Shown: piece after piece, positions 1-64,000 of the stretch
How positions within the stretch are numbered: the stretch's first letter is position 1
Layout of the letters: each line of letters starts with the position of its first letter
From: Synechococcus sp. WH 8109
GTDB lineage: Bacteria; Cyanobacteriota; Cyanobacteriia; PCC-6307; Cyanobiaceae
Length of the DNA: 64,000 nucleotides
Assembly (NCBI RefSeq): GCF_000161795.2
Contig: NZ_CP006882.1
Coordinates: 2,046,001 to 2,110,000 of the forward strand
Direction: 5' to 3'
The notes under the pieces: model-generated
Database searches by the model: none
What the model saw: only the letters and a program-made list of their open reading frames with translations
What the model was told of the DNA's origin: nothing
Made by a program: the position numbers and the translations under genes

Positions 1-260
1 CGCTGGAAGTCGTAAAACTCACCGTTGTGGGCCATCAGCACCTCACCGTCATCGGTGAGGAAGGGCTGCCGAGCCCGCGACTCGTTCAGGTCAATGATCG
101 AAAGGCGCGCATGGCAGAAGCCGACGCCGGCCTGATCGAGCACCTCAACCCCGAAGCCGTCGGGCCCGCGATGGGCCTGGATCGCCGCCATGTTGACCAG
201 CAGCTGGCGATCCACCGTCTGTTGACGGTCTGCATTGAAAACACCTCCGATTCCACACAT
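1..260 (-). CDS. Asparagine synthase-like glutamine amidotransferase, N-terminal part
   Basis: Partial gene running off the left edge; only the first 86 codons are present. The product starts MCGIGGVF, so Cys2 becomes the N-terminal nucleophile of a class II (Ntn) glutaminase. It continues with the family signatures AHRGPDG and LSIIDL and a MAHNGE segment. This is the ammonia-releasing half of AsnB-type enzymes, which amidate aspartate or another acid using glutamine and ATP. The synthetase half is outside the window, so true asparagine synthase cannot be told from a related amidotransferase. It starts 9 bases after the stop of the carbamoyltransferase gene on the same strand, which suggests one transcript. 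Confidence 0.88.
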   Translation of the reverse strand, partial: MCGIGGVFNADRQQTVDRQLLVNMAAIQAHRGPDGFGVEVLDQAGVGFCHARLSIIDLNESRARQPFLTDDGEVLMAHNGEFYDFQ

Positions 261-269
261 CAGATCGCC

Positions 270-1385
270 TCAGATCACATCCATCACGCGTTCGGCCCGA
301 TCCACCATGCAGGTGAGCAGGGCCATCCTCAGGAACACGGCTCCCCTGGCCTGACTGAAATACCAGTTGTGGGGCGTGTCATCCAGGCAGGTGCTGAGTT
401 CCGCTCCCCGCGCCAAGGGATGGAGCACAATCGCCTCCGGCTTGAATGGCATGTCGCGGGTGAGGCGAAATCCTCCGCCGTGCACTTCATAGGAATCGCC
501 CACCCAGGCGATGGCGTTGATGTAAATGACATCCAAGTCGGGCACTTCAGCCTGCAGGTCGGTGCTGGAGCGCACCTTCATCCCACACGCTTCAAGCTCC
601 TCCAACTGTCCTGGGTCGAACAGCGGCTGATCCGGCTCCAACCCGGGGGCGTGAATCACCACCACCTCGTCCACCGTCTGCGGGAATTTGGCCAGGATCC
701 TCAACAGGGAGCGAACCGTTCGCATCCGCGAGGGAATCCCGACGATCCCAATGCGAATCCGATCTGCGGGTGCCACGTCCAACTCAGCGAGCTGGGGCCG
801 CCACTTAAAGATTGTGTAGAGATCGGCCATCGCCTGGGTGGGATGCTCATCGATCCCATTTCCAGCGTTGATGATCGGGATCCGAAGGGTGGACGTCATT
901 GCATAAACGGCACCGGGATCGCTATCCCGAAGCACCACACAATCGCCATAGTTGTTGAACATATGGGCGACATCTTCGAGAGACTCGCCCTTGGCAATCC
1001 CTGTGGTGGCCCTGTCGGTGATGTTGATGGAGGTACCGCCGAGTCGGTGCCAGGCACTGTCAAAAGACAGCCGGGTGCGGGTGCTTGGTTCGTAAAACGC
1101 GTTGATCAGAATCTTGCCGGTGAGTGGCGTGTTGTGACGGCAATAGCGATCTGGATTGCTTTCAAACTTCGCCGCCAGGCGAAACACCTGCAACAAAGCC
1201 TCGGGGCGAAACGGTTGGATCGACACCACGTGCTGATCCACCAAATCCTTCAAAGGCTCAACGTCTTCGGCAATCGCAGCCAACAGCTCCTGAGGTTGGT
1301 TCTGCCCATAGACATCGGGCCCCATCGGCTCAAACCGAATCTGGACCGACGACGCGTCCACAACTGCTGATTTGGCCTGTGCCAT
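270..1385 (-). CDS. Aspartate carbamoyltransferase-like protein (371 aa)
   Basis: Member of the aspartate/ornithine carbamoyltransferase family, which transfers a carbamoyl group from carbamoyl phosphate to an amine. Visible motifs are STRTR at residues 101-105 (carbamoyl-phosphate loop), a KGE lysine near 132, HPTQ at 181-184, and a late HPLAR where E. coli PyrB has HPLPR. STRTR lies about 49 residues later than in E. coli PyrB, so there is an N-terminal extension. The segment before HPLAR is shorter than in E. coli PyrB, so the second substrate may not be aspartate. The amidotransferase gene follows 9 bases downstream. It could be the pyrimidine-pathway PyrB or a paralogue; I lean towards a paralogue because of the extension and partner. 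Confidence 0.8.
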   Translation of the reverse strand: MAQAKSAVVDASSVQIRFEPMGPDVYGQNQPQELLAAIAEDVEPLKDLVDQHVVSIQPFRPEALLQVFRLAAKFESNPDRYCRHNTPLTGKILINAFYEPSTRTRLSFDSAWHRLGGTSINITDRATTGIAKGESLEDVAHMFNNYGDCVVLRDSDPGAVYAMTSTLRIPIINAGNGIDEHPTQAMADLYTIFKWRPQLAELDVAPADRIRIGIVGIPSRMRTVRSLLRILAKFPQTVDEVVVIHAPGLEPDQPLFDPGQLEELEACGMKVRSSTDLQAEVPDLDVIYINAIAWVGDSYEVHGGGFRLTRDMPFKPEAIVLHPLARGAELSTCLDDTPHNWYFSQARGAVFLRMALLTCMVDRAERVMDVI

Positions 1386-1546
1386 AGCGGAATCGGATCA
1401 ACACCCTGTTTGCCAGACCGAGTGCTAGAGCCAGGAACTACATCTTTCACCGGTAACAACAACCACACTCCTGCGTCCACGAAGAAGCAGCTTCTTAAGC
1501 AAAGATCCGGAAAGGATTGTGCTGGGGTGGACGGCTAAAGGAGACA

Positions 1547-1696
1547 TCACCAAACCCGGCCATTGCGCCACTCCACCCACCAGATCAGCAGCAACACGAG
1601 CACCGACAGCACCAGGGCGAACTGACTGGCCACCAGCAAAAACTGAAAGCCAGACAGACCAACAAGGCCGGCCATCAAAGGAAGCGTTTGGATCAT
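1547..1696 (-). CDS. Small membrane protein downstream of symporter (49 aa)
   Basis: Short ORF starting MIQTLPLMAGLVG. It has one or two hydrophobic stretches (roughly residues 5-20 and 22-41) and ends WVEWRNGRVW. Its ATG overlaps the stop of the symporter gene as ATGA (1693-1696), so translation is probably coupled. Some sodium/solute symporters are encoded with tiny membrane partners, and this may be such a subunit. The family is not recognised. Support comes from the overlap, the hydrophobic pattern and the lack of another gene here. Confidence 0.6.
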   Translation of the reverse strand: MIQTLPLMAGLVGLSGFQFLLVASQFALVLSVLVLLLIWWVEWRNGRVW

Positions 1697-3123
1697 CCCT
1701 CCTCCTGCAACAAGGTGAAGTCGAAGCGTTCCGGCCAGAACCGACTGCCCATCAGCATCACAATCGCCGACACGGCCGCCGAAAACACAGCAGCGCAGTA
1801 AGGCGCGATCAGCACATAGGCGAGCAGGCCCACAACGCTGCCGGCGAGCATGGCCGCAATGGCAGCCGTACGGTTGGCTGTACGCCAGTACAAACCGCAG
1901 GCCACAGGCCAGACCGTGGATGCCACCAGGGCACCGGTGAAAAACAGCACCGACGCAAGCGAATCCAGCCGTGGCCAGGACAGCGCCAGGGTGACGACGG
2001 CCAGTCCCACCACCATCAGCCGCGCCGCCTGCTTGAGCTGCAGGTCGCTGGCCTGAGGCCGCAACAGGCGGAAGTACACATCCTCCGCCAACAGATCGGC
2101 GGTGGATGCCAGCAGCGAATCGAGGGTGGAGGTGAGTGAGGCAAACACCACCACAAACACCAGGGCCGCGCCGCCGGCCCCGAGCAGATCGGCTGCCATC
2201 ACGGGAAACACCATGTTCACCTGCTCGAGGGGCAACTCACGGGCCAGGGCCACCAGGCCAATGGAGCCCGTCACCATCGGCACGCTCATCCAGGCGATGC
2301 CCCCCAAAACAAAAGAGGTCATCACGACCGAGCGCCGACTGGCGAAAACCCGGGACCACCAGATGTTGTTGTGAAAGACCTCGCCCATCGAAAAGAGGGC
2401 GGAATTCCAGGCGATCAACAAGCCCGCCGGCAGCAGCAGATCAAGCCGATCGGGATGCCGGGCCACCAAAGAGGCATGCACCTCAGGCATCGGGAATTGA
2501 CGGAAGGCGAGCACCGCCACCACCGCCAGCAGCACCATGATCAACAGCGACTGGATGAAATCGGTGCCGATCACGGCCCGCATCCCGCCGAACAGGGTGT
2601 AGACGGTGGCGACACCGATCACCACCACCATTCCCACGTGGTAATCAAAGCCTGAAAGCGCCTGCAGCAGCAGGCCAGCACCCATCGCCTGGGTCATCAG
2701 AAAGCCCAGGGTGTAGATCGCGGTGATCACCATGAACACCCACCAGGCCAGACGCCCGTAGCGCAGGCGAATGAAGTCGCCGCTGGTGCGCCCGTTGGGC
2801 ATCAACTGCTTGATCCGCGAGGCCAGGGGGGCGAACAGAATCAGGCCAAGCCCGGCCAGGGCATAGCTGAACATGCCCCAGAGGCCGGTTTTGTAGCCGA
2901 ATTCAGGGGCGAGCAGGGTGGTGTTGCCGGTGACCCAGGAGGCCATCAACGTGGCCGTGCTCAGGGCAAGCCCGATGTTGCGCCCCGCCAGCATGTAGTC
3001 ATCAGCATTGCCTTGACCGCGCCGGCCCCAGGCAATCCCCAGCGCCACCCAGAGAACAGAGAACAGCACCACCAACGCCCAGGCGATCCCGGGCTGAAGG
3101 AAGGGAACCGAGTCAGCGGACAT
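1693..3123 (-). CDS. Sodium:solute symporter family permease (476 aa)
   Basis: Integral membrane protein with about 12-13 hydrophobic segments and the SSS-family look: GRNIGLALSTATLMASWV near the N-terminus, an FGYKTGLWG segment, and a long central QSLLIMVLL helix. SSS carriers couple sodium entry to uptake of urea, amino acids, sugars, acetate or nucleobases; the substrate cannot be read from the sequence. It sits between two tiny membrane-protein genes on the same strand, overlapping the upstream one by 11 bases and the downstream one by an ATGA. The three probably form one operon. A nitrogenous substrate such as urea would fit the neighbourhood, but that is only inference. Confidence 0.88.
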   Translation of the reverse strand: MSADSVPFLQPGIAWALVVLFSVLWVALGIAWGRRGQGNADDYMLAGRNIGLALSTATLMASWVTGNTTLLAPEFGYKTGLWGMFSYALAGLGLILFAPLASRIKQLMPNGRTSGDFIRLRYGRLAWWVFMVITAIYTLGFLMTQAMGAGLLLQALSGFDYHVGMVVVIGVATVYTLFGGMRAVIGTDFIQSLLIMVLLAVVAVLAFRQFPMPEVHASLVARHPDRLDLLLPAGLLIAWNSALFSMGEVFHNNIWWSRVFASRRSVVMTSFVLGGIAWMSVPMVTGSIGLVALARELPLEQVNMVFPVMAADLLGAGGAALVFVVVFASLTSTLDSLLASTADLLAEDVYFRLLRPQASDLQLKQAARLMVVGLAVVTLALSWPRLDSLASVLFFTGALVASTVWPVACGLYWRTANRTAAIAAMLAGSVVGLLAYVLIAPYCAAVFSAAVSAIVMLMGSRFWPERFDFTLLQEEG

Positions 3124-3301
3124 CCGTCGACCCCCTGCGGTTCCAATACAGGTGTCCGCGCAGAATCATCACCACCGTCGCCGCAGTCACAACGGCACCA
3201 AGGGCAAAGATCAGACGCGCCCAGAGCAATTCATCCAAGGCGAAGAGCGTTTGAACTCCAGAAACAGATAAGCAAAGGAGGCACCCTGCCCTTGGCCCCA
3301 T
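3113..3301 (-). CDS. Small single-helix membrane protein upstream of symporter (62 aa)
   Basis: Short ORF with one clear membrane helix (around residues 30-47, FALGAVVTAATVVMILRG) followed by a basic tail, LYWNRRGS. Its 3' end overlaps the symporter start by 11 bases, which argues for cotranslation. The start is uncertain: the ATG at 3301 has no clear ribosome binding site, and a shorter form beginning near residue 22 is possible. The family is not recognised. It is probably an accessory or assembly partner of the symporter. Confidence 0.5.
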   Translation of the reverse strand: MGPRAGCLLCLSVSGVQTLFALDELLWARLIFALGAVVTAATVVMILRGHLYWNRRGSTDVR

Positions 3302-3440
3302 GGCCTCGATTCAGGTGCCTACGGATACCCAAACAACAGGTGACCAGCGTCCTCTTGCCTGAAATTGCGGAATGTGTAGCAACCACCACCCGAAGTGGAG
3401 TGGGGCGACGCCTTGGATACGTCTGGCTTGTGCGATCAGG

Positions 3441-4916
3441 ATGTTCACTGACTACAAACCGACGGTCGGCTTCGACGAATATTTCTGCGGTGAAACGGCC
3501 ACACCACGCGCCGATCTGGCCCCACTACTCGCATCACTGGGGCAGATGGGATTGCCCGAGCTCAACCGCAGCCATGCCTCAGCCAGCCAGCTGCTGCGTC
3601 GCCTCGGCGCCACCTTCCGCCTCAACGATTCCGGGCTCAAAGGCAGCGAACGAATTCTCCCCTTCGATCCCTTGCCTCGGCTGATCGGCCGCAGCGACTG
3701 GATCACCCTGGAGCGGGGACTGCTGCAACGCCTGGAAGCCATCGACTGCTTCCTCGCTGACATCTATGGCCCCCAGCAGATCCTCAACGACGGTGTGATC
3801 CCACGGGAAGACGTGGAAAGTTCCTCCGGTTGGCGACCTCAGATGCAGGGCATCAGCCTGCCCCTCAACCGCTGGTGCCACATCTCCGGGCTCGACCTGA
3901 TCCGCGACGGCAAGGGCACCTGGCGGGTGCTGGAAGACAACCTGCGCTGTCCTTCAGGGGTGGCCTACTTCCTCGAGAACCGTCGGGTGATGAAACGGTT
4001 GTTCTCTGGCCTGTTCGAAGGACGTGCCGTTCAACCGATCGACGACTATCCCTCCCATCTGCTGCGCACCCTTCAAGACCTGGCGCCCTGGAGTGACACC
4101 CCCCGCGTGGCGATCCTGACGCCCGGGGTGTTCAACAGCGCCTATTTCGAACACAGCTATCTGGCCCAAGAAATGGGCATTCACCTGGTTGAGGGGCGCG
4201 ATCTGGTGTGCGAAGGCGGACGGGTGTGGATGCGCAGCACCAATGGCCTGGAACCCGTGGATGTGATCTACCGCCGCATCGACGATGATTTTCTTGATCC
4301 CACCGTGTTCCGTAAGGACTCGATGCTGGGGGTGCCGGGCCTGATCGAGGTGCTAAGGCAAGGACGGGTCGCCATCGCCAACGCCCCTGGCACCGGCATC
4401 GCCGACGACAAGCTGATCTATGCCCACGTGCCGGCGATGATCCGCTACTACCTCGATGAGGAGCCGATCATCGAGAACGTTCCCACCTACCTCTGTGCCC
4501 GGCCAGACGATCAGCGCTATGTGCTCGAACACCTCGAGCAACTGGTGGTGAAGTCGGTGGCGGAAGCCGGCGGCTACGGAATGCTGATCGGCCCCCAGGC
4601 CAGCCGATCGGAGCTGGCGGACTTCGACACAAAGATCCGTGCGAATCCCCGCAACTTCATCGCGCAGCCCACGCTGCAACTCTCCACAGTGCCGTCCCTC
4701 AGTGACGGAGAGCTCTACCCCTGCCACGTGGATCTGCGCCCCTATGTGCTGCGCGGCGCAAGCAGCTGGGTGAGTCCAGGGGGGCTGACGCGCGTGGCCC
4801 TCAAGCGTGGCTCGCTGGTGGTGAATTCGTCCCAGGGCGGCGGCTGCAAGGACACCTGGATCGTCGACGATCAAACGATGGCAGCACCGCAAGCCCAGGA
4901 GGCTGTGCCGTGCTGA
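3441..4916 (+). CDS. Circularly permuted ATP-grasp protein (491 aa)
   Basis: Homologue of the circularly permuted ATP-grasp family (DUF404/DUF407), predicted ATP-dependent carboxylate-amine ligases. Family hallmarks are visible: EDNLRCPSG, VIYRRIDDDFLDP, NAPGTGIADDKLIYAHVP and VVKSVAEAGGYGM. I start at the ATG at 3441 (MFTDYKPTVGFDEYF) rather than an in-frame ATG 69 bases earlier, because the family usually begins with this segment and a short AGG lies just upstream. The last bases overlap the next gene by seven (GTGCTGA). With the alpha-E and transglutaminase-like genes it forms a widely conserved trio of unknown substrate, suggested in the literature to make or cleave small peptide-like amide bonds. 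Confidence 0.88.
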   Translation: MFTDYKPTVGFDEYFCGETATPRADLAPLLASLGQMGLPELNRSHASASQLLRRLGATFRLNDSGLKGSERILPFDPLPRLIGRSDWITLERGLLQRLEAIDCFLADIYGPQQILNDGVIPREDVESSSGWRPQMQGISLPLNRWCHISGLDLIRDGKGTWRVLEDNLRCPSGVAYFLENRRVMKRLFSGLFEGRAVQPIDDYPSHLLRTLQDLAPWSDTPRVAILTPGVFNSAYFEHSYLAQEMGIHLVEGRDLVCEGGRVWMRSTNGLEPVDVIYRRIDDDFLDPTVFRKDSMLGVPGLIEVLRQGRVAIANAPGTGIADDKLIYAHVPAMIRYYLDEEPIIENVPTYLCARPDDQRYVLEHLEQLVVKSVAEAGGYGMLIGPQASRSELADFDTKIRANPRNFIAQPTLQLSTVPSLSDGELYPCHVDLRPYVLRGASSWVSPGGLTRVALKRGSLVVNSSQGGGCKDTWIVDDQTMAAPQAQEAVPC

Positions 4917-5905
4917 GCCGCGTTGCCGATTCGCTCTACTGGATCAACCGCTATCTGGAACGCGCCGAAAACATCTCGCGCTTTCTGGAAGTGAGTGAAG
5001 CGATGGCATTGGACTGTCCTCCGGGCAGCGCCGAACCGTGGCTGCCGCTGGTGGAGGTGACGGGGGATCGCCACCGCTTCGATACGGCCTACCCCGGTGC
5101 CACGCCCAAACAGGTGGTGCGCTTCCTGCTGCTGGACCGCAGCAATCCCAACAGCATCGTGAGTTGCATTGCGATGGCGCGGGAAAACGCACGGCAGATC
5201 AGGGATGTGATCACCACGGAGATGTGGGAGCAGATCAATGATCTGCACTGGAGCCTGCAGGACGACGAAGACATCTGGCGGGAACCGGTGCAGGAGCAAC
5301 TGCGGATCATCCGCCGCGGCTGCCAGCTCGTGTACGGGATCACCGACACCACTTTGAGCCGTGATCTGAGTTGGCTGTTTAGTCAGCTGGGACGTCTAAT
5401 CGAACGGGCCGATAAAACCTCCCGCATCCTCGACGTCAAATATTTCCTGCTCCTGCCCTCCCCTGAGGAGGTGGGCGGCGTGCTGGATGAACTGCAATGG
5501 ATCACCCTGCTGCGCACAGCGGGGGCTTATCAGATGTACCGGCAGAGCATGCAGCACGCGATCAGCCCTGCCTCCGTGGCCCGCTTTTTGCTGCTGGACC
5601 CCATCTTTCCTCGCTCGGTGCGGTACTGCCTGCAGGGCATCAGCGACACGTTGCAACAGATTCAGCAGCAGCCAAACCAAGACACCCCGGATGACCTCGA
5701 CTGTTTGCGCGGACAACTCCTGGCCCGCTGGAGCTATGTGCGGATCGACAACCTGATCGAAGCCGGTCTGCATGAAGCCATTGACCAGCTTCAGCAGGAC
5801 CTCAACCAACTCCACAACCTGATCCAGACCCGCTACTTCACTAGCGCCGACCTCCGTTCCATCCCCACCGATCCTGCATGCGTGCTCTCATCGTTCACCG
5901 CCTGA
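4910..5905 (+). CDS. Alpha-E domain protein (DUF403, 331 aa)
   Basis: Mostly helical protein beginning LSRVADSLYWINRYLERAEN, the typical opening of the alpha-E (DUF403) family. It carries WSYVRIDNLIEAG near the C-terminus. The start is GTG at 4910, inside the end of the ATP-grasp gene (seven-base overlap), so the two are probably translated together in similar amounts. No catalytic residues are known for this family; it is almost always found beside circularly permuted ATP-grasp and transglutaminase-like genes, as here. The length is normal. Confidence 0.88.
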   Translation: MLSRVADSLYWINRYLERAENISRFLEVSEAMALDCPPGSAEPWLPLVEVTGDRHRFDTAYPGATPKQVVRFLLLDRSNPNSIVSCIAMARENARQIRDVITTEMWEQINDLHWSLQDDEDIWREPVQEQLRIIRRGCQLVYGITDTTLSRDLSWLFSQLGRLIERADKTSRILDVKYFLLLPSPEEVGGVLDELQWITLLRTAGAYQMYRQSMQHAISPASVARFLLLDPIFPRSVRYCLQGISDTLQQIQQQPNQDTPDDLDCLRGQLLARWSYVRIDNLIEAGLHEAIDQLQQDLNQLHNLIQTRYFTSADLRSIPTDPACVLSSFTA

Positions 5906-6777
5906 CGTATCGGTATGAGGCCCCCGTTTTCCTCGGGGAACATCGCCTGTGTCTGAGGCCTCGGGGGCAGGGGTTTCAGACCCTGCTGGAGCATCAGCTC
6001 AGCGTGCTGCCAGAACCAGAGCAACGTCGGGAACTGGTGGCCGCCAGCGGCGATGAAATCCAACGGCTGCGTTTTCTTGGCAGCACCGATGAATTGGTCT
6101 TTGAGGCCCGCAGCCTGGTGGAGACCCGGCCAGCACCCCTGCTGGAAAGCTGCTTCAACGGACTAGAACCACCCCTTCCGTACCCGCAAGGCCAGCTCAA
6201 CAGCGACCTGCAGGGTGCCCTCGAGGGCTGGTTGCCCAACGGTCAGCACGAACCCGCAGCCATCGAGCTCACCCAGGAAGCCCTGATGGGCAGCAACCAG
6301 CAGACCCTGGCTTTTCTGAAGCAACTGATTGAACTGATTCAAGAGCGGGTGAAATACACCCAACGCCATTTGGGGCCCGCCTGGCCGGCGGGTCGCACCC
6401 TGCGCGAGCGGATCGGCTCCTGCCGTGATCTGGCCATGCTGATGGTGGCCTGCTGCCGCGTGGTGGGTCTCCCCGCCCGATTTGTGAGCGGCTATCAACT
6501 ACAGCAACCTCCCCCGAAGGAGTACGACCTGCATGCCTGGGCAGAGGTTTACCTGCCGGGAGCGGGCTGGCGCGGCTTTGACCCCAGTGCCGGGATGGAA
6601 GTCAACGAACGCTATGTGGTGCTGGCCACCTCCTCCAAGCCGGAACTCACCGCAGCCGTGAGCGGCAGCTTCAGCGGCCCCCCGGGAACAAACAGTGAAT
6701 TGACCTGGCAGATTCAGATCAGCGAGGAAGCCTCCGCAACGGAAACCTCCTCACGCAACCTGGTTCAGGCCGCCTGA
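5878..6777 (+). CDS. Transglutaminase-like cysteine protease family protein (299 aa)
   Basis: Has the N-terminal beta-rich domain typical of bacterial transglutaminase-like proteins (RALIVHRLTYRYEAPV) followed by the papain-like core. The core shows the active Cys in GSCRDLAMLMVACC (about residue 181), the His in DLHAWAEVY and the Asp in GFDPSAG, so the triad looks complete. Members act as cysteine peptidases or amidases rather than true cross-linkers. It overlaps the alpha-E gene by 28 bases and is the third gene of the operon. In the proposed model, the ATP-grasp enzyme would build an amide or peptide and this enzyme would trim or cleave it. The 3' end overlaps a convergent gene by 13 bases. 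Confidence 0.88.
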   Translation: MRALIVHRLTYRYEAPVFLGEHRLCLRPRGQGFQTLLEHQLSVLPEPEQRRELVAASGDEIQRLRFLGSTDELVFEARSLVETRPAPLLESCFNGLEPPLPYPQGQLNSDLQGALEGWLPNGQHEPAAIELTQEALMGSNQQTLAFLKQLIELIQERVKYTQRHLGPAWPAGRTLRERIGSCRDLAMLMVACCRVVGLPARFVSGYQLQQPPPKEYDLHAWAEVYLPGAGWRGFDPSAGMEVNERYVVLATSSKPELTAAVSGSFSGPPGTNSELTWQIQISEEASATETSSRNLVQAA

Positions 6778-7256
6778 AGCAACGGTTCCACCCCGTGCAA
6801 CTGGGGCTTCGGCGCCGAGCTGTGGGTGGCTGCCATCAAGGCCGGGATCTCGGCGCTGTTGTAGACGCGGAATTCACGCACCAGAGAAGCGCCCTCCTCA
6901 CGAACCGCCTGGTTCAGAACGACGGAACCATCGGGATCGGAGATCGACCGGTGGAAAGTGCCAGGAGGGATGCGAAGGATGTCACCACCGCTCTCGAGCC
7001 GAACGATGTGGAACGGCTGTTCCCAGGCCAGGTTCACCAGGAAGAAGGTTCTGCCGCCACTGGCCGCGAGCAGATTGTCTTCCTGATGAGGATGCAGATA
7101 GAACTGCCACGCTCCGCTCTCCGGGTCGTTGGGGGGCGACACCGCCGGGCCGCTGTGAATCACCAGATCACGCGCGTTCGAGGTGTCCACGGTGACGTCG
7201 AAAAAACGAACCGACGGGGTGTCGCGGAAGCGCTCGTAGGCCAGCAGTTCAAACAT
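6765..7256 (-). CDS. Cupin-like protein (163 aa)
   Basis: A single small beta-barrel protein is suggested by the cupin-like run YLHPHQEDNLL, then FHIVRLESGGDILRIPPG followed by TFHRS. His residues in LHPHQED and FHRS could bind a metal. The start MFELLAYERFRD at 7256 is preferred over an upstream in-frame ATG at 7313. The substrate is unknown. It is convergent with the transglutaminase-like gene and lies 79 bases beyond moaA on the same strand. Confidence 0.62.
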   Translation of the reverse strand: MFELLAYERFRDTPSVRFFDVTVDTSNARDLVIHSGPAVSPPNDPESGAWQFYLHPHQEDNLLAASGGRTFFLVNLAWEQPFHIVRLESGGDILRIPPGTFHRSISDPDGSVVLNQAVREEGASLVREFRVYNSAEIPALMAATHSSAPKPQLHGVEPLLQAA

Positions 7257-7335
7257 GTCGATGGATCCTGAGGGATCCTTCAGCTGCCCCGTTGTACCGA
7301 GGGCATCACGCAAAAACGGTGACGATCACGACGGT

Positions 7336-8379
7336 TCAGCCCCCCAGATACGCCATTTCCGCATGGGTTGACGCAGCGGCGCCTGGATCACGCTCCTCGC
7401 TGTAGCGGTCTTGGCGCCGCTGCCAGAGCTGGCGCATGGCCTGCTCAAGCTGAAGCTCCGACGCGAGCGCGGGCTTGAGATCGGTGCCTTCAGCGGAGAA
7501 CAGGCAGGTGAATGCCTGCCCATCAGCGGTGACACGCAAGCGGTTGCAATCCCCGCAGAACGGCTCACTGATGGAGGCAATCACACCGATGGATCCGGCA
7601 CCATCGCCATAGCGCCAACGCCGGGCCGTGCCACCCCGCGGTCGACCCAGCGGTTCAAGAGGCCAACGGGCGTGAATGCGCTCCACCATCTGCGCCGCCG
7701 GCAGCACCTGGTCCAGCGTCCACTGGTTGCGGTTGCCCACATCCATGTATTCGATCAAACGCAGCTCCATCCCCTGCTGCCGCGCCAAAGCGGCCAAAGG
7801 CAACAGCTGATCGTCATTGATCCCCCGTTGGATCACGGCATTGAGTTTGAGCTCACCGCGTGAGGGGTCAAAGCCAGCGGCGCAGGCCGCCGCAATGCCG
7901 TCCTGCACCTGGCGCACCAGGCGTTCACCAGCCACGGCACCACCCTGGAGACCAGCCATGCGCGCCGCTGCTTCCCCTTCCGCCGCATCCAGGCTGATGG
8001 TGATGCGATCCAGCCCTGCGGCACGCAACGCCCGCGCCATCGGTTCCGACAACAGCACCCCGTTGCTGGTGAGCGCCACGGCCTGCAAACCAGCCATCGG
8101 ATCCGAACGATCCCGCCGGGCCTGCGCCACCGCCTCCAGCAAAGGCAACAAACGCCGACTCAACAACGGCTCTCCACCGGTGAGCCGCAACGTCTGTACT
8201 CCCAGGCGCGTGGCCACACGAATCACGCGAATCTGCTGCTCAAGGGTGAGCAGGCCAGGGGGCTCCTCCACATCCGGACAGCAGTACGGACAGGCGAGAT
8301 TGCAGCGGGCCGTGAGCGACAACCGCAGCACCCCGATGGGCCGGTTGAGGCGGTCCGCAAGCGGCAGCGACGTGCTCAT
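7336..8379 (-). CDS. moaA: GTP 3',8-cyclase, molybdopterin biosynthesis (347 aa)
   Basis: Radical SAM enzyme that starts molybdopterin synthesis by converting GTP to 3',8-cyclo-GTP, the precursor used by MoaC. The radical SAM cluster is CNLACPYC with Cys26, Cys30 and Cys33. The second iron-sulphur cluster is near the C-terminus (Cys275, Cys278, Cys292 in CGDCNRLRVT and AFTCLFS). The protein ends YLGG; a terminal Gly-Gly tail is needed for MoaA activity. The start ATG overlaps the mobA stop as ATGA (8376-8379), so the pair is coupled. It supplies the cofactor of the nitrate reductase encoded nearby. Confidence 0.95.
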   Translation of the reverse strand: MSTSLPLADRLNRPIGVLRLSLTARCNLACPYCCPDVEEPPGLLTLEQQIRVIRVATRLGVQTLRLTGGEPLLSRRLLPLLEAVAQARRDRSDPMAGLQAVALTSNGVLLSEPMARALRAAGLDRITISLDAAEGEAAARMAGLQGGAVAGERLVRQVQDGIAAACAAGFDPSRGELKLNAVIQRGINDDQLLPLAALARQQGMELRLIEYMDVGNRNQWTLDQVLPAAQMVERIHARWPLEPLGRPRGGTARRWRYGDGAGSIGVIASISEPFCGDCNRLRVTADGQAFTCLFSAEGTDLKPALASELQLEQAMRQLWQRRQDRYSEERDPGAAASTHAEMAYLGG

Positions 8380-8960
8380 CCCTCCAACGCTGCCAGATCT
8401 GCGGGGCAATTGGCATTCACCAACGCCTCTGCAGGCAAGCGCACCGCCTGATGGGGAACGCAGGTCAACCAATCCATCCAGCGCAACTCTCCGCGTTGCA
8501 GTTGCTGATCAAGGCAGGAGCGGAAGGGAGAACCGGAGGGGATAACCGCCAGCAACGGCTGCAGCCGTTGCCCGTCATGGGCCACCGCTGCTTGCTCCGG
8601 GGCACGATTCCAGGCTGCGATCAGCTGCTGGACAACGGCCGTGCGCAAACGCGGCATGTCCACCGGCAGCACCAACAAGGCCTCCCCAGGCTGAGACGGC
8701 AACAGCCTGGCCAGCGCCTGCAGGGGGCCATTCCAGGGAGGGGACTCCAGCACCACGGAACATCCGGGCCGGTGGGCCAGCAGCTCTGCGTGCACGGGAT
8801 GACGACTCAACACCTGCACCGGATGACCCAGCGGCAACAGCTGGTCAACCAGGGCCGTGAGCCAGACACCACCGCAGGGGTGCGGCAAGAGGGCCTTGTC
8901 ACGCCCCATGCGACGGCTGCTTCCGCCACTGAGCACACAAACCCGCAAGCCTTGATTCAC
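8376..8960 (-). CDS. mobA: Molybdenum cofactor guanylyltransferase (about 194 aa)
   Basis: Nucleotidyltransferase that links GMP to Mo-molybdopterin to give the bis-MGD form used by NarB. The signature loop LSGGSSRRMGRDKALL is at the N-terminus, followed by VLPVDMPRLR, the second metal-binding part. I place the start at GTG 8960 (VNQGLRVCVLSGG) because the nucleotide loop normally begins within the first ten or so residues. An ATG at 9014 would add an odd hydrophobic, Cys-rich leader. The start is not certain. It is coupled to moaA by ATGA and diverges from nrtP across about 270 bases. Confidence 0.88.
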   Translation of the reverse strand: MNQGLRVCVLSGGSSRRMGRDKALLPHPCGGVWLTALVDQLLPLGHPVQVLSRHPVHAELLAHRPGCSVVLESPPWNGPLQALARLLPSQPGEALLVLPVDMPRLRTAVVQQLIAAWNRAPEQAAVAHDGQRLQPLLAVIPSGSPFRSCLDQQLQRGELRWMDWLTCVPHQAVRLPAEALVNANCPADLAALEG

Positions 8961-9102
8961 ATCGTCGACCAACAATCTGCACCAGCAAAGTCCAACAACC
9001 CACAAAAGTTGCAACCGCTACCAAACCGCTGCGGCACAAGATCACCTGATCCGATCAATCAGCCCCATTGATGTTTGCCCGGAAACACAAAAACACAAAT
9101 CG

Positions 9103-9116
9103 GTAACCAATCTGAC
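9103..9116 (+). promoter_or_regulatory. NtcA-like site upstream of nrtP
   Basis: GTA-N8-GAC, one base away from the NtcA consensus GTA-N8-TAC. About 23 bases downstream is TTAACT (9140-9145), a passable -10 element, which is the spacing of NtcA-activated promoters. It lies about 120 bases before the nrtP start in the divergent mobA-nrtP gap. The call rests on pattern and position only. Confidence 0.5.
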
Positions 9117-9188
9117 CAAACAAGGGGTCGGCGAATTGATTAACTGCGCGGGTTAAACGGATTCTCTTTTCGACCGTTTTGCCATCCC

Positions 9189-9213
9189 CGGGCACCTTTC
9201 CTTTTGAAGCCCG
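9189..9213 (+). promoter_or_regulatory. Leader hairpin with TTC-CTTTT-GAA tip, nrtP
   Basis: Outer stem CGGGC/GCCCG (9189-9193 with 9209-9213), a four-base 5' bulge ACCT, an inner stem TTC/GAA and a five-base loop CTTTT. It ends 21 bases before the nrtP ATG. The same architecture with different outer-stem sequences occurs before nirA and before the 44-residue ORF downstream of nirA. There is no T-tract, so it is not a terminator. Confidence 0.5.
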
Positions 9214-9234
9214 AGGTTCCTTCTCTTTTCCTCA

Positions 9235-10776
9235 ATGCTTGGCGACCTTTGGTCGTTCCAGGGCAGGTACCGAACCCTTCACCTGACCTGGATCGCCTTC
9301 TTCCTGACCTTCGTGGTCTGGTTCAACCTGGCCCCTCTGGCCACCACCGTGAAAGCGGACCTGGGTCTGACCGTTGGTCAGATCCGCACCGTGGCCATCT
9401 GCAACGTGGCCCTCACCATTCCGGCGCGCGTGCTGATCGGCATGCTCCTGGACAAATTCGGACCCCGGATCACCTACTCCTCGATCCTGGTGTTCTCGGC
9501 GATTCCCTGCCTGCTGTTTGCGTCCGCTCAGGACTTCAACCAGCTGGTGGTGGCCCGTCTGCTGCTCTCCATCGTTGGCGCCGGCTTCGTGATCGGCATC
9601 CGCATGGTGGCCGAGTGGTTCCCGCCCAAGGAAATCGGCCTGGCTGAAGGCATCTATGGCGGCTGGGGCAACTTCGGCTCCGCCTTCTCCGCCCTGACCA
9701 TGGTGGCCCTCGCTGGCTTCCTCTCCTTCTCCGGCGGCTTCGAACTGCCCACTGGCGCTGTTCTGAACTGGCGCGGTGCGATCGCTCTGACCGGCATCGT
9801 CTCCGCCGTCTACGGCTGCTTCTACTTCTTCAACGTCACCGACACCCCCCCCGGCAAGACGTATCAGCGCCCTGCGAAAACCGCAGGTCTGGAAGTCACC
9901 TCAATGCGCGACTTCTGGGGTCTGCTGGGCATGAACGTGCCCTTCGCAGCCATCCTCTGCGTGCTCTGCTGGCGCCTGACCAAGGTGGGCTTCCTCACCG
10001 CAAGCACCTACCCCCTGGCCCTCGGCGCCGTCGCCGTCTGGTTTGCTTTCCAGACCTGGGGAATCATCCGCACCAACCGCGACCTGATCCTCGGCAACAA
10101 GGTCTATCCCAAGGAAGACCGCTACGAGTTCCGCCAGGTGGCGATCCTCGAGCTCACCTACATCGTGAACTTCGGCTCCGAACTGGCCGTGGTTTCGATG
10201 CTGCCCACCTTCTTTGAAACCACCTTCGATCTGCCGAAGGCCACCGCCGGAATCCTGGCGTCCTGCTTCGCTTTCGTGAACCTGGTCGCCCGTCCTGCTG
10301 GCGGTCTGATCTCCGACCGCGTCGGCAGCCGCAAGAACACCATGGGCTTCCTCACTGCCGGTCTCGGCGTGGGCTACCTGGTGATGAGCATGATCAAGCC
10401 CGGCACCTTCACCGGCACCACCGGCATTGCCGTTGCCGTGGTGATCACCATGCTCGCCTCCTTCTTCGTGCAGTCCGGTGAAGGCGCCACCTTCGCGCTG
10501 GTGCCCCTGGTCAAGCGTCGCGTCACCGGTCAGGTGGCCGGCCTGGTGGGTGCCTACGGCAACGTTGGCGCTGTGACCTACCTGACCATCTTCAGCCTCC
10601 TGCCGATGTGGATGGGCGGCGGCGGCGAACCCACCCCCGAGGTGATCGCGGCTTCCAACAGTGCCTTCTTCCAGATCCTGGGCGTGGCCGGTCTGATCGT
10701 GGCCTTCTTCTGCTTCTTCTTCCTGAAGGAGCCCAAGGGGTCCTTCGCAGACCTGCACGAAGGCGAAACCGCCTGA
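9235..10776 (+). CDS. nrtP: Nitrate/nitrite permease, MFS type (513 aa)
   Basis: Twelve-helix major facilitator of the nitrate/nitrite porter family, the single-protein transporter used by marine Synechococcus instead of the ABC system NrtABCD. Both nitrate signatures are visible: GIYGGWGNFGSAF around residue 140 and GLVGAYGNVGAV around residue 440. MFS loop motifs GMLLDKFGPR and GGLISDRVGSR are also present. It is followed by a strong terminator and then by narB only 82 bases after the stop. Likely NtcA-activated, with a structured leader hairpin. Codon use is strongly biased to C-ending codons, which fits high expression. Confidence 0.96.
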   Translation: MLGDLWSFQGRYRTLHLTWIAFFLTFVVWFNLAPLATTVKADLGLTVGQIRTVAICNVALTIPARVLIGMLLDKFGPRITYSSILVFSAIPCLLFASAQDFNQLVVARLLLSIVGAGFVIGIRMVAEWFPPKEIGLAEGIYGGWGNFGSAFSALTMVALAGFLSFSGGFELPTGAVLNWRGAIALTGIVSAVYGCFYFFNVTDTPPGKTYQRPAKTAGLEVTSMRDFWGLLGMNVPFAAILCVLCWRLTKVGFLTASTYPLALGAVAVWFAFQTWGIIRTNRDLILGNKVYPKEDRYEFRQVAILELTYIVNFGSELAVVSMLPTFFETTFDLPKATAGILASCFAFVNLVARPAGGLISDRVGSRKNTMGFLTAGLGVGYLVMSMIKPGTFTGTTGIAVAVVITMLASFFVQSGEGATFALVPLVKRRVTGQVAGLVGAYGNVGAVTYLTIFSLLPMWMGGGGEPTPEVIAASNSAFFQILGVAGLIVAFFCFFFLKEPKGSFADLHEGETA

Positions 10777-10814
10777 TCCATCTCCCTCCGCAGCACCCTG
10801 TCGCTGCATAACGA

Positions 10815-10849
10815 CCCGGAGCTTCGGCTCCGGGTTTTGTTCTTTTTTT
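10815..10849 (+). terminator. Intrinsic terminator between nrtP and narB
   Basis: Perfect eight-base stem CCCGGAGC/GCTCCGGG closed by a stable TTCG tetraloop and followed by TTTT and a later run of seven T. It ends about 10 bases before the narB start codon, leaving no room for a separate narB promoter after it. narB expression therefore probably relies on partial read-through. Confidence 0.9.
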
Positions 10850-10858
10850 GGTTCCTGC

Positions 10859-13090
10859 ATGACCAACTCACCCCGCAGCGTGCGCAGCCAGTGCCCCTAC
10901 TGCGGCGTGGGTTGTGGTCTGGAGCTTTTGCCTCCTGCCGTGAAGGGTGAGGCCGTGAAACGGGATGCCGAGGGCAACCCGATGTGGACCGCCCGCGGCG
11001 ACCGCGAACACCCCTCCAGCCTTGGCCAGGTCTGCATCAAGGGCGCCACCGTCGGCGAAACCCTGGCCCCAGGCCGCCTGCGCCAACCCCTCTTCCGCCC
11101 GACCCTGGAGGACGACTTCGCACCGATCAGCTGGGACGACGCCCTGAACAAAATCACCAGCCAGATCCAGGCGAGTGTGGCCCGGCGCGGCAACGCCGAT
11201 GGCATCGCCATGTACGGCTCCGGTCAGTTCCACACCGAGGACTACTACCTCGCCCAGAAACTGCTCAAAGGCGCCCTGGGCACCAACAATTTCGACGCCA
11301 ACTCGCGACTGTGCATGAGCTCAGCGGTGGCGGGCTACACCCGCAGCCTGGGCTCCGATGGTCCCCCCTGCAGCTATGAGGATCTCGACCACTGCACAGT
11401 GGCGTTTCTGATCGGCACCAACACAGCCGAATGCCACCCGGTGCTGTTCCAGCGGCTGCTGAAGCGAAAACGCAAAAACCCCGGCAGCGTCAAGATCGTG
11501 GTGGTGGATCCACGCCGCACCGACACCGCCAAAGCCGCCGATATCCACTTGCCGATTGCACCGGGCAGCGACCTGGCCCTGCTGCACGGCATTGCCCACT
11601 TGGTGCTGCGCGAAAACGGCCAGGATCCGGCCTTCATCGACGACCACACCGAGAATTACGACGCCTTTTTTGACGTCGCCGCCCGCTGGACCCCAAGGCG
11701 GGTGGCCCTGTTCTGCAACATCCCCGAAAAACGCCTGCGGGAAGTGGCGACTCTGTTCCACCGGCGCGAGAAGGTGCTCAGCCTCTGGTCGATGGGGGTG
11801 AACCAACGCCGTGAAGGAACGGCCGTGGTGCAGGGATTGATCAATCTGCATCTGCTCACCGGCCAGATCGGCAAGCAAGGCGCGGGCCCGTTTTCCCTCA
11901 CCGGCCAACCCAACGCCATGGGCGGACGCGAGGCCGGAGGCCTAGCCCACCTGCTGCCGGGCTACCGCCTGGTGGCCAACGCCGAACACCGCACCGAAGT
12001 GGAACAGGCCTGGCAGCTGCCGGCAGGACGAATCAACGCCAAGCCCGGATTGGCGGCCTGGCAGCAGATCGAAGCCATGGAGCAGGAGGCGCTGGATCTG
12101 TGGTGGGTGGCCGCCACCAACCCCCTGGTGAGCCTCCCGGATCTCGACCGGGTGAAGTCAGCCATGCAGAAGTGCCCGCTGGTGGTGGTGAGCGAGGCCT
12201 ACGCCGACTCGGAAACATCCCACTACGCCCATCTGCTGTTGCCCGCAGCCCAGTGGAGCGAGAAGGCCGGCGCCATGACCAATTCCGAACGGCGGGTCAC
12301 TTACTGCCCGGCCTACCGGCGCCGCTTCGGCGAGAGCCGTCCCGACTGGGAGGTGTTTGCCGAGGTGGGCCGGCGCCTGGGCTACAGCGAGCAGTTCGAC
12401 TTCGATTCAGCGGCTGAGGTCTACGCCGAATTCACGGCTCTTACCCAGGGCAGGCTCTGCGATGTAAGTGGCCTCAGCCATGAACTGCTGGAAGACGAAG
12501 GACCGCAGCAATGGCCCTATCCCAGTGGCAGCACCCCCACCACAGAAGCCAAACGCCTCTACGAAAACCATCTGTTCGCCACCCCCAACAAACGTGCCCG
12601 CTTCAGCACCGATCAACCGCTGGGACTGGCGGAACCCCCCTGCGACACCTATCCGCTGGTGCTCACGGTGGGCCGCTACCTGGGCCAGTGGCACACGATG
12701 ACCCGCACCGGCAAGGTGGAACGGCTGATGAAACAGCATCCCGAGCCGCTGCTGGAGATTCACCCCGGTGACGCGCAGGAGTTGAAACTGCGCAACGGCG
12801 AACTGGCGGCGATCAGCTCACGCCGCGGCCACCTCACCGCCACGGTGAAAGTCACCGATCGCATCCGGCGTGGATCGGTCTTCCTGCCGATGCACTGGGG
12901 ATTCACCCAGGAGAAGGCCTGCGAAGCCAACACCCTCATGCACGACGAGGCCTGCCCGGTGTCAAAGCAGCCTGAACTCAAGGCCTGCGCGGTGATCGTG
13001 GCTCCCGCCGTCTCGGTGGTGAAGCCCGTTGAACAGCAGAAAGGACGATTGGAGGCCCTGCGCCGGCTGCTCACACCAGCACTTCGCTGA
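10859..13090 (+). CDS. narB: Ferredoxin-nitrate reductase (743 aa)
   Basis: Molybdopterin oxidoreductase that reduces nitrate to nitrite with reduced ferredoxin. The N-terminal [4Fe-4S] motif has Cys12, Cys15 and Cys19 (CPYCGVGC) and Cys59 (GQVCIKG). NSRLCMSSAVAG carries the likely Mo-ligand Cys. The C-terminal molydopterin-dinucleotide domain includes GRYLGQWHTMTRTGK and LPMHWGF. Length is normal for cyanobacterial NarB. It lies directly downstream of nrtP behind an intrinsic terminator and converges with narM, overlapping it by 20 bases. Confidence 0.96.
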   Translation: MTNSPRSVRSQCPYCGVGCGLELLPPAVKGEAVKRDAEGNPMWTARGDREHPSSLGQVCIKGATVGETLAPGRLRQPLFRPTLEDDFAPISWDDALNKITSQIQASVARRGNADGIAMYGSGQFHTEDYYLAQKLLKGALGTNNFDANSRLCMSSAVAGYTRSLGSDGPPCSYEDLDHCTVAFLIGTNTAECHPVLFQRLLKRKRKNPGSVKIVVVDPRRTDTAKAADIHLPIAPGSDLALLHGIAHLVLRENGQDPAFIDDHTENYDAFFDVAARWTPRRVALFCNIPEKRLREVATLFHRREKVLSLWSMGVNQRREGTAVVQGLINLHLLTGQIGKQGAGPFSLTGQPNAMGGREAGGLAHLLPGYRLVANAEHRTEVEQAWQLPAGRINAKPGLAAWQQIEAMEQEALDLWWVAATNPLVSLPDLDRVKSAMQKCPLVVVSEAYADSETSHYAHLLLPAAQWSEKAGAMTNSERRVTYCPAYRRRFGESRPDWEVFAEVGRRLGYSEQFDFDSAAEVYAEFTALTQGRLCDVSGLSHELLEDEGPQQWPYPSGSTPTTEAKRLYENHLFATPNKRARFSTDQPLGLAEPPCDTYPLVLTVGRYLGQWHTMTRTGKVERLMKQHPEPLLEIHPGDAQELKLRNGELAAISSRRGHLTATVKVTDRIRRGSVFLPMHWGFTQEKACEANTLMHDEACPVSKQPELKACAVIVAPAVSVVKPVEQQKGRLEALRRLLTPALR

Positions 13091-13538
13091 AGGCTGCCTC
13101 AAGGTTGTGGTGGTCGTGCCCAGGCCGGGCCAACTTGCACAAGGCAAAGCGATCCAGCTCACTGAGTTGGGTCCACTGCTCCAGGGTCAGCGCCACACCC
13201 CGCACTGTGGCCGCCTCCTGCACCGCAGCGGGCAGCTCCGCCTGCTGTTGCCAGGGGGCACCGCTCACCGGTGGCAGATCCTTGACCATGCCATCTGCCA
13301 TGGAGCGCGTGCAAGCGCGCAGGTGTTGGCGAAGCTGCTCGAGAGCATCGGCCGCATCCGGCCAATCCACCAGGGCTTGACGTTGCTCCTGGGAAAGCTC
13401 AAGCCAGTGGTTGAGCTTCAACTTCACCCCACACAGATCCAATTTGCGTCGCACACACAGAGGGATGCAGCGCCAGTTGCCAATGAAGTCCTGTTCAAAG
13501 GCAAAGCAATGGCTGGCGGAATCAGAACGGCTGGACAT
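13071..13538 (-). CDS. narM: Nitrate reductase-associated protein (155 aa)
   Basis: Matches the nitrate reductase-associated protein family. It has an N-terminal FEQDFIGNWRCIPLCVRRKLD-like region (residues about 13-34), then a helical middle with PPVSGAPWQQ, and ends in a segment rich in His and Glu. NarM has been shown in cyanobacteria to be needed for active nitrate reductase, apparently in NarB maturation. I use the ATG at 13538; a TTG lies one codon upstream. It converges on narB with a 20-base overlap, and an NtcA-like site lies about 60 bases upstream. Confidence 0.85.
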   Translation of the reverse strand: MSSRSDSASHCFAFEQDFIGNWRCIPLCVRRKLDLCGVKLKLNHWLELSQEQRQALVDWPDAADALEQLRQHLRACTRSMADGMVKDLPPVSGAPWQQQAELPAAVQEAATVRGVALTLEQWTQLSELDRFALCKLARPGHDHHNLEAAFSEVLV

Positions 13539-13595
13539 CAACCAAAGCCTTGATCGGTGTCAATGATGACAACGGAAGTCCACGCAAACAGAGAT

Positions 13596-13609
13596 GTTTA
13601 TCTCGATAC
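13596..13609 (-). promoter_or_regulatory. NtcA-like site upstream of narM
   Basis: On the minus strand this reads GTA-N8-AAC, one base off the NtcA consensus. It starts about 58 bases before the narM ATG, a workable distance. No convincing -10 hexamer is seen at the usual spacing, so this is a weak call. The near-palindrome could also serve the small plus-strand ORF beginning at 13622. Confidence 0.3.
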
Positions 13610-13621
13610 AAATCTCGGCCT

Positions 13622-13792
13622 GTGCGCTTCGCCCTCTCCCTCGGAATGTTGCTGGGAATGTCCCATGGATGGGTCACGGCTGAAGCACTCCAACAGCAAC
13701 CCATGCAGGGCTTTGATTCCATAGAAACTGTTAATTCAGCTACACAATTCAACCCATTTCGTAGTCGTTCACACCAATTTTTTCCATACTGA
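13622..13792 (+). CDS. Possible small secreted protein (56 aa)
   Basis: From a GTG start the product opens with a signal-peptide-like sequence: VRFALSLGMLLGMSHGWV, then a small-residue cleavage region TAEA. About 35 mature residues follow, rich in Gln, Ser and Phe, ending HQFFPY. The open frame extends further up to a TTG at 13550, but that adds a polar leader with no export logic. It lies between narM and a small membrane-protein gene. No family is recognised and this may not be a gene. Confidence 0.35.
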   Translation: MRFALSLGMLLGMSHGWVTAEALQQQPMQGFDSIETVNSATQFNPFRSRSHQFFPY

Positions 13793-13816
13793 AGCTCTGT
13801 TCAAAGAGTTTCTGCC

Positions 13817-14128
13817 GTGACCAGCAGCATCTCGTCCGCTTCCGGCCGCAGCCCCATCACCCTGGCCGCAGGTTTCCTGGGTGCCTTCATCGTTGGTTCC
13901 CTCGCCGTGCAACTGGTGCGCAGCCAGACGGCCTCCGTTCAGGCCGGTGCCGCTGGCGTGGAACCGGTGATCGCCGGTCCTGCCGCTCTCTGGGCTCCCT
14001 TGGCCGAGCGCGACATCGCCAGTGCCAACACAGCCGCAACGGCCCAACCCGCTGCTGCCATCCAGCCCTCCGTTGAGCCTGTTGTGGGCTCCGAAGCCAC
14101 CCTCTGGTCTGCCTTCGGCGAGCGCTGA
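13817..14128 (+). CDS. Small membrane-anchored protein with a repeated motif (103 aa)
   Basis: GTG start. A short Ser-rich N-terminus is followed by one membrane helix (about residues 14-31, TLAAGFLGAFIVGSLAVQLV) and an Ala/Pro-rich tail. The tail holds two related segments, AALWAPLAERD (about 56-66) and ATLWSAFGER (about 94-103), separated by a low-complexity spacer. Codon use matches the neighbours, which supports a real gene. No family is recognised. It probably has a single-pass topology with the repeated tail outside the cytoplasm. Confidence 0.6.
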   Translation: MTSSISSASGRSPITLAAGFLGAFIVGSLAVQLVRSQTASVQAGAAGVEPVIAGPAALWAPLAERDIASANTAATAQPAAAIQPSVEPVVGSEATLWSAFGER

Positions 14129-14180
14129 TCGCACTGCCCACGTAGCACAGCCCACCAGCCGGCCCGCATAAGGTGCCGGC

Positions 14181-14879
14181 ATGGGGATCCAGCGCCGTCA
14201 CTTCCTCCAGCGAACGGGCGGCCTGGCCTTGGCCGCCCTGATGCAAGCGCGCCCCGTTGAGGCAGCAGAGGAGGGGTTCTGCATCCCGAATGATCCACTC
14301 GAGGCCCTGATGTCGGGAAACCGCCGGTTTGCCGAGGCCTGGCGCCTGGCCGAGCAAAACAACGGAACGACGCCCCGAACGGCGGATCCCGACCCGCGCT
14401 GCTTCAACTCCCCCAGGGCGTTGGCCACCAGCCAACATCCCTGGGCCACCGTGCTCACCTGCTCTGATTCACGGGTTTCGCCGAACTGGGTGTTCGACAC
14501 CACCCCTGGCGAGCTATTCGTGATCCGCAACGCCGGCAACGCCGCATTCACCGAAGCCATTGCCTCCATTGAGTACGGCGTCAGCGTTCTCAAGACGCCG
14601 CTGCTGATGGTGATGGGACACAGCGGCTGCGGAGCCGTTACAGCGGCGATGGACTCCAACCCGCTGACCCCCTCCCTGGAGCGGCTGATCCAACCCATCC
14701 GGGAGAACATCAACGGCAGCAGCGATCTCGAGGACGCCGTGAGGCGCAACGCCCTCGCCAGCGCCTCCACCTTGATTCAACGCAGCGCCGTTCTGGCTGA
14801 GGCCAAAACCAGTGGTGCGCTGAAACTGGTGGTGGGTTGTTTCCAACTCAACAGCGGTGTTGTCAGCTTGATCGAATGA
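14181..14879 (+). CDS. ecaB: Beta-class carbonic anhydrase with Tat signal (232 aa)
   Basis: Zinc enzyme interconverting CO2 and bicarbonate. Zinc ligands and dyad are Cys94, Asp96 and Arg98 (CSDSRV) and His147/Cys150 (HSGCGAV). The N-terminus carries [11 protein letters not shown], a hydrophobic stretch and ARPVEA, that is, a twin-arginine signal, so the enzyme is probably exported folded to the periplasm, like EcaB-type enzymes. The symbol is assigned by this resemblance only. Its stop overlaps the moaC start as ATGA, so it is coupled to a molybdopterin operon for no obvious reason. The family call is strong. Confidence 0.88.
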
Positions 14880-15352
14880 CGCAAGACCTGAGTCATCTGA
14901 ACCAGCAAGGCGAGGTTCACATGGTGGACGTGGGGGACCGTCCGGCCACCCACCGCGAAGCCCATGCCCGTGGCGCCATTCGCATGGACGCCGCAACCCT
15001 CAGCTTGATCCAGCGAGGCGAGACACCGAAAGGAGATCTGCTGGCGGTCGCCCGGGTGGCAGCGATCCAGGCCGCCAAACGCACCTGGGAGCTGATTCCC
15101 CTTTGCCATCCGCTGCCACTCAGTGGCATGGATGTGTCGATCGACGCCGACGCCTCCCTGCCTGGCCTGGTGCTCCACTGCCGTTGCCGCACCACAGGCC
15201 AGACCGGGGTGGAAATGGAAGCGATGACGGCCGTGTCCGTGGGGCTGCTGACCCTCTACGACATGCTCAAGGCGGTTGATCCAGCCATGACGATCGAGGC
15301 GATCCAGCTGGAGTTCAAAGAAGGAGGGCGGAACGGTGTCTGGAAACGCTGA
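14876..15352 (+). CDS. moaC: Cyclic pyranopterin monophosphate synthase (158 aa)
   Basis: Second step of molybdopterin synthesis, converting MoaA's product to cPMP. The family run [11 protein letters not shown] is at about residues 74-84. GETPKGD carries the conserved Lys (52), and the C-terminal half has GVEMEAMTA and [13 protein letters not shown] overlap with the upstream carbonic anhydrase and a 17-base overlap with moeA downstream indicate one transcript. Confidence 0.95.
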
Positions 15353-16586
15353 GCCCTACGGACGCGAAGGGCTACCCCTCGAAGAGGCACGTCGACGGGT
15401 TCTTGCGGCGCTTCAGCCGATCACAGCAAGCAACACAGTGCCGCTGCAGCAGGCCCTCTGCCGGGTGAGCGCTGCGGATGTGCTGGCCAGCGATGCCGTA
15501 CCGGGGTTTCGGGCCTCGATCATGGACGGCTACGCCTTGGGGCAGAGCCACCAGCCCAAACCTGGGGACACCTGGCAGCTGAAGGGACGCTCCGCTGCCG
15601 GCCAGCCCTTCAACGGAACCCTGGCCACCGGCGATGCGATCCGCATCCTCACCGGTGCTCCACTGCCTGACGGTGCCGGCTGGGTGCTGCCCCAGGAGCT
15701 GATCAGCGTGGACGGCACCAGCCTCCAGCTGGTGAAAGAGGCGTCGGATCGTCCCTGGATTCGCCCCGAGGATGAGGAATGCCGACCGGGAGACCTGCTG
15801 CTGGCCGCTGGACAGCGCCTCGGTGCCGCTGATCTCGCACGCCTTGCCAGCTGCGGCATCGCCGCCCTAACCGTTGCTCAGCAACCCCGCATCGGACTGC
15901 TGATCAGCGGGGACGAGCTGGTGCCACCCGGAACAGCGCGGCAACCCGGTGCCATCTGGGAGAGCAACGGCACGCTTCTGGAGACAATGTTCCGGGCACT
16001 CGGGCAATCGGTGACCCAGCGACGGGTGGTGGCCGATCAACCCGACGCCCTGCGCCAGGCCCTGCTGGATCTGGCACAGGACTGTGACGTGGTGGTGAGC
16101 ACCGGCGGCGTCTCCGCCGGCGACACCGATTGGATCCGACCCCTGGTGGCGGAGCTGGGTGCTGTGGACTTCTGGAAACTGTTCCTACGCCCGGGGCGCC
16201 CCTTTGCCTTCGGCAGCATCGGTGAGGGCGTGCCGTTTTTCGGACTGCCGGGCAATCCCGTAGCCGCGGCGGTCACCGCCCTGCAACTGCTCTGGCCTGC
16301 CCTGCAGGTTCTGGAGGGCCAAAGCGAACCGGAGCTGTTCCACCGGGTGATGGTGGAACTCGCCGACCCGTTGTCCCGCCGACCGGGACGGCCGGAATTG
16401 GCTCGGGCCCGCCTCGACACCAACGCCGCAGGAACGCTGCTGGCACGGGTGGATGGATCGCAGGCCTCGTCCCGGATCGGTTCCCTGCAACACGCCGATC
16501 TGCTGCTGGAACTGCCAGCGGAAGCCGGCCCGCTCGAAAGCGGCACCCGTCTCTGGGCCCAGCTGATTCGTCAGCGGATTTTTTAA
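15336..16586 (+). CDS. moeA: Molybdopterin molybdenumtransferase (416 aa)
   Basis: Inserts molybdenum into adenylylated molybdopterin. It has the MoeA N-terminal MDGYAL motif (about residue 65), [11 protein letters not shown], then the MoCF-binding fold with STGGVSAGD, the [10 protein letters not shown] loop, and a C-terminal beta domain. The GTG start at 15336 is inside moaC. The 3' end overlaps a convergent unknown gene by four bases. Length is typical. Confidence 0.95.
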
Positions 16587-17380
16587 GCCGGATCAGGCTG
16601 AAAGCAGCGGCGTTCCCAGGCCATGAGCTGGCCCAATGAATCGAAATGGATGCTGATCTGCTGAAACAGGGCAGCGCTAAGACGGCAACCGATCTCGAGG
16701 CTGAAGGGTGCACTGGGGAGCTCACTGGGCACCGAGAACACCAGGCCGTTAGGCATCACAGCTGAGCAGTCGTTGTTCAACAGCTGGCTTGGATCGAACA
16801 CCAGCGGAGCGGCGTCCTCCGCCTGGCCGTTCACCCCCGCCTGCGGTCTGAGCATCTGCCGCTCGCCACTCCATCCCTGCACCGGCGCCAGCAGGGCCTC
16901 GGGTGTCCCGCACGCGGGACGGTCGGGTTCGGGATCGGTGCTGTTCAAGCAACGGAAACCCACCGCCCCAACACGCTGCAAACGCCAGCCGCCGTCAAGC
17001 GGTTCCCAGAGCAGCACCAGCATCGAGCGGGAGCGACCGCAGAACAGGTTGATCTCATGGCCGAAGCAGGGGCGATCGGGATCCACCCCCAGGCTGGACT
17101 GACCGCCCGCCCCGGGAAACTGCCAGCAGCCTCCACCGGCGTTGTAGGTGGCCCGACTGATGGGGTAGGTGGCCTTACCCCCGGGGGCAAAGGCCAGACC
17201 CCATCCATCCCACACCCCGTGGTCGTCATCGGAAAAGGAAATCGCGTAGGTGGTGGGGTCGATCCGACGGGACGGACAGTGCAGATCCAGCCGACCGCTG
17301 CCGTCCCGCTCAAACCAATGGCCGCAGCCTTGCCAATGGCCCACGAAATTGCGGCGGTTGAGGGTCCATTGATCAGTCAT
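16583..17380 (-). CDS. Conserved protein, possibly lipocalin-like (265 aa)
   Basis: Soluble protein with no signal peptide. The first part (FVGHWQGCGHWFERDG, SFSDDDHGVWDGWGLAF) has the alternating aromatic/Gly pattern of a beta-barrel, and the protein may belong to a cyanobacterial DUF3598-like, lipocalin-fold group; I am not certain. The second part carries RSMLVLLWEPLDGGWRL, again beta-rich. It sits convergent to moeA with a four-base overlap and 59 bases from the divergent epimerase gene. Function unknown. Confidence 0.6.
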   Translation of the reverse strand: MTDQWTLNRRNFVGHWQGCGHWFERDGSGRLDLHCPSRRIDPTTYAISFSDDDHGVWDGWGLAFAPGGKATYPISRATYNAGGGCWQFPGAGGQSSLGVDPDRPCFGHEINLFCGRSRSMLVLLWEPLDGGWRLQRVGAVGFRCLNSTDPEPDRPACGTPEALLAPVQGWSGERQMLRPQAGVNGQAEDAAPLVFDPSQLLNNDCSAVMPNGLVFSVPSELPSAPFSLEIGCRLSAALFQQISIHFDSLGQLMAWERRCFQPDPA

Positions 17381-17439
17381 GTCCGTGACGGCATGGAACG
17401 GTCGATCTCCTTAGGGTCGCCCCAACAGCCATCCCCGCC

Positions 17440-18303
17440 ATGGACCTGACGATCGTTGGCTGCGGCTACGTGGGGCTCGCTCTGGCGGAGCGGCTGCAGC
17501 CAAGACGCCCCCAGCTGAAGCTGACGCTGACCACCACCAGCAGCGAACGGCTGGAGCAACTCAGGCCCCTCGCCGATCGGGTGGAGCTGTGCGACGCCAC
17601 CGACCCCGCGCAATTGCGGGACGCCCTGCGGCAGAGCAGCAATGCCGTGTTCTGCCTCGGGCCAAAGGGAGATCGCCAGGTGGATGCCAACGGCTACCGC
17701 CACACCTTCGTCGACAGCTTCCGCTGCTTGACGTCGCTGTTGCCACAACTGCCGGAACTGCGGCAGATCGTCTACACGGGCAGTTGCTCGGTATACGGCG
17801 ATGCCGAGGGGGACTGGGTGGATGAGCAAACGCCACCCGCGCCAGGCCGCGGCCATGGCGATGTTCTGCTGGAAGGCGAACAACTGCTCAACGGCATCAG
17901 CGGCCGGCGGGTGTGCATCCTGCGCCTCGGGGCGCTCTATGGCCCTGGCCGCGATCTCGACCGACGCCTGCACGGACTCGCTGGACTGGAACGCCCTGGC
18001 AGCGGATCGACCTACAGCAACTGGCTGCATGTGGTGGATGCCGCCGGTGCCCTGGAAGCCGCTATCGATGCTGAATGGGCCGGACTGGTGAATGTGGTCA
18101 ACGACGAGCCGATTCGGCTGAGGGATCTGGTGGGGCGCAGCCTGCAGCGCCAAGGTCTGGCCCCCGTGCGCTGGCTTGGGCAGGACGAACCGGGTTCAGG
18201 AGGCCGACGGATCCGCAACACCCGGCTCAAACAGCTGGGCTACCAGCTGCAGCACCCGCGCCTTGATCAGAGTGGCGTGTTGGCCTCCAGCCAGGTGCCC
18301 TGA
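17440..18303 (+). CDS. NAD(P)-dependent nucleoside-sugar epimerase-like protein (287 aa)
   Basis: Short-chain (SDR, extended) Rossmann protein. It opens with MDLTIVGCGYVGLALAERL, a GxGxxG dinucleotide-binding loop, and has TGSCSVYGD (active Ser/Tyr region) at about residue 109. The classical YxxxK is not clear, so it may be an atypical member such as the YeeZ type. LRLGALYGPGRDL follows. The 3' end overlaps moaE on the opposite strand by 37 bases. Substrate unknown. Confidence 0.78.
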   Translation: MDLTIVGCGYVGLALAERLQPRRPQLKLTLTTTSSERLEQLRPLADRVELCDATDPAQLRDALRQSSNAVFCLGPKGDRQVDANGYRHTFVDSFRCLTSLLPQLPELRQIVYTGSCSVYGDAEGDWVDEQTPPAPGRGHGDVLLEGEQLLNGISGRRVCILRLGALYGPGRDLDRRLHGLAGLERPGSGSTYSNWLHVVDAAGALEAAIDAEWAGLVNVVNDEPIRLRDLVGRSLQRQGLAPVRWLGQDEPGSGGRRIRNTRLKQLGYQLQHPRLDQSGVLASSQVP

Positions 18304-18695
18304 CCAGCGCACCACTCCCGTTTCCAGAACGGGGCCTGGTGCTTGAGTTGCTCCAACAACGCGGCCGAGCAGCGCTGCGCCGCCCCACGGCGATCGGCCT
18401 GTACCGCCACCAGCACGATCGGCTCACCGGGGGCAAGCTTGCCCACCCGGTGCAGCACCAGAATCGGCCCCGCCCGGTGCTCCTGCTGCAGACGCAGCGC
18501 CATGGCCGTGATCTGACGTTCGCAAAGGCCGGGGAAGTGCTCCAGCTCCAGTGCCTCCAGAGGCCGGCCATCAATGGTGGTGGGACGCACCCGACCAATA
18601 AAGATCGCCGCGGCCGCGGCATCACCGCTCCAAAGCGCCAGTTGCTGCCAAGGATCAAAGGGATCCGGGCACACCTCCACACGGCAATCGGTCAC
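18267..18695 (-). CDS. moaE: Molybdopterin synthase catalytic subunit (142 aa)
   Basis: Large subunit of molybdopterin synthase, which adds the dithiolene sulphurs to cPMP using thiocarboxylated MoaD. Family marks are GRVRPTT, LELEHFPGLCE, VLHRVGKLAPGEPIVLVA and FWKREW. GTG start. It follows moaD by three bases on the same strand, so the two subunits are cotranslated. Confidence 0.94.
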   Translation of the reverse strand: MTDCRVEVCPDPFDPWQQLALWSGDAAAAAIFIGRVRPTTIDGRPLEALELEHFPGLCERQITAMALRLQQEHRAGPILVLHRVGKLAPGEPIVLVAVQADRRGAAQRCSAALLEQLKHQAPFWKREWCAGQGTWLEANTPL

Positions 18696-18698
18696 GCT

Positions 18699-18935
18699 TC
18701 AACCCCCCGTGAACGGTGGAAGAAAGGCCAACTCATCACCGGCCTGCAATGGCTGATCGGCACCGACCAACTCCTGGTTCACCGCAATGCTGATGCCCTC
18801 CAGCGGACCAAGATCCAACTGATTCCAGACCTCACGAACCGTCGAGACGCTTGTTGTGAACGGAAGGGAACGCTCGGCCCAACCGGCGCGTTCTCGCAGG
18901 GAAGCGAACAGCAGCACCTTTAGCACCACGTCCAT
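18699..18935 (-). CDS. moaD: Molybdopterin synthase sulphur carrier subunit (78 aa)
   Basis: Ubiquitin-fold sulphur carrier. It begins VVLKVLLFASLRERAG and ends PPFTGG; the terminal Gly-Gly is the site of thiocarboxylation. I begin at ATG 18935; a longer open frame upstream is antisense to moaB and is not needed. Three bases separate it from moaE. Confidence 0.93.
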   Translation of the reverse strand: MDVVLKVLLFASLRERAGWAERSLPFTTSVSTVREVWNQLDLGPLEGISIAVNQELVGADQPLQAGDELAFLPPFTGG

Positions 18936-18980
18936 GGCAGCTGGAGCGGTTCTAGCGTCCGAGGGCTCCGCCGCTGTGCC

Positions 18981-19478
18981 ATGGGCCTGTCCATCGCCCT
19001 GCTCACCATCTCCGACACACGCACCCTGGCGGACGACAGCAGCGGAGATCAGCTGCAGCGCAGCCTTGAAGACGCGGGGCATCGCCTTCAGGAGCGACAA
19101 CTCTGCCCAGATGATCGCTATCAAATCCGGCGTGAACTGAGCCGCTGGATCGCCAATCCTGCGGTTGATGTGGTGATCACCAGCGGCGGCACCGGGCTCA
19201 CCGGCCGCGATGGCACCCCCGAAGCGGTGGCACCGCTGCTGGACAAAACAATCGAAGGATTCGGTGAACTGTTCCGTGTGCTCTCCTTCGAGAGCATTGG
19301 CACCAGCACCCTGCAAAGCCGCTGCCTTGCCGGCGTGGCCAACGGCACATTCGTGTTTGTACTGCCGGGATCTCTGGATGCGGTGACCACCGCTTGGAAC
19401 CGGCTCATCCGGGCTCAACTCGATGCCGACACCCGACCGTGCAACCTGGCTCAGCTCCGGGCTCGGTTGAAGGAATAG
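18981..19478 (+). CDS. moaB: Molybdopterin adenylyltransferase-like protein (165 aa)
   Basis: MoaB/Mog-type protein: SIALLTISDTRTL at the N-terminus, TSGGTGLTGRDGTPEAV (the molybdopterin-binding loop, about residues 69-85) and FVLPGSLDAV near 130. MoaB or Mog adenylylates molybdopterin before metal insertion by MoeA. Divergent from moaD with 45 bases between starts. Confidence 0.93.
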   Translation: MGLSIALLTISDTRTLADDSSGDQLQRSLEDAGHRLQERQLCPDDRYQIRRELSRWIANPAVDVVITSGGTGLTGRDGTPEAVAPLLDKTIEGFGELFRVLSFESIGTSTLQSRCLAGVANGTFVFVLPGSLDAVTTAWNRLIRAQLDADTRPCNLAQLRARLKE

Positions 19479-19499
19479 AGCGGAACCGAGCGGAGCAGT

Positions 19500-20288
19500 T
19501 CAGAACGGAATCGGCATCGTGACCGCTGCCGGTGTGGGCATACAGGCTTCAACCTGCTGATCAATCACCTCACCCACCACAACGATCGAGGGTGACTTGA
19601 AGGCTTCGGCTCGGCATTGATCGGCAACATCAACCAAGGTGGCTTTGAGGCAGCGTTGCCCCGCCACCGTGCCCTGCTGGATCACCGCCACGGGAGTAGT
19701 CGCGGCCAAACCACCCGCCATCAGCTCCTCTGCAATCCGGGGCAGGTTGTGCAGCCCCATGTAGATCACCAATCCGTCACTGGCCGCAGCCAGAGCACGC
19801 CAATCCACGGAAGGACGGCGCTTGTCGATTTCCTCGTGACCGGTAACGAAGGTCACCGATGACCCCGCCCGCCGGTGGGTGACGGGAATTCCGGCGTAGG
19901 CAGGGGCAGCAATGCCAGCGGTGACACCAGGCACCACCTGAACAGGAATGTTCCGCTCCGCCAGGTAAGCGGCTTCTTCCCCTCCACGACCAAACAGGAA
20001 GGGATCACCCCCCTTCAAGCGCACCACCGTGCTGTGCTTCTGGGCCATTTCCACGAGCACGGCATTGGTGCTGGGTTGGGGCACCGAATGATGTCCGCGA
20101 CGCTTGCCGACAAAACGGCGTTCACAGGTTGCCGGCACAAGATCCAGCACTTCCTCGGGCACCAGCGAGTCGTACACCAGGGCATCGCACTGACTCAGCA
20201 GCCGATGCGCCTTCAGCGTGAGCAACTCTGGATCGCCGGGACCAGCTCCCACCAGATAAACGGTTCCGGTTTGTTCAGCGGTGGTCAC
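19500..20288 (-). CDS. cobA: Uroporphyrinogen-III C-methyltransferase (262 aa)
   Basis: SAM-dependent methyltransferase making precorrin-2, the branch to siroheme and cobalamin. Motifs are VYLVGAGPGDPELLTLKA at the N-terminus, YDSLVP, VRLKGGDPFLFGRGGEEA, VPGVTAG and GIPVTHR. The single-domain length shows it is the methyltransferase alone and not CysG. The GTG start overlaps the stop of the CbiX-like gene as GTGA. Siroheme is the cofactor of the nitrite reductase encoded at 21550. Confidence 0.95.
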   Translation of the reverse strand: MTTAEQTGTVYLVGAGPGDPELLTLKAHRLLSQCDALVYDSLVPEEVLDLVPATCERRFVGKRRGHHSVPQPSTNAVLVEMAQKHSTVVRLKGGDPFLFGRGGEEAAYLAERNIPVQVVPGVTAGIAAPAYAGIPVTHRRAGSSVTFVTGHEEIDKRRPSVDWRALAAASDGLVIYMGLHNLPRIAEELMAGGLAATTPVAVIQQGTVAGQRCLKATLVDVADQCRAEAFKSPSIVVVGEVIDQQVEACMPTPAAVTMPIPF

Positions 20289-20947
20289 GGCAGAGAAACA
20301 AGCAGATCGATCAGGGCCTGGCGGGTGGGGGGATGCTCCAGCAGAGGAGGCAATCCACCAGCTTCGCTCAACGCATCCGTCATCCGGTTTGGCGCGAGGG
20401 TTAATGGCAGTGGCCGGGCCCTGGGGTGGCGCTGCTGGAACTCGGGCCAGGCATCAAAAGGAACCAAGGGCAAAGCCAGGCGAGACGCCAGCATCGCGAG
20501 GAAGCGATCCGCCACCCCCGGGCGCAAGGGGTGGTGCACCAGCACAGCATCCCGGCGATCAGACGACGGAAGTGCTGAGAGCACAGCGTTCCACCACCTG
20601 GTCCAAGAGCCCAGGAAGGGCAGCAAACGCACACTGGCTCCGGATCGATGAAGCCTGTTGCGAATAGCTGGCACATCCGTGCGGGCGTGCGCCCCAGGCA
20701 GCAGCAGCAAGGGAACAACCCAAGAGGATTGGGGAAGCGCCGACACAGGTTGTTCAGCCGTCAGCACCTCCAACTGCACGGGCGCCGAGCGCCGCTGAGC
20801 CAGAAGGTCTGGCAAAGAGGCCAAACACTCAGGAACAACACCGCCACTGCGGCCATGCACCACCAGATGCAACCCATACCGCCCCTCATCGGAAGCGTCA
20901 TTCCGTAGCAATGGCCACGGATCGATGACCGCACCGGCTGATGTCAT
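20285..20947 (-). CDS. CbiX-like sirohydrochlorin chelatase (220 aa)
   Basis: Resembles the CbiX/SirB class II chelatases: LHLVVHGRSGG with the first conserved His (about residue 31), PGAHARTDVP with the second (about 87), and a second half holding VLVHHPLRPG. It would insert iron (siroheme) or cobalt into the product of CobA. It is coupled to cobA by GTGA and lies next to nirA. I start at ATG 20947; the frame stays open further upstream, but that is a Val/Pro repeat antisense to the next gene. The precise metal is inference. Confidence 0.75.
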   Translation of the reverse strand: MTSAGAVIDPWPLLRNDASDEGRYGLHLVVHGRSGGVVPECLASLPDLLAQRRSAPVQLEVLTAEQPVSALPQSSWVVPLLLLPGAHARTDVPAIRNRLHRSGASVRLLPFLGSWTRWWNAVLSALPSSDRRDAVLVHHPLRPGVADRFLAMLASRLALPLVPFDAWPEFQQRHPRARPLPLTLAPNRMTDALSEAGGLPPLLEHPPTRQALIDLLVSLP

Positions 20948-20974
20948 CAGGTTGTTGTGAACGTTAGATGAGTC

Positions 20975-21292
20975 ATGGCGCCCCGCCGTCGTTTTGATCG
21001 TGCCCCATTGGACAGCCGCTCCTACCGAGAGCCGCTGGACGGACGGATTGAGCGGTACGACTTCCGAAACGACCGGGACGACGTCCGGGACGACGTCCGG
21101 GACGACCGATACAGCCGGGGATACGAGCCCAGTGAGGCCCGTTACGACCGGTACGACCGGTACGACCGAAGCTTCGACCGCCCCGCCGGACCCTCCGAGC
21201 TCGACCGAGACTTCGCTGCGATGAAGCGGGTTTGGCAGATGCTCCGTGCCGGAGCGGTGCGCATGGTTGGCGAAATTGGACGCCAATACTGA
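20975..21292 (+). CDS. Asp/Arg/Tyr-rich repeat protein (105 aa)
   Basis: Unusual composition. Residues 1-70 are a highly charged low-complexity region containing RDDVRDDVRDD (about 33-43) and RYDRYDRYDRS (about 56-66), encoded by 12-bp and 9-bp tandem repeats. The C-terminal third, DFAAMKRVWQMLRAGAVRM, looks like a normal amphipathic helix. It sits between the siroheme genes and the nirA promoter, divergent from the CbiX-like gene with 27 bases between starts. The charge pattern suggests a disordered, possibly RNA- or protein-binding tail. No family is recognised; it is probably real because the divergent position and codon phase are clean. Confidence 0.55.
   Translation: MAPRRRFDRAPLDSRSYREPLDGRIERYDFRNDRDDVRDDVRDDRYSRGYEPSEARYDRYDRYDRSFDRPAGPSELDRDFAAMKRVWQMLRAGAVRMVGEIGRQY
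21077..21106 (+). repeat. Tandem 12-bp repeat inside the Asp/Arg-rich gene
   Basis: Two perfect copies of GACGACGTCCGG followed by a partial third. They encode DDVR units in frame. Copy number is likely to vary between strains by slippage. Confidence 0.85.
21143..21169 (+). repeat. Tandem 9-bp repeat inside the Asp/Arg-rich gene
   Basis: Three copies of TACGACCGG, the last with one end base changed. They encode YDR units in frame. Together with the 12-bp repeat they create most of the low-complexity region of the encoded protein. Confidence 0.85.
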
Positions 21293-21337
21293 GGCCGAAG
21301 CAGGTTGCCTTTTACGGCCTCGCGGGAACCGTCAGAT

Positions 21338-21351
21338 GTAGCCGGTTTTAC
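21338..21351 (+). promoter_or_regulatory. NtcA site upstream of nirA
   Basis: GTA-N8-TAC, a perfect NtcA consensus, 198 bases before the nirA start. NtcA is the global nitrogen activator of cyanobacteria and binds this palindrome about 22 bases before the -10. I do not see a clean TAN3T at that spacing. If it is used, the transcript has an untranslated leader of more than 150 bases that includes the hairpin at 21448. No coding sequence is supported between 21293 and 21549. Confidence 0.7.
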
Positions 21352-21447
21352 AAATCGGACAGAACAAGACCCTGGAGTTGATCAACACCAAAAGTGTTCT
21401 CTTTGTTACGGACCAGGGCTGCCTTCGCAGTGTTTATTCAGTCAACC

Positions 21448-21475
21448 CAACGCTCCCCTTCGTTTTGAAGCGTTG
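21448..21475 (+). promoter_or_regulatory. Leader hairpin with TTC-GTTTT-GAA tip, nirA
   Basis: Outer stem CAACGC/GCGTTG (21448-21453 with 21470-21475), a 5' bulge TCCCC, inner stem TTC/GAA and loop GTTTT. It ends 74 bases before the nirA ATG. Same plan as the hairpins before nrtP and before the 44-residue ORF. No T-tract. Confidence 0.5.
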
Positions 21476-21549
21476 CCGGTCTTCGGGCCATCTCGATTGA
21501 TTCGCGCCTCGTCTTTGAGCAATTAATCCGCCCAATCGTTAATCGACTT

Positions 21550-23091
21550 ATGACCATTAGCTCTCCCTCCAGGCCCTACCTGGATGGCAAGAAGCTCAAC
21601 AAGATCGAGCAGAACAAGGCGGCCAAAGATGGCCTGTTGGTCGGCAGCGAAATCGAAAAATTCGCCGAGCTCGGCTGGGAGCAGGTGGATGGAACCGACC
21701 TTCAGTTGCGTTTGAAGTGGTACGGCATGTTCTGGCGTCCGAAAACGCCAGGCAAATTCATGCTGCGCCTGCGGGTGCCCAATGGCGTGCTGACGGCCGA
21801 TCAGCTGCGGGTGGTTGGCTCCATCGTTGAGCGCTACGGCGAAAACGGCAGCTGCGACATCACCACCCGTCAGAACCTGCAACTGCGCGGCGTGCTGCTG
21901 GGCGACCTGCCGGAAATCCTCAAACGGCTGAAGGAAGCCGGCCTCAGCACGATCCAATCCGGCTTCGACAACCCCCGCAACGTCACCGGCAACCCCATCG
22001 CCGGCATTGATCCCAACGAGATCGTCGACACGCGGCCCTACACCACCGAGCTGCAGAACTTCCTCACCAACAACTGCCAGGGCAACCCGGAGTATTCGAA
22101 CCTGCCCCGCAAGTGGAACACCGCCGTTGCTGGCGCGAAAGACAACTTCCTGCTCCACAACGACATTGTTTTCCACCCCGTGGAACGGGATGGGGTGATG
22201 GGATTTGGCGTCTGGATCGGCGGTGTTCTGTCATCGCAAATGAACGCCTATGCCGTTCCCCTTAACGCCTGGGTGAAGCCAGACGAAATCTGCAAGATGA
22301 CTGACGCCGTGATCCGGCTCTGGCGTGACAACGGTGAGCGCGACAAGCGCCCTAAAGGCCGCTTCCGCCTCTACCTGGATCAAGTGGGCCACGACGTGTT
22401 CCGCAGCCAGGTGGAAGAACTCTTCGGTCCGTTGACCCCCGACCCGGGCTCTGTTTTCAACACCACGCCACGCTCCCACTACGGCTTCCATCCCCAGAAA
22501 CAGGAGGGGCTCTCCTACGCCGGACTGCACGTTCCGGTGGGTCGCCTAACCGCCCAGGATCTGCAGGATCTCGCAACCGCCAGCCTCAACTATGGCAGCG
22601 GCGAGGTGCGTCTTACCGAAGATCAAAACATCATTCTCGTTGGCCTTCCCAACGACAAGCTCGACGCCCTGAAGGCAGACGCCCTGGTGCAACGCTTCCC
22701 GCTTGAGCCCGGTCACATCTCTGCAGGAACGGTGTCCTGCACCGGCAACACCTACTGCGGTTTCGCCCTCACCAACACCAAGGACCAAGCCCTGGAAGCG
22801 GCCAAGGAACTGGATCAGGAGCTCAATCTTCCTGATGAGCTGAAGATCCACTGGACCGGCTGCCCCAACACTTGCGGCCAGGCCTACATGGGTGCCATCG
22901 GCCTCACCGGCACCAAAGCCAAAAACAGTGAAGGCGTGATGGGAGAGGGCTACACGATGACCATCGGTGGGTCCCAAGGAGCCAACCCAAGCATCGGCGA
23001 AATCCACCGCAAAGCGATCCCTGCCGATGAGATCAAGGCCGCTCTCAAAGAGGTGTTGATCGAAAAGTTCGGGGCCACCCCTAAGGCCTGA
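21550..23091 (+). CDS. nirA: Ferredoxin-nitrite reductase (513 aa)
   Basis: Reduces nitrite to ammonium with six electrons from ferredoxin, using siroheme and a [4Fe-4S] cluster. The cluster ligands are Cys397 and Cys403 (CTGNTYC) and Cys438 and Cys442 (TGCPNTCGQ). The two ferrodoxin-like half domains are visible, with RLRVPNGVLTADQLR near residue 75 and HVPVGRLTAQDL near 325. Length matches plant and cyanobacterial NirA. It lies downstream of a perfect NtcA site. The siroheme genes are directly upstream on the other strand, and a 44-residue ORF plus a nitrite-channel gene follow. Confidence 0.96.
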   Translation: MTISSPSRPYLDGKKLNKIEQNKAAKDGLLVGSEIEKFAELGWEQVDGTDLQLRLKWYGMFWRPKTPGKFMLRLRVPNGVLTADQLRVVGSIVERYGENGSCDITTRQNLQLRGVLLGDLPEILKRLKEAGLSTIQSGFDNPRNVTGNPIAGIDPNEIVDTRPYTTELQNFLTNNCQGNPEYSNLPRKWNTAVAGAKDNFLLHNDIVFHPVERDGVMGFGVWIGGVLSSQMNAYAVPLNAWVKPDEICKMTDAVIRLWRDNGERDKRPKGRFRLYLDQVGHDVFRSQVEELFGPLTPDPGSVFNTTPRSHYGFHPQKQEGLSYAGLHVPVGRLTAQDLQDLATASLNYGSGEVRLTEDQNIILVGLPNDKLDALKADALVQRFPLEPGHISAGTVSCTGNTYCGFALTNTKDQALEAAKELDQELNLPDELKIHWTGCPNTCGQAYMGAIGLTGTKAKNSEGVMGEGYTMTIGGSQGANPSIGEIHRKAIPADEIKAALKEVLIEKFGATPKA

Positions 23092-23102
23092 TCGCTGCTG
23101 TC

Positions 23103-23131
23103 GCCGTGACGCTTCCTTTTGAAGTCACGGC
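23103..23131 (+). promoter_or_regulatory. Intergenic hairpin with TTC-CTTTT-GAA tip, after nirA
   Basis: Perfect eight-base outer stem GCCGTGAC/GTCACGGC (23103-23110 with 23124-23131), two-base 5' bulge GC, inner stem TTC/GAA and loop CTTTT. It starts 11 bases after the nirA stop and ends 30 bases before the next ORF. With no T-tract after it, it is unlikely to be a terminator. It could be a stability or processing element, or a regulatory element for the downstream genes. Confidence 0.6.
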
Positions 23132-23161
23132 TCCCCGCATCGACCACTCCCCCTCACCTTC

Positions 23162-23296
23162 ATGGCCAACCGCAACGACGTGTTCTCTCGTTTCGTCAAC
23201 TGGCTCAGCGCCAGTGGTCGCGACGGAGCCGCCATCAACCGTCAGGGTGGCAGCCCTGATCTGTTCTCCCGACTGATGAACCGCATCAGCGGCTGA
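23162..23296 (+). CDS. 44-residue protein between nirA and nitrite channel
   Basis: Complete small ORF in the nirA-focA gap. The sequence contains two related halves: NDVFSRFVNWLSASG (about residues 5-19) and PDLFSRLMNRISG (about 32-44). Both look like short amphipathic helices and are joined by a Gly/Asn/Gln linker. There is no export signal. No clear Shine-Dalgarno is present, as for many genes here. The position, 35 bases before the channel gene and downstream of a hairpin, suggests a small regulator or partner of nitrite transport or reduction. No family recognised; function unknown. Confidence 0.6.
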   Translation: MANRNDVFSRFVNWLSASGRDGAAINRQGGSPDLFSRLMNRISG

Positions 23297-23331
23297 CATC
23301 AAAACCTTCGTCCAACTCTCAATCTCATCTG

Positions 23332-24219
23332 ATGGACTACGTCCTACCCAATGAGCTTGTCGACGGCATGATTGCCGCCGGCGGCAAAAAATCAACGGTC
23401 AGCGTGAAGAACCTGCTGATCCGTGGCTTTTACTCCGGGGCCATCCTTGGCCTTGCGGTGATCCTGGCCCTCACAGTGGGCATCACCGTCAAAGCCCCCT
23501 TCGTGGGCTCGCTGCTGTTCCCCTTCGGCTTCGCCAGCATCGTGCTGTTCGGCATGGAGCTGGTGACAGGCAACTTCGCCCTGCTGCCGATGGCCACCTG
23601 GGCCGGCAAGAGCACCTGGGGTGCCACGTTCCGCAACTGGGTCTGGGTGTGGATCGGCAACTGGATCGGCACCGCCGTTGTGGCCGTGATCATGGCCATC
23701 AGCCTCACCAGCGGCACCATGGATGGCGCTGCAGACAACATCGGCCCGCCGATCTGGGATGCCGTAGCCCAGAAAATCATGGCCCTCAATCAAATCAACG
23801 TTGAGAAGAAGTACGAGGCCTTGGGAAGCATGGGCTTCTTCCTCGCCTTCCTGCGCGGACTTGTGGCCAACTGGTTGGTTTGCCTGGGCGTGACCATGGC
23901 TCTGGTGAGCAAGAGCGTTCCCGGCAAGATCCTGGCCTGCTGGCTTCCCATCACCGCCTTCCAATCGATGGGCATGGAGCACATCGTGGTGAACCAGTTC
24001 CTACACACCGCTGGCCCGATCCTCGGTTCAGGAGTCCCCTTCACCAAGGTGATCTTCTGGAACTTCCTGCCTGTCACCCTCGGCAACATCGTGGGCGGCA
24101 TGGTGTTCATCGGCATGCTCTTCTACAGCACCCATCGCACTCCGATGGATAATGTGCTGCCCACCGAGCACGATGAAAAGCTGGAGCGTGAGCTCGCTGC
24201 TGAACTGGGTGCCCGCTGA
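23332..24219 (+). CDS. Formate/nitrite transporter family channel (295 aa)
   Basis: FNT-family pentameric channel with six hydrophobic segments. Family motifs are FYSGAILGLAVILAL, the LFPFGFASIVLFGMELVTGNFALLP run (residues about 65-89) and VCLGVTMA. In this setting, behind nirA, nitrite is the likely substrate (NirC/NitM-like role) rather than formate. It is followed seven bases later by the HEAT-like gene, so nirA, the small ORF, the channel and the HEAT-like gene may be one nitrogen-regulated transcript. Confidence 0.92.
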   Translation: MDYVLPNELVDGMIAAGGKKSTVSVKNLLIRGFYSGAILGLAVILALTVGITVKAPFVGSLLFPFGFASIVLFGMELVTGNFALLPMATWAGKSTWGATFRNWVWVWIGNWIGTAVVAVIMAISLTSGTMDGAADNIGPPIWDAVAQKIMALNQINVEKKYEALGSMGFFLAFLRGLVANWLVCLGVTMALVSKSVPGKILACWLPITAFQSMGMEHIVVNQFLHTAGPILGSGVPFTKVIFWNFLPVTLGNIVGGMVFIGMLFYSTHRTPMDNVLPTEHDEKLERELAAELGAR

Positions 24220-24226
24220 TCCATCC

Positions 24227-24949
24227 ATGAACGACGAAGCCGTTCTCTGGGAACGGCTCGCCCGATCTCGACGCGCTCCTTTGGAGCGTTCTTGGCTGGG
24301 GGAGGTCTACTCCCCCAGCCTTTCTGTTGATTTGCGGCGAGCCCTCTGCGAAAAACTGGGGATGCAGGCCGAGCGTGGCTGGCCCGTGATCCAAAACCTC
24401 CTCGCCAAACACGGAGTTCTGCCCGATTTGGTGATGGCGGCAGGGCTCTGCCACCAGAGCGAAGCCCGCGATTGGTTGTTGGCTCAACTCGAGCAAACCT
24501 CGGACAATGAAGACGCCAACCTGATGGCGGTTCAGGCTCTCGCCTGCTGGGGCGCCGAAGTTCCCGAACCGGTGGTGATGAATTGCCTGCATCACCCGGG
24601 GCAACTACACCGACTTGCCGGTCTTCAACTGCTTAGCTTCCGGTCCCACTGCCTGGACGACGGTGAACTGCTGCAGTTCTGCCAAGAGGTTTTGAATGAT
24701 TTTCGCGATCCAGTCGTTGTGGCCGCCATTCGGGTTCTGCAACGCCGCGATGGCGTGTTGATCAGCGAAAAGCTGGCAGAGCTGTGTCGCAACGGCTCCC
24801 TGCCTGTTGCCGAGGCCGCCTTCCGCGCGCTCGGTTGCATCGCCACACCTGCCAGTCAGCGCTGCCTGCTGGAGTTGAGCCAGGAGCTGATTGACGACAG
24901 TCGGCGAAAAATGGCCAACACCCAACTGAGCCAACAATTTCGCCAATAA
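24227..24949 (+). CDS. HEAT-repeat-like protein in nitrite operon (240 aa)
   Basis: All-helical protein with repeating Leu/Ala-rich helical pairs, for example LMAVQALACWGAEVPEP, LHRLAGLQLLSFRS, DPVVVAAIRVLQRRDG and VAEAAFRALGCIATP, each about 30-35 residues long, typical of HEAT-type scaffolds. I start at ATG 24227 (MNDEAVLWERL), seven bases after the channel stop. A minus-strand terminator for cynS begins at its stop codon. HEAT-like proteins act as scaffolds or lyase partners; its place in the operon suggests a role with NirA or the channel, which is inference. Confidence 0.75.
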   Translation: MNDEAVLWERLARSRRAPLERSWLGEVYSPSLSVDLRRALCEKLGMQAERGWPVIQNLLAKHGVLPDLVMAAGLCHQSEARDWLLAQLEQTSDNEDANLMAVQALACWGAEVPEPVVMNCLHHPGQLHRLAGLQLLSFRSHCLDDGELLQFCQEVLNDFRDPVVVAAIRVLQRRDGVLISEKLAELCRNGSLPVAEAAFRALGCIATPASQRCLLELSQELIDDSRRKMANTQLSQQFRQ

Positions 24950-24971
24950 AAAAGCCCCGCAATCGCGGGGC
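24948..24971 (-). terminator. Intrinsic terminator for cynS
   Basis: Seven-base stem GCCCCGC/GCGGGGC with loop AATC. On the minus strand it is followed by six T, so it ends the cynS transcript. In the plus direction the trailing T-run is short, so it would be weaker for the nirA operon. Confidence 0.88.
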
Positions 24972-25002
24972 TTGATGTCTTCAATCAAGACACTTGAGTT
25001 GT

Positions 25003-25488
25003 TCACCACTTTTTGTAAGGCAGGAACTTGCCGCACATGGTGATTTTGACGCGATCGCCCTTGGGGTCCTCCACCTTGTCGACATCAAGCGTGAAGTCGA
25101 TCGCACTCATGATGCCGTCACCAAAGTGTTCCTGAATAACATCTTTCAGAGGCATTCCATAAACCTGCATGATCTCGTAGAAGCGATAGATCAAGGGATC
25201 AGTGGGGATCACCGGATCGAGGCTTCCCTTGGTGGGGAACTCCTGCAAAGCGGCGGTGATGGCTGGGTCAAGGGAGAGCAGCTCAGCCAGCTTTTCAGCC
25301 TCTTCTTTTGAAGCTGTGGCCTGTCCGTAAAACAGAGATGCAATCCAGACCTCATCAAGGCCTAGGGCTGCTTCCAGATCAGCAAAGCTCATGCCCTTGG
25401 CCTTCTTGGCAGCCATCAGGGTGGCGGTGACGGTCTCCTGGGAAGGAGCTGCCAACGACGGGGTCGGGGGAACAGCTGAAACAGTCAT
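25003..25488 (-). CDS. cynS: Cyanate hydratase (161 aa)
   Basis: Cyanase, converting cyanate and bicarbonate to ammonia and CO2. Catalytic residues are Arg102 and Glu105 ([13 protein letters not shown]) and Ser128 (GIMSAIDF), matching Arg96/Glu99/Ser122 of the E. coli enzyme. There is a short N-terminal extension before the HTH-like helical domain. No cyanate transporter genes are adjacent on either side within the window. A TATAAC -10-like box lies at 25505-25510, with a perfect inverted repeat further upstream, so expression is probably regulated by nitrogen. Confidence 0.95.
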
Positions 25489-25526
25489 GATTGAACGAAA
25501 AATTGTTATAGCCGCTTCAAAAACAG

Positions 25527-25543
25527 CGTTCCAAGCTGGAACG
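25527..25543 (-). promoter_or_regulatory. Inverted repeat upstream of cynS promoter
   Basis: Perfect seven-base inverted repeat CGTTCCA-AGC-TGGAACG. Its centre is about 28 bases upstream of a TATAAC hexamer (25505-25510, minus strand), near where an activator such as NtcA would sit, but it does not match GTA-N8-TAC. It may be the operator of another regulator, or a leader hairpin if transcription starts further upstream. Confidence 0.4.
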
Positions 25544-25684
25544 TCTCAGCAGCCTTGAAACTGTTGCGCAAACGCTGACTGAACAATGAAGCATCAACTA
25601 CAAAACAACATCCTGTTTTGAAGCAAAAAGCACAGCCAACAGTCTCTAAGTAGGGGGAAATTAGTTTCAAAGAAGAAATTTGCA

Positions 25685-25855
25685 ATGAGCCAATTCTTCC
25701 AATCCGTGGCGACCCTGCTGCAGGCGCAATTCCTTCCACCAACAACTGCTCCCCAACTGATGCTGGAGCGGCTCTATTACGCCGAAGGACGCCACCACCC
25801 ACAGCACCCACGCCATGGCAGCTTCGAAGGGCTATCCCGGCTGAGCAGGCCCTGA
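25685..25855 (+). CDS. Small protein (56 aa)
   Basis: Complete ORF beginning MSQFFQSVATLLQAQF, with an amphipathic N-terminal helix, then MLERLYYAEGRHHPQHPRHG, a His/Arg-rich turn, and a basic end LSRLSRP. The purine-rich AAAGAAGAAA lies about six bases upstream of the ATG. It sits alone between cynS (divergent) and the TrpD2-like gene, 72 bases before the latter. Not recognised. A helix followed by a His-rich tail could bind a metal or a membrane surface, but this is speculation. Confidence 0.5.
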   Translation: MSQFFQSVATLLQAQFLPPTTAPQLMLERLYYAEGRHHPQHPRHGSFEGLSRLSRP

Positions 25856-25927
25856 GCTTTCGTAGCAATTGCTACCCCTGCTGGGTCAGTCGCTCCTGAA
25901 GACTGATCACAGCTTGAGGCCGGACCT

Positions 25928-26998
25928 TTGACGAGCGCAGTTCTCTCCGGCCGAGACCGCTTCAAGCAGCACCTGCGCAAGGTGGGAAGCGGTGAACACA
26001 CCAGCAAAGGAATGAGTCGCGAGGAAGCGGCTGATGCCATGGAGCTGATGCTGCAGGGCGAAGCGACGCCCGCACAGATCGGCGCCTTCCTGATTGCCCA
26101 TCGCATCCGACGGCCCGAACCTCAGGAACTCACGGGGATGCTCGACACCTACCAAGCCCATGGCCCGGTGCTGGAATCCACTGCTGGCAGTCGAGCACCG
26201 TTGTGTTTCGGCATGCCCTACGACGGGCGCACGCGCACAGCGCCGATTTACCCGCTCACCGCGCTGGTGCTGCTGGCCTGTGGTCAGCCGGTGGTTCTGC
26301 AGGGCGGTGACCGGATGCCTATCAAATACGGCGTCACCGCTGTTGATCTGTTCCGCCTTCTAGATCTCGACCTCACAGGTCTGCCGATCAGCGCCGTTGC
26401 CGACGGGTTCCAGCAGAACGGTTTCGCCCTGATCCACCAACCGGATCACTTCCCCATTGCGGAAACCCTTATCGGCTACCGCGAAGAACTGGGCAAACGT
26501 CCCCCGGTTGCCAGCCTGGAACTGCTCTGGACACCCCACCAAGGCGACCACCTCCTCGTGAGTGGCTTTGTCCACCCACCCACAGAAGCTCGCGCCTGGG
26601 AAGCCCTGAGGCAAGCCGGCGAAACCGATGTTCTCACCGTGAAGGGGTTGGAAGGAGGCACCGACCTGCCCATCGGCCGAGCCTGCATCACAGCCCGAGT
26701 GCGGAACGGCAAAGCGGAACGATTGATCCTGCACCCCCGTGACCATGGCTGTCACGACGCCGATGTGGAATGGGCTGACGACAACACTTGGGCCGATCAG
26801 GCGCGAAACGCCTTGCAGCACAAAGGCCCTCTTTGTGACGCTGTGCGCTGGAACGCCGGCGCCTATCTGTGGTTCTCCGGCTGCAGTGAGTCCCTAGAAC
26901 AAGGCATTCAACGGGCAGCGTCTGCTCTGCAAACGGGCCAGGCCCAAGCAATGCTCGATCAACTCTGCACTTGGCGGAGCAGCTTGACCATCCGATAA
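25928..26998 (+). CDS. Anthranilate phosphoribosyltransferase-like protein (356 aa)
   Basis: Glycosyltransferase family 3 protein resembling the TrpD2/YbiB group: helical N-domain MSREEAADAMELMLQGEATPAQIGAFLIAHR (about residues 29-59), then VLQGGDRMPIKYG. The classic phosphate-binding loop of TrpD (GTGGD) is not seen, so tryptophan synthesis is unlikely. The YbiB group has been reported to bind nucleic acids. It starts at TTG 25928 with no better ATG near. The 3' end overlaps the convergent GNAT gene by 40 bases. Confidence 0.75.
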   Translation: MTSAVLSGRDRFKQHLRKVGSGEHTSKGMSREEAADAMELMLQGEATPAQIGAFLIAHRIRRPEPQELTGMLDTYQAHGPVLESTAGSRAPLCFGMPYDGRTRTAPIYPLTALVLLACGQPVVLQGGDRMPIKYGVTAVDLFRLLDLDLTGLPISAVADGFQQNGFALIHQPDHFPIAETLIGYREELGKRPPVASLELLWTPHQGDHLLVSGFVHPPTEARAWEALRQAGETDVLTVKGLEGGTDLPIGRACITARVRNGKAERLILHPRDHGCHDADVEWADDNTWADQARNALQHKGPLCDAVRWNAGAYLWFSGCSESLEQGIQRAASALQTGQAQAMLDQLCTWRSSLTIR

Positions 26999-27426
26999 CG
27001 CTCGAAAGGAACGCCTCCAATCAGGATCGTCTCCGGCACTTCCACACACCAGCCGCGTCGCTCCAGCAACGGTCGGCTGAACTGGCTGGCCTCCGTTCGC
27101 AGGTGCCGGACGCCGGACGCCAGCGCATCCGCTTCAATCCGATTCAAAAGCGCATTGCCATGCCCGCGCCTCGAGGCACTACCGCGGCAGTAAAGCAACG
27201 ACAGACGATCTTCGGGATGGCGGATCGCAAACGCTGAACCATCGGTGGTGAGCCATCCCGAGCCTTCCCGAAAACTCGCGTCGAGCACGCCGGGCAACCA
27301 AGCCAGGGCCGCCCAAGCCCTGACTTGTTCATCTGAATAAAGGAGGGGAGCCTGCGATTCGATCGCATCGGCATAGATCTCCCGCAAGAGCGGTTGATCC
27401 TCCGGAGCAATCGGACGCAAAGCCAT
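26959..27426 (-). CDS. GNAT-family N-acetyltransferase (155 aa)
   Basis: Start MALRPIAPEDQPLLREIYADAI, the usual opening of a GNAT fold. The acetyl-CoA loop region reads YCRGSASRRGHGNALLNRIE, an R/Q-x-x-G-x-G/A-type motif, followed by RRGWCVEV and FERYRMVK. It is likely to acetylate a small molecule or a protein amine; the substrate is unknown. Its start codon overlaps that of the MFS gene on the opposite strand. Confidence 0.82.
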   Translation of the reverse strand: MALRPIAPEDQPLLREIYADAIESQAPLLYSDEQVRAWAALAWLPGVLDASFREGSGWLTTDGSAFAIRHPEDRLSLLYCRGSASRRGHGNALLNRIEADALASGVRHLRTEASQFSRPLLERRGWCVEVPETILIGGVPFERYRMVKLLRQVQS

Positions 27427-28714
27427 GGCAGCCGCCTGTTGGAATGTGAGTCTCTCCTGCGTGGCAGCAAGCTTGCAGCGTCCTCGGATTCCCACACTGC
27501 TCAGCGCGTTTCTCACGCTGCTTAACGACCGGCTCAGCGAAAGCATTGTTTTTCCGCTGTTGCCCTTTCTCCTCGCCCAGTTCGCCCCAGACGGACGAAC
27601 CCTGGGTCTGTTGGCGGGAAGCTATGCCCTCGCTCAGTTCCTGGTCACCCCGTTGATCGGCGCGCTGAGTGATCGGTACGGCCGCCGCCCCGTGATCAGC
27701 ATCTGCGTTGCAGGATCCGTCGTGGGACTCGGCCTTTTTGCGGTGACGGTTTCACTGCCTTGGCCCAGCCAAAGCCTGCTTCCCCTGTTGCTGCTGTTCG
27801 CAGCTCGGATCATTGACGGCATCAGTGGGGGTACGGCAGCGACGGCCAGCGCGGTGCTGGCGGACATCACTCCTCCCGACAAGCGGGCCCGTGCCTTCGG
27901 CTTGATTGGCGTTGCCTTTGGCTTTGGGTTCATCCTTGGGCCCTTTGTTGGCGGGCAACTGGCCCAGGTGGCGGTGTCCCTTCCCGTTTGGGTGGCCACA
28001 GGCTTTGCTGCTCTCAACCTCTTGGTGGTGCTCAATCTGCTGCCAGAAACCCATCCTCAGGACTCGCGCAAAAGCCTGCCCAGAAAACGCGATCTAAATC
28101 CGTTTGCACGACTCAGCCAGGTGCTGATGAACCCCAGCGTGGGGCGACTGTGCGGAGCTTTTTTCCTGTTCTTTCTGGCCTTCAACGGGTTCACCGCCAT
28201 CCTGGTGCTCTATTTCAAGCAGCGCTTCGGCTGGGGCCCTGAATTGGCCACCACTGCGTTCCTTGTCGTAGGGGTCGTCGCCACCGTGGTTCAAGGAGGG
28301 CTGATCGGGCCCCTGGTGAAACGGTTTGGTGAATGGCGGCTGACCTTACTGGGCCTGGGCCTAGTGATCATTGGATGCCTGCTAATCCCCAGCGTCGGTG
28401 CATCCGATCGGGCCGGCGCAATCTTCACCGCCGTCGGCATCCTGGCCCTGGGCACCGGCTTGGTCACACCAAGCCTGCGCAGCCTGGTGTCGCGACGCCT
28501 GGGTCGGGAGGGGCAAGGAAGCGCCCTCGGCAGCCTTCAGGCCCTGCAGAGTTTGGGAAGTTTTCTCGGTCCCCCCCTGGCAGGATTGAGCTACGACCTT
28601 CTGGGTCCAGTGAGCCCCTTTGCTGCTGCGGCAACCGTGCTGGTAATCGTGATCGGCCTTGTGGCCGGCAGCCCTCTGCCGGCCATCTCCGACACACAAC
28701 CAAGCCAGTCCTGA
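27425..28714 (+). CDS. MFS transporter, tetracycline-resistance-like (up to 429 aa)
   Basis: Twelve predicted helices with MFS motif A GALSDRYGRRPV between helices 2 and 3, and the motif C-like GFGFILGPFVGG. It resembles the TetA/drug:H+ antiporter group, so export is likely. The true start is uncertain: the ATG at 27425 overlaps the GNAT start on the other strand, and a GTG at 27446 would give a more usual short N-terminus before helix 1. Substrate unknown. Confidence 0.85.
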   Translation: MAAACWNVSLSCVAASLQRPRIPTLLSAFLTLLNDRLSESIVFPLLPFLLAQFAPDGRTLGLLAGSYALAQFLVTPLIGALSDRYGRRPVISICVAGSVVGLGLFAVTVSLPWPSQSLLPLLLLFAARIIDGISGGTAATASAVLADITPPDKRARAFGLIGVAFGFGFILGPFVGGQLAQVAVSLPVWVATGFAALNLLVVLNLLPETHPQDSRKSLPRKRDLNPFARLSQVLMNPSVGRLCGAFFLFFLAFNGFTAILVLYFKQRFGWGPELATTAFLVVGVVATVVQGGLIGPLVKRFGEWRLTLLGLGLVIIGCLLIPSVGASDRAGAIFTAVGILALGTGLVTPSLRSLVSRRLGREGQGSALGSLQALQSLGSFLGPPLAGLSYDLLGPVSPFAAAATVLVIVIGLVAGSPLPAISDTQPSQS

Positions 28715-28759
28715 TTGCTACGTTTCAGCTAAAGACACCAGCGCCGAGCCGATCAGCCC

Positions 28760-30898
28760 ATGTGCGCAGCAGCCTTAGCTCCGGAGCACTACATCAACCG
28801 GGAGCTGAGCTGGATTGCCTTCAACGAGAGGGTGCTGGCTCAGGCCCTGGATCCGCGCACACCTCTGCTCGATCAAGCCAAGTTCAGCGCCATCTTCAGC
28901 AACAACCTCGACGAATTCTTCATGGTTCGCGTGGCGTCACTGAAGTCTCAGGTGGAGGCGGGCGTCAACAAACCGAGTGAAGATGGCAAATCGCCCTTGG
29001 AGCAGCTGCTGGCGATCCGAGAGCGATTGATTCCCCTGCTGCGAGAGCAACAGGTGCATTACCGACAGCACCTGAGGCCGAAGCTGCTGGAACACAGAAT
29101 TGAGCTGCTGGATTACAAACAGCTCAACGACGACCAACGCCAGTGGGTTGACAACACCTTTCAGACGTCGGTGTTTCCGGTGCTCACTCCCCTGGCAGTG
29201 GACCCGGCCCATCCGTTCCCCTTCGTTAGCAACCTGAGCCTGAACGTTGCAGCGGTGGTTGTTGATCCGGAAACGGGACAACGGCAATTTGCACGGGTCA
29301 AAGTTCCCCAGAAAAATCTTCCTCGCTTCATCGCCATCCCCTCGAATCTGAGCGGCCAGGAGCACAATCCCGTTCACACCGCAATCGCACTCGAACAGGT
29401 GATCGCCTTCAACCTGAAGGAGCTGTTCCCTGGCATGACAATCGAGGGGCACTACTTCTTCCGCGTGACGCGGGATGCAGATCTCGAGCTGAGGGATCTG
29501 GAAGCCGACGACCTGATGCTGGCGCTGGAACAGGGATTGCGAAAGCGACGGATGGGCGGAGAGGTGGTGCGCCTCGAGGTGCCCAACGAGATGCCTCAGG
29601 ACGTGGTGGAGATGCTGATGACGGGACTCAGCGTTGAAGAAGGAGATCTCTACGTGATCGATGGCCCCCTGGGCCTGGACGACCTGCTCAGCCTGACTTC
29701 ACTACCGCTACCGAACCTCAAGAGCCCAACCCACGGAGGCCAGACGCCGACGCTGCTTGCCCGCAGTCAGCAGCACCTGCTCGACGAGGGAGCGATCAAA
29801 CCGGATGAGTTCAAATCAATCTTCTCGGTAATTCGCCGTCAGGACATCCTCTTGCACCATCCCTATGAGCTGTTCTCGACAACCGTCGAAGAGTTCATCA
29901 ACCAGGCGGCGGACGATCCACAGGTGATGGGCATCAAGATGACGCTCTACCGCACCTCAAAAGACTCGCCGATCATCGCTGCACTGATCCGTGCCGCCGA
30001 AAACGGCAAGCAAGTGATGGCACTGGTGGAATTGAAAGCACGATTTGACGAAGACAACAACATCCAATGGGCCCGGCACCTGGAGCAGTCCGGGGTGCAT
30101 GTGGTCTACGGAGTGCTGGGGCTGAAAACCCATACCAAGATTGTTCTGGTGGTGCGCAAGGAGAAGGAAAAGCTTCAGAGCTATGTACACATCGGCACGG
30201 GCAACTACAACTCCAAAACCTCCAAGCTCTACACCGACCTGGGCCTACTCACGGCAAACCAGGAACTGGGGCAAGACCTGGTGGAACTGTTTAATTACCT
30301 CACCGGTTTTTCTAAGCAGCAAAGTTTTCGTCGCCTGCTCGTGGCCCCCGTCACCCTGCGGAAAGGCATGGAGCTGTTGATCCGCCGCGAAATTGAACAT
30401 GCTCAGCAGGGCCGAGAGGCTGTGATCCGAGCGAAGATGAATTCGCTTGTGGATCCAACGATCATTGCGCTTCTTTATGAAGCATCCCAAGCCGGAGTGA
30501 CGATCGAATTGATCATTCGCGGCATGTGCAGCCTCTATCCCAGTCGCGAAGGGCTGAGTGAAAACATTCGGGTGATCAGCATCATCGGCCCGTTCCTGGA
30601 ACACTCAAGAATCTTTTCGTTCGCCAACGGCGGCGCTCCGGAGGTGTACATCGGCAGTGCCGACTGGATGAGCCGCAACCTCGACCGCCGCATTGAAGCG
30701 GTCACACCGATCGAACACCCCGAACATCGCCAGAAACTGGAACGCCTGCTGCAGCTCTACTTCAATGACAACCAGGGCGCCTGGGACATGCAGAGCGACG
30801 GCACATTTGTGCAGCGCAAACCCGAAAATGGTGACTCAGAACGTAATTCCCAGATTCAATTGGTAAAAGAATGGAGCAACGGCATCCAAGCCTTGTGA
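28760..30898 (+). CDS. ppk: Polyphosphate kinase (712 aa)
   Basis: PPK1, which polymerises phosphate from ATP. It begins YINRELSWIAFNERVLAQA, typical of the N domain. The C domains hold the autophosphorylated His region HIGTGNYNSKTSK, the partner region GLKTHTKIVLVVR, and AALIRAAENGKQVMALVELKARF nearby (about residues 403-425). The C-terminus has IGSADWMSRNLDRRIE. Length is typical. It probably stores phosphate as granules. About 200 bases without a gene follow before the sigma factor. Confidence 0.96.
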   Translation: MCAAALAPEHYINRELSWIAFNERVLAQALDPRTPLLDQAKFSAIFSNNLDEFFMVRVASLKSQVEAGVNKPSEDGKSPLEQLLAIRERLIPLLREQQVHYRQHLRPKLLEHRIELLDYKQLNDDQRQWVDNTFQTSVFPVLTPLAVDPAHPFPFVSNLSLNVAAVVVDPETGQRQFARVKVPQKNLPRFIAIPSNLSGQEHNPVHTAIALEQVIAFNLKELFPGMTIEGHYFFRVTRDADLELRDLEADDLMLALEQGLRKRRMGGEVVRLEVPNEMPQDVVEMLMTGLSVEEGDLYVIDGPLGLDDLLSLTSLPLPNLKSPTHGGQTPTLLARSQQHLLDEGAIKPDEFKSIFSVIRRQDILLHHPYELFSTTVEEFINQAADDPQVMGIKMTLYRTSKDSPIIAALIRAAENGKQVMALVELKARFDEDNNIQWARHLEQSGVHVVYGVLGLKTHTKIVLVVRKEKEKLQSYVHIGTGNYNSKTSKLYTDLGLLTANQELGQDLVELFNYLTGFSKQQSFRRLLVAPVTLRKGMELLIRREIEHAQQGREAVIRAKMNSLVDPTIIALLYEASQAGVTIELIIRGMCSLYPSREGLSENIRVISIIGPFLEHSRIFSFANGGAPEVYIGSADWMSRNLDRRIEAVTPIEHPEHRQKLERLLQLYFNDNQGAWDMQSDGTFVQRKPENGDSERNSQIQLVKEWSNGIQAL

Positions 30899-31068
30899 TT
30901 CTTTTGGTTTTGAGAAGTGAATGCGTCTGTGACGTTCGATACACAACATTGCTTCAAAAACAAACTTGAAGTAGCCACGATCACAGCCAAATCAGTTGCT
31001 TTGAAAGGCCAAAGATTCAGCTCCTGAAATTCTTTCGATTCGAAACAGTCAGCGCCGTTGCCTGGTGC

Positions 31069-31074
31069 TAAGTT
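31069..31074 (+). promoter_or_regulatory. Extended -10 box before the sigma factor gene
   Basis: TAAGTT preceded by TG and one base (TGC-TAAGTT), an extended -10 arrangement about 30 bases before the sigma factor start. No good -35 is visible. It implies a short leader of roughly 25 bases. Confidence 0.35.
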
Positions 31075-31104
31075 CAGCCCAAATTCATTCAGGAGACCAG
31101 GGTG

Positions 31105-32091
31105 ATGGGGATCCCTCTGGAATCTTCCGGCACGACAAAAAAGTCGTCTCGGAAGGAACCTGCGTTGCCGTCCACCGGACGTCGACCATCAACTCGACAA
31201 GGAGGCCGGCTTGCCACCGACTCCATAGGTTTTTATCTGAGCAGCATCGGACGCATCCCCTTGCTGACGGCAGCTGAAGAAATCGAGCTTGCACATCATG
31301 TGCAGGCGATGAAGCAACTTCAGGAGCTACCGGAAGAGGAGCTGACCTCCCGGCATCGCCACAAGATCCGCATGGGCAAACGCGCCCGCGACCGGATGAT
31401 GGCCGCCAACCTCCGCCTTGTGGTGAGCGTGGCGAAGAAATACCAGAACCAGGGCCTGGAGCTGCTCGATCTGGTTCAGGAAGGTGCCATCGGCCTGGAA
31501 CGTGCGGTCGACAAGTTCGACCCCGCCATGGGCTACAAATTTTCCACCTATGCCTACTGGTGGATTCGCCAAGGCATGACACGGGCCATCGACAACAGCG
31601 CCCGCACCATTCGCCTGCCGATCCACATCAGCGAAAAGCTCTCCAAGATGCGTCGCATCTCCCGGGAGTTGTCCCACCGTTTCGGCCGTCAACCGAATCG
31701 GCTGGAATTGGCGAGTGCCATGGGAATCGAACCCCGGGAACTGGAGGATCTGATCTCCCAAAGCGCACCTTGTGCATCACTCGATGCCCATGCCCGTGGC
31801 GAGGAAGATCGCAGCACCCTGGGAGAATTGATCCCGGATCCCAACGGTGAAGAGCCGATGGAAGGGATGGATCGCAGCATCCAGAAGGAACATCTGGGAG
31901 GCTGGCTGTCGCAGTTGAACGAGCGCGAGCAGAAGATTCTGAAGTTGCGGTTCGGTCTCGGCGGTGAAGAGCCTCTAACCCTTGCGGAAATCGGTCGTCA
32001 GATCAATGTGTCCCGTGAGCGCGTTCGACAGCTCGAGGCCAAAGCGATTCTCAAGTTGCGCGCGATGACCAACCACCAACAAGCCGCCTAA
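31105..32091 (+). CDS. Group 2 sigma-70 factor (328 aa)
   Basis: RNA polymerase sigma factor without region 1.1. Region 1.2 is SIGFYLSSIGRIPLLTAAEEIELA, region 2 holds NLRLVVSVAKKYQNQG, LLDLVQEG and YAYWWIRQGMTRAID, and region 4 holds LNEREQKILKLRFGLGG with the helix-turn-helix SRERVRQLEAKAILKLR. It belongs to the SigB-SigE type non-essential factors of cyanobacteria that respond to stress, light or nitrogen. A clear AGGAG at 31091-31095 precedes a GTG (31102) and this ATG (31105); spacing allows either. Six bases separate the stop from the phytol kinase-like start. Confidence 0.92.
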   Translation: MGIPLESSGTTKKSSRKEPALPSTGRRPSTRQGGRLATDSIGFYLSSIGRIPLLTAAEEIELAHHVQAMKQLQELPEEELTSRHRHKIRMGKRARDRMMAANLRLVVSVAKKYQNQGLELLDLVQEGAIGLERAVDKFDPAMGYKFSTYAYWWIRQGMTRAIDNSARTIRLPIHISEKLSKMRRISRELSHRFGRQPNRLELASAMGIEPRELEDLISQSAPCASLDAHARGEEDRSTLGELIPDPNGEEPMEGMDRSIQKEHLGGWLSQLNEREQKILKLRFGLGGEEPLTLAEIGRQINVSRERVRQLEAKAILKLRAMTNHQQAA

Positions 32092-32096
32092 GCAAC

Positions 32097-32747
32097 TTGC
32101 TTTCCTTCACCGGACCAATCGCCATCCTGATCTGGATGGCGATGGTGACAGTAGGTGCTGTGTTGTGTCGTCGGCTTCGGCCGAACCAACGGGAACTGAG
32201 CCGAAAGATTGTGCATATCGGAACCGGAGCCGTGGTTCCTTTGGCCTGGTTCTTTCAAATTCCCTTCGTCGTTGCCCTGCTTGTCGCGGCAGTCATCACC
32301 CTTGTGACGGCGTTGAACCACCAATGGCGCTTTATCCCCGCCGTTGAAGATATTGATCGCAACAGCTACGGCACCATTGCCTACGGCATCGCGATCACAA
32401 TGCTGCTTGTGTTGTTCTGGCCAACCCGAGCCGATGCGGTGTCCGCTGGGGTTCTCGTGATGGCCCTGGGGGATGGCCTTGCAGGGTTGATCGGCCGCAA
32501 CGTCGAGTCCCCGAAATGGGTTCTTTTTGGTCAGACCAAATCAAGTGTCGGCACGATGACCATGGCCGTTGTCTCAAGCCTGGTGCTGATCGGCCTGGCG
32601 CGATGGTCGGGGGCTGACCTGTCCCTTCCGGCAACCCTTGGCATGGTCGCCATCGCAACCGGGCTGGAACAGCTCAGCTGGGGCGGTCTCGACAACCTCA
32701 GCGTTCCCCTCAGCGTTGGAGTGCTGTGGAGTCAACTTGTCGTCTGA
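32097..32747 (+). CDS. Phytol/dolichol kinase-like membrane protein (216 aa)
   Basis: CTP-dependent polyprenol kinase family with six to seven helices. Marks are ELSRKIVHIGTGAVVPLAW near the N-terminus and MALGDGLAGLIGR plus FGQTKSSVGTM, the nucleotide-binding part, in the middle. In cyanobacteria the family includes VTE5-type phytol kinase, which recycles phytol from chlorophyll for tocopherol and chlorophyll synthesis; that is the likely role. It starts at TTG 32097, six bases after the sigma factor stop. It converges on the DAHP synthase gene. Confidence 0.82.
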   Translation: MLSFTGPIAILIWMAMVTVGAVLCRRLRPNQRELSRKIVHIGTGAVVPLAWFFQIPFVVALLVAAVITLVTALNHQWRFIPAVEDIDRNSYGTIAYGIAITMLLVLFWPTRADAVSAGVLVMALGDGLAGLIGRNVESPKWVLFGQTKSSVGTMTMAVVSSLVLIGLARWSGADLSLPATLGMVAIATGLEQLSWGGLDNLSVPLSVGVLWSQLVV

Positions 32748-32763
32748 GCAAAGGCGTTGATGC

Positions 32764-33831
32764 TCAGGCGGTGACCGTCTGTTTGCGACTGGCCACGGCC
32801 GCGGCCAGATCATCCAACAAAGCTTCGGTGGTCTCGAGGCTGATGCAGGCATCAGTGACGCTCTGGCCATAGGTCAGCTGCGTCAGGTCGGCGTTCAGTT
32901 TCTGGTTGCCTTCCACCAGATGGCTCTCAATCATCACGCCCATCACGTGGTTGGAGCCACCTCGCAACTGCTCGGCAACGCTGGCCAGGACGTCCGCCTG
33001 TCGGCGGAAGTCTTTGTTGCTGTTGGCATGGCTGCAATCCACCATCAGACGATCCTGCAGACCGGCCTTTCTCAACTCGGCTGCGGACTCCTCCACAGCC
33101 TCCAGGTGGTAATTGCTGCCTTGGCTGCCGCCACGCAGCACGAGGTGGCCATAGGGATTACCCGTGGTGCTGACGATCGAGGCATGACCCTCGCGATTGA
33201 TGCCGAGAAAGTGATGCGGCTTCGCTGCCGCCTGCATGGCATTGATCGCGATGGTGGCGCTGCCATTGGTGCTGTTCTTGTAGCCAATCGGCATCGACAG
33301 TCCTGAGGCCATTTCACGGTGGGTCTGACTTTCCGTCGTCCTGGCGCCGATTGCAGTCCAGCTGATCAAATCGGCGATGTACTGCGGAACCACAGGATCG
33401 AGCAGTTCCGTTGCAGCAGGCATCCCCTCACGGGAGAGATCCAACAGCAATCCCCGAGCCCGCCGCAGACCGGTATTGATGTCGTAGGAGTTATCGAGGT
33501 GAGGATCGTTGATCAACCCCTTCCAGCCGACCGTGGTGCGTGGCTTCTCGAAATACACCCTCATCACCACCTCGAGCTGATCCTTCAAGCGCTCGCGGAT
33601 CGGAGCCAGGCGCTGGGCATACTCCCGGGCAGCTTTGACGTCATGCACGGAGCAGGGACCCACCACCACCAGCAAGCGCTGATCACGGCCACTGAGGATC
33701 TCTTGAATGCGCTGGCGAGCGGATGCAACGGTCTCGAGCGCCGCAGCGTCCATGGGCAACTCCTGATGCAACACAGCAGGGGCCACCAAGGGACGTGTCT
33801 CCACCACATGCAAATCGGAGGTGGTGGCCAT
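32764..33831 (-). CDS. 3-deoxy-7-phosphoheptulonate synthase (DAHP synthase, 355 aa)
   Basis: First enzyme of the shikimate pathway, condensing PEP and erythrose 4-phosphate. It is the AroFGH type I-alpha class: [49 protein letters not shown] and [11 protein letters not shown] are all present. I begin at ATG 33831 ([11 protein letters not shown]). Members of this class are normally feedback-inhibited by one aromatic amino acid; which one cannot be told. It lies divergent from acnB. Confidence 0.94.
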
Positions 33832-33927
33832 GGCTGGACGCGAGACTCCGACCAAGGCTACGCACCCCGCTCACTTGCAACAGACACGGTCCGGAAGAAT
33901 GGTGGTCATCCCTGCACAGAGATCTCA

Positions 33928-36510
33928 ATGCTGAGCGCTTACCGCGAGCTGGCCACCGCCCGGGAAGCCCAGGGCGTTCCCGCTCTTCCGCTCAACGCCG
34001 AGCAGACCCAGGGACTGACGGAACTGCTGCAAAACCCTCCCGTCGGCGAGGAGGAATTCCTGCTGCACCTGCTCAGCGAACGGATCCCCCCGGGTGTGGA
34101 TGAAGCCGCTTACGTGAAGGCCACCTGGCTCAGCGCCGTGGCTCAGGGAAACGCCAAGAGCCCCCTGGTGTCACCACTGGAAGCCACCCGCCTGCTGGGA
34201 ACGATGGTGGGTGGATACAACGTCGCCGCCCTGATCGAGCTGCTGAAGAACTCCGACGCTGCGCTGGCTGGCTGTGCTGCTGAGGGACTCAGCCGAACGC
34301 TGCTCGTCTACGACGCATTCAACGAAGTAATGGATCTGGCAGCGGACAACCGCTTTGCCAAGCAAGTTGTGGACAGCTGGGCCGCTGCCGAGTGGTTCAC
34401 CTCCAAACCTGAACTAGCCGAAAGCATCATCGTGACGGTGTTCAAGGTCGAAGGCGAAACCAACACGGACGATCTGTCACCGGCCACCCACGCCACCACC
34501 CGGCCGGACATCCCCATCCATGCCCTAGCGATGCTCGAGACCCGGGATCCAGAGGGCCTGAAGACCATCGCGACCCTGAAAGAAAAAGGCCATCCCGTGG
34601 CCTACGTCGGCGACGTGGTGGGCACCGGCAGCTCGCGCAAGAGCGCCATCAATTCAGTGCTCTGGCACACCGGCAATGACATCCCCCATGTGCCTAACAA
34701 ACGGGCGGGCGGCGTGATCCTTGGCGGCAAGATCGCCCCGATCTTTTTCAACACCGCTGAAGACTCCGGTGCCCTGCCGATCGAATGCGATGTCAGCGAA
34801 CTGAACACCGGTGATGTGATCACCATTCGCCCCCACGCCGGCACAATCGAACGGGACGGCAGCGTGGTGAGTCGGTTCGACCTGAAACCCACCACGATCA
34901 GCGACGAGGTACGAGCCGGCGGTCGCATCCCCCTGATGATCGGTCGCGCCTTGACCGACAAAGTGCGGGCCAAACTTGGCCTCACCCCTTCGGATCTGTT
35001 CATCCGCCCCTCAGCCCCGGCAGACACCGGTAACGGCTTCACCCTGGCGCAAAAAATGGTGGGCAAGGCCTGCGGTCTCGCGGGCGTCCGACCCGGCACC
35101 AGCTGCGAACCGCTGATGACCACCGTCGGCTCCCAGGACACCACCGGCCCGATGACGCGGGACGAAATGAAGGAACTGGCCTGCCTGGGCTTCTCCTCCG
35201 ACCTGGTGATGCAGAGCTTCTGCCACACCGCTGCCTATCCGAAGCCGGTGGATCTGCAGACCCAGAACGAACTGCCCGACTTCTTTGCCCAGCGCGGTGG
35301 CGTGGCCCTCCGGCCAGGTGACGGCATCATCCACAGCTGGCTGAACCGGATGCTTCTGCCCGACACCGTCGGCACCGGCGGCGATAGCCACACCCGCTTC
35401 CCCCTCGGCATTTCCTTCCCAGGCGGCTCTGGGGTTGTGGCCTTTGCGGCCGCTATCGGCGCCATGCCGCTGGACATGCCGGAATCGGTTCTGGTGCGCT
35501 TCAGCGGATCCCTGCAACCGGGCGTCACGCTTCGGGATGTGGTGAATGCCATCCCCTGGGTGGCCATTCAACGAGGACTGCTCACCGTTGAAAAGGCCAA
35601 CAAGAAAAACCTTTTCAACGGCCGGATCATGGAGATCGAAGGTCTGCCCGACCTGAAGCTGGAACAGGCCTTCGAACTCACCGATGCCAGTGCCGAGCGC
35701 TCCTGCGCAGGCTGCACGATCAAGCTCTCGGAAGACACGGTGAGCGAATACCTGCGCAGCAACGTGGCGCTGCTTAAAAACATGATCGCCCGCGGCTACA
35801 GCGACGCCCGCACCCTGGCCCGCCGGATCAAGGAGATGGAGGCCTGGCTGGCGAACCCGCAGCTGATGAGCGCTGACGCTGACGCTGAGTACGCGGAAGT
35901 GCTGGAGATCAACCTCGACGAGCTCACCGAACCGGTGGTGGCCTGCCCCAACGACCCCGACAACGTGAAGCTGCTCAGCGAGGTGGCTGGTGACCCTGTG
36001 CAGGAGGTGTTCATCGGCTCCTGCATGACCAACATCGGCCATTACCGCGCCGCGGCCAAGGTGCTGGAAGGCGCCGGCCAGAACACGGCGCGCCTCTGGG
36101 TCTGCCCCCCAACGCGGATGGACGAGGAGACCCTGAAAGAAGAGGGCTACTACGCCACCTTCGAAGCCGCAGGGTCCCGCATGGAGATGCCGGGTTGCTC
36201 CCTCTGCATGGGCAACCAGGCCCGCGTGGAGGACAACACCACCGTGTTCTCCACCAGCACCCGCAACTTCAACAACCGCCTGGGCAAAGGTGCTCAGGTT
36301 TACCTTGGCAGCGCCGAACTGGCCGCCGTCTGCGCCCAGCTAGGACGCATCCCCACCCCAGACGAATACCGAAGCATTGCAGCCGAGAAGATCGATCCCC
36401 TCTCAGACGAGCTCTACCGCTACCTGAACTTCGATCAAATCAGCGGCTTTGAAGACCAGGGGCGCGTGGTCAGCGCTGACGACGAAGCAACCGTTCTGGC
36501 TCAGGCCTGA
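33928..36510 (+). CDS. acnB: Bifunctional aconitate hydratase 2 / 2-methylisocitrate dehydratase (860 aa)
   Basis: AcnB-type aconitase: an N-terminal HEAT-like domain ([20 protein letters not shown] onward), then the swivel domain, then the catalytic core. Iron-sulphur Cys ligands are in [20 protein letters not shown] and [21 protein letters not shown] and [11 protein letters not shown] are also seen. It converts citrate to isocitrate, supplying 2-oxoglutarate, which is the skeleton for ammonium assimilation and the NtcA signal. Start ATG at 33928; the frame is open much further upstream but lies antisense to the DAHP synthase gene. Confidence 0.96.
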
Positions 36511-36528
36511 TCCCTGATCACCTCATCT

Positions 36529-37974
36529 GTGCCATCCCTAAGCGAACCCAAACAACGACGCCACCTCCTGGGCTCCAGCCGGAGCATCAGGAGATTGTTG
36601 GAACGCCGCTGGCTGGTGGTGGTTTTGGCTCTGGCGCTCACGGGCCTTGGGGCTGCCATCACCGGCCTGCTGTTCACCAGCGGCATCAACCTGCTGCGGA
36701 ATTGGCGGCTCGACCTGCTCGATGAATTTCCAGCCTGGGTGGTACTACCCGCCCTCGGCGCCATCGGCGGCATGGTCTCGGCCTGGTTGATCACCAACCT
36801 GTCTCCGGCCGCTGGCGGAGCCGGGATCACCCATATCATGGGATTCCTGCGCCACCGGTCAGTTCCGATGGGGCTTCGGGTGGGCCTGGTGAAACTGGTG
36901 GCCGGCATCATTGCCATTGGCTCGGGTTTCCCCCTGGGCCCGGAAGGCCCCGCCGTTCAGATGGGCGGCTCCGTGGCCTGGCAGATGTCCCGCTGGCTGC
37001 GGGCACCGGTGGCCTTTCGCAGGGTGATTGTGGCCGCCGGTGGTGGTGCCGGTATTGCCGCCGTGTTCAGTGCTCCCATCGGTGGATTCATCTATGCGAT
37101 AGAGGAGCTGCTCCACTCCGCCAGGCCCGTGGTGCTGCTGCTGGTGATCATCACCACCTTCTCGGCCGACACCCTGGCGGATGTGCTCGGCTATCTCGGC
37201 CTCAACCCCGGGGGCGGCGGGCTCAACAGCACCATCGGGTTTCAACTGGAGCGGGAGTACACCCCCCTGGTGCGCTTCCTGCCGGTGGATCTGCTGTATC
37301 TGGTGGCACTCGGTGTGGTGATCGGTGTGCTGGCGGAGCTTTACACCCGCTATGTGCTCACCATGCAGCGGCAGGGCAACCGTTGGTTTGGGGACCGACT
37401 GATCCTGCGCATGACCTTGAGCGGGCTCGTGCTGGGCTGCGTCTATGCAGCCCTACCGGATGCCTTCCATAACCCCAGCGAACTGAAGCACCTGATTGGA
37501 GCCGGAAAAGCCGATATCAGCCTGGCCCTCGCCAGCTTTGTGGTGCTCTTCTTCAGCACCGGACTGGCGGCGGGCTCAGGAGCGCCAGGGGGACTGTTCA
37601 TGCCGATGCTGACGCTGGGAGGGGCCATTGGCTTGGCCGGTGGATCTGGCGTTGAGGCCCTCACCGGCCACGTACCCACCACCTATGTGTTCGCGGGCAT
37701 GGGCGCCTTCGTTGCAGGCTGTTCTCGCACGCCGATCTCGGCGATGTTCCTGGCCTTTGCCCTCACCAAGGATCTGCTGATCCTCAAACCGATCCTGGTG
37801 GCCTGTCTCACCAGCTTCGTGATCGCCCGAATGTTCCACCCCCACTCTATTTACGAACGTCAGATGGGCATGGAACTCGACGCTGAAGATCGGATGGCCA
37901 TGAAGCTCAACCGCTACAGACGTCCGTTCACGCCGCCAACCCTGCCATCAGGCCCTACAGGAGGCCCCAGCTGA
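36529..37974 (+). CDS. ClC-family chloride channel or antiporter (481 aa)
   Basis: Membrane protein with many hydrophobic segments and ClC anion-pathway motifs. GGAGITH stands in the place of GSGIP, GPEGPAVQMGG keeps the gating Glu in the GxEGP motif, and GAPGGLFMPML matches the third signature. There is no C-terminal CBS pair, so this is the short prokaryotic type. The gating Glu is present, but the internal proton Glu cannot be judged, so channel versus H+/Cl- exchanger is open. GTG start, 18 bases after acnB. Its stop lies under the CTG start of the next gene. Confidence 0.9.
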   Translation: MPSLSEPKQRRHLLGSSRSIRRLLERRWLVVVLALALTGLGAAITGLLFTSGINLLRNWRLDLLDEFPAWVVLPALGAIGGMVSAWLITNLSPAAGGAGITHIMGFLRHRSVPMGLRVGLVKLVAGIIAIGSGFPLGPEGPAVQMGGSVAWQMSRWLRAPVAFRRVIVAAGGGAGIAAVFSAPIGGFIYAIEELLHSARPVVLLLVIITTFSADTLADVLGYLGLNPGGGGLNSTIGFQLEREYTPLVRFLPVDLLYLVALGVVIGVLAELYTRYVLTMQRQGNRWFGDRLILRMTLSGLVLGCVYAALPDAFHNPSELKHLIGAGKADISLALASFVVLFFSTGLAAGSGAPGGLFMPMLTLGGAIGLAGGSGVEALTGHVPTTYVFAGMGAFVAGCSRTPISAMFLAFALTKDLLILKPILVACLTSFVIARMFHPHSIYERQMGMELDAEDRMAMKLNRYRRPFTPPTLPSGPTGGPS

Positions 37975-39605
37975 ACCAGGAAACGCTGCTGTTCGATCCG
38001 GCCACGCCGGAACCCGGAGCCCTGCGCACGGTGCTGGCCTTTCCCAGCACTTACACGGTTGGCATTACCAGCCTTGGTTATCAGATCGTCTGGTCCACCC
38101 TGGCAATACGGACCGACGTCGACGTGCGCCGGCTGTTCACTGATCAAGGGGATCCACCCCACCGGCACTGCGATCTGTTTGGGCTTTCTCTGAGCTGGGA
38201 ACTCGACGGACCAGTCCTGCTCGATCTGCTGGAACAGCAGCGCATCCCGATCTGGAGCCACGCGCGCACCGACGACCATCCGATCGTGTTTGGTGGCGGA
38301 CCTGTGCTCACAGCCAATCCCGAGCCCCTTGCACCGTTCTTTGATGTAGTGCTGCTGGGCGATGGCGAAGATCTACTGCCCACATTTATCGATGCCCTCC
38401 AGAGCGTGAAGGGCCAACCCCGAGCCGAACAACTGCAGCATCTAGCCCGCGTGCCGGGAATCTACGTGCCGGAGCTCCATGCACCCCGCTATGCAGCGGA
38501 CGGGACCCTCTTGGGAGTGGCACCGGTGGATGCAACTCTTCCAGAACGGGTGGCCAAACAGACGTGGCGCGGCAACAGCCTCAGCCACTCAACGGTGATC
38601 ACCCCAGAAGCGGCGTGGCCAGACATCCACATGGTGGAAGTGGTGCGCAGCTGCCCGGAACTGTGCCGCTTTTGCCTGGCCAGCTATCTGACCCTGCCGT
38701 TTCGAACCCCATCGTTGGATGACGGGCTGATCCCGGCTGTGGAGAAAGGCCTTCAAGCCACCAAACGCCTCGGCCTACTGGGGGCGTCCGTAACCCAACA
38801 CCCTCAATTCAGCGATCTGCTCCATTGGCTAGCCCAAGACCGCTTCGATGACCTGCGGGTCAGCGTCAGTTCCGTGCGGGCCGCAACGGTCACTCCGAAA
38901 CTGGCGGCTGTGTTGGCAGGACGAGGCAGCAAATCCCTCACCATCGCGATCGAGAGCGGTAGCGAGCGCATGCGCCGCGTGGTGAACAAAAAACTCAGCG
39001 GTGAGGAAATCGAAGCCGCCGCCCGCCATGCCAAGCAAGGAGGCCTCAAGGCCTTGAAGCTCTACGGAATGGTGGGACTCCCCTGTGAAGACAACAATGA
39101 TGTGGAAAGCACCGCAGCACTTCTGCTGAGCCTTAAGAAAGGCACCCCTGGGCTGCGCTTCACCCTGGGGGTGAGCACATTCGTGCCCAAGGCGCACACC
39201 CCGTTCCAGTGGCAAGGGGTACGCCCCGAAGCGGAAAAACGCCTGAAGATGCTGGCGAAACGCCTCAAACCCAAAGGCATTGATCTGCGCCCGGAAAGCT
39301 ATGGCTGGAGCGTGATTCAAGCCCTGCTGTCTCGAAGCGACCGGCGCCTAGCACCAGTGATCGCAGCGGTGCGGGGCTCCCAGGAAAGCCTGGGGGGTTG
39401 GAAGAAAGCCTATCGAGCGGCCCTAGCCGGTGAACTTCCTGAAGCCCGCAGCGCAGGCGTTATCTTGCCGCTGCCTCCCAGTTGGGACAGCGTGGTGCAC
39501 GACGAGTGGGCCTCTGACGCGGTGTTGCCCTGGGGCCATCTCGATGGTCCCTTGAGTCAGGAGAAGCTGCAGGAACACAGGCAAGAGGCCCTCAGCCTGG
39601 GCTGA
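37971..39605 (+). CDS. Radical SAM protein with apparent CTG start (544 aa)
   Basis: Radical SAM enzyme of the cyanobacterial type with an N-terminal region before the SAM domain. YTVGITSLGYQIVWSTLA and FGLSLSWELD belong to a B12-binding-like Rossmann region, FGGGPVLTANPEP follows, and the cluster motif CPELCRFC has a C-x3-C-x2-C pattern. Between an in-frame TGA at 37884 and the first GTG at 38031 there is no ATG, GTG or TTG. A GTG start would remove the conserved segment LLFDPATPEPG and the beginning of the Rossmann strand. A CTG at 37971 overlaps the ClC stop as CTGA and has AGGAGG six bases upstream, so it is the likely start. Substrate unknown. Confidence 0.8.
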   Translation: MNQETLLFDPATPEPGALRTVLAFPSTYTVGITSLGYQIVWSTLAIRTDVDVRRLFTDQGDPPHRHCDLFGLSLSWELDGPVLLDLLEQQRIPIWSHARTDDHPIVFGGGPVLTANPEPLAPFFDVVLLGDGEDLLPTFIDALQSVKGQPRAEQLQHLARVPGIYVPELHAPRYAADGTLLGVAPVDATLPERVAKQTWRGNSLSHSTVITPEAAWPDIHMVEVVRSCPELCRFCLASYLTLPFRTPSLDDGLIPAVEKGLQATKRLGLLGASVTQHPQFSDLLHWLAQDRFDDLRVSVSSVRAATVTPKLAAVLAGRGSKSLTIAIESGSERMRRVVNKKLSGEEIEAAARHAKQGGLKALKLYGMVGLPCEDNNDVESTAALLLSLKKGTPGLRFTLGVSTFVPKAHTPFQWQGVRPEAEKRLKMLAKRLKPKGIDLRPESYGWSVIQALLSRSDRRLAPVIAAVRGSQESLGGWKKAYRAALAGELPEARSAGVILPLPPSWDSVVHDEWASDAVLPWGHLDGPLSQEKLQEHRQEALSLG

Positions 39606-40872
39606 CCGCTGCCGACTCGGTCTGCCGAATCCGACTGCGCAGTCCGGCCATAAGAATCCAACCGGCAATGTTCAAGCGGCTGTCAAAGAAAGGTATATCA
39701 GTGCCGTGAAGCACCACCAGCACCAGCACCGCAGCCCACCAGGCGCGATCAAACAAACCCATGCGGTTGTAGCGCAAGGAGACGATCAACAACGCCAGCA
39801 CCAAACCCACCAGCGCAAGCGCCGCCGGCACCCCACTGCTGACCGCCAGCTCCAGTGGCAGGTTGTGGGAATGGCCATGCCATTTGCCCGTGCGCAAGGG
39901 GTACAGCACGGAAAAGGCCGCAGCACCCCAGCCCAGCCATGGCCGTTCAGCGATCAATTGCAAAGCCAAACCCCACTGACTGAGGCGAGTGGAAGCCAGG
40001 GCACGCTTTCCCGCATAGCGGCTGTCGCTGAGCCGTGACCACACCGACTCGGGGACCAAAGCCCGGGCGGGGTCCTGGAGAAGCTCCGGGACACCGGGCA
40101 ACACTGCCAGCAGAACAGGGATCAATCCAAGGGCCAACAGAGGCAACAACCAGGGCCAACTCACCGGTCCAAGCACCAGGGGCACCGCCAGCACCAATGC
40201 GCCCCAGCCGTTGCGGGACTCCGTAAGCACGAGAGCCGTCACCAAAGCGACAGCCAGGATCAGCACCACACTCCGACGACGGTGATCGAGTCCGGGTTGC
40301 ACCAGGGCCGCCAGAATCAATGGCCACACCAGCGCCAACCAGGCCGCGGCGATGTTGGCGTAATCGAACAAACCCGACAGCCGGCCCGCCGGCTCACCTC
40401 CAGGAGCCACGAACCAGATCACCAGGCCCCCCAGGGACTGCCAGGGACCCTGCCAACCCAACCACAACTGACCCAAGCCAGTCACCACAACAGGCACCGT
40501 GCCCGCCACCATCCAGAGCGCCGCTCGGCGGCGCGCCCCCGCCTCCGCCACATAGGGTTGGAACCCCCAGAACCCCCAAAAGAAAGGCAGCCAATTGGCC
40601 AGACCTGCCCAAGCCAGGTCGACACGCAAGGCGCTGAAACAGCCGAGCAACATGAGCGTGCCAGCCAGTAGGAGCGGCCAGTTCCAGCGGTCACGCCAGT
40701 AGGCGCATTCACGACGGAGGCTGCCCAGGACCAAGGCCGGCACAAACAGCAGGCTGGCCAGCAACACTGACGAGGGAAGTAACAGCAGTCCGAGCTGAAA
40801 CAGGCACCAACCCCTGGGGGAAGCGGCGGCCGGACAGTCGCCCCTCAGCAATGTGCACAGACGTGCTGTCAT
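39592..40872 (-). CDS. O-antigen ligase / IctB-like membrane protein (426 aa)
   Basis: About ten hydrophobic segments with the Wzy_C-type motif GHSHNLPLELAVSSG in a periplasmic loop near residue 330. Cyanobacterial relatives include IctB, once thought to be a bicarbonate transporter but structurally an O-antigen ligase-like protein. It may join polysaccharide to a lipid carrier, or have an unknown inorganic-carbon-linked role. It is coupled to purU by an ATGA overlap at 40869-40872 and converges on the radical SAM gene with a 14-base overlap. Confidence 0.75.
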   Translation of the reverse strand: MTARLCTLLRGDCPAAASPRGWCLFQLGLLLLPSSVLLASLLFVPALVLGSLRRECAYWRDRWNWPLLLAGTLMLLGCFSALRVDLAWAGLANWLPFFWGFWGFQPYVAEAGARRRAALWMVAGTVPVVVTGLGQLWLGWQGPWQSLGGLVIWFVAPGGEPAGRLSGLFDYANIAAAWLALVWPLILAALVQPGLDHRRRSVVLILAVALVTALVLTESRNGWGALVLAVPLVLGPVSWPWLLPLLALGLIPVLLAVLPGVPELLQDPARALVPESVWSRLSDSRYAGKRALASTRLSQWGLALQLIAERPWLGWGAAAFSVLYPLRTGKWHGHSHNLPLELAVSSGVPAALALVGLVLALLIVSLRYNRMGLFDRAWWAAVLVLVVLHGTDIPFFDSRLNIAGWILMAGLRSRIRQTESAAVSPG

Positions 40873-41723
40873 GCGAACACCGCCGTACGCCCTCGGTACA
40901 CCATCACCTGACGACGCAGATGCAAGCGAAGGGCCCGCGCTAAGGCAAGGCGTTCCGTATCACGGCCCTTGCGGATCAGATCCTCCACTTCGTCCCGATG
41001 GCTGACGGGAACGGTGGTTTGCTCAATGATCGGGCCATCATCCAGATCTTCGGTGACGTAGTGGGCTGTAGCACCGATGAGCTTGACCCCACGGTCCCAG
41101 GCCCGGTGATACGGCTGAGCGCCCTTGAACGCTGGCAGAAACGAATGGTGAATGTTGATCACCTGGGGGAAACGCTCGAGGAAATCACTGCTCAGCACCT
41201 GCATATATTTGGCCAGCACCGCAAGTTCAACCTTGTTCTGTTCCAGCAGCTCCAAGATCTGCTGCTCAGCATCCGCTTTGGTGTCCCGACTGACGGGAAT
41301 ACAAACAAAAGGGATCTCAAATGATGTACATATATATTCCAGATCCGGATGGTTGGCGATAACCAGGGGAACCTGCATTGGCAGCTCTCCGCTTTGAACC
41401 CGCCAGAGCAAGTCCTGCAGGCAGTGGCTCTGCTTGCTGGCAAAAATCGCCACACGGGGATGGTCATCTGAGAAGTGAAGCTGCGCTGCGCCACCAAGCC
41501 GCTGTCCCAGAGCCTGAGCCGCTTCAGGAAGCACATCCCGTGGAATGCCGAATCCCTGGAGCTGCCACTCAATCCTGCTGAGAAACAACCCAGCTCCCGC
41601 ATCCGTGTGGTGATCGGCATGGCGAATGCTGCCGCCGTTGGCCGCCACCCAACCCGCCAATTCGCTGACCAGGCCCGGCCGATCGGGGCAGATCATCTGA
41701 AGGATGACCGTGGCGTCACTCAC
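40869..41723 (-). CDS. purU: Formyltetrahydrofolate deformylase (284 aa)
   Basis: Hydrolyses 10-formyl-THF to formate and THF. It has an N-terminal ACT domain, ICPDRPGLVSELAGWVA, then a formyltransferase-like hydrolase with NIHHSFLPAFKGA and TAHYVTEDLDDGPII (His and Asp of the active site). The formate could feed the PurT formate-dependent transformylase encoded at 51610. It diverges from psbQ. Confidence 0.94.
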   Translation of the reverse strand: MSDATVILQMICPDRPGLVSELAGWVAANGGSIRHADHHTDAGAGLFLSRIEWQLQGFGIPRDVLPEAAQALGQRLGGAAQLHFSDDHPRVAIFASKQSHCLQDLLWRVQSGELPMQVPLVIANHPDLEYICTSFEIPFVCIPVSRDTKADAEQQILELLEQNKVELAVLAKYMQVLSSDFLERFPQVINIHHSFLPAFKGAQPYHRAWDRGVKLIGATAHYVTEDLDDGPIIEQTTVPVSHRDEVEDLIRKGRDTERLALARALRLHLRRQVMVYRGRTAVFA

Positions 41724-41796
41724 AACAACGCTTTGAAAAACAAAATTCTCCCGCGCAGGAGGGGCTGGTTAAAGTCGCTGGAAAATTTCGATCACC

Positions 41797-42246
41797 ATGC
41801 TGAAGGCTCTGAGCCGCCTTGCCGCGTTCTGCCTCTGCCTCGCTTTGAGCTTTGGTCTGATGGCCCCGGCTGCTTCCAATGCTGCCGGCATCAGTCCTAA
41901 CGACCTGGGCGTGATCCGCCGCCAGGCCGCAGCCTTTGAAGACGCAAAGTCCCGTCTTCCTGATCTGGCCAGGCTGGTAAGTGAAAAGGATTGGGTGTTC
42001 ACCCGCAACCTGCTTCATGGCCCTATGCAGGAAGTGAGCCGGGAAATGCTCTACATCAATCAGCGCCTCGACAAAAGCGACCGCAAGGAAGCCACCAAAG
42101 TCGCCCGCTCCTTGAAAGAAGCGCTGGCAGATCTGGATGAAGCGGCACGCCTGCAGGACTTCAGCCGTCTGCAGAAGTCCTACAGCGCCGTGGCTGCCGG
42201 ATTTGATGCCTATAGCGATCTCATCCCCGCTGAGGCCTTCAACTGA
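41797..42246 (+). CDS. psbQ: Photosystem II extrinsic protein PsbQ (149 aa)
   Basis: CyanoQ. The N-terminal export signal is LKALSRLAAFCLCLALSFGL ending at SNAA, followed by four predicted helices: LGVIRRQAAAFEDAK, VFTRNLLHGPMQEVSREM, ATKVARSLKEALADLDEA and a short C-terminal pair. It stabilises the oxygen-evolving complex on the lumenal side of photosystem II. The Cys in the signal does not sit in a clear lipobox, so the lipidation reported for some cyanobacterial PsbQ is unclear here. Its TGA overlaps the CTG start of the FAD gene. Confidence 0.93.
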   Translation: MLKALSRLAAFCLCLALSFGLMAPAASNAAGISPNDLGVIRRQAAAFEDAKSRLPDLARLVSEKDWVFTRNLLHGPMQEVSREMLYINQRLDKSDRKEATKVARSLKEALADLDEAARLQDFSRLQKSYSAVAAGFDAYSDLIPAEAFN

Positions 42247-43313
42247 ACCGCTCCATTGGAGTGATTGGTGCCGGGGCCATCGGCCTCGGCACCGCCTGGC
42301 GTCTGGCCCAGCAAGGGCACGATGTCTCTGTTTACGACCCTCGCCTGAACCAGTCCATTGATCGCGAGGGATCAGCAAATGATTTGGGTGGAACCTCTGC
42401 ATCCCTCGGGGTGCTGATGGGCAACGTGTTTCGCCGCAGCAGCGGGCGGGGCTGGAGGCTGCGCCGCCGGAGCATGGAGCTCTGGCCGCAATGGATCGAA
42501 ACGCTGCAGGCTCACCAGCCTGACCTCAGGCTCAATCCGGGCCTGCTTCAAATCGCCGAGGACGAACGAGCGACTGAGTGGATGGAGGCGCTGGCCGCCC
42601 AGCGCGTTGACCTGGGCCTGCAGATGGTCACCAGCGCCGACCTGGCAGCGGTCTGGCCGACAGCCAGGCATGGTGGCCTGCACTCGCGCCACGACGGTCG
42701 TGTGGATCCACTGCTGCTGCAACTGTCCCTGCGACAGGCGCTGGCAGAGCAAAGCGTGGAGCTGAATGCCACGGCGGTGGTCCATCTAGAGCGCAACGAC
42801 AACCACTGGCGTGTGCATCGCGCCGATGGAGACAGCTCAGTTCACAACCTTTTGGTGCTCTGCACAGCCCTGAGCTCGAACGTCTTGCTGGAACCGCTGG
42901 GTCAGGCCCGACCGATGACACCGGTGTTGGGCCAGGCCCTGTCACTGGAACTGACAATGGGTCCGAGAACGTGGAGCAACTGGCCCTCGGTGCTGGTGGA
43001 TCAGGGCTTCAACCTGATTCCAACCGCACCCGGGCGATTGCTGCTCGGGGCCACCGTGGAACCGGGCGATCGCGCTTCGGAGGATCCTCTGATCCTGATG
43101 CGCAACCTGAATGAGCGGGCACCAGAGTGGCTGCGCTCAGCCACGGTGGTTGGCCATTGGAGTGGCCTGCGAGCCCGGCCCGTGGATCGCCCGGCCCCTC
43201 TGCTTGAAGAGCTGGAACCCGGATTGATCCTTGCCAGTGGGCACTATCGCAACGGCGTTCTGCTCACGCCTGGCACCGCAGAGTGGGTCGCCGCTGCCGT
43301 TGAGCAGGCATAA
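42243..43313 (+). CDS. FAD-dependent oxidoreductase with apparent CTG start (356 aa)
   Basis: D-amino-acid oxidase family: the Rossmann loop IGVIGAGAIGLGTAWRL is at the N-terminus, and the C-terminus has LILASGHYRNGVLLTPGTA, the usual FAD-contact end. An in-frame TGA at 42231 closes the reading frame, so translation must begin at CTG 42243, ATT 42255 or GTG 42261. The GTG would cut the first beta-strand of the FAD fold. CTG gives LNRSIGVIGAG, overlaps the psbQ stop as CTGA and has GAGG seven bases upstream. Likely oxidises an amine or amino acid (ThiO/DAO-like); substrate unknown. A bidirectional terminator hairpin follows. Confidence 0.82.
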   Translation: MNRSIGVIGAGAIGLGTAWRLAQQGHDVSVYDPRLNQSIDREGSANDLGGTSASLGVLMGNVFRRSSGRGWRLRRRSMELWPQWIETLQAHQPDLRLNPGLLQIAEDERATEWMEALAAQRVDLGLQMVTSADLAAVWPTARHGGLHSRHDGRVDPLLLQLSLRQALAEQSVELNATAVVHLERNDNHWRVHRADGDSSVHNLLVLCTALSSNVLLEPLGQARPMTPVLGQALSLELTMGPRTWSNWPSVLVDQGFNLIPTAPGRLLLGATVEPGDRASEDPLILMRNLNERAPEWLRSATVVGHWSGLRARPVDRPAPLLEELEPGLILASGHYRNGVLLTPGTAEWVAAAVEQA

Positions 43314-43334
43314 AAAAGGGCCCCGCAGGGCCCT
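43312..43334 (-). terminator. Intrinsic terminator for dnaK
   Basis: Stem AGGGCCC/GGGCCCT with loop CGCA. Read on the minus strand it ends in a run of T, so it terminates dnaK. It lies just at the end of the FAD gene and could also act weakly in the plus direction. Confidence 0.85.
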
Positions 43335-43356
43335 AGCGCGGTGGTGAATCAGCCGA

Positions 43357-45270
43357 TCACTTGGTCTCGGTGAATTCCGCGTCAATGACGTCGTCACTGG
43401 CATCGCCACCACCGGCGTTGGCACCGGCACCGGCGTCAGCACCAGGCGCACCAGCATCAGCTGCAGCCCCTTCCTGCTGATAGACGGAAGCGCCCACGGT
43501 GTAGAGCTCCTGCTGCAGTTCCTCCAGCAGGGTCTTCATCGCGTCGTAGTCGTCCTTCTCGGTGGCTTCCTTGAGCTTGAGGCGCTTCTCCTCCAGCTTC
43601 GCCTTGGCGTCGGCATCAACCTTGTCGCCCAGTTCTCCCATCTGCTTTTCAGCCTGGTAAACGAGGGTTTCGGCCTGGTTCTTGAGGTCGATCTTTTCGC
43701 GCTTCTCCTTGTCAGCGCTGGCGTTGGCCTCGGCGTCCTTAACCATCTTGTCGACCTCGGAATCCGAGAGGGTCGACGCGCCGGTGATCGAAATGGACTG
43801 CTCTTTGCCGCTGCCCTTGTCCTTGGCGGTGACGCTGAGGATGCCGTTGGCGTCGATGTCGAAGGTCACTTCGATCTGAGGCACGCCACGGGGAGCCGGG
43901 GGGATGCCATCGAGACGGAAGGTTCCAAGCGACTTGTTATCAGACGCCATCTCGCGCTCACCCTGGAGCACGTGGATTTCCACATTGGTCTGACCATCCA
44001 CAGCCGTGGAGTAGGTCTCAGTCTTCTTGGTGGGAACAGTGGTGTTACGGGTGATCATCTTGGTCATCACGCCACCGAGGGTCTCCACACCCAGTGAGAG
44101 GGGCGTGACGTCGAGCAGAAGGATGTCCTTCACCTCGCCGGCCAGCACACCGCCCTGAATGGCAGCACCGACAGCCACCACCTCATCGGGGTTCACCGTC
44201 TGGTTAGGGTCTTTGCCGGTGATGCGCTTCACCAGTTCGAGCACGGCCGGGATGCGGGTGGAACCACCCACCATCACGATTTCGTCGAGCTCGCCGGAGG
44301 AGAGCTTGGCGTCCTTGAGAGCCTGCTCCACAGGCATGGCGCAGCGGTCGATCAGCTTGGAGGCCAGTTCCTCGAACTTGGCGCGGGTGAGGGTGAGGTC
44401 CAGATGCTTGGGACCCTCAGGCGTGGCCGTGATGAATGGCAGGTTGATCTCGCTCTGGGTGGCGTTGGACAGCTCAACCTTGGCTTTTTCAGCGGCTTCG
44501 GTGAGGCGTTGCAGGGCCTGCTTGTCCTGACGCAGATCGATGCCTTCGTTGGATTTGAAGGTCTCGGCCAGGTGATCAACGATCACCTTGTCGAAGTCGT
44601 CACCGCCGAGGTGCGTGTCACCAGCGGTGGACAACACCTCGAACACGCCGTCGCCAACTTCCAGGACGGAAACGTCGAAGGTGCCGCCGCCCAGGTCGAA
44701 GACAAGAATGCGCTCGTTGCTCTTCTTGTCGAGGCCATAGGCCAGAGCCGCAGCGGTGGGTTCATTGATGATACGCAGCACCTCAAGGCCAGCGATCTTG
44801 CCGGCGTCCTTGGTGGCCTGGCGCTGGGAGTCGTTGAAATAGGCCGGAACGGTGATCACCGCTTGGCTGACGGTTTCACCGAGGTACTTACCGGCGTCCT
44901 CTGCCAGCTTGCGCAGCACCTGGGCGGAAACCTCTTCAGGCGCAAATTGCTTATCGAGAACCGGGCATTTCACCTTCACGTTGGATCCGGCCTTCTCAAC
45001 GCCGTAGCTCACCTCTTTCGACTCCTCATTCACCTCATCAACGCGACGGCCGATGAAACGCTTGACGGAATAGAAGGTGTTGTCTGGGTTCATCACCGCC
45101 TGACGTTTGGCGATCTGACCCACCAGCTGATCCTGGTTCTTGGTGTAAGCAACCACGGAGGGCGTGGTGCGGAAGCCCTCGGCGTTCGCGATCACGGTGG
45201 GCTTGCCGCCCTCCATCACGGAAACACAGCTGTTCGTGGTGCCAAGGTCAATGCCGACAACCTTGCCCAT
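43357..45270 (-). CDS. dnaK: Chaperone DnaK (Hsp70, 637 aa)
   Basis: Starts [20 protein letters not shown]. It has [17 protein letters not shown], the nucleotide-binding phosphate loops [14 protein letters not shown] and [10 protein letters not shown], the linker [13 protein letters not shown], and a substrate domain ending in an Ala/Gly-rich tail with DVIDAEFTE, the usual C-terminal end. It is a full-length cytoplasmic Hsp70 and may be one of several DnaK paralogues in the genome. No dnaJ or grpE is adjacent, and no CIRCE-like repeat is seen upstream. Confidence 0.96.
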
Positions 45271-45386
45271 AGGTGCCCACCTCCAGAAATGGTGATTTGA
45301 ATGGGCTCATCCTCCACAGCAGACCCGGTGACAGGCGAGGTGTGGTTCCCGAACAGGCAGGCTGGTGGAGCGATCCGGCCCTGGCA

Positions 45387-46256
45387 ATGATGAACGGCGG
45401 CACCAGCCTTGTGGGCCTGCTTGGCAATCCAGTGCGCCACTCGCTTTCGCCGGTGATGCAGAACGCCGCCCTCGAAAGCATGGGGCTCAACTGGCGCTAC
45501 CTGGCCCTGCCCTGCACAAGCGAAGGCCTTGATCAAGCGTTGAACGGTCTAAGGGCCGTTGGCTGCCAGGGCCTCAACGTCACCATCCCCCACAAACAAG
45601 CCATCGCCGAGCTCTGCGAAGAGCTGAGCCCGCTAGCGAAACGGCTCGGTGCCGTCAACACCCTGATTCCGGGAGCGGGCGGTGGCTGGTTCGGCACCAA
45701 CACCGACGTGGAGGGCTTTCTGACACCCCTCGGTGCCAACGACACCTGGGCAGGACTCCACGCCGTAGTGATCGGCTGCGGCGGATCAGCTCGAGCTGTG
45801 GTCGCCGGTCTGCAGACCCTGGACCTCAGCAGCATCACCGTAGTGGGACGGCGAAGCGAGGCACTGCAAGCCTTCATCACTGATCTGCAGCAGAGCCACG
45901 CCCCCCTGACAGCCTGTCTCAACAACGCTGTTCAGCTCAACGAGAGCGTGGCTCAAGCGGCTCTCGTGGTGAACACCACCCCGGTGGGCATGGCCCAGCA
46001 CGGTGACCCCGAGGCGATGCCACTGGGGGCAGAGCTCTGGACAGACCTGAACGAAGACACGGTGTTGTACGACCTGATCTACACACCAAGGCCCACCAAC
46101 TGGCTCGCCGCTGGGCAACAACGGGGCCACCGCTGCATCGATGGTCTCGAGATGCTGGTGCAGCAAGGCGCTGCCTCACTACGGCTGTGGAGTGGACGTA
46201 ACGACGTTCCTGTCGCGGCGATGCGCAGCGCCGCCGCCACTGCTCTTGCGACCTAA
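45387..46256 (+). CDS. aroE: Shikimate dehydrogenase (289 aa)
   Basis: Reduces 3-dehydroshikimate with NADPH. GNPVRHSLSPVMQNAAL is at the N-terminus; the catalytic Lys and Asp lie in NVTIPHKQAI and NTDVEGF. The NADPH loop is VIGCGGSARAVVAGL, and GAVNTL and NTTPVGM are also present. I start at ATG 45387; a further ATG is the next codon. It diverges from dnaK. The DAHP synthase of the same pathway is elsewhere in the window (32764). Confidence 0.94.
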   Translation: MMNGGTSLVGLLGNPVRHSLSPVMQNAALESMGLNWRYLALPCTSEGLDQALNGLRAVGCQGLNVTIPHKQAIAELCEELSPLAKRLGAVNTLIPGAGGGWFGTNTDVEGFLTPLGANDTWAGLHAVVIGCGGSARAVVAGLQTLDLSSITVVGRRSEALQAFITDLQQSHAPLTACLNNAVQLNESVAQAALVVNTTPVGMAQHGDPEAMPLGAELWTDLNEDTVLYDLIYTPRPTNWLAAGQQRGHRCIDGLEMLVQQGAASLRLWSGRNDVPVAAMRSAAATALAT

Positions 46257-46281
46257 GGTCCCAACAATCCCTAGCTCCAAC

Positions 46282-46758
46282 GTGCAGATTCCTCTCTGGC
46301 AGCGGCTGCTTGCACCGCTGGTGTACCTGCTCCCCTGGAGTGACGCCATTCCCTTTGGCCTCGGGGCTGACGGCGTGTTCAACCAGATCCCGTTGCTGAG
46401 ACTGCTGATCGTTCCCGTGGTACCGCTGATCCAATTGAATCGGGGGGTTCCCTTCGGTGGCCTGCTGCTGTTCTTCGTGCTGTTTCTGGCGGTGGTGCGG
46501 AATCCGGCAGTTCCCTACTTCGTACGCTTCAACACCCTGCAGGCCCTGCTCACCGACATCGTGATCGTTGTGCTGAGCTTCGCTTTTGGGATCCTTCTCC
46601 AACCCATGGCCGGAGGCAGCCTACTGCTGAGCACCCTGTCCAGCACGGTCGTGGTGGCTGTGCTGGCGATCCTTCTGTTCGCCTTAGTGGAGTGCTGGCG
46701 CGGACGCGAACCCGATCTGCCTGGCATCAGCCAAGCCGTACGCATGCAGCTCTACTGA
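46282..46758 (+). CDS. Tic20-like membrane protein (158 aa)
   Basis: GTG start, product VQIPLWQRLLAPLVYLLPWSD, with four hydrophobic segments and the Tic20-family segments FGLGADGVF and VRFNTLQALLTDI. In chloroplasts Tic20 is part of the inner-envelope import channel; the cyanobacterial role is not settled. A 25-base gap follows aroE on the same strand, and rpsF begins about 80 bases after it. Confidence 0.82.
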   Translation: MQIPLWQRLLAPLVYLLPWSDAIPFGLGADGVFNQIPLLRLLIVPVVPLIQLNRGVPFGGLLLFFVLFLAVVRNPAVPYFVRFNTLQALLTDIVIVVLSFAFGILLQPMAGGSLLLSTLSSTVVVAVLAILLFALVECWRGREPDLPGISQAVRMQLY

Positions 46759-46799
46759 AGCTTTGGGGGCACGCCAGGAGATAAGGTGTTGGATCCGTC

Positions 46800-46815
46800 G
46801 CTCACTCCGGTGAGC
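46800..46815 (+). promoter_or_regulatory. Hairpin in rpsF leader
   Basis: GCTCAC/GTGAGC stem with TCCG loop, starting 39 bases before the rpsF ATG. S6:S18 autoregulatory leaders of bacteria contain a CCG in a similar hairpin; the loop CCG makes this a candidate, but the rest of the known motif is not verified. Confidence 0.3.
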
Positions 46816-46838
46816 CTGATGCCCCTTCGGTGCTGCCC

Positions 46839-47213
46839 ATGACGCACGATCCGTATTACGAAACCATGTACATCCTTCGTCCGGACATTCCGGAGGAGGA
46901 GGTTGAAAGCCATCTCAACAAGTACCGCGACATGCTCGTGGAAGCTGGTGCCGACGTGCTGGACAACCAGATGCGTGGCAAGCGCCGTCTGGCCTATCCG
47001 ATTGCTAAGCACAAGGAAGGCATCTACGTGCAACTGAGCCACAACGGCGATGGCCAGCACGTTGCTGTTCTGGAGAAGGCGATGCGCCTCAGTGAGGACG
47101 TGATCCGCTATCTGACCGTGAAGCAGGAAGGTCCCCTTCCAGCACCTCGGGTGATGCCGGGCAGCGAAGCTGCTCAACAGCAACAAGCCGAAGCCGCTGC
47201 ATCAGCTGACTGA
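46839..47213 (+). CDS. rpsF: 30S ribosomal protein S6 (124 aa)
   Basis: Starts [16 protein letters not shown]; the ribosomal S6 core ([35 protein letters not shown]) is complete. The C-terminal tail is Gln/Ala-rich and variable. A nearby upstream in-frame TTG is not needed. S18 (rpsR) is not adjacent, unlike in many bacteria. Confidence 0.95.
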
Positions 47214-47230
47214 TCAGCATTGTTGGATTC

Positions 47231-47599
47231 GTGGGTGGGCGATACCGTCCGCCCATTGATTCGAAAACGACCACTCTGCTAACTGAACCTGTCTGGAACG
47301 AGCGTCATGGCGACGCTGAAGTCACTCGGTTGCTGAAACAAAGAATTTCAGAGCTCGAGGTCGAGATCGAGGCCTACAACGAGCTTTTGGCCGAACTACC
47401 GGACGTCTTTGAACGACGTTTCCAACAGCGGCTTGATCCGTTGATAGAGCGTTATCAACCGCTGGCTGAACAGGTTGATCAAGACCAAATCGAATGGCCT
47501 CAGCAAGCCCTGCCTGGAAGCTCAGAACCGGACAACATTGTGCGTTGTCTGGTTCTGAGGCTCCTCAACTTCCTGCAGAAGCGCCAGCGCTCAGCTTGA
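47231..47599 (+). CDS. Coiled-coil protein of unknown function (122 aa)
   Basis: Predicted helical: [34 protein letters not shown] (about residues 31-64) has strong heptad character and is followed by [20 protein letters not shown] start 17 bases after rpsF. It overlaps the convergent argG end by nine bases. Not recognised. Confidence 0.6.
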
Positions 47600-48802
47600 A
47601 CGGCGCTGGGATGCTGACCAGAGCCGAGTCGGCAGACCCCAAACGTAGATAAAGCCCTCTGCAGCTTGGTGATCGAACTGATCCTCACTTCCATAGGAAG
47701 CCATTTCGGGGACATAAAGGCTGCTGTCTGCTGAGCCGCGGCCGGTAACCGTGGCCGTTCCTTTGTGCAGCCGGAGACGAACGACACCATTGACAGTGGT
47801 CTGGGTGCGGTCCATGAAGCCGTCCAGAGCATCTTTGAGGGGGCCAAACCAAAGGCCCTGGTAGACGAGGTCGGCCCACTGCATTTCCAACTGCCGCTTG
47901 CTGCGCAACACATCGGCGGCCAGCGTCAGGCTTTCCAGTTCCTGGTGGGCCTGGATCAACAGCAAAAGGCCGGGCGTTTCGTAGATCTCCCGGGATTTGA
48001 TGCCCACCACCCGGTTCTCGATCATGTCGAGACGCCCAATGCCATGGGTCCCCGCCAGACGGTTGGCTTCACGGATTAAGGCCACCGGATCCAGCTGCTG
48101 ACCGTTGATCGCCACAGGATTGCCTGCTTCAAAAGCAATCTCGATCTGTTCGGCGCCATCCGGAGCAGCCTCCACCGATCGCGTCATCGCAAACACCTCC
48201 TCCGGCGGAGCCACCATCGGGTCTTCAAGTGGTCCGGCCTCAATGCTGCGGCCCAGCAGATTGAGATCGATCGAATAGGGCGACTTCTTGCTTACCGGTG
48301 CGGGCAGACCAAAGCGTTCGCCGTAGGCGATGGTCTCCTCACGGCTCATGCCCCACTCGCGGGCTGGGGTGAGCACCTTGAGGTCCGGTGCCAATGCAGC
48401 GATAGCCACATCGAAACGCACCTGATCATTGCCTTTGCCTGTGCATCCATGGGCGACAGCATCGGCACCCACTTCCCGGGCCACCTCAACCAGGCGCTTC
48501 GCGATCAGAGGCCTCGCCAGGGCCGTGGAGAGGGGGTAACGGCCTTCGTAGAGGGCATTGGCACGAATCGCCGGAAAGGCGAAATCCTTGATGAAGGGCT
48601 CGATCAGATCTCCCACCAGCGACTGACTGGCACCGGCATCCAGCGCTTTTTGACGAATCGGCTCCAGCTCATCGCCCTGGCCGAGATCAGCGGCAAAGGT
48701 GATCACTTCATCAACACCCCATTCCTGCTTGAGGTAAGGGATGCAGACACTGGTATCCACTCCCCCGGAATAGGCGAGTACCACCTTCTTGGCGCGGCCC
48801 AT
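47591..48802 (-). CDS. argG: Argininosuccinate synthase (403 aa)
   Basis: Joins citrulline and aspartate using ATP, the penultimate arginine step. The N-terminus has [14 protein letters not shown] (the PP-loop), then [26 protein letters not shown] is at about 115 and [11 protein letters not shown] near 180. Start ATG 48802, with AGGAG upstream; a TTG one codon earlier is not needed. The stop of the small upstream gene overlaps its start as TGATG, so the two are coupled. Confidence 0.96.
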
Positions 48803-49035
48803 CAATGGGTCTCCTGATCACAATCGTCTGATTCTCTCGTCTCGCCGGCCGCCACGTGTGGAGAAGCCACAAGCACCCATGCAGCCAACGCCGCAGCAGG
48901 GAAAAAGACCAGCAGCAGCGCCAGGGTCCAAGAGGTCTGCAACGGTTCAGGCCGCTGCAAACCCCACCAGTGCAGACCAGCACTGATGATCAGGGCCAGA
49001 CCCCACAGAAGAACGAGCAGCGCAGATTTGTTCAG
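48802..49035 (-). CDS. Small membrane protein coupled to argG (77 aa), apparent CTG start
   Basis: Two hydrophobic segments (about residues 5-24, [15 protein letters not shown], and 36-58, [21 protein letters not shown]) and a hydrophilic Asp/Glu-rich C-terminus. Stop and argG start overlap (TGATG). Upstream of the CTG at 49035 I find no ATG, GTG or TTG in this frame before the divergent gene, and CTG-AAC is the only plausible initiation codon. The codon context resembles two other CTG-AAC genes in the window, but no clear SD is present. Not recognised. Confidence 0.5.
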
Positions 49036-49094
49036 TGGCGGATCAAAAACAGCACATGGTCTATCTTGGTTGATTGGCCCGCGTCCCTCCCTGC

Positions 49095-49364
49095 ATGAGC
49101 GCTCTGGTTGATTTAAACGCCCTGGACAGCGTCAACCCGTCCCTCACCCGCTACGGGCGCCGCGACCCTGCACCCGTGCTGCCCCTGCGTGAGGAGCCTG
49201 ACCTCCTGTCCTGGCTGGAAACCAGCGGCCGTCTCGTTGCCGACGAAGAATCCGGTTCACCCGAAGTGAGCACCGTTGAAGAGGAGGAACTCTCCGCACT
49301 CATGGGTGAGAAGGAGGATTACAACAAGGATGACGAGCAAAACGAGGAGCAGTGGGAGGACTGA
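49095..49364 (+). CDS. DUF3134-type cyanobacterial protein (89 aa)
   Basis: Starts MSALVDLNALDSVNPSLTRY; NPSLTRYGRRDPAPVLPL and EPDLLSWLE are the features I associate with the DUF3134 family. It ends in a very acidic tail (DDEQNEEQWED). Soluble, no signal; function unknown. An in-frame ATG lies seven codons upstream but adds no family feature. It diverges from the small gene next to argG. Confidence 0.7.
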   Translation: MSALVDLNALDSVNPSLTRYGRRDPAPVLPLREEPDLLSWLETSGRLVADEESGSPEVSTVEEEELSALMGEKEDYNKDDEQNEEQWED

Positions 49365-49435
49365 CGTCCCCCAAGCACTGATTGGTCGCTACTGAGCGAC
49401 TCACCTAGGGTCCCAGCGATCAGTCCAGTGCAACT

Positions 49436-50536
49436 TTGCAATCCACGGATTCGAACCACCGTCCTTGGTGGGAGAACGGCTCATTGAGTGCCAGCTTGCT
49501 GATGCTGGTCGTCTTGATGACTTGCTTTGCAGCAGACAAATGGATCACCAATGCGCAACTGAGCCTGCCCCTCTTGATTTCAGCGGTCATCGCAACAGCC
49601 TCTGCAGCCTTGGGCATTCCCCTTCTGCGTCGCTTGAAGATGGGGCAGTTCATCCGTGAGGAAGGCCCCAAAGCCCATCAGAGCAAAGCGGGAACGCCAA
49701 CGATGGGGGGCCTTCTGGTTGTTCCCGTCGGGGTCATTCTCGGGAGCCTGATCACACGGGACGCTGTGGCGTCACAACAACTGCTCAGCCTGGCAGCCCT
49801 GACCCTGACGTTCATGCTGATCGGCGGCATCGATGACTGGAGCAGCCTCACCAAACACACCAATGCTGGCCTTACGGCACGAGGAAAATTGCTGCTGCAA
49901 GCCATGGCAGCCGCAGCCTTTCTAGCCATCGCTGCCTGGCAGGGCTGGATCAGCAGCAGCATTGCCCTGCCCTTTGGCCTTGAACTGCCCTTAGGGCTTC
50001 TGATCTGGCCGCTGGGCCTGTTTGTCGTTCTGGCGGAGAGCAACGCCACCAACCTCACCGATGGCCTGGATGGCTTGGCCAGCGGTTGCGGAGCACTGGT
50101 GTTTACCGGTCTGGGACTTCAACTGATGCTCCGAGGAGACAACGGAGATCCCGCCTTGGCTGGCTTCTGCATGACCATGGCCGGAGCATGGCTTGGGTTT
50201 CTGGTGCACAACCGAAACCCTGCTCGGGCCTTCATGGGCGACACGGGATCCCTGGCGATGGGAGCCGCCCTCAGCGGTTTGGCTCTGTTGTCCAACAGCC
50301 TCTGGCCCCTGCTGGTGATGGGAGGCGTCTTCGTCGCGGAATCCCTCTCCGTGATCATCCAGGTCTGGGTGTTCAAAACCACAAAAGGCCCTGATGGTCA
50401 GGGGCGACGCGTGTTCCGCATGGCGCCACTGCATCACCATTTTGAGCTGGGAGGCACTGATGAACGAAGCGTGGTGCCTGCGTTCTGGCTGGTCACAGCA
50501 GGGCTTGTGCTCCTCGGACTGGTGCTGCGTCCCTGA
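49436..50536 (+). CDS. mraY: Phospho-N-acetylmuramoyl-pentapeptide-transferase (366 aa)
   Basis: Makes lipid I of peptidoglycan. Membrane protein with about ten helices and MraY marks: [11 protein letters not shown] (about residue 85), [12 protein letters not shown] (about 205), [11 protein letters not shown] and HHHFELGG near the C-terminus. It begins at TTG 49436; no usable ATG lies close by. In this genome it is alone, not in a dcw cluster. Confidence 0.94.
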
Positions 50537-50843
50537 GAGTCGATTTTTTGATCCAATCCTGAGGACAATCATTGAAGTGAGCTGAAGGATTCAGTTGCTT
50601 CAGATCGCCAATGAGATTGAACTTGGTTTCGTACCGAACAAAATCAATACTTCTGAGAAAGATTGATCCTTATGTAGAAAAAATAACTGACGGTTTCAAG
50701 GTTTTTGAGTGACCACAACACAGTGTCTCTATGAAGGGAGGCCTGAACGACATAGCCGGTACTTAGGGGATTGTTGATATCCAGAACGAACGCTTCGCAC
50801 CGCTCATATCCCTTAAAGTCCCTTTTTGGGTTTGCAATGCAGG
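50537..50843. other. Intergenic region of about 300 bases without a clear gene
   Basis: AT-richer than its surroundings. It contains a small perfect hairpin CTGAA-GGA-TTCAG near 50580-50600, and an imperfect stem ATCAAT/ATTGAT near 50643-50667. No ORF with a signal of coding was found on either strand. It may hold promoters for the downstream small genes, or an unrecognised small RNA. Confidence 0.4.
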
Positions 50844-51092
50844 ATGACCTACTTCACCTGGCGTGAATCCGGTCTCACCGCTGACTGCTCAAGCCTCGAA
50901 GCGATGGCTGCCCGCTTTGAGGAATCGGCCAGTTTGATGCGACGCATGTCGAGCGAAGGGTTCCAACTTGAGCGCCATGGAATGGAGCAGCGCATAACGC
51001 ATCCCGATCCCACAGTGTTTGAAGCCTGGGGTTTCGTCAGCGAAGAATCACCGGTCCGCCAACTCACGTTGATCCCCGATCTTCAGAACTAA
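50844..51092 (+). CDS. Small soluble protein (82 aa)
   Basis: Starts MTYFTWRESGLTADCSSLEA. It is a compact alpha/beta-looking protein with an amphipathic helix AMAARFEESASLMRRMSSEG and a mixed C-terminal half. It ends one base before the next gene's ATG (TAATG overlap), so the two are coupled. Not recognised. Confidence 0.65.
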   Translation: MTYFTWRESGLTADCSSLEAMAARFEESASLMRRMSSEGFQLERHGMEQRITHPDPTVFEAWGFVSEESPVRQLTLIPDLQN

Positions 51093-51259
51093 TGGACAAC
51101 CTGCTTGCCAAAACCGCTGAGCTGCTCGCCAACGCCGCTGCGGATCCTGACCGGGTTCTGCGGTGGGTGCTGATCTATTTCGGTGTGTCGTCGCTTGGAT
51201 TCATGGGCGTGTGGCTGATCGGCGAAGTGCGCCGTCAGAGCAGCACCGATTCGAACTGA
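51092..51259 (+). CDS. Small membrane protein (55 aa)
   Basis: Starts MDNLLAKTAELLANAAADPD. A clear single membrane helix is at about residues 26-45 (VLIYFGVSSLGFMGVWLIG), then a basic/Ser-rich tail EVRRQSSTDSN. TAATG overlap with the preceding gene. Probably a partner of the 82-residue protein; function unknown. Confidence 0.6.
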   Translation: MDNLLAKTAELLANAAADPDRVLRWVLIYFGVSSLGFMGVWLIGEVRRQSSTDSN

Positions 51260-51609
51260 GCCCTCAGCGGCTCGCTTCCACCGAGCGCTGACGCCATTGA
51301 GGCGATTGCTCCATCGATTTCAGCTGGTTTGGGCCACTGCCTCGACGGTCTGGCGACGGTTCGAAGGCAAATCAACCGCAGCTCATGCGCAGAGCACTTC
51401 TGTTCACCGGTGCCAGCCTGGAGATCGCCGCTGCTGGCCTCCCCAGCTTCGCCGCTCCCAAGCAAACCGCCCGCACCGTCGCCCGAAACACTGACTCGAT
51501 TGAGAACGCATACTTCATCTAGCGGGACATCGGGCGCTGCACCCCAGGCTGCGGAAAATCTCAGGACTTGCGTTGATTGATGATGCAGGCAGGCCGTTCG
51601 AGGATCACC
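51260..51609. other. Gap upstream of purT, with a doubtful 45-residue ORF
   Basis: No firm gene here. A short plus-strand ORF at 51385-51522 would begin MRRALLFTGASLEIAAAGLP and look like a signal peptide with AAP cleavage, but it lacks other support. The minus strand has an open frame that is mostly antisense to purT. Probably the purT promoter and leader. Confidence 0.35.
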
Positions 51610-52788
51610 ATGCCGTCGTTTCCACGCATCGTGATGCTGCTGGGCAGCGGGGAACTGGGCAAGGAGGTGGCCATTGCTGCCCAACGGCTTGGCTGCCGAG
51701 TGATCGCCTGTGATCGCTATGCCGCTGCCCCGGCCATGCAGATCGCTGACGTGGCCGAAGTGCTGCCGATGACCGATGCCGATGCTTTGCTGGAGGTGGT
51801 CAGGCACCACCAACCCGACGTGGTGATCCCGGAGATCGAAGCACTCGCCGTCCATGCCCTGGCGGAACTCGAACAGGAAGGGATCACCGTGATTCCAACG
51901 GCCCGCGCGACGGCCGTCACGATGAACCGAGACCGCATCCGCGACCTTGCGGCCGATGAACTCGGTCTCCGCACCGCCCGGTTCGCCTATGCCGCCAGTG
52001 CAGAGGAACTCACAGCGGTAGCGGAACCTCTGGGTTGGCCCGTCGTGGTGAAACCGGTGATGAGTTCCTCCGGCAAAGGCCAGAGCGTTGTGACCTGTGC
52101 AGACGATCTGCCCAAGGCCTGGGAGGCCGCCATGGCCGGCGCACGGGGCACCTCAACCCAGGTGATCGTGGAGGAATTTCTCCATTTCGATCTGGAGATC
52201 ACCCTGCTCACCATCCGTCAGCGCAATGGCGAAACCCTTTTCTGTGCACCGATCGGCCACGAACAGGAAGGTGGGGACTATCAATGCAGCTGGCAGCCGG
52301 CTCAACTCACTGATCAACAACTGCGCCAGGCCCAGGCCATGGCCAAAACCGTCACCAACAACCTGGGCGGTGCCGGCCTATTCGGGGTGGAATTTTTCCT
52401 CTGTGGTGATGAGGTGATTTTTTCCGAACTGTCGCCACGGCCGCACGACACAGGCCTGGTGACCCTGATCAGCCAGAACCTGAGCGAGTTCGAACTGCAC
52501 CTTCGGGCTGTTCTCGGTCTACCGATCCCCACCATCACGGCAGCTGATGCCGCTGCCAGCCGCGTGATCCTGGCCCAAACGAACATGGACTCCGTCGCTT
52601 TTAAAGGAGTCGAAAAAGCGCTCACGGAAGCTGACACCCAATTGCTGCTGTTCGGAAAGCCCACAGCCCGCCCCGGTCGGCGCATGGGTGTAGCCCTGGC
52701 AAGGGGAGGAGATCGGAAGGAAGCACAAGCGAAGGCCGACAGGGCAGCCGCCTGTGTGACCGTGATTCCAGGATCATCGGCTGCCTGA
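51610..52788 (+). CDS. purT: Formate-dependent GAR transformylase (392 aa)
   Basis: ATP-grasp enzyme adding formate to glycinamide ribonucleotide in purine synthesis, parallel to folate-dependent PurN. Motifs are IVMLLGSGELGKEVAIAAQRL at the N-terminus, VVKPVMSSSGKGQS, EEFLHFDLEIT and FSELSPRPHDTGLVTL. ATG 51610 is preferred over an earlier in-frame ATG. Its formate may come from PurU (40869). It converges on the sucrose-phosphate synthase gene with a 15-base overlap. Confidence 0.95.
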   Translation: MPSFPRIVMLLGSGELGKEVAIAAQRLGCRVIACDRYAAAPAMQIADVAEVLPMTDADALLEVVRHHQPDVVIPEIEALAVHALAELEQEGITVIPTARATAVTMNRDRIRDLAADELGLRTARFAYAASAEELTAVAEPLGWPVVVKPVMSSSGKGQSVVTCADDLPKAWEAAMAGARGTSTQVIVEEFLHFDLEITLLTIRQRNGETLFCAPIGHEQEGGDYQCSWQPAQLTDQQLRQAQAMAKTVTNNLGGAGLFGVEFFLCGDEVIFSELSPRPHDTGLVTLISQNLSEFELHLRAVLGLPIPTITAADAAASRVILAQTNMDSVAFKGVEKALTEADTQLLLFGKPTARPGRRMGVALARGGDRKEAQAKADRAAACVTVIPGSSAA

Positions 52789-54897
52789 AAACCGGTAATG
52801 GGTTAACCCATCCAGCACGGCTCCAACACTGGGGCGCTTCGAGACGTACACCCGCTGCTGGGTCCGTTGGCCCAACAGGCAGGGATCGTGATCAGCAGGA
52901 ACCACCGTGGCGGGCAAACCATCCAGCAACTCTCCATCTCCCTGCTGACTGGCCACCACTAGAACCTGCTGCAGGGGGAGCTGCCAAGACTGGGCCAAAA
53001 AACGGATGGCCTCACTGCGGGACGCGCGCTGGGGAAGAACATCCAGGAACCAATGGCAACGAAGCTGAGGTTCCGCCTGCAGGCCATGGCGGCGCAGGCA
53101 CTGACGAGCCAAACCAATCAGACCGCGGTTGGAAGCACGCAACAGGTAGCTGACCTTGAAGGGACTCTGGTGATCCGGGTCCTGAAGCTGAAGGTGTTCC
53201 TGGAGTTGACCCATCGCTGCGAGAACAGCCTCACGATCCCAGGCTTGGCTGATGCGCTTCGCCCACACGGGATCTTCCGCGCGATCCGAGCTGTGGTGAA
53301 TCTCGGTTCCAGCACGGCAGATCCAGGCCTTGGGGTCGGGAAGATGCAACTCCTGGTAGCGCTGACGCGCCTGATCCAGCGACCGCCCCGTGAGAATCAC
53401 CAAGCCTGTCGAAGCGGCGAAGGGTTCGGAGTGAAGCCGATCGCGCAGATGCGCCAGGGAGCGTTCCTCCGGCAGCTCCAAGCAGCTGTCGAGATCCAGC
53501 GCCAACAACCTCGAGACGGGGCTGGGCCGCCGCACCACTGACATTCCACGCACAGGTGACACGCGGACTTTCTGCTGCATCAGGGCGAGGTACTGACACA
53601 CATGGGCATCCCAGCTGAAGTGCCTACTGATGGCCTCAACCCCGTTGTCACTCCAACGGCGCCAACGGGAGCGATCACTGCCGGCCAATTCCAGAGCCTC
53701 CTGAAGTGCTCCAGGATCGGTGACGTCCGCCAGAAGACCGTTGTCGCAACGGTGTTGGATGTCCCGTGGACCGCCATCGTCGGTGGCCACCATCGGCAAA
53801 CCACAGGCCGCGGCCTCCAGAAGGGTGAGTCCGAAGGGTTCGGTCAACGCCGGGTTCACAAACAGCCCCCCACGACGCGCCGCCCAGCGATAAAGGGCAG
53901 GAATCTGGGCACGGCTGTGTTGTTTTGGATAGGCCACCTGCCCATAGAGATCAAAGCGATCCACCAGATCGAACACCTGCTGAAGCACATCGCGCTGCTG
54001 CTTCTCGAGCTCACGCGGGTCATCCCGACAGCCCAGCACAAGCACCAGGTTGTGACGCTGCCGCAGCACCGGCGACTGACCAAAGGCTTCCACCAGAGCG
54101 GGAATGTTCTTGCGCCGCACCGCACGGGAAATCGCCAGCAGCGGCGGACGATCCGGCTCCCTGAGGAAAGGCTGCAACAGGCTTTGCAACGCGGAGCATT
54201 CCTGCGATGAACCGTGGGGATGGAACCGGGAAGCATCAACGCCAGGGGGCACCACCGCCGCCTGATCCGCCTGAAAGTGACCGTAGCGGCGGTACTGCTG
54301 ATCCGCCTCCTGACGGGTGCTGGTGATCACCAGATCCGCCTGGGCCAGAGCACGCTCTTCGGCATCAATGCGCCGGCTGATGGCATAGGTCTGCTCAAGT
54401 TGAGAGCGATCCAAGCCACCGGCCAAGAGACGTCGCTGTTTCTCCCGACCAAGGGAATGACCCGTAAAAACAAGGGGAATCCCCAACCGCTGACTGACGA
54501 GAGCACCCACCAGACCGGCATCGGCGTAATGGGCATGAATCCAATCGACCCTCTGGCCGGGCTGGCTCAGATGTTCCACCAGCTGATCAGCCAGCTCCTC
54601 GAGATGGGGCCAAAGCAACTCCTTCCGCAGATACCGCTTGGGACCAAAGGGAAAGCGCAGGATGCGGGCCCCTGGAGCAATGGCTTCGACCCGTTGGCTG
54701 TAATCGAGATCGACCCGACGGTCCTGAATCAGCCGGGTGACCACATCAACCTGCTCAACCTCTGCCCGCTGCGCCAGGCTGCGCACGAGCTCCAGCACAT
54801 ACAACGTCTGACCACCGGTATCAGCATCCCGCCCCAGTTCGAGCTCATGGGAACGAAACAGACCGTGAAGGTGCAGATGCAACAACCGGATCCCCAT
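52774..54897 (-). CDS. sps: Sucrose-phosphate synthase with C-terminal phosphatase-like domain (707 aa)
   Basis: Makes sucrose 6-phosphate from UDP-glucose and fructose 6-phosphate; sucrose is a compatible solute. N-terminal GT-B glycosyltransferase: GIRLLHLHLHGLF, GRDADTGGQTLYVLEL, WIHAHYADAGLVG, and the EPFGLTLLEAAACGLPMVAT E-x7-E motif. The C-terminal part (about 470-707) has LLALDLDSCLELPEE and VILTGRS, HAD phosphatase-like. The first Asp pair of the HAD motif reads DLDS rather than DxDGT, so it is probably inactive or altered. ATG 54897; a GTG three codons upstream is possible. Confidence 0.92.
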   Translation of the reverse strand: MGIRLLHLHLHGLFRSHELELGRDADTGGQTLYVLELVRSLAQRAEVEQVDVVTRLIQDRRVDLDYSQRVEAIAPGARILRFPFGPKRYLRKELLWPHLEELADQLVEHLSQPGQRVDWIHAHYADAGLVGALVSQRLGIPLVFTGHSLGREKQRRLLAGGLDRSQLEQTYAISRRIDAEERALAQADLVITSTRQEADQQYRRYGHFQADQAAVVPPGVDASRFHPHGSSQECSALQSLLQPFLREPDRPPLLAISRAVRRKNIPALVEAFGQSPVLRQRHNLVLVLGCRDDPRELEKQQRDVLQQVFDLVDRFDLYGQVAYPKQHSRAQIPALYRWAARRGGLFVNPALTEPFGLTLLEAAACGLPMVATDDGGPRDIQHRCDNGLLADVTDPGALQEALELAGSDRSRWRRWSDNGVEAISRHFSWDAHVCQYLALMQQKVRVSPVRGMSVVRRPSPVSRLLALDLDSCLELPEERSLAHLRDRLHSEPFAASTGLVILTGRSLDQARQRYQELHLPDPKAWICRAGTEIHHSSDRAEDPVWAKRISQAWDREAVLAAMGQLQEHLQLQDPDHQSPFKVSYLLRASNRGLIGLARQCLRRHGLQAEPQLRCHWFLDVLPQRASRSEAIRFLAQSWQLPLQQVLVVASQQGDGELLDGLPATVVPADHDPCLLGQRTQQRVYVSKRPSVGAVLDGLTHYRFSGSR

Positions 54898-54914
54898 TCG
54901 CTCCACTCACAAAC

Positions 54915-54949
54915 AACAACGGGACGCAGATTCGGTGCCGTTGTTTTTT
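54915..54949 (+). terminator. Terminator-like hairpin before the 37-residue ORF
   Basis: Eight-base stem AACAACGG/CCGTTGTT with a 15-base loop, then a T-run. It would stop plus-strand transcription just before the 37-residue ORF, for instance read-through from purT, or it may be an attenuator for that ORF. Its position upstream of sps gives it no obvious function on the minus strand. Confidence 0.55.
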
Positions 54950-54976
54950 CTTTAGAGGCGGAAGAAGGGGTAAAAA

Positions 54977-55090
54977 ATGAAAAAAACCTTAGAAGAGCTG
55001 CAAATCAAACCGAGCAAGAAAGCCGAGTTGTGTTGTCGTGCAATGGATCTGAGCCGTAGGGACAACAGTCATAGCCTCGGCTTGTTGTAA
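54977..55090 (+). CDS. Small basic protein with strong ribosome binding site (37 aa)
   Basis: Starts MKKTLEELQIKPSKKAELCC and ends at TAA, 37 residues. A strong Shine-Dalgarno-type AGAAGGGG ends about seven bases before the ATG, unusual for this genome, where many genes lack one. The N-terminal half is Lys/Glu-rich; two adjacent Cys occur at 19-20; the second half is Arg/Ser-rich. The DNA is poorer in GC than the neighbours. It stands alone between the sps start and the alpha/beta hydrolase. Not recognised. Confidence 0.5.
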   Translation: MKKTLEELQIKPSKKAELCCRAMDLSRRDNSHSLGLL

Positions 55091-55143
55091 CAAGCCAGCA
55101 ACGTCAGAGGCGGGCGCTTACATCGACAAGGCTGCCCCGCTCA

Positions 55144-56601
55144 TCACCCCAACCACCCCCCGGAGAAGGTGACGACGCCATCCAACTCGAGCTGCTCGTT
55201 AATCCAGCCAAGGATGACCGGCCCAACCTGTGCCGGGGACGGCTCACCGCGAAAACTGCGAAGACTGAAGTGGTCTGCCCCCTGCACCAACACCAAGCGG
55301 TGACCCAAGCGCACGGCTTTGCTCTCACGCATCGGAGCGATCGCTTCCGGACCCGAAGGCACCACCCAGTCGCGGGTACCGCTGATCAACAACAACTTGG
55401 CTGGAAGCCTCTCCAGGCGACTGCCGTCGAACAACAGACGCAAGGGAGGGCTAACGGCCACAACAGACTTGACCCTCTGGTCAGCAACAGCAGCTTGGTT
55501 CACCCCCGAGAGCCAACTGCATTGGAGCACCCAGCTGATGTTGCGCTCCGGATCCTTGAGGTCGTTGCAACGGGATTTGAGTTGTCGATCAGTGGGGATA
55601 CCACCGGCCAATTGGAGCGTGGTGGTGGCTCCCCAGGAGTGACCCACCACCGCAACGGCATCGGTGTTCAACCTGGCCCCAGACAGAACACGCCCTGCAC
55701 TGATGGCGTCCAACAAAGCGGACACATCGAGAGGCCGAAGCCGCAACTCTTCGGGCCCAGGCGGCGGCGCATCGCCAGCAAGCATCGCCTTCTGCTGATT
55801 GAAATCACTGCCGGGGTGGTCTGGCAGCAGCACGGTGTAGCCATGGGCAGCAAGCACCTCACCCCAACCTTCAAAGGATTCCGGATCGTCCCAAAGCCCG
55901 TGGGACATCACGACCAAACGTCCGTTGGCTGGCGCTGCAGGCTGAAGCGTCAAAACCCGCAAAGGTTTGGGCCGATGGGGCACGGACACCTGAACAACCT
56001 CACGGGACCAACCGGAGCGCAGTGGCCCCCGCAGAGCGGCCGTCACGGACGCAGCCTCAAGGGAACGAGCGAGGGCAACCCCCTCCTCAAGATTGGTTTT
56101 AAGCCGGTTGGCCACCTCAGCGAGGCGTGATAAATCGATCGACGCCTGCTCTCCTGGCAACTCCCTCAAAAAGCCAAGAATGTTGGGTTGCCCCCTGCGT
56201 TCAGCACGAATCAAGGCTTCGGTCAGCATCCTCCCGTTGTCATCCAGCTCAACACCCTCAAGAGACACAACCTGCGTCGCCGCATGGAGGGCCTGCTCCA
56301 GTAGCGGCTGACCGGTCGATCCCTCCAGCAATGCCTTGATCTCCAGGGGCAGCGGCGTAAGGAACACCTGGCGCAGCAGCGGCAACAAGTTGCCACCACT
56401 GGCCAGTTCCAGTTCCTGCAGATCCGGACTGGCCTGAATCAATTGTTCAGCCGACTCACCGTCAGCAAAGTTGATCGTGATCTCCGTCTCCAGAAACGGC
56501 AGACGCAACACGAACCGCTCCAAGGCTGAAGCAGGACCCCCACCAAGCGCCAGTGACATGCCAAAAGCCAGGGCCCCCAGATGGGTGCGAAGTCGGGCCA
56601 T
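55144..56601 (-). CDS. DUF1400/alpha-beta hydrolase protein, exported (485 aa)
   Basis: N-terminal signal (LRTHLGALAFGMSLALGGGPASA, about residues 4-26), then a DUF1400-like helical domain with LPFLETEITINFADGES, then an alpha/beta hydrolase. The nucleophile elbow is GHSWGATT, with HGLWDDPES as the oxyanion region and a late GADHFSL His. Looks like an exported esterase or lipase of cyanobacterial type. It follows uvrA with a TGATG overlap, so it ends the recN-uvrA operon. Confidence 0.85.
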   Translation of the reverse strand: MARLRTHLGALAFGMSLALGGGPASALERFVLRLPFLETEITINFADGESAEQLIQASPDLQELELASGGNLLPLLRQVFLTPLPLEIKALLEGSTGQPLLEQALHAATQVVSLEGVELDDNGRMLTEALIRAERRGQPNILGFLRELPGEQASIDLSRLAEVANRLKTNLEEGVALARSLEAASVTAALRGPLRSGWSREVVQVSVPHRPKPLRVLTLQPAAPANGRLVVMSHGLWDDPESFEGWGEVLAAHGYTVLLPDHPGSDFNQQKAMLAGDAPPPGPEELRLRPLDVSALLDAISAGRVLSGARLNTDAVAVVGHSWGATTTLQLAGGIPTDRQLKSRCNDLKDPERNISWVLQCSWLSGVNQAAVADQRVKSVVAVSPPLRLLFDGSRLERLPAKLLLISGTRDWVVPSGPEAIAPMRESKAVRLGHRLVLVQGADHFSLRSFRGEPSPAQVGPVILGWINEQLELDGVVTFSGGWLG

Positions 56602-59564
56602 CAAGCCGCCAGGGAAACGGGGAGTTCTGGTGGATGCTGCTCCAAAACTCGAGCCAGGTAGCAGCCGGTGTGGCTGGTGGGGTGCTGGGCGACCTCTTCT
56701 GGAGTGCCGGTGACCAGGATCTCGCCACCCTTGTCACCACCTTCGGGGCCGAGATCAATAATCCAGTCGCTGCAACGGATCACGTCAAGATTGTGCTCGA
56801 TGCAGATGATCGAGTTGCCCTTGTCCACCAACCGCTGCATCACATCCATCAGCTTGTGCACGTCGTAGAAGCTGAGGCCGGTCGTGGGCTCATCAATCAG
56901 ATAAAGGGTCTTGCCGGTGGCCCGCCGTGACAGCTCCGTCGCCAGCTTCACCCGCTGGGCCTCACCCCCCGAGAGGGTTGGCGCCGGCTGGCCGAGCTTG
57001 ACGTAGCCGAGGCCCACATCCACCAAGGTGCGCAAACGATCTGCCGCCTGAGGAATCGCATCAAACACCTCAGCGGCCTGCTCCACCGTCATTTGCAGCA
57101 CATCCGCGATGGTGTGGCCCTTGTATTTCACCTGCAGGGTTTCTCTGTTGAACCGAGCGCCCTTGCAGACGTCGCACTGGACGTACACATCCGGAAGGAA
57201 GTTCATCTCAATCACGTTCACGCCCTGACCACGGCAGGCCTCACAGCGGCCACCCTTCACGTTGAAGCTGAACTGACCCACCTGGTAACCGCGGGCCTTG
57301 GCCTCCACCGTGGCGGCGAACACCTGACGGATCGGATCAAAGGCACCGGTGTAGGTAGCTGGATTGGAGCGGGGCGTGCGTCCAATCGGGCTCTGGTCGA
57401 TCACGATCACCTTGTCGATCGACTTCAACCCCCGGAGCTCCCCAAGACCCTGCGGAAAGGGCACCTTCAGACCCAGTCCGTTCTCCAGGGCGGGATGCAG
57501 AAGCTCATTCACCAGGGTGCTCTTGCCGCTGCCACTCACCCCGGTGACGGACACCAGCCGGCCCAAGGGGAATTCAACCGAAACGTTCTTGAGGTTGTTG
57601 CGGTTGCAATCGATCAACTTGAGTGAGCGCGAACCGCTCTGGCGGCGTTCGGCCGGCGTTGGAATCGACCGACGGCCACTCAGGTAGGCGCCGGTGAGGG
57701 ATTCGCTGCTGGCCACCAGGTCATCGAAACTTCCCTCCGCAACGATGTGGCCCCCATGGACCCCCGCACCAGGGCCGATGTCCACCACGTGATCAGCAGC
57801 ACGAATGGTGTCTTCATCGTGTTCCACCACCACCAGAGTGTTTCCGAGATCCCTGAGCCGTACCAGGGTGTTCAGGAGACGGTCATTGTCCCGCTGATGC
57901 AGGCCGATGCTCGGCTCATCCAGCACATACAGCACGCCGGTGAGACCAGCACCGATCTGGGTCGCCAGGCGGATGCGCTGAGCTTCACCACCGGAGAGCG
58001 TCATCGCCGGTCGATCCAGGCTCAGGTAGTCGAGACCAACATCGAGCAGGAATTTCAAACGCAGGCGGATTTCCCTGAGCACCAGATCACCGATCTGGAT
58101 CTGACGGGCATTCAGCAAGGGCTCTGAGCCCTCATGTGCGCCCACACCCATCAGTTTTTCGATCCTTTCCAGGGTCTGACCGACGCTGACGGCCGTGAGT
58201 TCTGGAATCCGGTACGGCCCCACCTTCACTGCCAGGGCTTCGGGGCGGAGCCGCTTACCGCCACAGGCTTCACAGGGAACCAGCTCGAGATACTTCTCCA
58301 ACTTCTGGCGCTGGGCTTCACCGCTGGCATCGCGGAGCTGCCGCTCCAGGATCGGGAGAATTCCCTCGAAGGGTCGGGTGTATCCGCCTTTGCCTTTGCG
58401 GTAACGGCTGTCTGCCTGGATCAGAATCGGTTCGCGGCTTCCGTTGAGCAGCACATCCCGCTGTTCATCCGTGAGCTCATTCCATGGGGTCTTGATCTCG
58501 AAGCCGAAGGCCTCACCCACCGAATACAGCAAGGAGAAGTAATAGCTGTTGTCTTTCTCGGCCCAGGGAGCGACCGCGGAGTACACCGGCTGAGTTGGGT
58601 CCGGAATCACCCGGTCCACGGTGAATTTGCGCAGATGGCCAATGCCATGGCAGGCCTCACAAGCGCCATAGGGGCTGTTGAACGAAAACAGCCGCGGAGA
58701 CAGCTCCTCCATCACGGCGCCGTGAACAGGGCAGGCGAAGTTCTCGGAGTAGAGACGCTCCCGCTCAACCCCAACGGGAAGCTCCTCCCCTTTCTTGGGC
58801 ACCACCTCCACCAATGCCAGACCATCGCCGCGTTTGAGGGCCGTGCGCAATGAATCGGTCAGCCGTTCTTGAATCCCCTCACGGGCCACAAGACGATCGA
58901 CCACCACCTCAATGTTGTGGCTGTGGTTCTTGTCGAGCTCAATGTTGTCGGCCAGCTCGCGCACCTCACCGTTGATGCGCACCCGGGCGAAACCTTCAGC
59001 CGCCAAACCACTGATCAACTTGGTGTGGGTACCCTTTTTTCCGCGCACCACCGGCGCCAACAGCTGATAGCGGGTTCCCTCCGGCAACAGCAGGATCTGA
59101 TCGACCATTTCGTCGATGCTCTGCGGCTTGATCGAACGGCCACACTTGGGGCAGTGGGGCTCTCCGGCGCGGCCGAATAGCAGACGGAGATAGTCCTGAA
59201 TCTCCGTGACCGTGCCCACCGTGGAACGGGGGTTGTGACTGGTGGATTTCTGATCAATCGAAATCGCCGGAGACAGACCCTCGATGGCGTCGACATCGGG
59301 CTTGTCCACCTGACCCAGAAACTGGCGGGCATAGGCCGAAAGACTTTCGACGTAGCGGCGCTGTCCCTCCGCAAAGATCGTGTCGAATGCAAGTGAACTC
59401 TTGCCGCTGCCACTCACCCCGGTGAACACCACCAGCTTGTTGCGGGGAATGGTGACATCGACGTTCTTGAGGTTGTGCTGCCGCGCACCCCTCACTCGAA
59501 TCACATCGTCCTGAGTCGCCAGCGGGCCAGCTGAGTCAGCGATCTTGGCAGCAGCTCGCGCCAT
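56601..59564 (-). CDS. uvrA: Excinuclease ABC subunit A (987 aa)
   Basis: Damage-recognition ATPase of nucleotide excision repair. Two ABC cassettes: GVSGSGKSSLAFDT near residue 35 and GVSGSGKSTLVNELL near 660. Zinc fingers are GEPHCPKCGRSI, the CEACHGIGH / GGRCEACRGQG and C-terminal CKGARF parts. Length normal. It lies 45 bases after recN and is coupled to the hydrolase gene by TGATG. Confidence 0.97.
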   Translation of the reverse strand: MARAAAKIADSAGPLATQDDVIRVRGARQHNLKNVDVTIPRNKLVVFTGVSGSGKSSLAFDTIFAEGQRRYVESLSAYARQFLGQVDKPDVDAIEGLSPAISIDQKSTSHNPRSTVGTVTEIQDYLRLLFGRAGEPHCPKCGRSIKPQSIDEMVDQILLLPEGTRYQLLAPVVRGKKGTHTKLISGLAAEGFARVRINGEVRELADNIELDKNHSHNIEVVVDRLVAREGIQERLTDSLRTALKRGDGLALVEVVPKKGEELPVGVERERLYSENFACPVHGAVMEELSPRLFSFNSPYGACEACHGIGHLRKFTVDRVIPDPTQPVYSAVAPWAEKDNSYYFSLLYSVGEAFGFEIKTPWNELTDEQRDVLLNGSREPILIQADSRYRKGKGGYTRPFEGILPILERQLRDASGEAQRQKLEKYLELVPCEACGGKRLRPEALAVKVGPYRIPELTAVSVGQTLERIEKLMGVGAHEGSEPLLNARQIQIGDLVLREIRLRLKFLLDVGLDYLSLDRPAMTLSGGEAQRIRLATQIGAGLTGVLYVLDEPSIGLHQRDNDRLLNTLVRLRDLGNTLVVVEHDEDTIRAADHVVDIGPGAGVHGGHIVAEGSFDDLVASSESLTGAYLSGRRSIPTPAERRQSGSRSLKLIDCNRNNLKNVSVEFPLGRLVSVTGVSGSGKSTLVNELLHPALENGLGLKVPFPQGLGELRGLKSIDKVIVIDQSPIGRTPRSNPATYTGAFDPIRQVFAATVEAKARGYQVGQFSFNVKGGRCEACRGQGVNVIEMNFLPDVYVQCDVCKGARFNRETLQVKYKGHTIADVLQMTVEQAAEVFDAIPQAADRLRTLVDVGLGYVKLGQPAPTLSGGEAQRVKLATELSRRATGKTLYLIDEPTTGLSFYDVHKLMDVMQRLVDKGNSIICIEHNLDVIRCSDWIIDLGPEGGDKGGEILVTGTPEEVAQHPTSHTGCYLARVLEQHPPELPVSLAA

Positions 59565-59609
59565 CAGGACCCGTTGGAAAGCTCAAGAGCTTAGGAAGAA
59601 CCGAAGCCT

Positions 59610-61292
59610 TCAAGCTGTTCGCTGGTCCAGCAGGCTTGCTGCATAGGCATCAGCCTGATCGCCACCAGCGAGGTCTGCCAGCTCGTGGCGGCGTTCCTGA
59701 GTGTCCCGCAGTCGGGACACTCGCGAGTGAGTTACACCGTCTTCCACATGCTTGCTCACCCGGAAATGGTGGTCAGCAACGGCTGCCACAAGCGGTTGGT
59801 GGGTGACGCAGAAGACCTGACGCTGACGGGCCAGGGTCTGAAGCAGATCGGCCATCGCTCCACTGACGCGTCCGCTGACGCCGGCATCAATCTCATCAAA
59901 CAGCAGCGTGCTGGAGCCATCCACCGCGGCAACGGTGGTCTTGAGCGCGAGCAGAAAACGGGACATCTCACCTCCGGACGCCACCTCCGTTAGCGGTGCC
60001 ATCGGTTGGCCGGGATTGGCGGAGAACAAGAATTGAACAGCTTCCGCCCCATGCTCAGCCGGATCACAGGGGGTGAGATCCACCTTGAAACGCACGTTAG
60101 CCAGGCCCATGGGTGGCAACAGCTTCAGCAGCGAAGCCTCTAATGCCTCCGCCGCCTTGGACCGCTCGCGACGCAGGGCCGCATTGGCCTGATCACGCGT
60201 CTGGCGACGGTCGGTCTCGGCCTGTTGCAGGCGGGCGAGATCCGCCGCGAAGCCTTCCGATCCCAAACGATGAAGCAGCTCGTCGCGACGCTGAATCAAA
60301 CCGGCCAGATCAAGGCCGTAACGGCGCTGGAGCCGTTTTAAGACCGACAGACGGTCCTGAATCCACTCCAGCTGGTCTGGATCACTCTCGAGCGCCAGAC
60401 CGTATTGATCGAGGGAGCGCAACAAACCGTCCACACATGCTTCAAGATCCAGCGCCTGATCACGGAGGGGCTCAAGCGAACCATCCAGCTGCGCCATGGC
60501 CTGCAGCTCCTGTATGCACGCCGCAAAATGATCCTGGAGGGAAGGCGCCTGATCCACACCGTCGCGGAGACGCCCAAACAGCAAGGCCAAACCCTCGAGC
60601 AGCCTCACGCCATGGACGAGACGGTCTTGATCCTGTTCCAGCCGCGGCTGCTCGTCGGGGTCGTCAAGATCAGCAGCTTGCAGCTGCTCCAACTGCTCTT
60701 CCTGTTCAGCCTGCTCTTGTTCGGAGCGCTGCTGCTCCTGCTCAAGTGCCGTCAGGGCATCTGCAGCCTGGCGCCATTCGGTCCAGGCATCAGCCACCTG
60801 AACTTTGAGCTCAGCCAATGCAGATCCACCGAGACGGTCAAGCCAGAGCCGTTGCTGCCCCGCCCGCGACAACAACTGGGTCTGTCCCTGAACCGTGAGA
60901 TCAATCAACAGCGGCCTGAGCTCAAGCAACTGCTGACGGTTCACCGTGCTGCCATTCAGGCGGCAGCGACTGGAATAACGATCACCCTCCTGCCGTTTCC
61001 ATTCCCGGCTGATCAGAAGCTCCTCTTCGGGATCAAACTCCGCCGCGATCAACCACTGCTCCAGGGCTGGGTTGAGTTGAAATGCAGCCTCGATCCTGGC
61101 TCGATCCGAACCCGTCCGCAGCAGACGAACACCGCTTGAACCCTGTGCTCCACCCAGCACCGCATCGAGAGCATCAAGAAGGATCGATTTACCGGCGCCG
61201 GTCTCACCGGTGAGCACCGTGAAACCCGAGCTGAACTCCAGTTCAAGACTCTCAATCAGAGCGATGTTCTGCAGCAGCAGACCGGTGAGCAC
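59610..61292 (-). CDS. recN: DNA repair protein RecN (560 aa)
   Basis: SMC-like ATPase in double-strand-break repair. Walker A VLTGETGAGKSILLDAL is at about residue 28, a long coiled coil with ALEQEQQRSEQEQAEQEEQ lies in the middle, and the C-terminal signature VASGGEMSRFLLAL and Walker B TLLFDEIDAGVSG follow. GTG start. First gene of the recN-uvrA-hydrolase operon, divergent from the ABC1 kinase gene. I see no clear LexA box in the 74-base gap. Confidence 0.95.
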   Translation of the reverse strand: MLTGLLLQNIALIESLELEFSSGFTVLTGETGAGKSILLDALDAVLGGAQGSSGVRLLRTGSDRARIEAAFQLNPALEQWLIAAEFDPEEELLISREWKRQEGDRYSSRCRLNGSTVNRQQLLELRPLLIDLTVQGQTQLLSRAGQQRLWLDRLGGSALAELKVQVADAWTEWRQAADALTALEQEQQRSEQEQAEQEEQLEQLQAADLDDPDEQPRLEQDQDRLVHGVRLLEGLALLFGRLRDGVDQAPSLQDHFAACIQELQAMAQLDGSLEPLRDQALDLEACVDGLLRSLDQYGLALESDPDQLEWIQDRLSVLKRLQRRYGLDLAGLIQRRDELLHRLGSEGFAADLARLQQAETDRRQTRDQANAALRRERSKAAEALEASLLKLLPPMGLANVRFKVDLTPCDPAEHGAEAVQFLFSANPGQPMAPLTEVASGGEMSRFLLALKTTVAAVDGSSTLLFDEIDAGVSGRVSGAMADLLQTLARQRQVFCVTHQPLVAAVADHHFRVSKHVEDGVTHSRVSRLRDTQERRHELADLAGGDQADAYAASLLDQRTA

Positions 61293-61366
61293 GTCCAGCC
61301 CTGTGATGATGCCGACCGTAGCGGCAGCTCGGTTCGTTTAGAAGGGGTGTCGGACATCCCGATAAA

Positions 61367-63229
61367 ATGATGGCTCAGGAGCTCGGGGATTTCATCGAGG
61401 CCGCAGGGTTGCTCGAGTACGACCCGGCCGCCATCACACGTATTTATGCCGGCCATCCCAAGCGGCTGATCCGCCGGCTCTGGCAAACCCTCGTACCCAT
61501 AGGCCTGTTGCTGCTGGGCGTCGCCTTCGACTGGATCTTCCAGTTGCTGAAGGATGAGGAACGGGCCCGGGCTCGAGCTCGCGAATGCGCTGAACTTCTC
61601 GTGGATCTTGGTCCCGCCTTCATCAAGGCCGGCCAAGCGCTCTCCACACGACCGGACATCGTCCCCCCGCTGCTGTTGGAGGAACTGGCCCAGCTCCAGG
61701 ACCAACTGCCCGGCTTCGACAGCGGCCTGGCCATGGCCTGCATCGAAGAGGACCTGGGTGCACCGGTGGATGACATTTTCGAGCAGCTGGACCGGGAACC
61801 GATCTCAGCCGCCTCCTTGGGTCAGGTGCACAAGGGAATCCTCAAGGGTGGCGCCAGGGTGGCGGTGAAGGTGCAGCGCCCGGGGCTGCGAGAACAGATC
61901 ACCCTGGATCTGTACATCGTGCGAAACATCGCCGCCTGGTTGAACAGCAACATCGGATTGATCCGCAGCGACCTCGTCGCCCTGATCGATGAACTGGGGC
62001 GACGGGTGTTCGAAGAGATGGATTACCTCAACGAGGCCTCGAACGCTGAGACCTTCGCTGAGCTGCATCAACACAACCCTCGCATCGCTGTTCCGACGAT
62101 TTATCGCAACGCCACCAGCCGCAGGGTGCTGACGATGGAGTGGATTGACGGCGTCAAGCTCACCAATCTTGATGCGGTTCGCGAGCTCGGTGTGGACCCT
62201 GACGACATGGTGGAAGTGGGCGTGAACTGCAGCCTTCAACAGTTGCTGGAGCATGGCTTCTTCCATGCCGACCCCCACCCCGGCAATCTCCTGGCTCTGG
62301 AGGACGGTCGCCTCTGTTATCTCGACTTCGGGATGATGAGCGAAGTGAGCCGCGAGTCACGCACCGGCTTGATTCAGGCGGTTGTCCATCTGGTGAACCG
62401 GAACTTCGGGAAACTCTCCAAAGACTTCGTCACCCTGGGGTTCCTGGCGGAAGACGTGAACCTAGAACCGATTGTCCCCGCCTTTGAAAAGGTCTTCAGC
62501 CATGCCTTGGAAGCCGGCGTCAACCGCATGGATTTCAAAGCGGTCACCGACGACATGTCCGGTGTGATGTACAAATTCCCCTTCCGGGTGCCGCCTTACT
62601 ACGCACTGATCATTCGATCACTGGTCACCCTGGAGGGCATCGCCCTCAGTGTTGATCCGAACTTCAAGATCCTCGGTGCTGCCTACCCCTACTTCGCCAG
62701 GCGACTGATGGAGGATCCCGATCCCCAGTTGCGTCAGAGCCTTAAGGAGATGCTGTTCGACGGGGACGCGTTCCGTTGGACCCGTCTGGAAAATCTGGTC
62801 TCCAGCGCTGCAAGCCAGGCCCAGCTGGACCTAGAGGCCTTGCTCGATCAACTGCTCGACTTCCTGTTCTCACCCAAGGCAGGACTGCTTCGGGATCAAC
62901 TGGTGACCGCCACGGTTGATCGGCTGGATGCTCTGGGTTGGTCGACGATGCAACGCCTTGGTCGACGCCTCCCAAAACGACTGCAACCATCAGCCCTTGG
63001 CCAGACACCTCCCGGGCTCTCAGATCCACTGATGCAACTGGAGCCGGTGCGGGAGTTGATCCAGGTGTTGCAATCGTTGCCGGGATTCACACCTGAGCTT
63101 CTGCTGCGTCGAATGCCAAGGGTGCTCAATGAACCAGACACCCGGCGCATGGGCTTCAAGGTGGCCCAGGGGCTGGCCGAACGGGGAGTTGTCCGGCTGG
63201 TGCGGGTCGCCGCTGGAGTTCCCGCCTAA
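61367..63229 (+). CDS. ABC1/UbiB-type atypical kinase (620 aa)
   Basis: UbiB family protein kinase-like: KAGQALSTRPDIVPP (the KxGQ motif, about residue 87), AAASLGQVHKG-type Ala-rich loop SAASLGQVH, FHADPHPGNLLALEDG (catalytic loop) and YLDFGMMSE (DFG). Cyanobacteria have several; they are linked to quinone synthesis or membrane lipid metabolism. Residue 38 onward has one hydrophobic segment. It diverges from recN. Confidence 0.92.
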   Translation: MMAQELGDFIEAAGLLEYDPAAITRIYAGHPKRLIRRLWQTLVPIGLLLLGVAFDWIFQLLKDEERARARARECAELLVDLGPAFIKAGQALSTRPDIVPPLLLEELAQLQDQLPGFDSGLAMACIEEDLGAPVDDIFEQLDREPISAASLGQVHKGILKGGARVAVKVQRPGLREQITLDLYIVRNIAAWLNSNIGLIRSDLVALIDELGRRVFEEMDYLNEASNAETFAELHQHNPRIAVPTIYRNATSRRVLTMEWIDGVKLTNLDAVRELGVDPDDMVEVGVNCSLQQLLEHGFFHADPHPGNLLALEDGRLCYLDFGMMSEVSRESRTGLIQAVVHLVNRNFGKLSKDFVTLGFLAEDVNLEPIVPAFEKVFSHALEAGVNRMDFKAVTDDMSGVMYKFPFRVPPYYALIIRSLVTLEGIALSVDPNFKILGAAYPYFARRLMEDPDPQLRQSLKEMLFDGDAFRWTRLENLVSSAASQAQLDLEALLDQLLDFLFSPKAGLLRDQLVTATVDRLDALGWSTMQRLGRRLPKRLQPSALGQTPPGLSDPLMQLEPVRELIQVLQSLPGFTPELLLRRMPRVLNEPDTRRMGFKVAQGLAERGVVRLVRVAAGVPA

Positions 63230-63253
63230 CTTCCGGCCAACACCTTCAGCGTG

Positions 63254-63835
63254 ATGCTCCCCAAGCCCTTCACCCGTTCCTCTGTGCTGGCCGTGGCGGC
63301 AGGGCTTGGGCTGAGTTTGAGCTGCGTTGTGCAACCCCTACATGCCGCCACGGAGGTCGCGCTGGTGAGTGGTGCCTTCCGCCGCTCCATTCCGATGAAA
63401 GAAATCGAACACCTGGCCGAAACCGGTGAAGCCACAGGTCTGCTGGAGGATCTGCTGGAGCTCTCCGGGCAGGACCCAAACGAAGTGGCGCAGATGCTCA
63501 ACCAGAGCCTCGAGCTTCCCTTGGTGCTCACAAGCCGTTTGATCAACACACGGATCGGTGAGGCCATCCTGCGTCGTGTTGCACGAATCATTCATCCGAT
63601 CTACACACCGGAACCTGAAGTGAGTGTTCCGGCGATCCGCGCCGGAGTGATCAGTGGATTGCAAAGCGAAGATGGCCTCACGGCAGTGAGCTTTTTGAAG
63701 GGCTACCCCAATGCCGTCATGGCGGTGAATCTTCCGGCTCTGTTTGGAGTGATCGAAAAAGCGGAATCCATCGCCGGTCTGGTGCAGTTTTTCTCCGACT
63801 CCCCCTTGGACGGATTGAAGGAGGTGCAACCCTGA
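63254..63835 (+). CDS. DUF1400-type exported protein without hydrolase domain (193 aa)
   Basis: Signal peptide (SSVLAVAAGLGLSLSCVVQPLHA) then a region resembling the N-terminal DUF1400 domain: FRRSIPMKEIEHLAETGEA, LLELSGQDPNEVAQML and VRAIIHPIYTPE-like RIIHPIYTPEPE. No catalytic hydrolase part follows, so this is a stand-alone version. The start is at ATG 63254; a GTG one codon earlier is equally possible. 24 bases after the kinase gene, perhaps one transcript. Confidence 0.75.
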   Translation: MLPKPFTRSSVLAVAAGLGLSLSCVVQPLHAATEVALVSGAFRRSIPMKEIEHLAETGEATGLLEDLLELSGQDPNEVAQMLNQSLELPLVLTSRLINTRIGEAILRRVARIIHPIYTPEPEVSVPAIRAGVISGLQSEDGLTAVSFLKGYPNAVMAVNLPALFGVIEKAESIAGLVQFFSDSPLDGLKEVQP

Positions 63836-63888
63836 CCAAGCCCTGAGCGGACGCCGCCTAGATTCCGGAAATCCCCCCATTCCAGCCG

Positions 63889-64000
63889 GTGTCCCTGTTC
63901 CAGAACCTCCGTCGGCGTTTCACTGCCACCCCTGTGATGCAGGACTGGCCTGGACTGATTGAGGCCTATCGCAGCTGGCTGCCCGTCAGCGATGCGACCC
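63889..64000 (+). CDS. thrC: Threonine synthase, 5' end
   Basis: Partial gene: GTG start, then SLFQNLRRRFT and DWPGLIEAYRSWLPVS, matching the opening of cyanobacterial threonine synthase (PLP enzyme converting O-phosphohomoserine to threonine). The PLP Lys and the rest lie beyond the window. The start is 53 bases after the preceding gene. Confidence 0.78.
   Translation, partial: MSLFQNLRRRFTATPVMQDWPGLIEAYRSWLPVSDAT

Follow-up and report, generated by a model that had tools for sequence, protein, structure and literature searches.

A hairpin shared by nitrate and nitrite assimilation genes of marine Synechococcus as a candidate cis-acting RNA element

Marine Synechococcus is an important consumer of nitrate in the ocean, and its nitrate genes have been discussed mainly as targets of NtcA. 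Small RNA hairpins that are repeated on the mRNAs of one pathway are known from other systems. The eukaryotic iron-responsive element is a small bulged hairpin of this kind, with a variable stem and a constant loop. It is comparable only in the way it works and no homology is claimed, as the hairpin studied here is bacterial and its loop is unrelated. ANTAR targets are leader hairpins in tandem, an arrangement also found in the nrtP leader. However, the ANTAR hexaloop differs from the loops at our locus, and no terminator is found at the hairpins here, whereas an ANTAR-responsive leader has paired hairpins that overlap a terminator and goes with an ANTAR protein.

The mini-ykkC RNA was later identified as a guanidine riboswitch. 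It likewise consists of small repeated hairpins in the leaders of functionally linked genes (PMC2864571), but the hairpins here have no Rfam match, and nirA and ORF44 carry single copies. The glnA and Downstream-peptide motifs are also conserved, nitrogen-linked leader RNAs of marine cyanobacteria; short peptides follow one class, and some glnA copies are tandem (PMC2864571). Unlike them, our hairpins match no Rfam family. Both motifs have been suggested to lower their own genes in nitrogen depletion (PMC2864571), whereas the nitrate and nitrite genes considered here are raised.

Three hairpins around nrtP, nirA and nitM

We analysed a stretch of 64,000 nt, hereafter the window. An earlier note had described three intergenic hairpins in it, P, N and O, and our re-reading of the sequence agrees with it on their positions and letters (Table 1). 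The motif TTCSTTTTGAA was found three times in the window against 0.05 expected, and 0 of 100 shuffles reached three, in line with the earlier estimate of well under one chance occurrence.

Table 1. Features of the nrtP to nitM region, numbered as in the window.
Feature	Position	Strand	Remarks
NtcA-like box of nrtP	9103..9116	+	GTAACCAATCTGAC; 5/6 consensus bases
P0, first nrtP-leader hairpin	9155..9179	+	AAACGG-ATTCTCTTTTCGA-CCGTTT; predicted near mRNA 5′ end
P, hairpin of nrtP leader	9189..9213	+	CGGGC-ACCT-TTCCTTTTGAA-GCCCG; ATG 21 nt downstream
nrtP, nitrate/nitrite MFS transporter	9235..10776	+	Pfam MFS_1; TIGR00886 NarK family
NtcA-like box of nirA	21396..21409	+	GTTCTCTTTGTTAC; 5/6 consensus bases
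N, hairpin of nirA leader	21448..21475	+	CAACGC-TCCCC-TTCGTTTTGAA-GCGTTG; nirA start 74 bases on; near predicted mRNA 5′ end
H2, second nirA-leader hairpin	21478..21489	+	GGUC-UUCG-GGCC
H3, third nirA-leader hairpin	21495..21528	+	GATTGATT...AATTAATC; ATG 21 nt downstream
nirA, ferredoxin-nitrite reductase	21550..23091	+	Pfam NIR_SIR, NIR_SIR_ferr
O, hairpin between nirA and ORF44	23103..23131	+	GCCGTGAC-GC-TTCCTTTTGAA-GTCACGGC; 30 bases ahead of 44-codon ORF
ORF44, 44-residue conserved small protein	23162..23296	+	no Pfam or NCBIfam match
nitM/nirC-type formate/nitrite transporter	23332..24219	+	Pfam Form_Nir_trans

Genome-wide, TTCNTTTTGAA occurs six times, P, N and O included. The copy at genome position 168077 folds only as an irregular stem; that at 818248 has no outer stem and lies antisense within a 232-codon ORF; and that at 1068226 (minus strand) has a short stem, CGAC/GTCG, with one additional base on its 3′ side, and sits in an open frame that reads like protein. 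These three were not reported at E ≤ 1 by the combined covariance model R2 with filters off, while P, N and O were. No intrinsic terminator, that is, a G+C stem with a T-tract, was found at P, N or O: no T-tract follows any of them, as had been noted before, and terminator scans gave only one and two other sites, near or below the shuffle level.

Conservation of the outer stem and genome searches

In 26 hand-anchored rows, 97.6% of the cells were paired and both-side changes occurred in all five outer pairs; 0 of 500 shuffles matched either the paired percentage or the covariation score. The O stem, for example, reads GTGAC/GTCAC, GTGGC/GTCAC (with G-U) and GTGGC/GCCAC in different relatives. 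Among the mispaired cells of 77 distinct copies, 24 were G-U and 5 were A-C, and because of this excess the element looks like sense-strand RNA. The sequence comparison thus supports the view, also taken in the earlier note, that the hairpin is a conserved RNA structure common to the nitrate/nitrite genes of marine Synechococcus. Uncompensated change in orthologous leaders had been named as evidence against it; in many marine Synechococcus the orthologous leaders retain the hairpin while the outer stem changes by compensation.

The shared plan that had been proposed holds well for the outer stem, which is paired and kept, and less well for the inner TTC/GAA stem. The latter is moderately conserved, its changes are mostly one-sided, RNAalifold does not predict it on 18 nirA leaders, and some O copies (GCTGAC/TTTTTGAAG) are unable to form it as drawn, so we regard this helix as insecure. 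What stays constant among relatives is the 3′ side, roughly YTTTYGARG, within the paired outer stem.

We built covariance models from the N copies only (R1), from N, O and P combined (R2), and from O and P only, without nirA copies (R3). In the whole genome, R2 gave three matches at E ≤ 1, all on nitrate/nitrite genes (P, 0.0038; O, 0.042; N, 0.55). N alone is weak in this search. With R1, nirA was the only match in the same genome, and O was aligned poorly. A MAFFT alignment of untrimmed N and O copies (A1) misaligned the 5′ arms and was dropped.

Copies of equal frequency at unrelated loci, which would have weighed against the element, were not seen: in 34 genomes of the genus, R2 gave 82 matches, 64 at the three sites and 18 elsewhere, the latter within chance (up to about 34 expected). 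At E ≤ 0.01, 18 of 18 matches lay at the three sites. Nine outlying model matches were examined individually. L224, L226-L229 and L233 lie within or antisense to open frames, L221 and L234 are cut loci, and L235 overlaps no listed open frame. Among five more, four are inside long open frames and L263, which has no TTTT core, straddles the end of one frame just ahead of another.

Only nrtP, nirA and ORF44-nitM carry recognisable copies. R2 found no copy at the cynS/cnaT pair, despite that pair's own perfect NtcA box. A fourth copy ahead of cnaT (TCAGTC-GCTCCTGAA-GACTGA, 25886-25906) was considered and rejected, since its loop is only partly similar and its stem is lost in relatives (such as L008, L010 or L014). 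Rfam 15 at gathering thresholds, glnA and Downstream-peptide included, gave 0 matches in the 64 kb window, and at E ≤ 5 over 5000-27000 its six weak matches all lay away from N, O and P; this agrees with the earlier impression that the motif is not a described one.

Leader positions and the ORF44 copy

Both the nirA copy and P0 follow an NtcA-like box at a fixed short distance and are close to the predicted start of the mRNA. Of 100 distinct nirA leaders, a set that includes Prochlorococcus, 51 have the box 34-42 nt (mode 39) ahead of the hairpin; of 37 distinct nrtP leaders, 26 have it 36-38 nt ahead of P0. This spacing at nirA, and the further nrtP hairpin that shares it, are new here. The loop of P0 resembles the motif only loosely; its stem reads AACGG/CCGTT, AGCGG/CCGTT, GGCGG/CCGTC, GACGG/CCGTC or GGGCG/CGCCC in the leaders of relatives. 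P is the second hairpin of the nrtP leader and is absent from the minimum-energy structure of that leader.

We applied a lenient presence test to the genus leaders. P passed in 28 of 29 nrtP leaders, some of them identical, with none of the 29 reversed leaders and no reverse complement passing. The controls for O gave 2 of 27 reversed leaders and one reverse complement. For nirA the test was unclean, as 12 of 27 reversed leaders also passed (reverse complements, one), so for nirA we rely on position and covariation. Six of 27 genus nirA leaders have no recognisable N. Nearly all Prochlorococcus nirA leaders lack it, and the motif was recognised in one of 42 loci titled Prochlorococcus. In the neighbouring genus g34, several nrtP leaders (L299, L300, L302) have an altered or unclear P; in 20 nrtP leaders from outside the family (L319-L338) the core pattern was read twice (L326, L333), without the bulged plan.

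Two further hairpins follow N in the nirA leader. In 18 relatives, H3 has 92.3% of cells paired, with both-side change in 3 of 8 pairs, and is predicted by RNAalifold; H2 has 87.5%, with both-side change in 1 of 4 pairs, and is not predicted. In the same 18 leaders, further pair types were no more numerous than in shuffles (347/500).

Among 54 distinct loci with nirA at least 75% identical, 43 have both O and ORF44, 5 have neither, and 3 have O without a recognised ORF44. Many Prochlorococcus keep ORF44, though nearly all their nirA leaders lack N. The ORF44 product is unlikely to be the binding partner of the hairpin, since nirA and nrtP keep the hairpin in a genome without ORF44 (L163, L141). 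Nor does it agree with NirP1: it has 44 aa, no Cys and one Trp, whereas NirP1 is mostly 76-86 aa long, with three Trp and a single conserved Cys, and is reported missing from Prochlorococcus and from most Synechococcus of the marine picoplankton (PMC10907346).

The WH7803 study reports that nirA, the 44-aa ORF and nitM are cotranscribed with differing time courses, and that the ORF corresponding to ORF44 is strongly induced; its authors read the differences as a sign of specific RNA processing (PMC9430850). The position of O between genes with such transcript behaviour is new here. Of the three mechanisms offered in the earlier note, mRNA processing gains some support from these published data (PMC9430850).

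Proposed function and alternative explanations

On balance we lean towards N, O and P being copies of one cis-acting RNA element on the nitrate/nitrite-assimilation mRNAs of marine Synechococcus, read by a factor and acting post-transcriptionally. The shared hairpin probably coordinates nrtP, nirA and ORF44-nitM after transcription. The outer stem would display a near-constant pyrimidine/U-rich loop, made up of a C-rich bulge on the 5′ side and then UUCNUUUUGAAG. This loop would be recognised by a factor acting in trans, for which a sequence-specific RNA-binding protein or an RNase-associated factor is the likeliest candidate. Once bound, the factor may alter how stable each transcript is, how it is processed or how well it is translated. 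After NtcA has activated transcription, the import of nitrate and nitrite, the reduction of nitrite and the ORF44-nitM portion of the operon would in this way be tuned together. A regulon-wide element of this kind would give the nitrate and nitrite genes a post-transcriptional layer of their own. It would offer a way to explain why nirA and the 44-aa ORF, though in one transcript, are reported to be uncoupled, and it would serve as a small, defined bait in the search for an RNA-binding regulator of picocyanobacteria.

A passive 5′-terminal or intercistronic structure, which shields the mRNA from 5′-dependent decay or marks an RNase site without a dedicated factor, is a possible but clearly less favoured explanation. 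It would suit the freely varying stem sequence, the predicted 5′ positions of the nirA hairpin and, for nrtP, of P0, and the location of O between cotranscribed genes of unequal time courses (PMC9430850). However, a protective stem alone needs no loop of about YUUUYGARG, yet this loop is kept at three loci in many lineages, and P is not 5′-terminal.

It is rather improbable that the hairpin is a riboswitch for a small metabolite or anion, such as nitrate, nitrite or another nitrogen-status signal. The element is restricted to nitrate/nitrite genes, it lies in leaders, that of nirA with three hairpins, and the two nrtP-leader hairpins recall small tandem-hairpin riboswitches; but the loop is very small and no expression platform was seen in terminator scans, start-site folding or bulge-flank pairing. 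Start-codon sequestration was rejected, since blocking the 5′ arm barely shifts the unpaired fraction over -18..+15 (nrtP, 0.64 to 0.56; nirA, 0.46 to 0.50; ORF44, 0.69 to 0.69). An H-type pseudoknot of the bulge with the 3′ flank is tempting in single cases (ACCT/AGGT in nrtP) but was rejected by permutation (116/500 for nirA and 164/500 for nrtP). Slightly less probable still is a miniature class of riboswitches in which nirA and ORF44-nitM each carry one hairpin and nrtP carries it together with a second one, the signal being nitrate, nitrite or a direct product; if true, marine Synechococcus would gain pathway-specific control above NtcA.

There is a similarly small chance that the hairpin is the target of a trans-acting small RNA that pairs with the UUUUGAAG loop. 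Within the hairpin, the 3′ side of the loop varies least, and Prochlorococcus is reported to have the nitrogen-responsive small RNAs Yfr28 and Yfr2 (PMC7368042), but the loop variants UUCU, UUAU, UUCC and UUCA also occur.

A DNA operator for NtcA or another regulator is very unlikely, despite the palindromic look and although GTCACGGCCGTCAC, which covers the 3′ arm of O and some flank, is listed in the WH7803 study as a putative nitM NtcA site (PMC9430850). The arm sequences change yet stay paired, the asymmetry between G-U and A-C is not expected of DNA, and the published site deviates from the consensus at three places, according to its authors (PMC9430850). On reading, no GTAN8TAC was found within N, O or P; N and P0 each have a separate NtcA-like box upstream. 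An RNA element at O would question the published assignment.

Chance resemblance between unrelated leader stems is scarcely credible: the three elements are short and each inverted repeat is unremarkable alone, but the rarity in the window, the covariation, the genome searches and the recovery of N by R3 stand against it. In the window, R3 placed N third, behind its two training copies (E 0.31; next, 1.9); as a model trained without nirA copies still ranks N first among unseen sites, chance is hard to hold. R3 was also run on 22 further loci, each of which has an N hairpin. Of its 19 matches at E ≤ 10, 11 were N, 7 were O and 1 was neither; N was recovered in 11 of the 22 loci, at E 0.97 to 9.9, and missed in the other 11.

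Pairing of the stems

The three hairpins that the earlier note had placed before nrtP (P), before nirA (N) and between nirA and a 44-residue ORF (O) were all confirmed on reading the sequence. TTCSTTTTGAA was as rare as had been claimed, with three occurrences in 64 kb against 0.05 expected. The outer stems, said to be unlike in sequence and still paired, proved to be so across loci and strains. In 26 hand-anchored rows, 97.6% of cells were paired, a value biased upward because the rows were selected for having the element, and both-sided changes were found at all five outer pairs. Neither the paired percentage nor the covariation score was reached in any of 500 shuffles, and the number of pairs with both-sided changes was reached in 8 of 500; slid partners paired in 26 to 47% of cells. 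The inner TTC/GAA stem of the proposed plan stood only in part and was weaker than the outer stem: one pair was invariant; a second went from C-G to U-G in six rows, with only one side altered; the third was altered on both sides in just one row and was unpaired in two.

Positions of the hairpins and neighbouring features, with outer-stem variants among relatives
Feature	Position	Strand	Character
Uroporphyrinogen-III C-methyltransferase	19500-20288		
Divergent ORF	20285-21286	minus	
NtcA box GTAGCCGGTTTTAC	21338-21351		perfect
NtcA box of nirA	21396		
P0, first nrtP-leader hairpin	9155-9179		own compensated stem; loop only loosely like the motif
P	9189-9213		CGGGC/GCCCG; GAGC/GCTC (L024, L031, L303); GGTC/GGCC (L025, L304, L306, L307)
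N	21448-21475		AACGC/GCGTT; AGCGC/GCGCT; AGCAC/GTGCT; AGCGT/ACGCT; GCCGT/ACGGC
H2 and H3, further nirA-leader hairpins	21478-21528		before the start codon; C(UUCG)G tetraloop in one of the two
O	23103-23131		GTGAC/GTCAC; GTGGC/GCCAC; G-U intermediate GTGGC/GTCAC (L257, L258)
ORF44, 44-residue protein ahead of nitM	23162-23296		
NtcA box GTAGCAATTGCTAC and following hairpin	25862-25906		perfect box, between cynS and next ORF
ORF at the cnaT position	25928		

RNAalifold, applied to 18 nirA leaders, predicted the outer stem and H3, and predicted neither the inner helix nor H2. When the helices were imposed on these leaders, 92.7% of cells were paired vs 89.2% in shuffles (0/500), and additional pair types were not above shuffle frequency (347/500). 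In some O copies TTTTGAAG is preceded by GCTGAC or GCTGAT; such copies might form a U-A pair plus tandem G-A pairs. Among 77 distinct copies, pair cells comprised 341 Watson-Crick, 24 G-U, 5 A-C and 15 other combinations. The excess of G-U over A-C points to a sense-strand RNA; its p-value of 0.0003 is naive, since the copies share ancestry and include a few wrong assignments. We conclude that the hairpins are very probably copies of a conserved sense-strand RNA element.

The earlier note did not recognise a described motif, and comparison with Rfam likewise gave no matching family. The glnA and Downstream-peptide motifs are nitrogen-linked cyanobacterial motifs (Weinberg 2010, PMC2864571), and neither “nitrate” nor “nitrite” appears in the main text of that paper. 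No description of a hairpin common to nirA and nrtP leaders was found by title or abstract in a search of mostly open-access literature.

Distribution in the genome and among relatives

TTCNTTTTGAA occurs six times in the host genome (2.11 Mb, one contig), P, N and O included. One further site has an irregular fold, another lacks the outer stem and lies antisense within an ORF, and the last, inside an open frame, forms a short CGAC/GTCG stem that carries one additional base on its 3' side. None of them was reported at E ≤ 1 in this genome, with filters off, by R2, the covariance model built from N, O and P copies. An R2 search of the genome in which 150 of 705 first-pass candidates were scored gave three matches at E ≤ 1: P (0.0038), O (0.042) and N (0.55). 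Across 34 genomes of the genus, part of whose sequences belong to the R2 training set, 82 matches were obtained at E ≤ 1, of which 27 fell at P, 19 at O, 18 at N and 18 elsewhere; P, N or O sites accounted for 47 of 50 at E ≤ 0.1 and 18 of 18 at E ≤ 0.01. The neighbouring genus (31 genomes) gave 42 matches at E ≤ 1, and 25 of the 30 fetched were at N, O or P. Under stricter filters, 72 of 400 family genomes had a match at E ≤ 0.1, with about 40 matches expected by chance. Outlying matches that were opened lay mostly within or antisense to open frames. In the search of marine relatives proposed in the earlier note, most matches within the genus were at the nitrate and nitrite sites. R3, built from O and P only, put N in third place in the window, after the copies on which it was trained, with E 0.31 against 1.9 for the match that followed; in 22 other loci at E ≤ 10 it gave 19 matches (7 O, 11 N, 1 other), so N was found in 11 of 22. 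E-values of such short models are rough.

Whole-genome searches found nrtP in 29 and nirA in 27 of the 34 genus genomes. Under a lenient test, N was present in 21/27 nirA leaders, O in 20/27 and P in 28/29 nrtP leaders, some of them identical. Reversed leaders passed in 12/27 cases for N, 2/27 for O and 0/29 for P, and the N count therefore rests partly on fixed position. P was altered or ambiguous in several nrtP leaders of the neighbouring genus (L299, L300, L302). In two genus genomes, one a single contig, the nrtP match falls into two overlapping pieces, frameshift-like (L144; L143 and L147).

A NirA genome scan yielded 80 loci, chiefly titled Synechococcus or Prochlorococcus. Read by eye, the hairpin was seen in the majority of marine Synechococcus, and also in RCC307, Candidatus Synechococcus spongiarum (e.g. 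L041, L044), Synechococcus PNGco_S, an Aphanocapsa feldmannii record, an uncultured cyanobacterium (L027) and one Prochlorococcus locus (L048). When 121 loci that have a nirA leader were searched, 80 (46 distinct) gave a match and 41 gave none; 31 of the 42 loci titled Prochlorococcus were among the misses, and weak A+T-rich matches in ten more of these 42 were left uncounted. Many other family genomes (L277-L296) carry a far more divergent nirA (46-49% identical), and no hairpin of the N, O or P kind was noticed in six leaders of this type. Two Prochlorococcus-type nrtP leaders (L073, titled as such, and L316) have two successive short U-rich-loop hairpins without GAA. In one nrtP leader from outside the family (L333), GATTCGG-CATTTT-CCGAATC forms a perfect hairpin that lacks the bulged plan.

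For 54 distinct loci whose nirA is 75% or more identical, O and ORF44 were both present in 43 and both absent in 5. O occurred alone in three (L017, L166, L022), as did ORF44 (L030 of Prochlorococcus, L027, L272). Among 52 loci of lower identity, O was counted in none and ORF44 in 18. ORF44 appears degenerate in L011, L012, L017 and L166; O is lost too in the first two and kept in the others. Identity of ORF44 with NirP1, as described in PMC10907346, was ruled out by length and residues.

Position in the leaders and possible function

A GTAN8TAC-like box (at most one mismatch; distances of 20-60 nt examined) ends 34-42 nt before the nirA hairpin, with a mode of 39, in 51 of 100 distinct leaders; for nrtP the corresponding distance, taken to P0, is 36-38 nt in 26 of the 37 distinct leaders. 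In six leaders an additional box was seen at 30 nt; a box pair at 21 nt in one Prochlorococcus leader was left out of the count. Since the canonical NtcA promoter has its box centred near −40.5 (PMC9430850), the base of N and P0 would lie at about +2 to +10 of the predicted start. In other family genera (L298, L305-L308, L310), P0 is found again, but its recurring loop there, around CGGTTTGCAT or CGGTCTGCAT, differs from the one seen here.

A stem that varies but stays paired and carries a nearly constant loop, shared by the transcripts of a single pathway, has the look of an element bound by protein. Its location, close to the mRNA 5' end and at a suspected point of processing, fits control of stability, processing or translation. 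The stem would present the loop to a binding protein, and the bound element may then control one of these steps. Taken whole, this reading of a protein-bound cis element is the one towards which we lean, by a little. Its strongest rival is a passive 5' structure, for which the same position would serve; the boldest of the remaining readings is a small riboswitch. Terminator scans agreed with the earlier remark that none of the three hairpins is followed by a T-tract: none is a terminator. Leader folding showed no start-site sequestration, pseudoknots were not beyond chance, and an NtcA box as the identity of the hairpins was rejected. The putative NtcA site of nitM in WH7803, GTCACGGCCGTCAC (PMC9430850), is the 3' arm of O plus flank at that locus.

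The cynS/cnaT pair, which carries a perfect NtcA box, gave no R2 match. The hairpin TCAGTC-GCTCCTGAA-GACTGA after this box, whose loop is partly similar and recurs in relatives, was rejected as a further copy; its stem is not kept. The other perfect box, GTAGCCGGTTTTAC, is additional to that of nirA and lies between nirA and the divergent ORF, which adjoins the methyltransferase gene.
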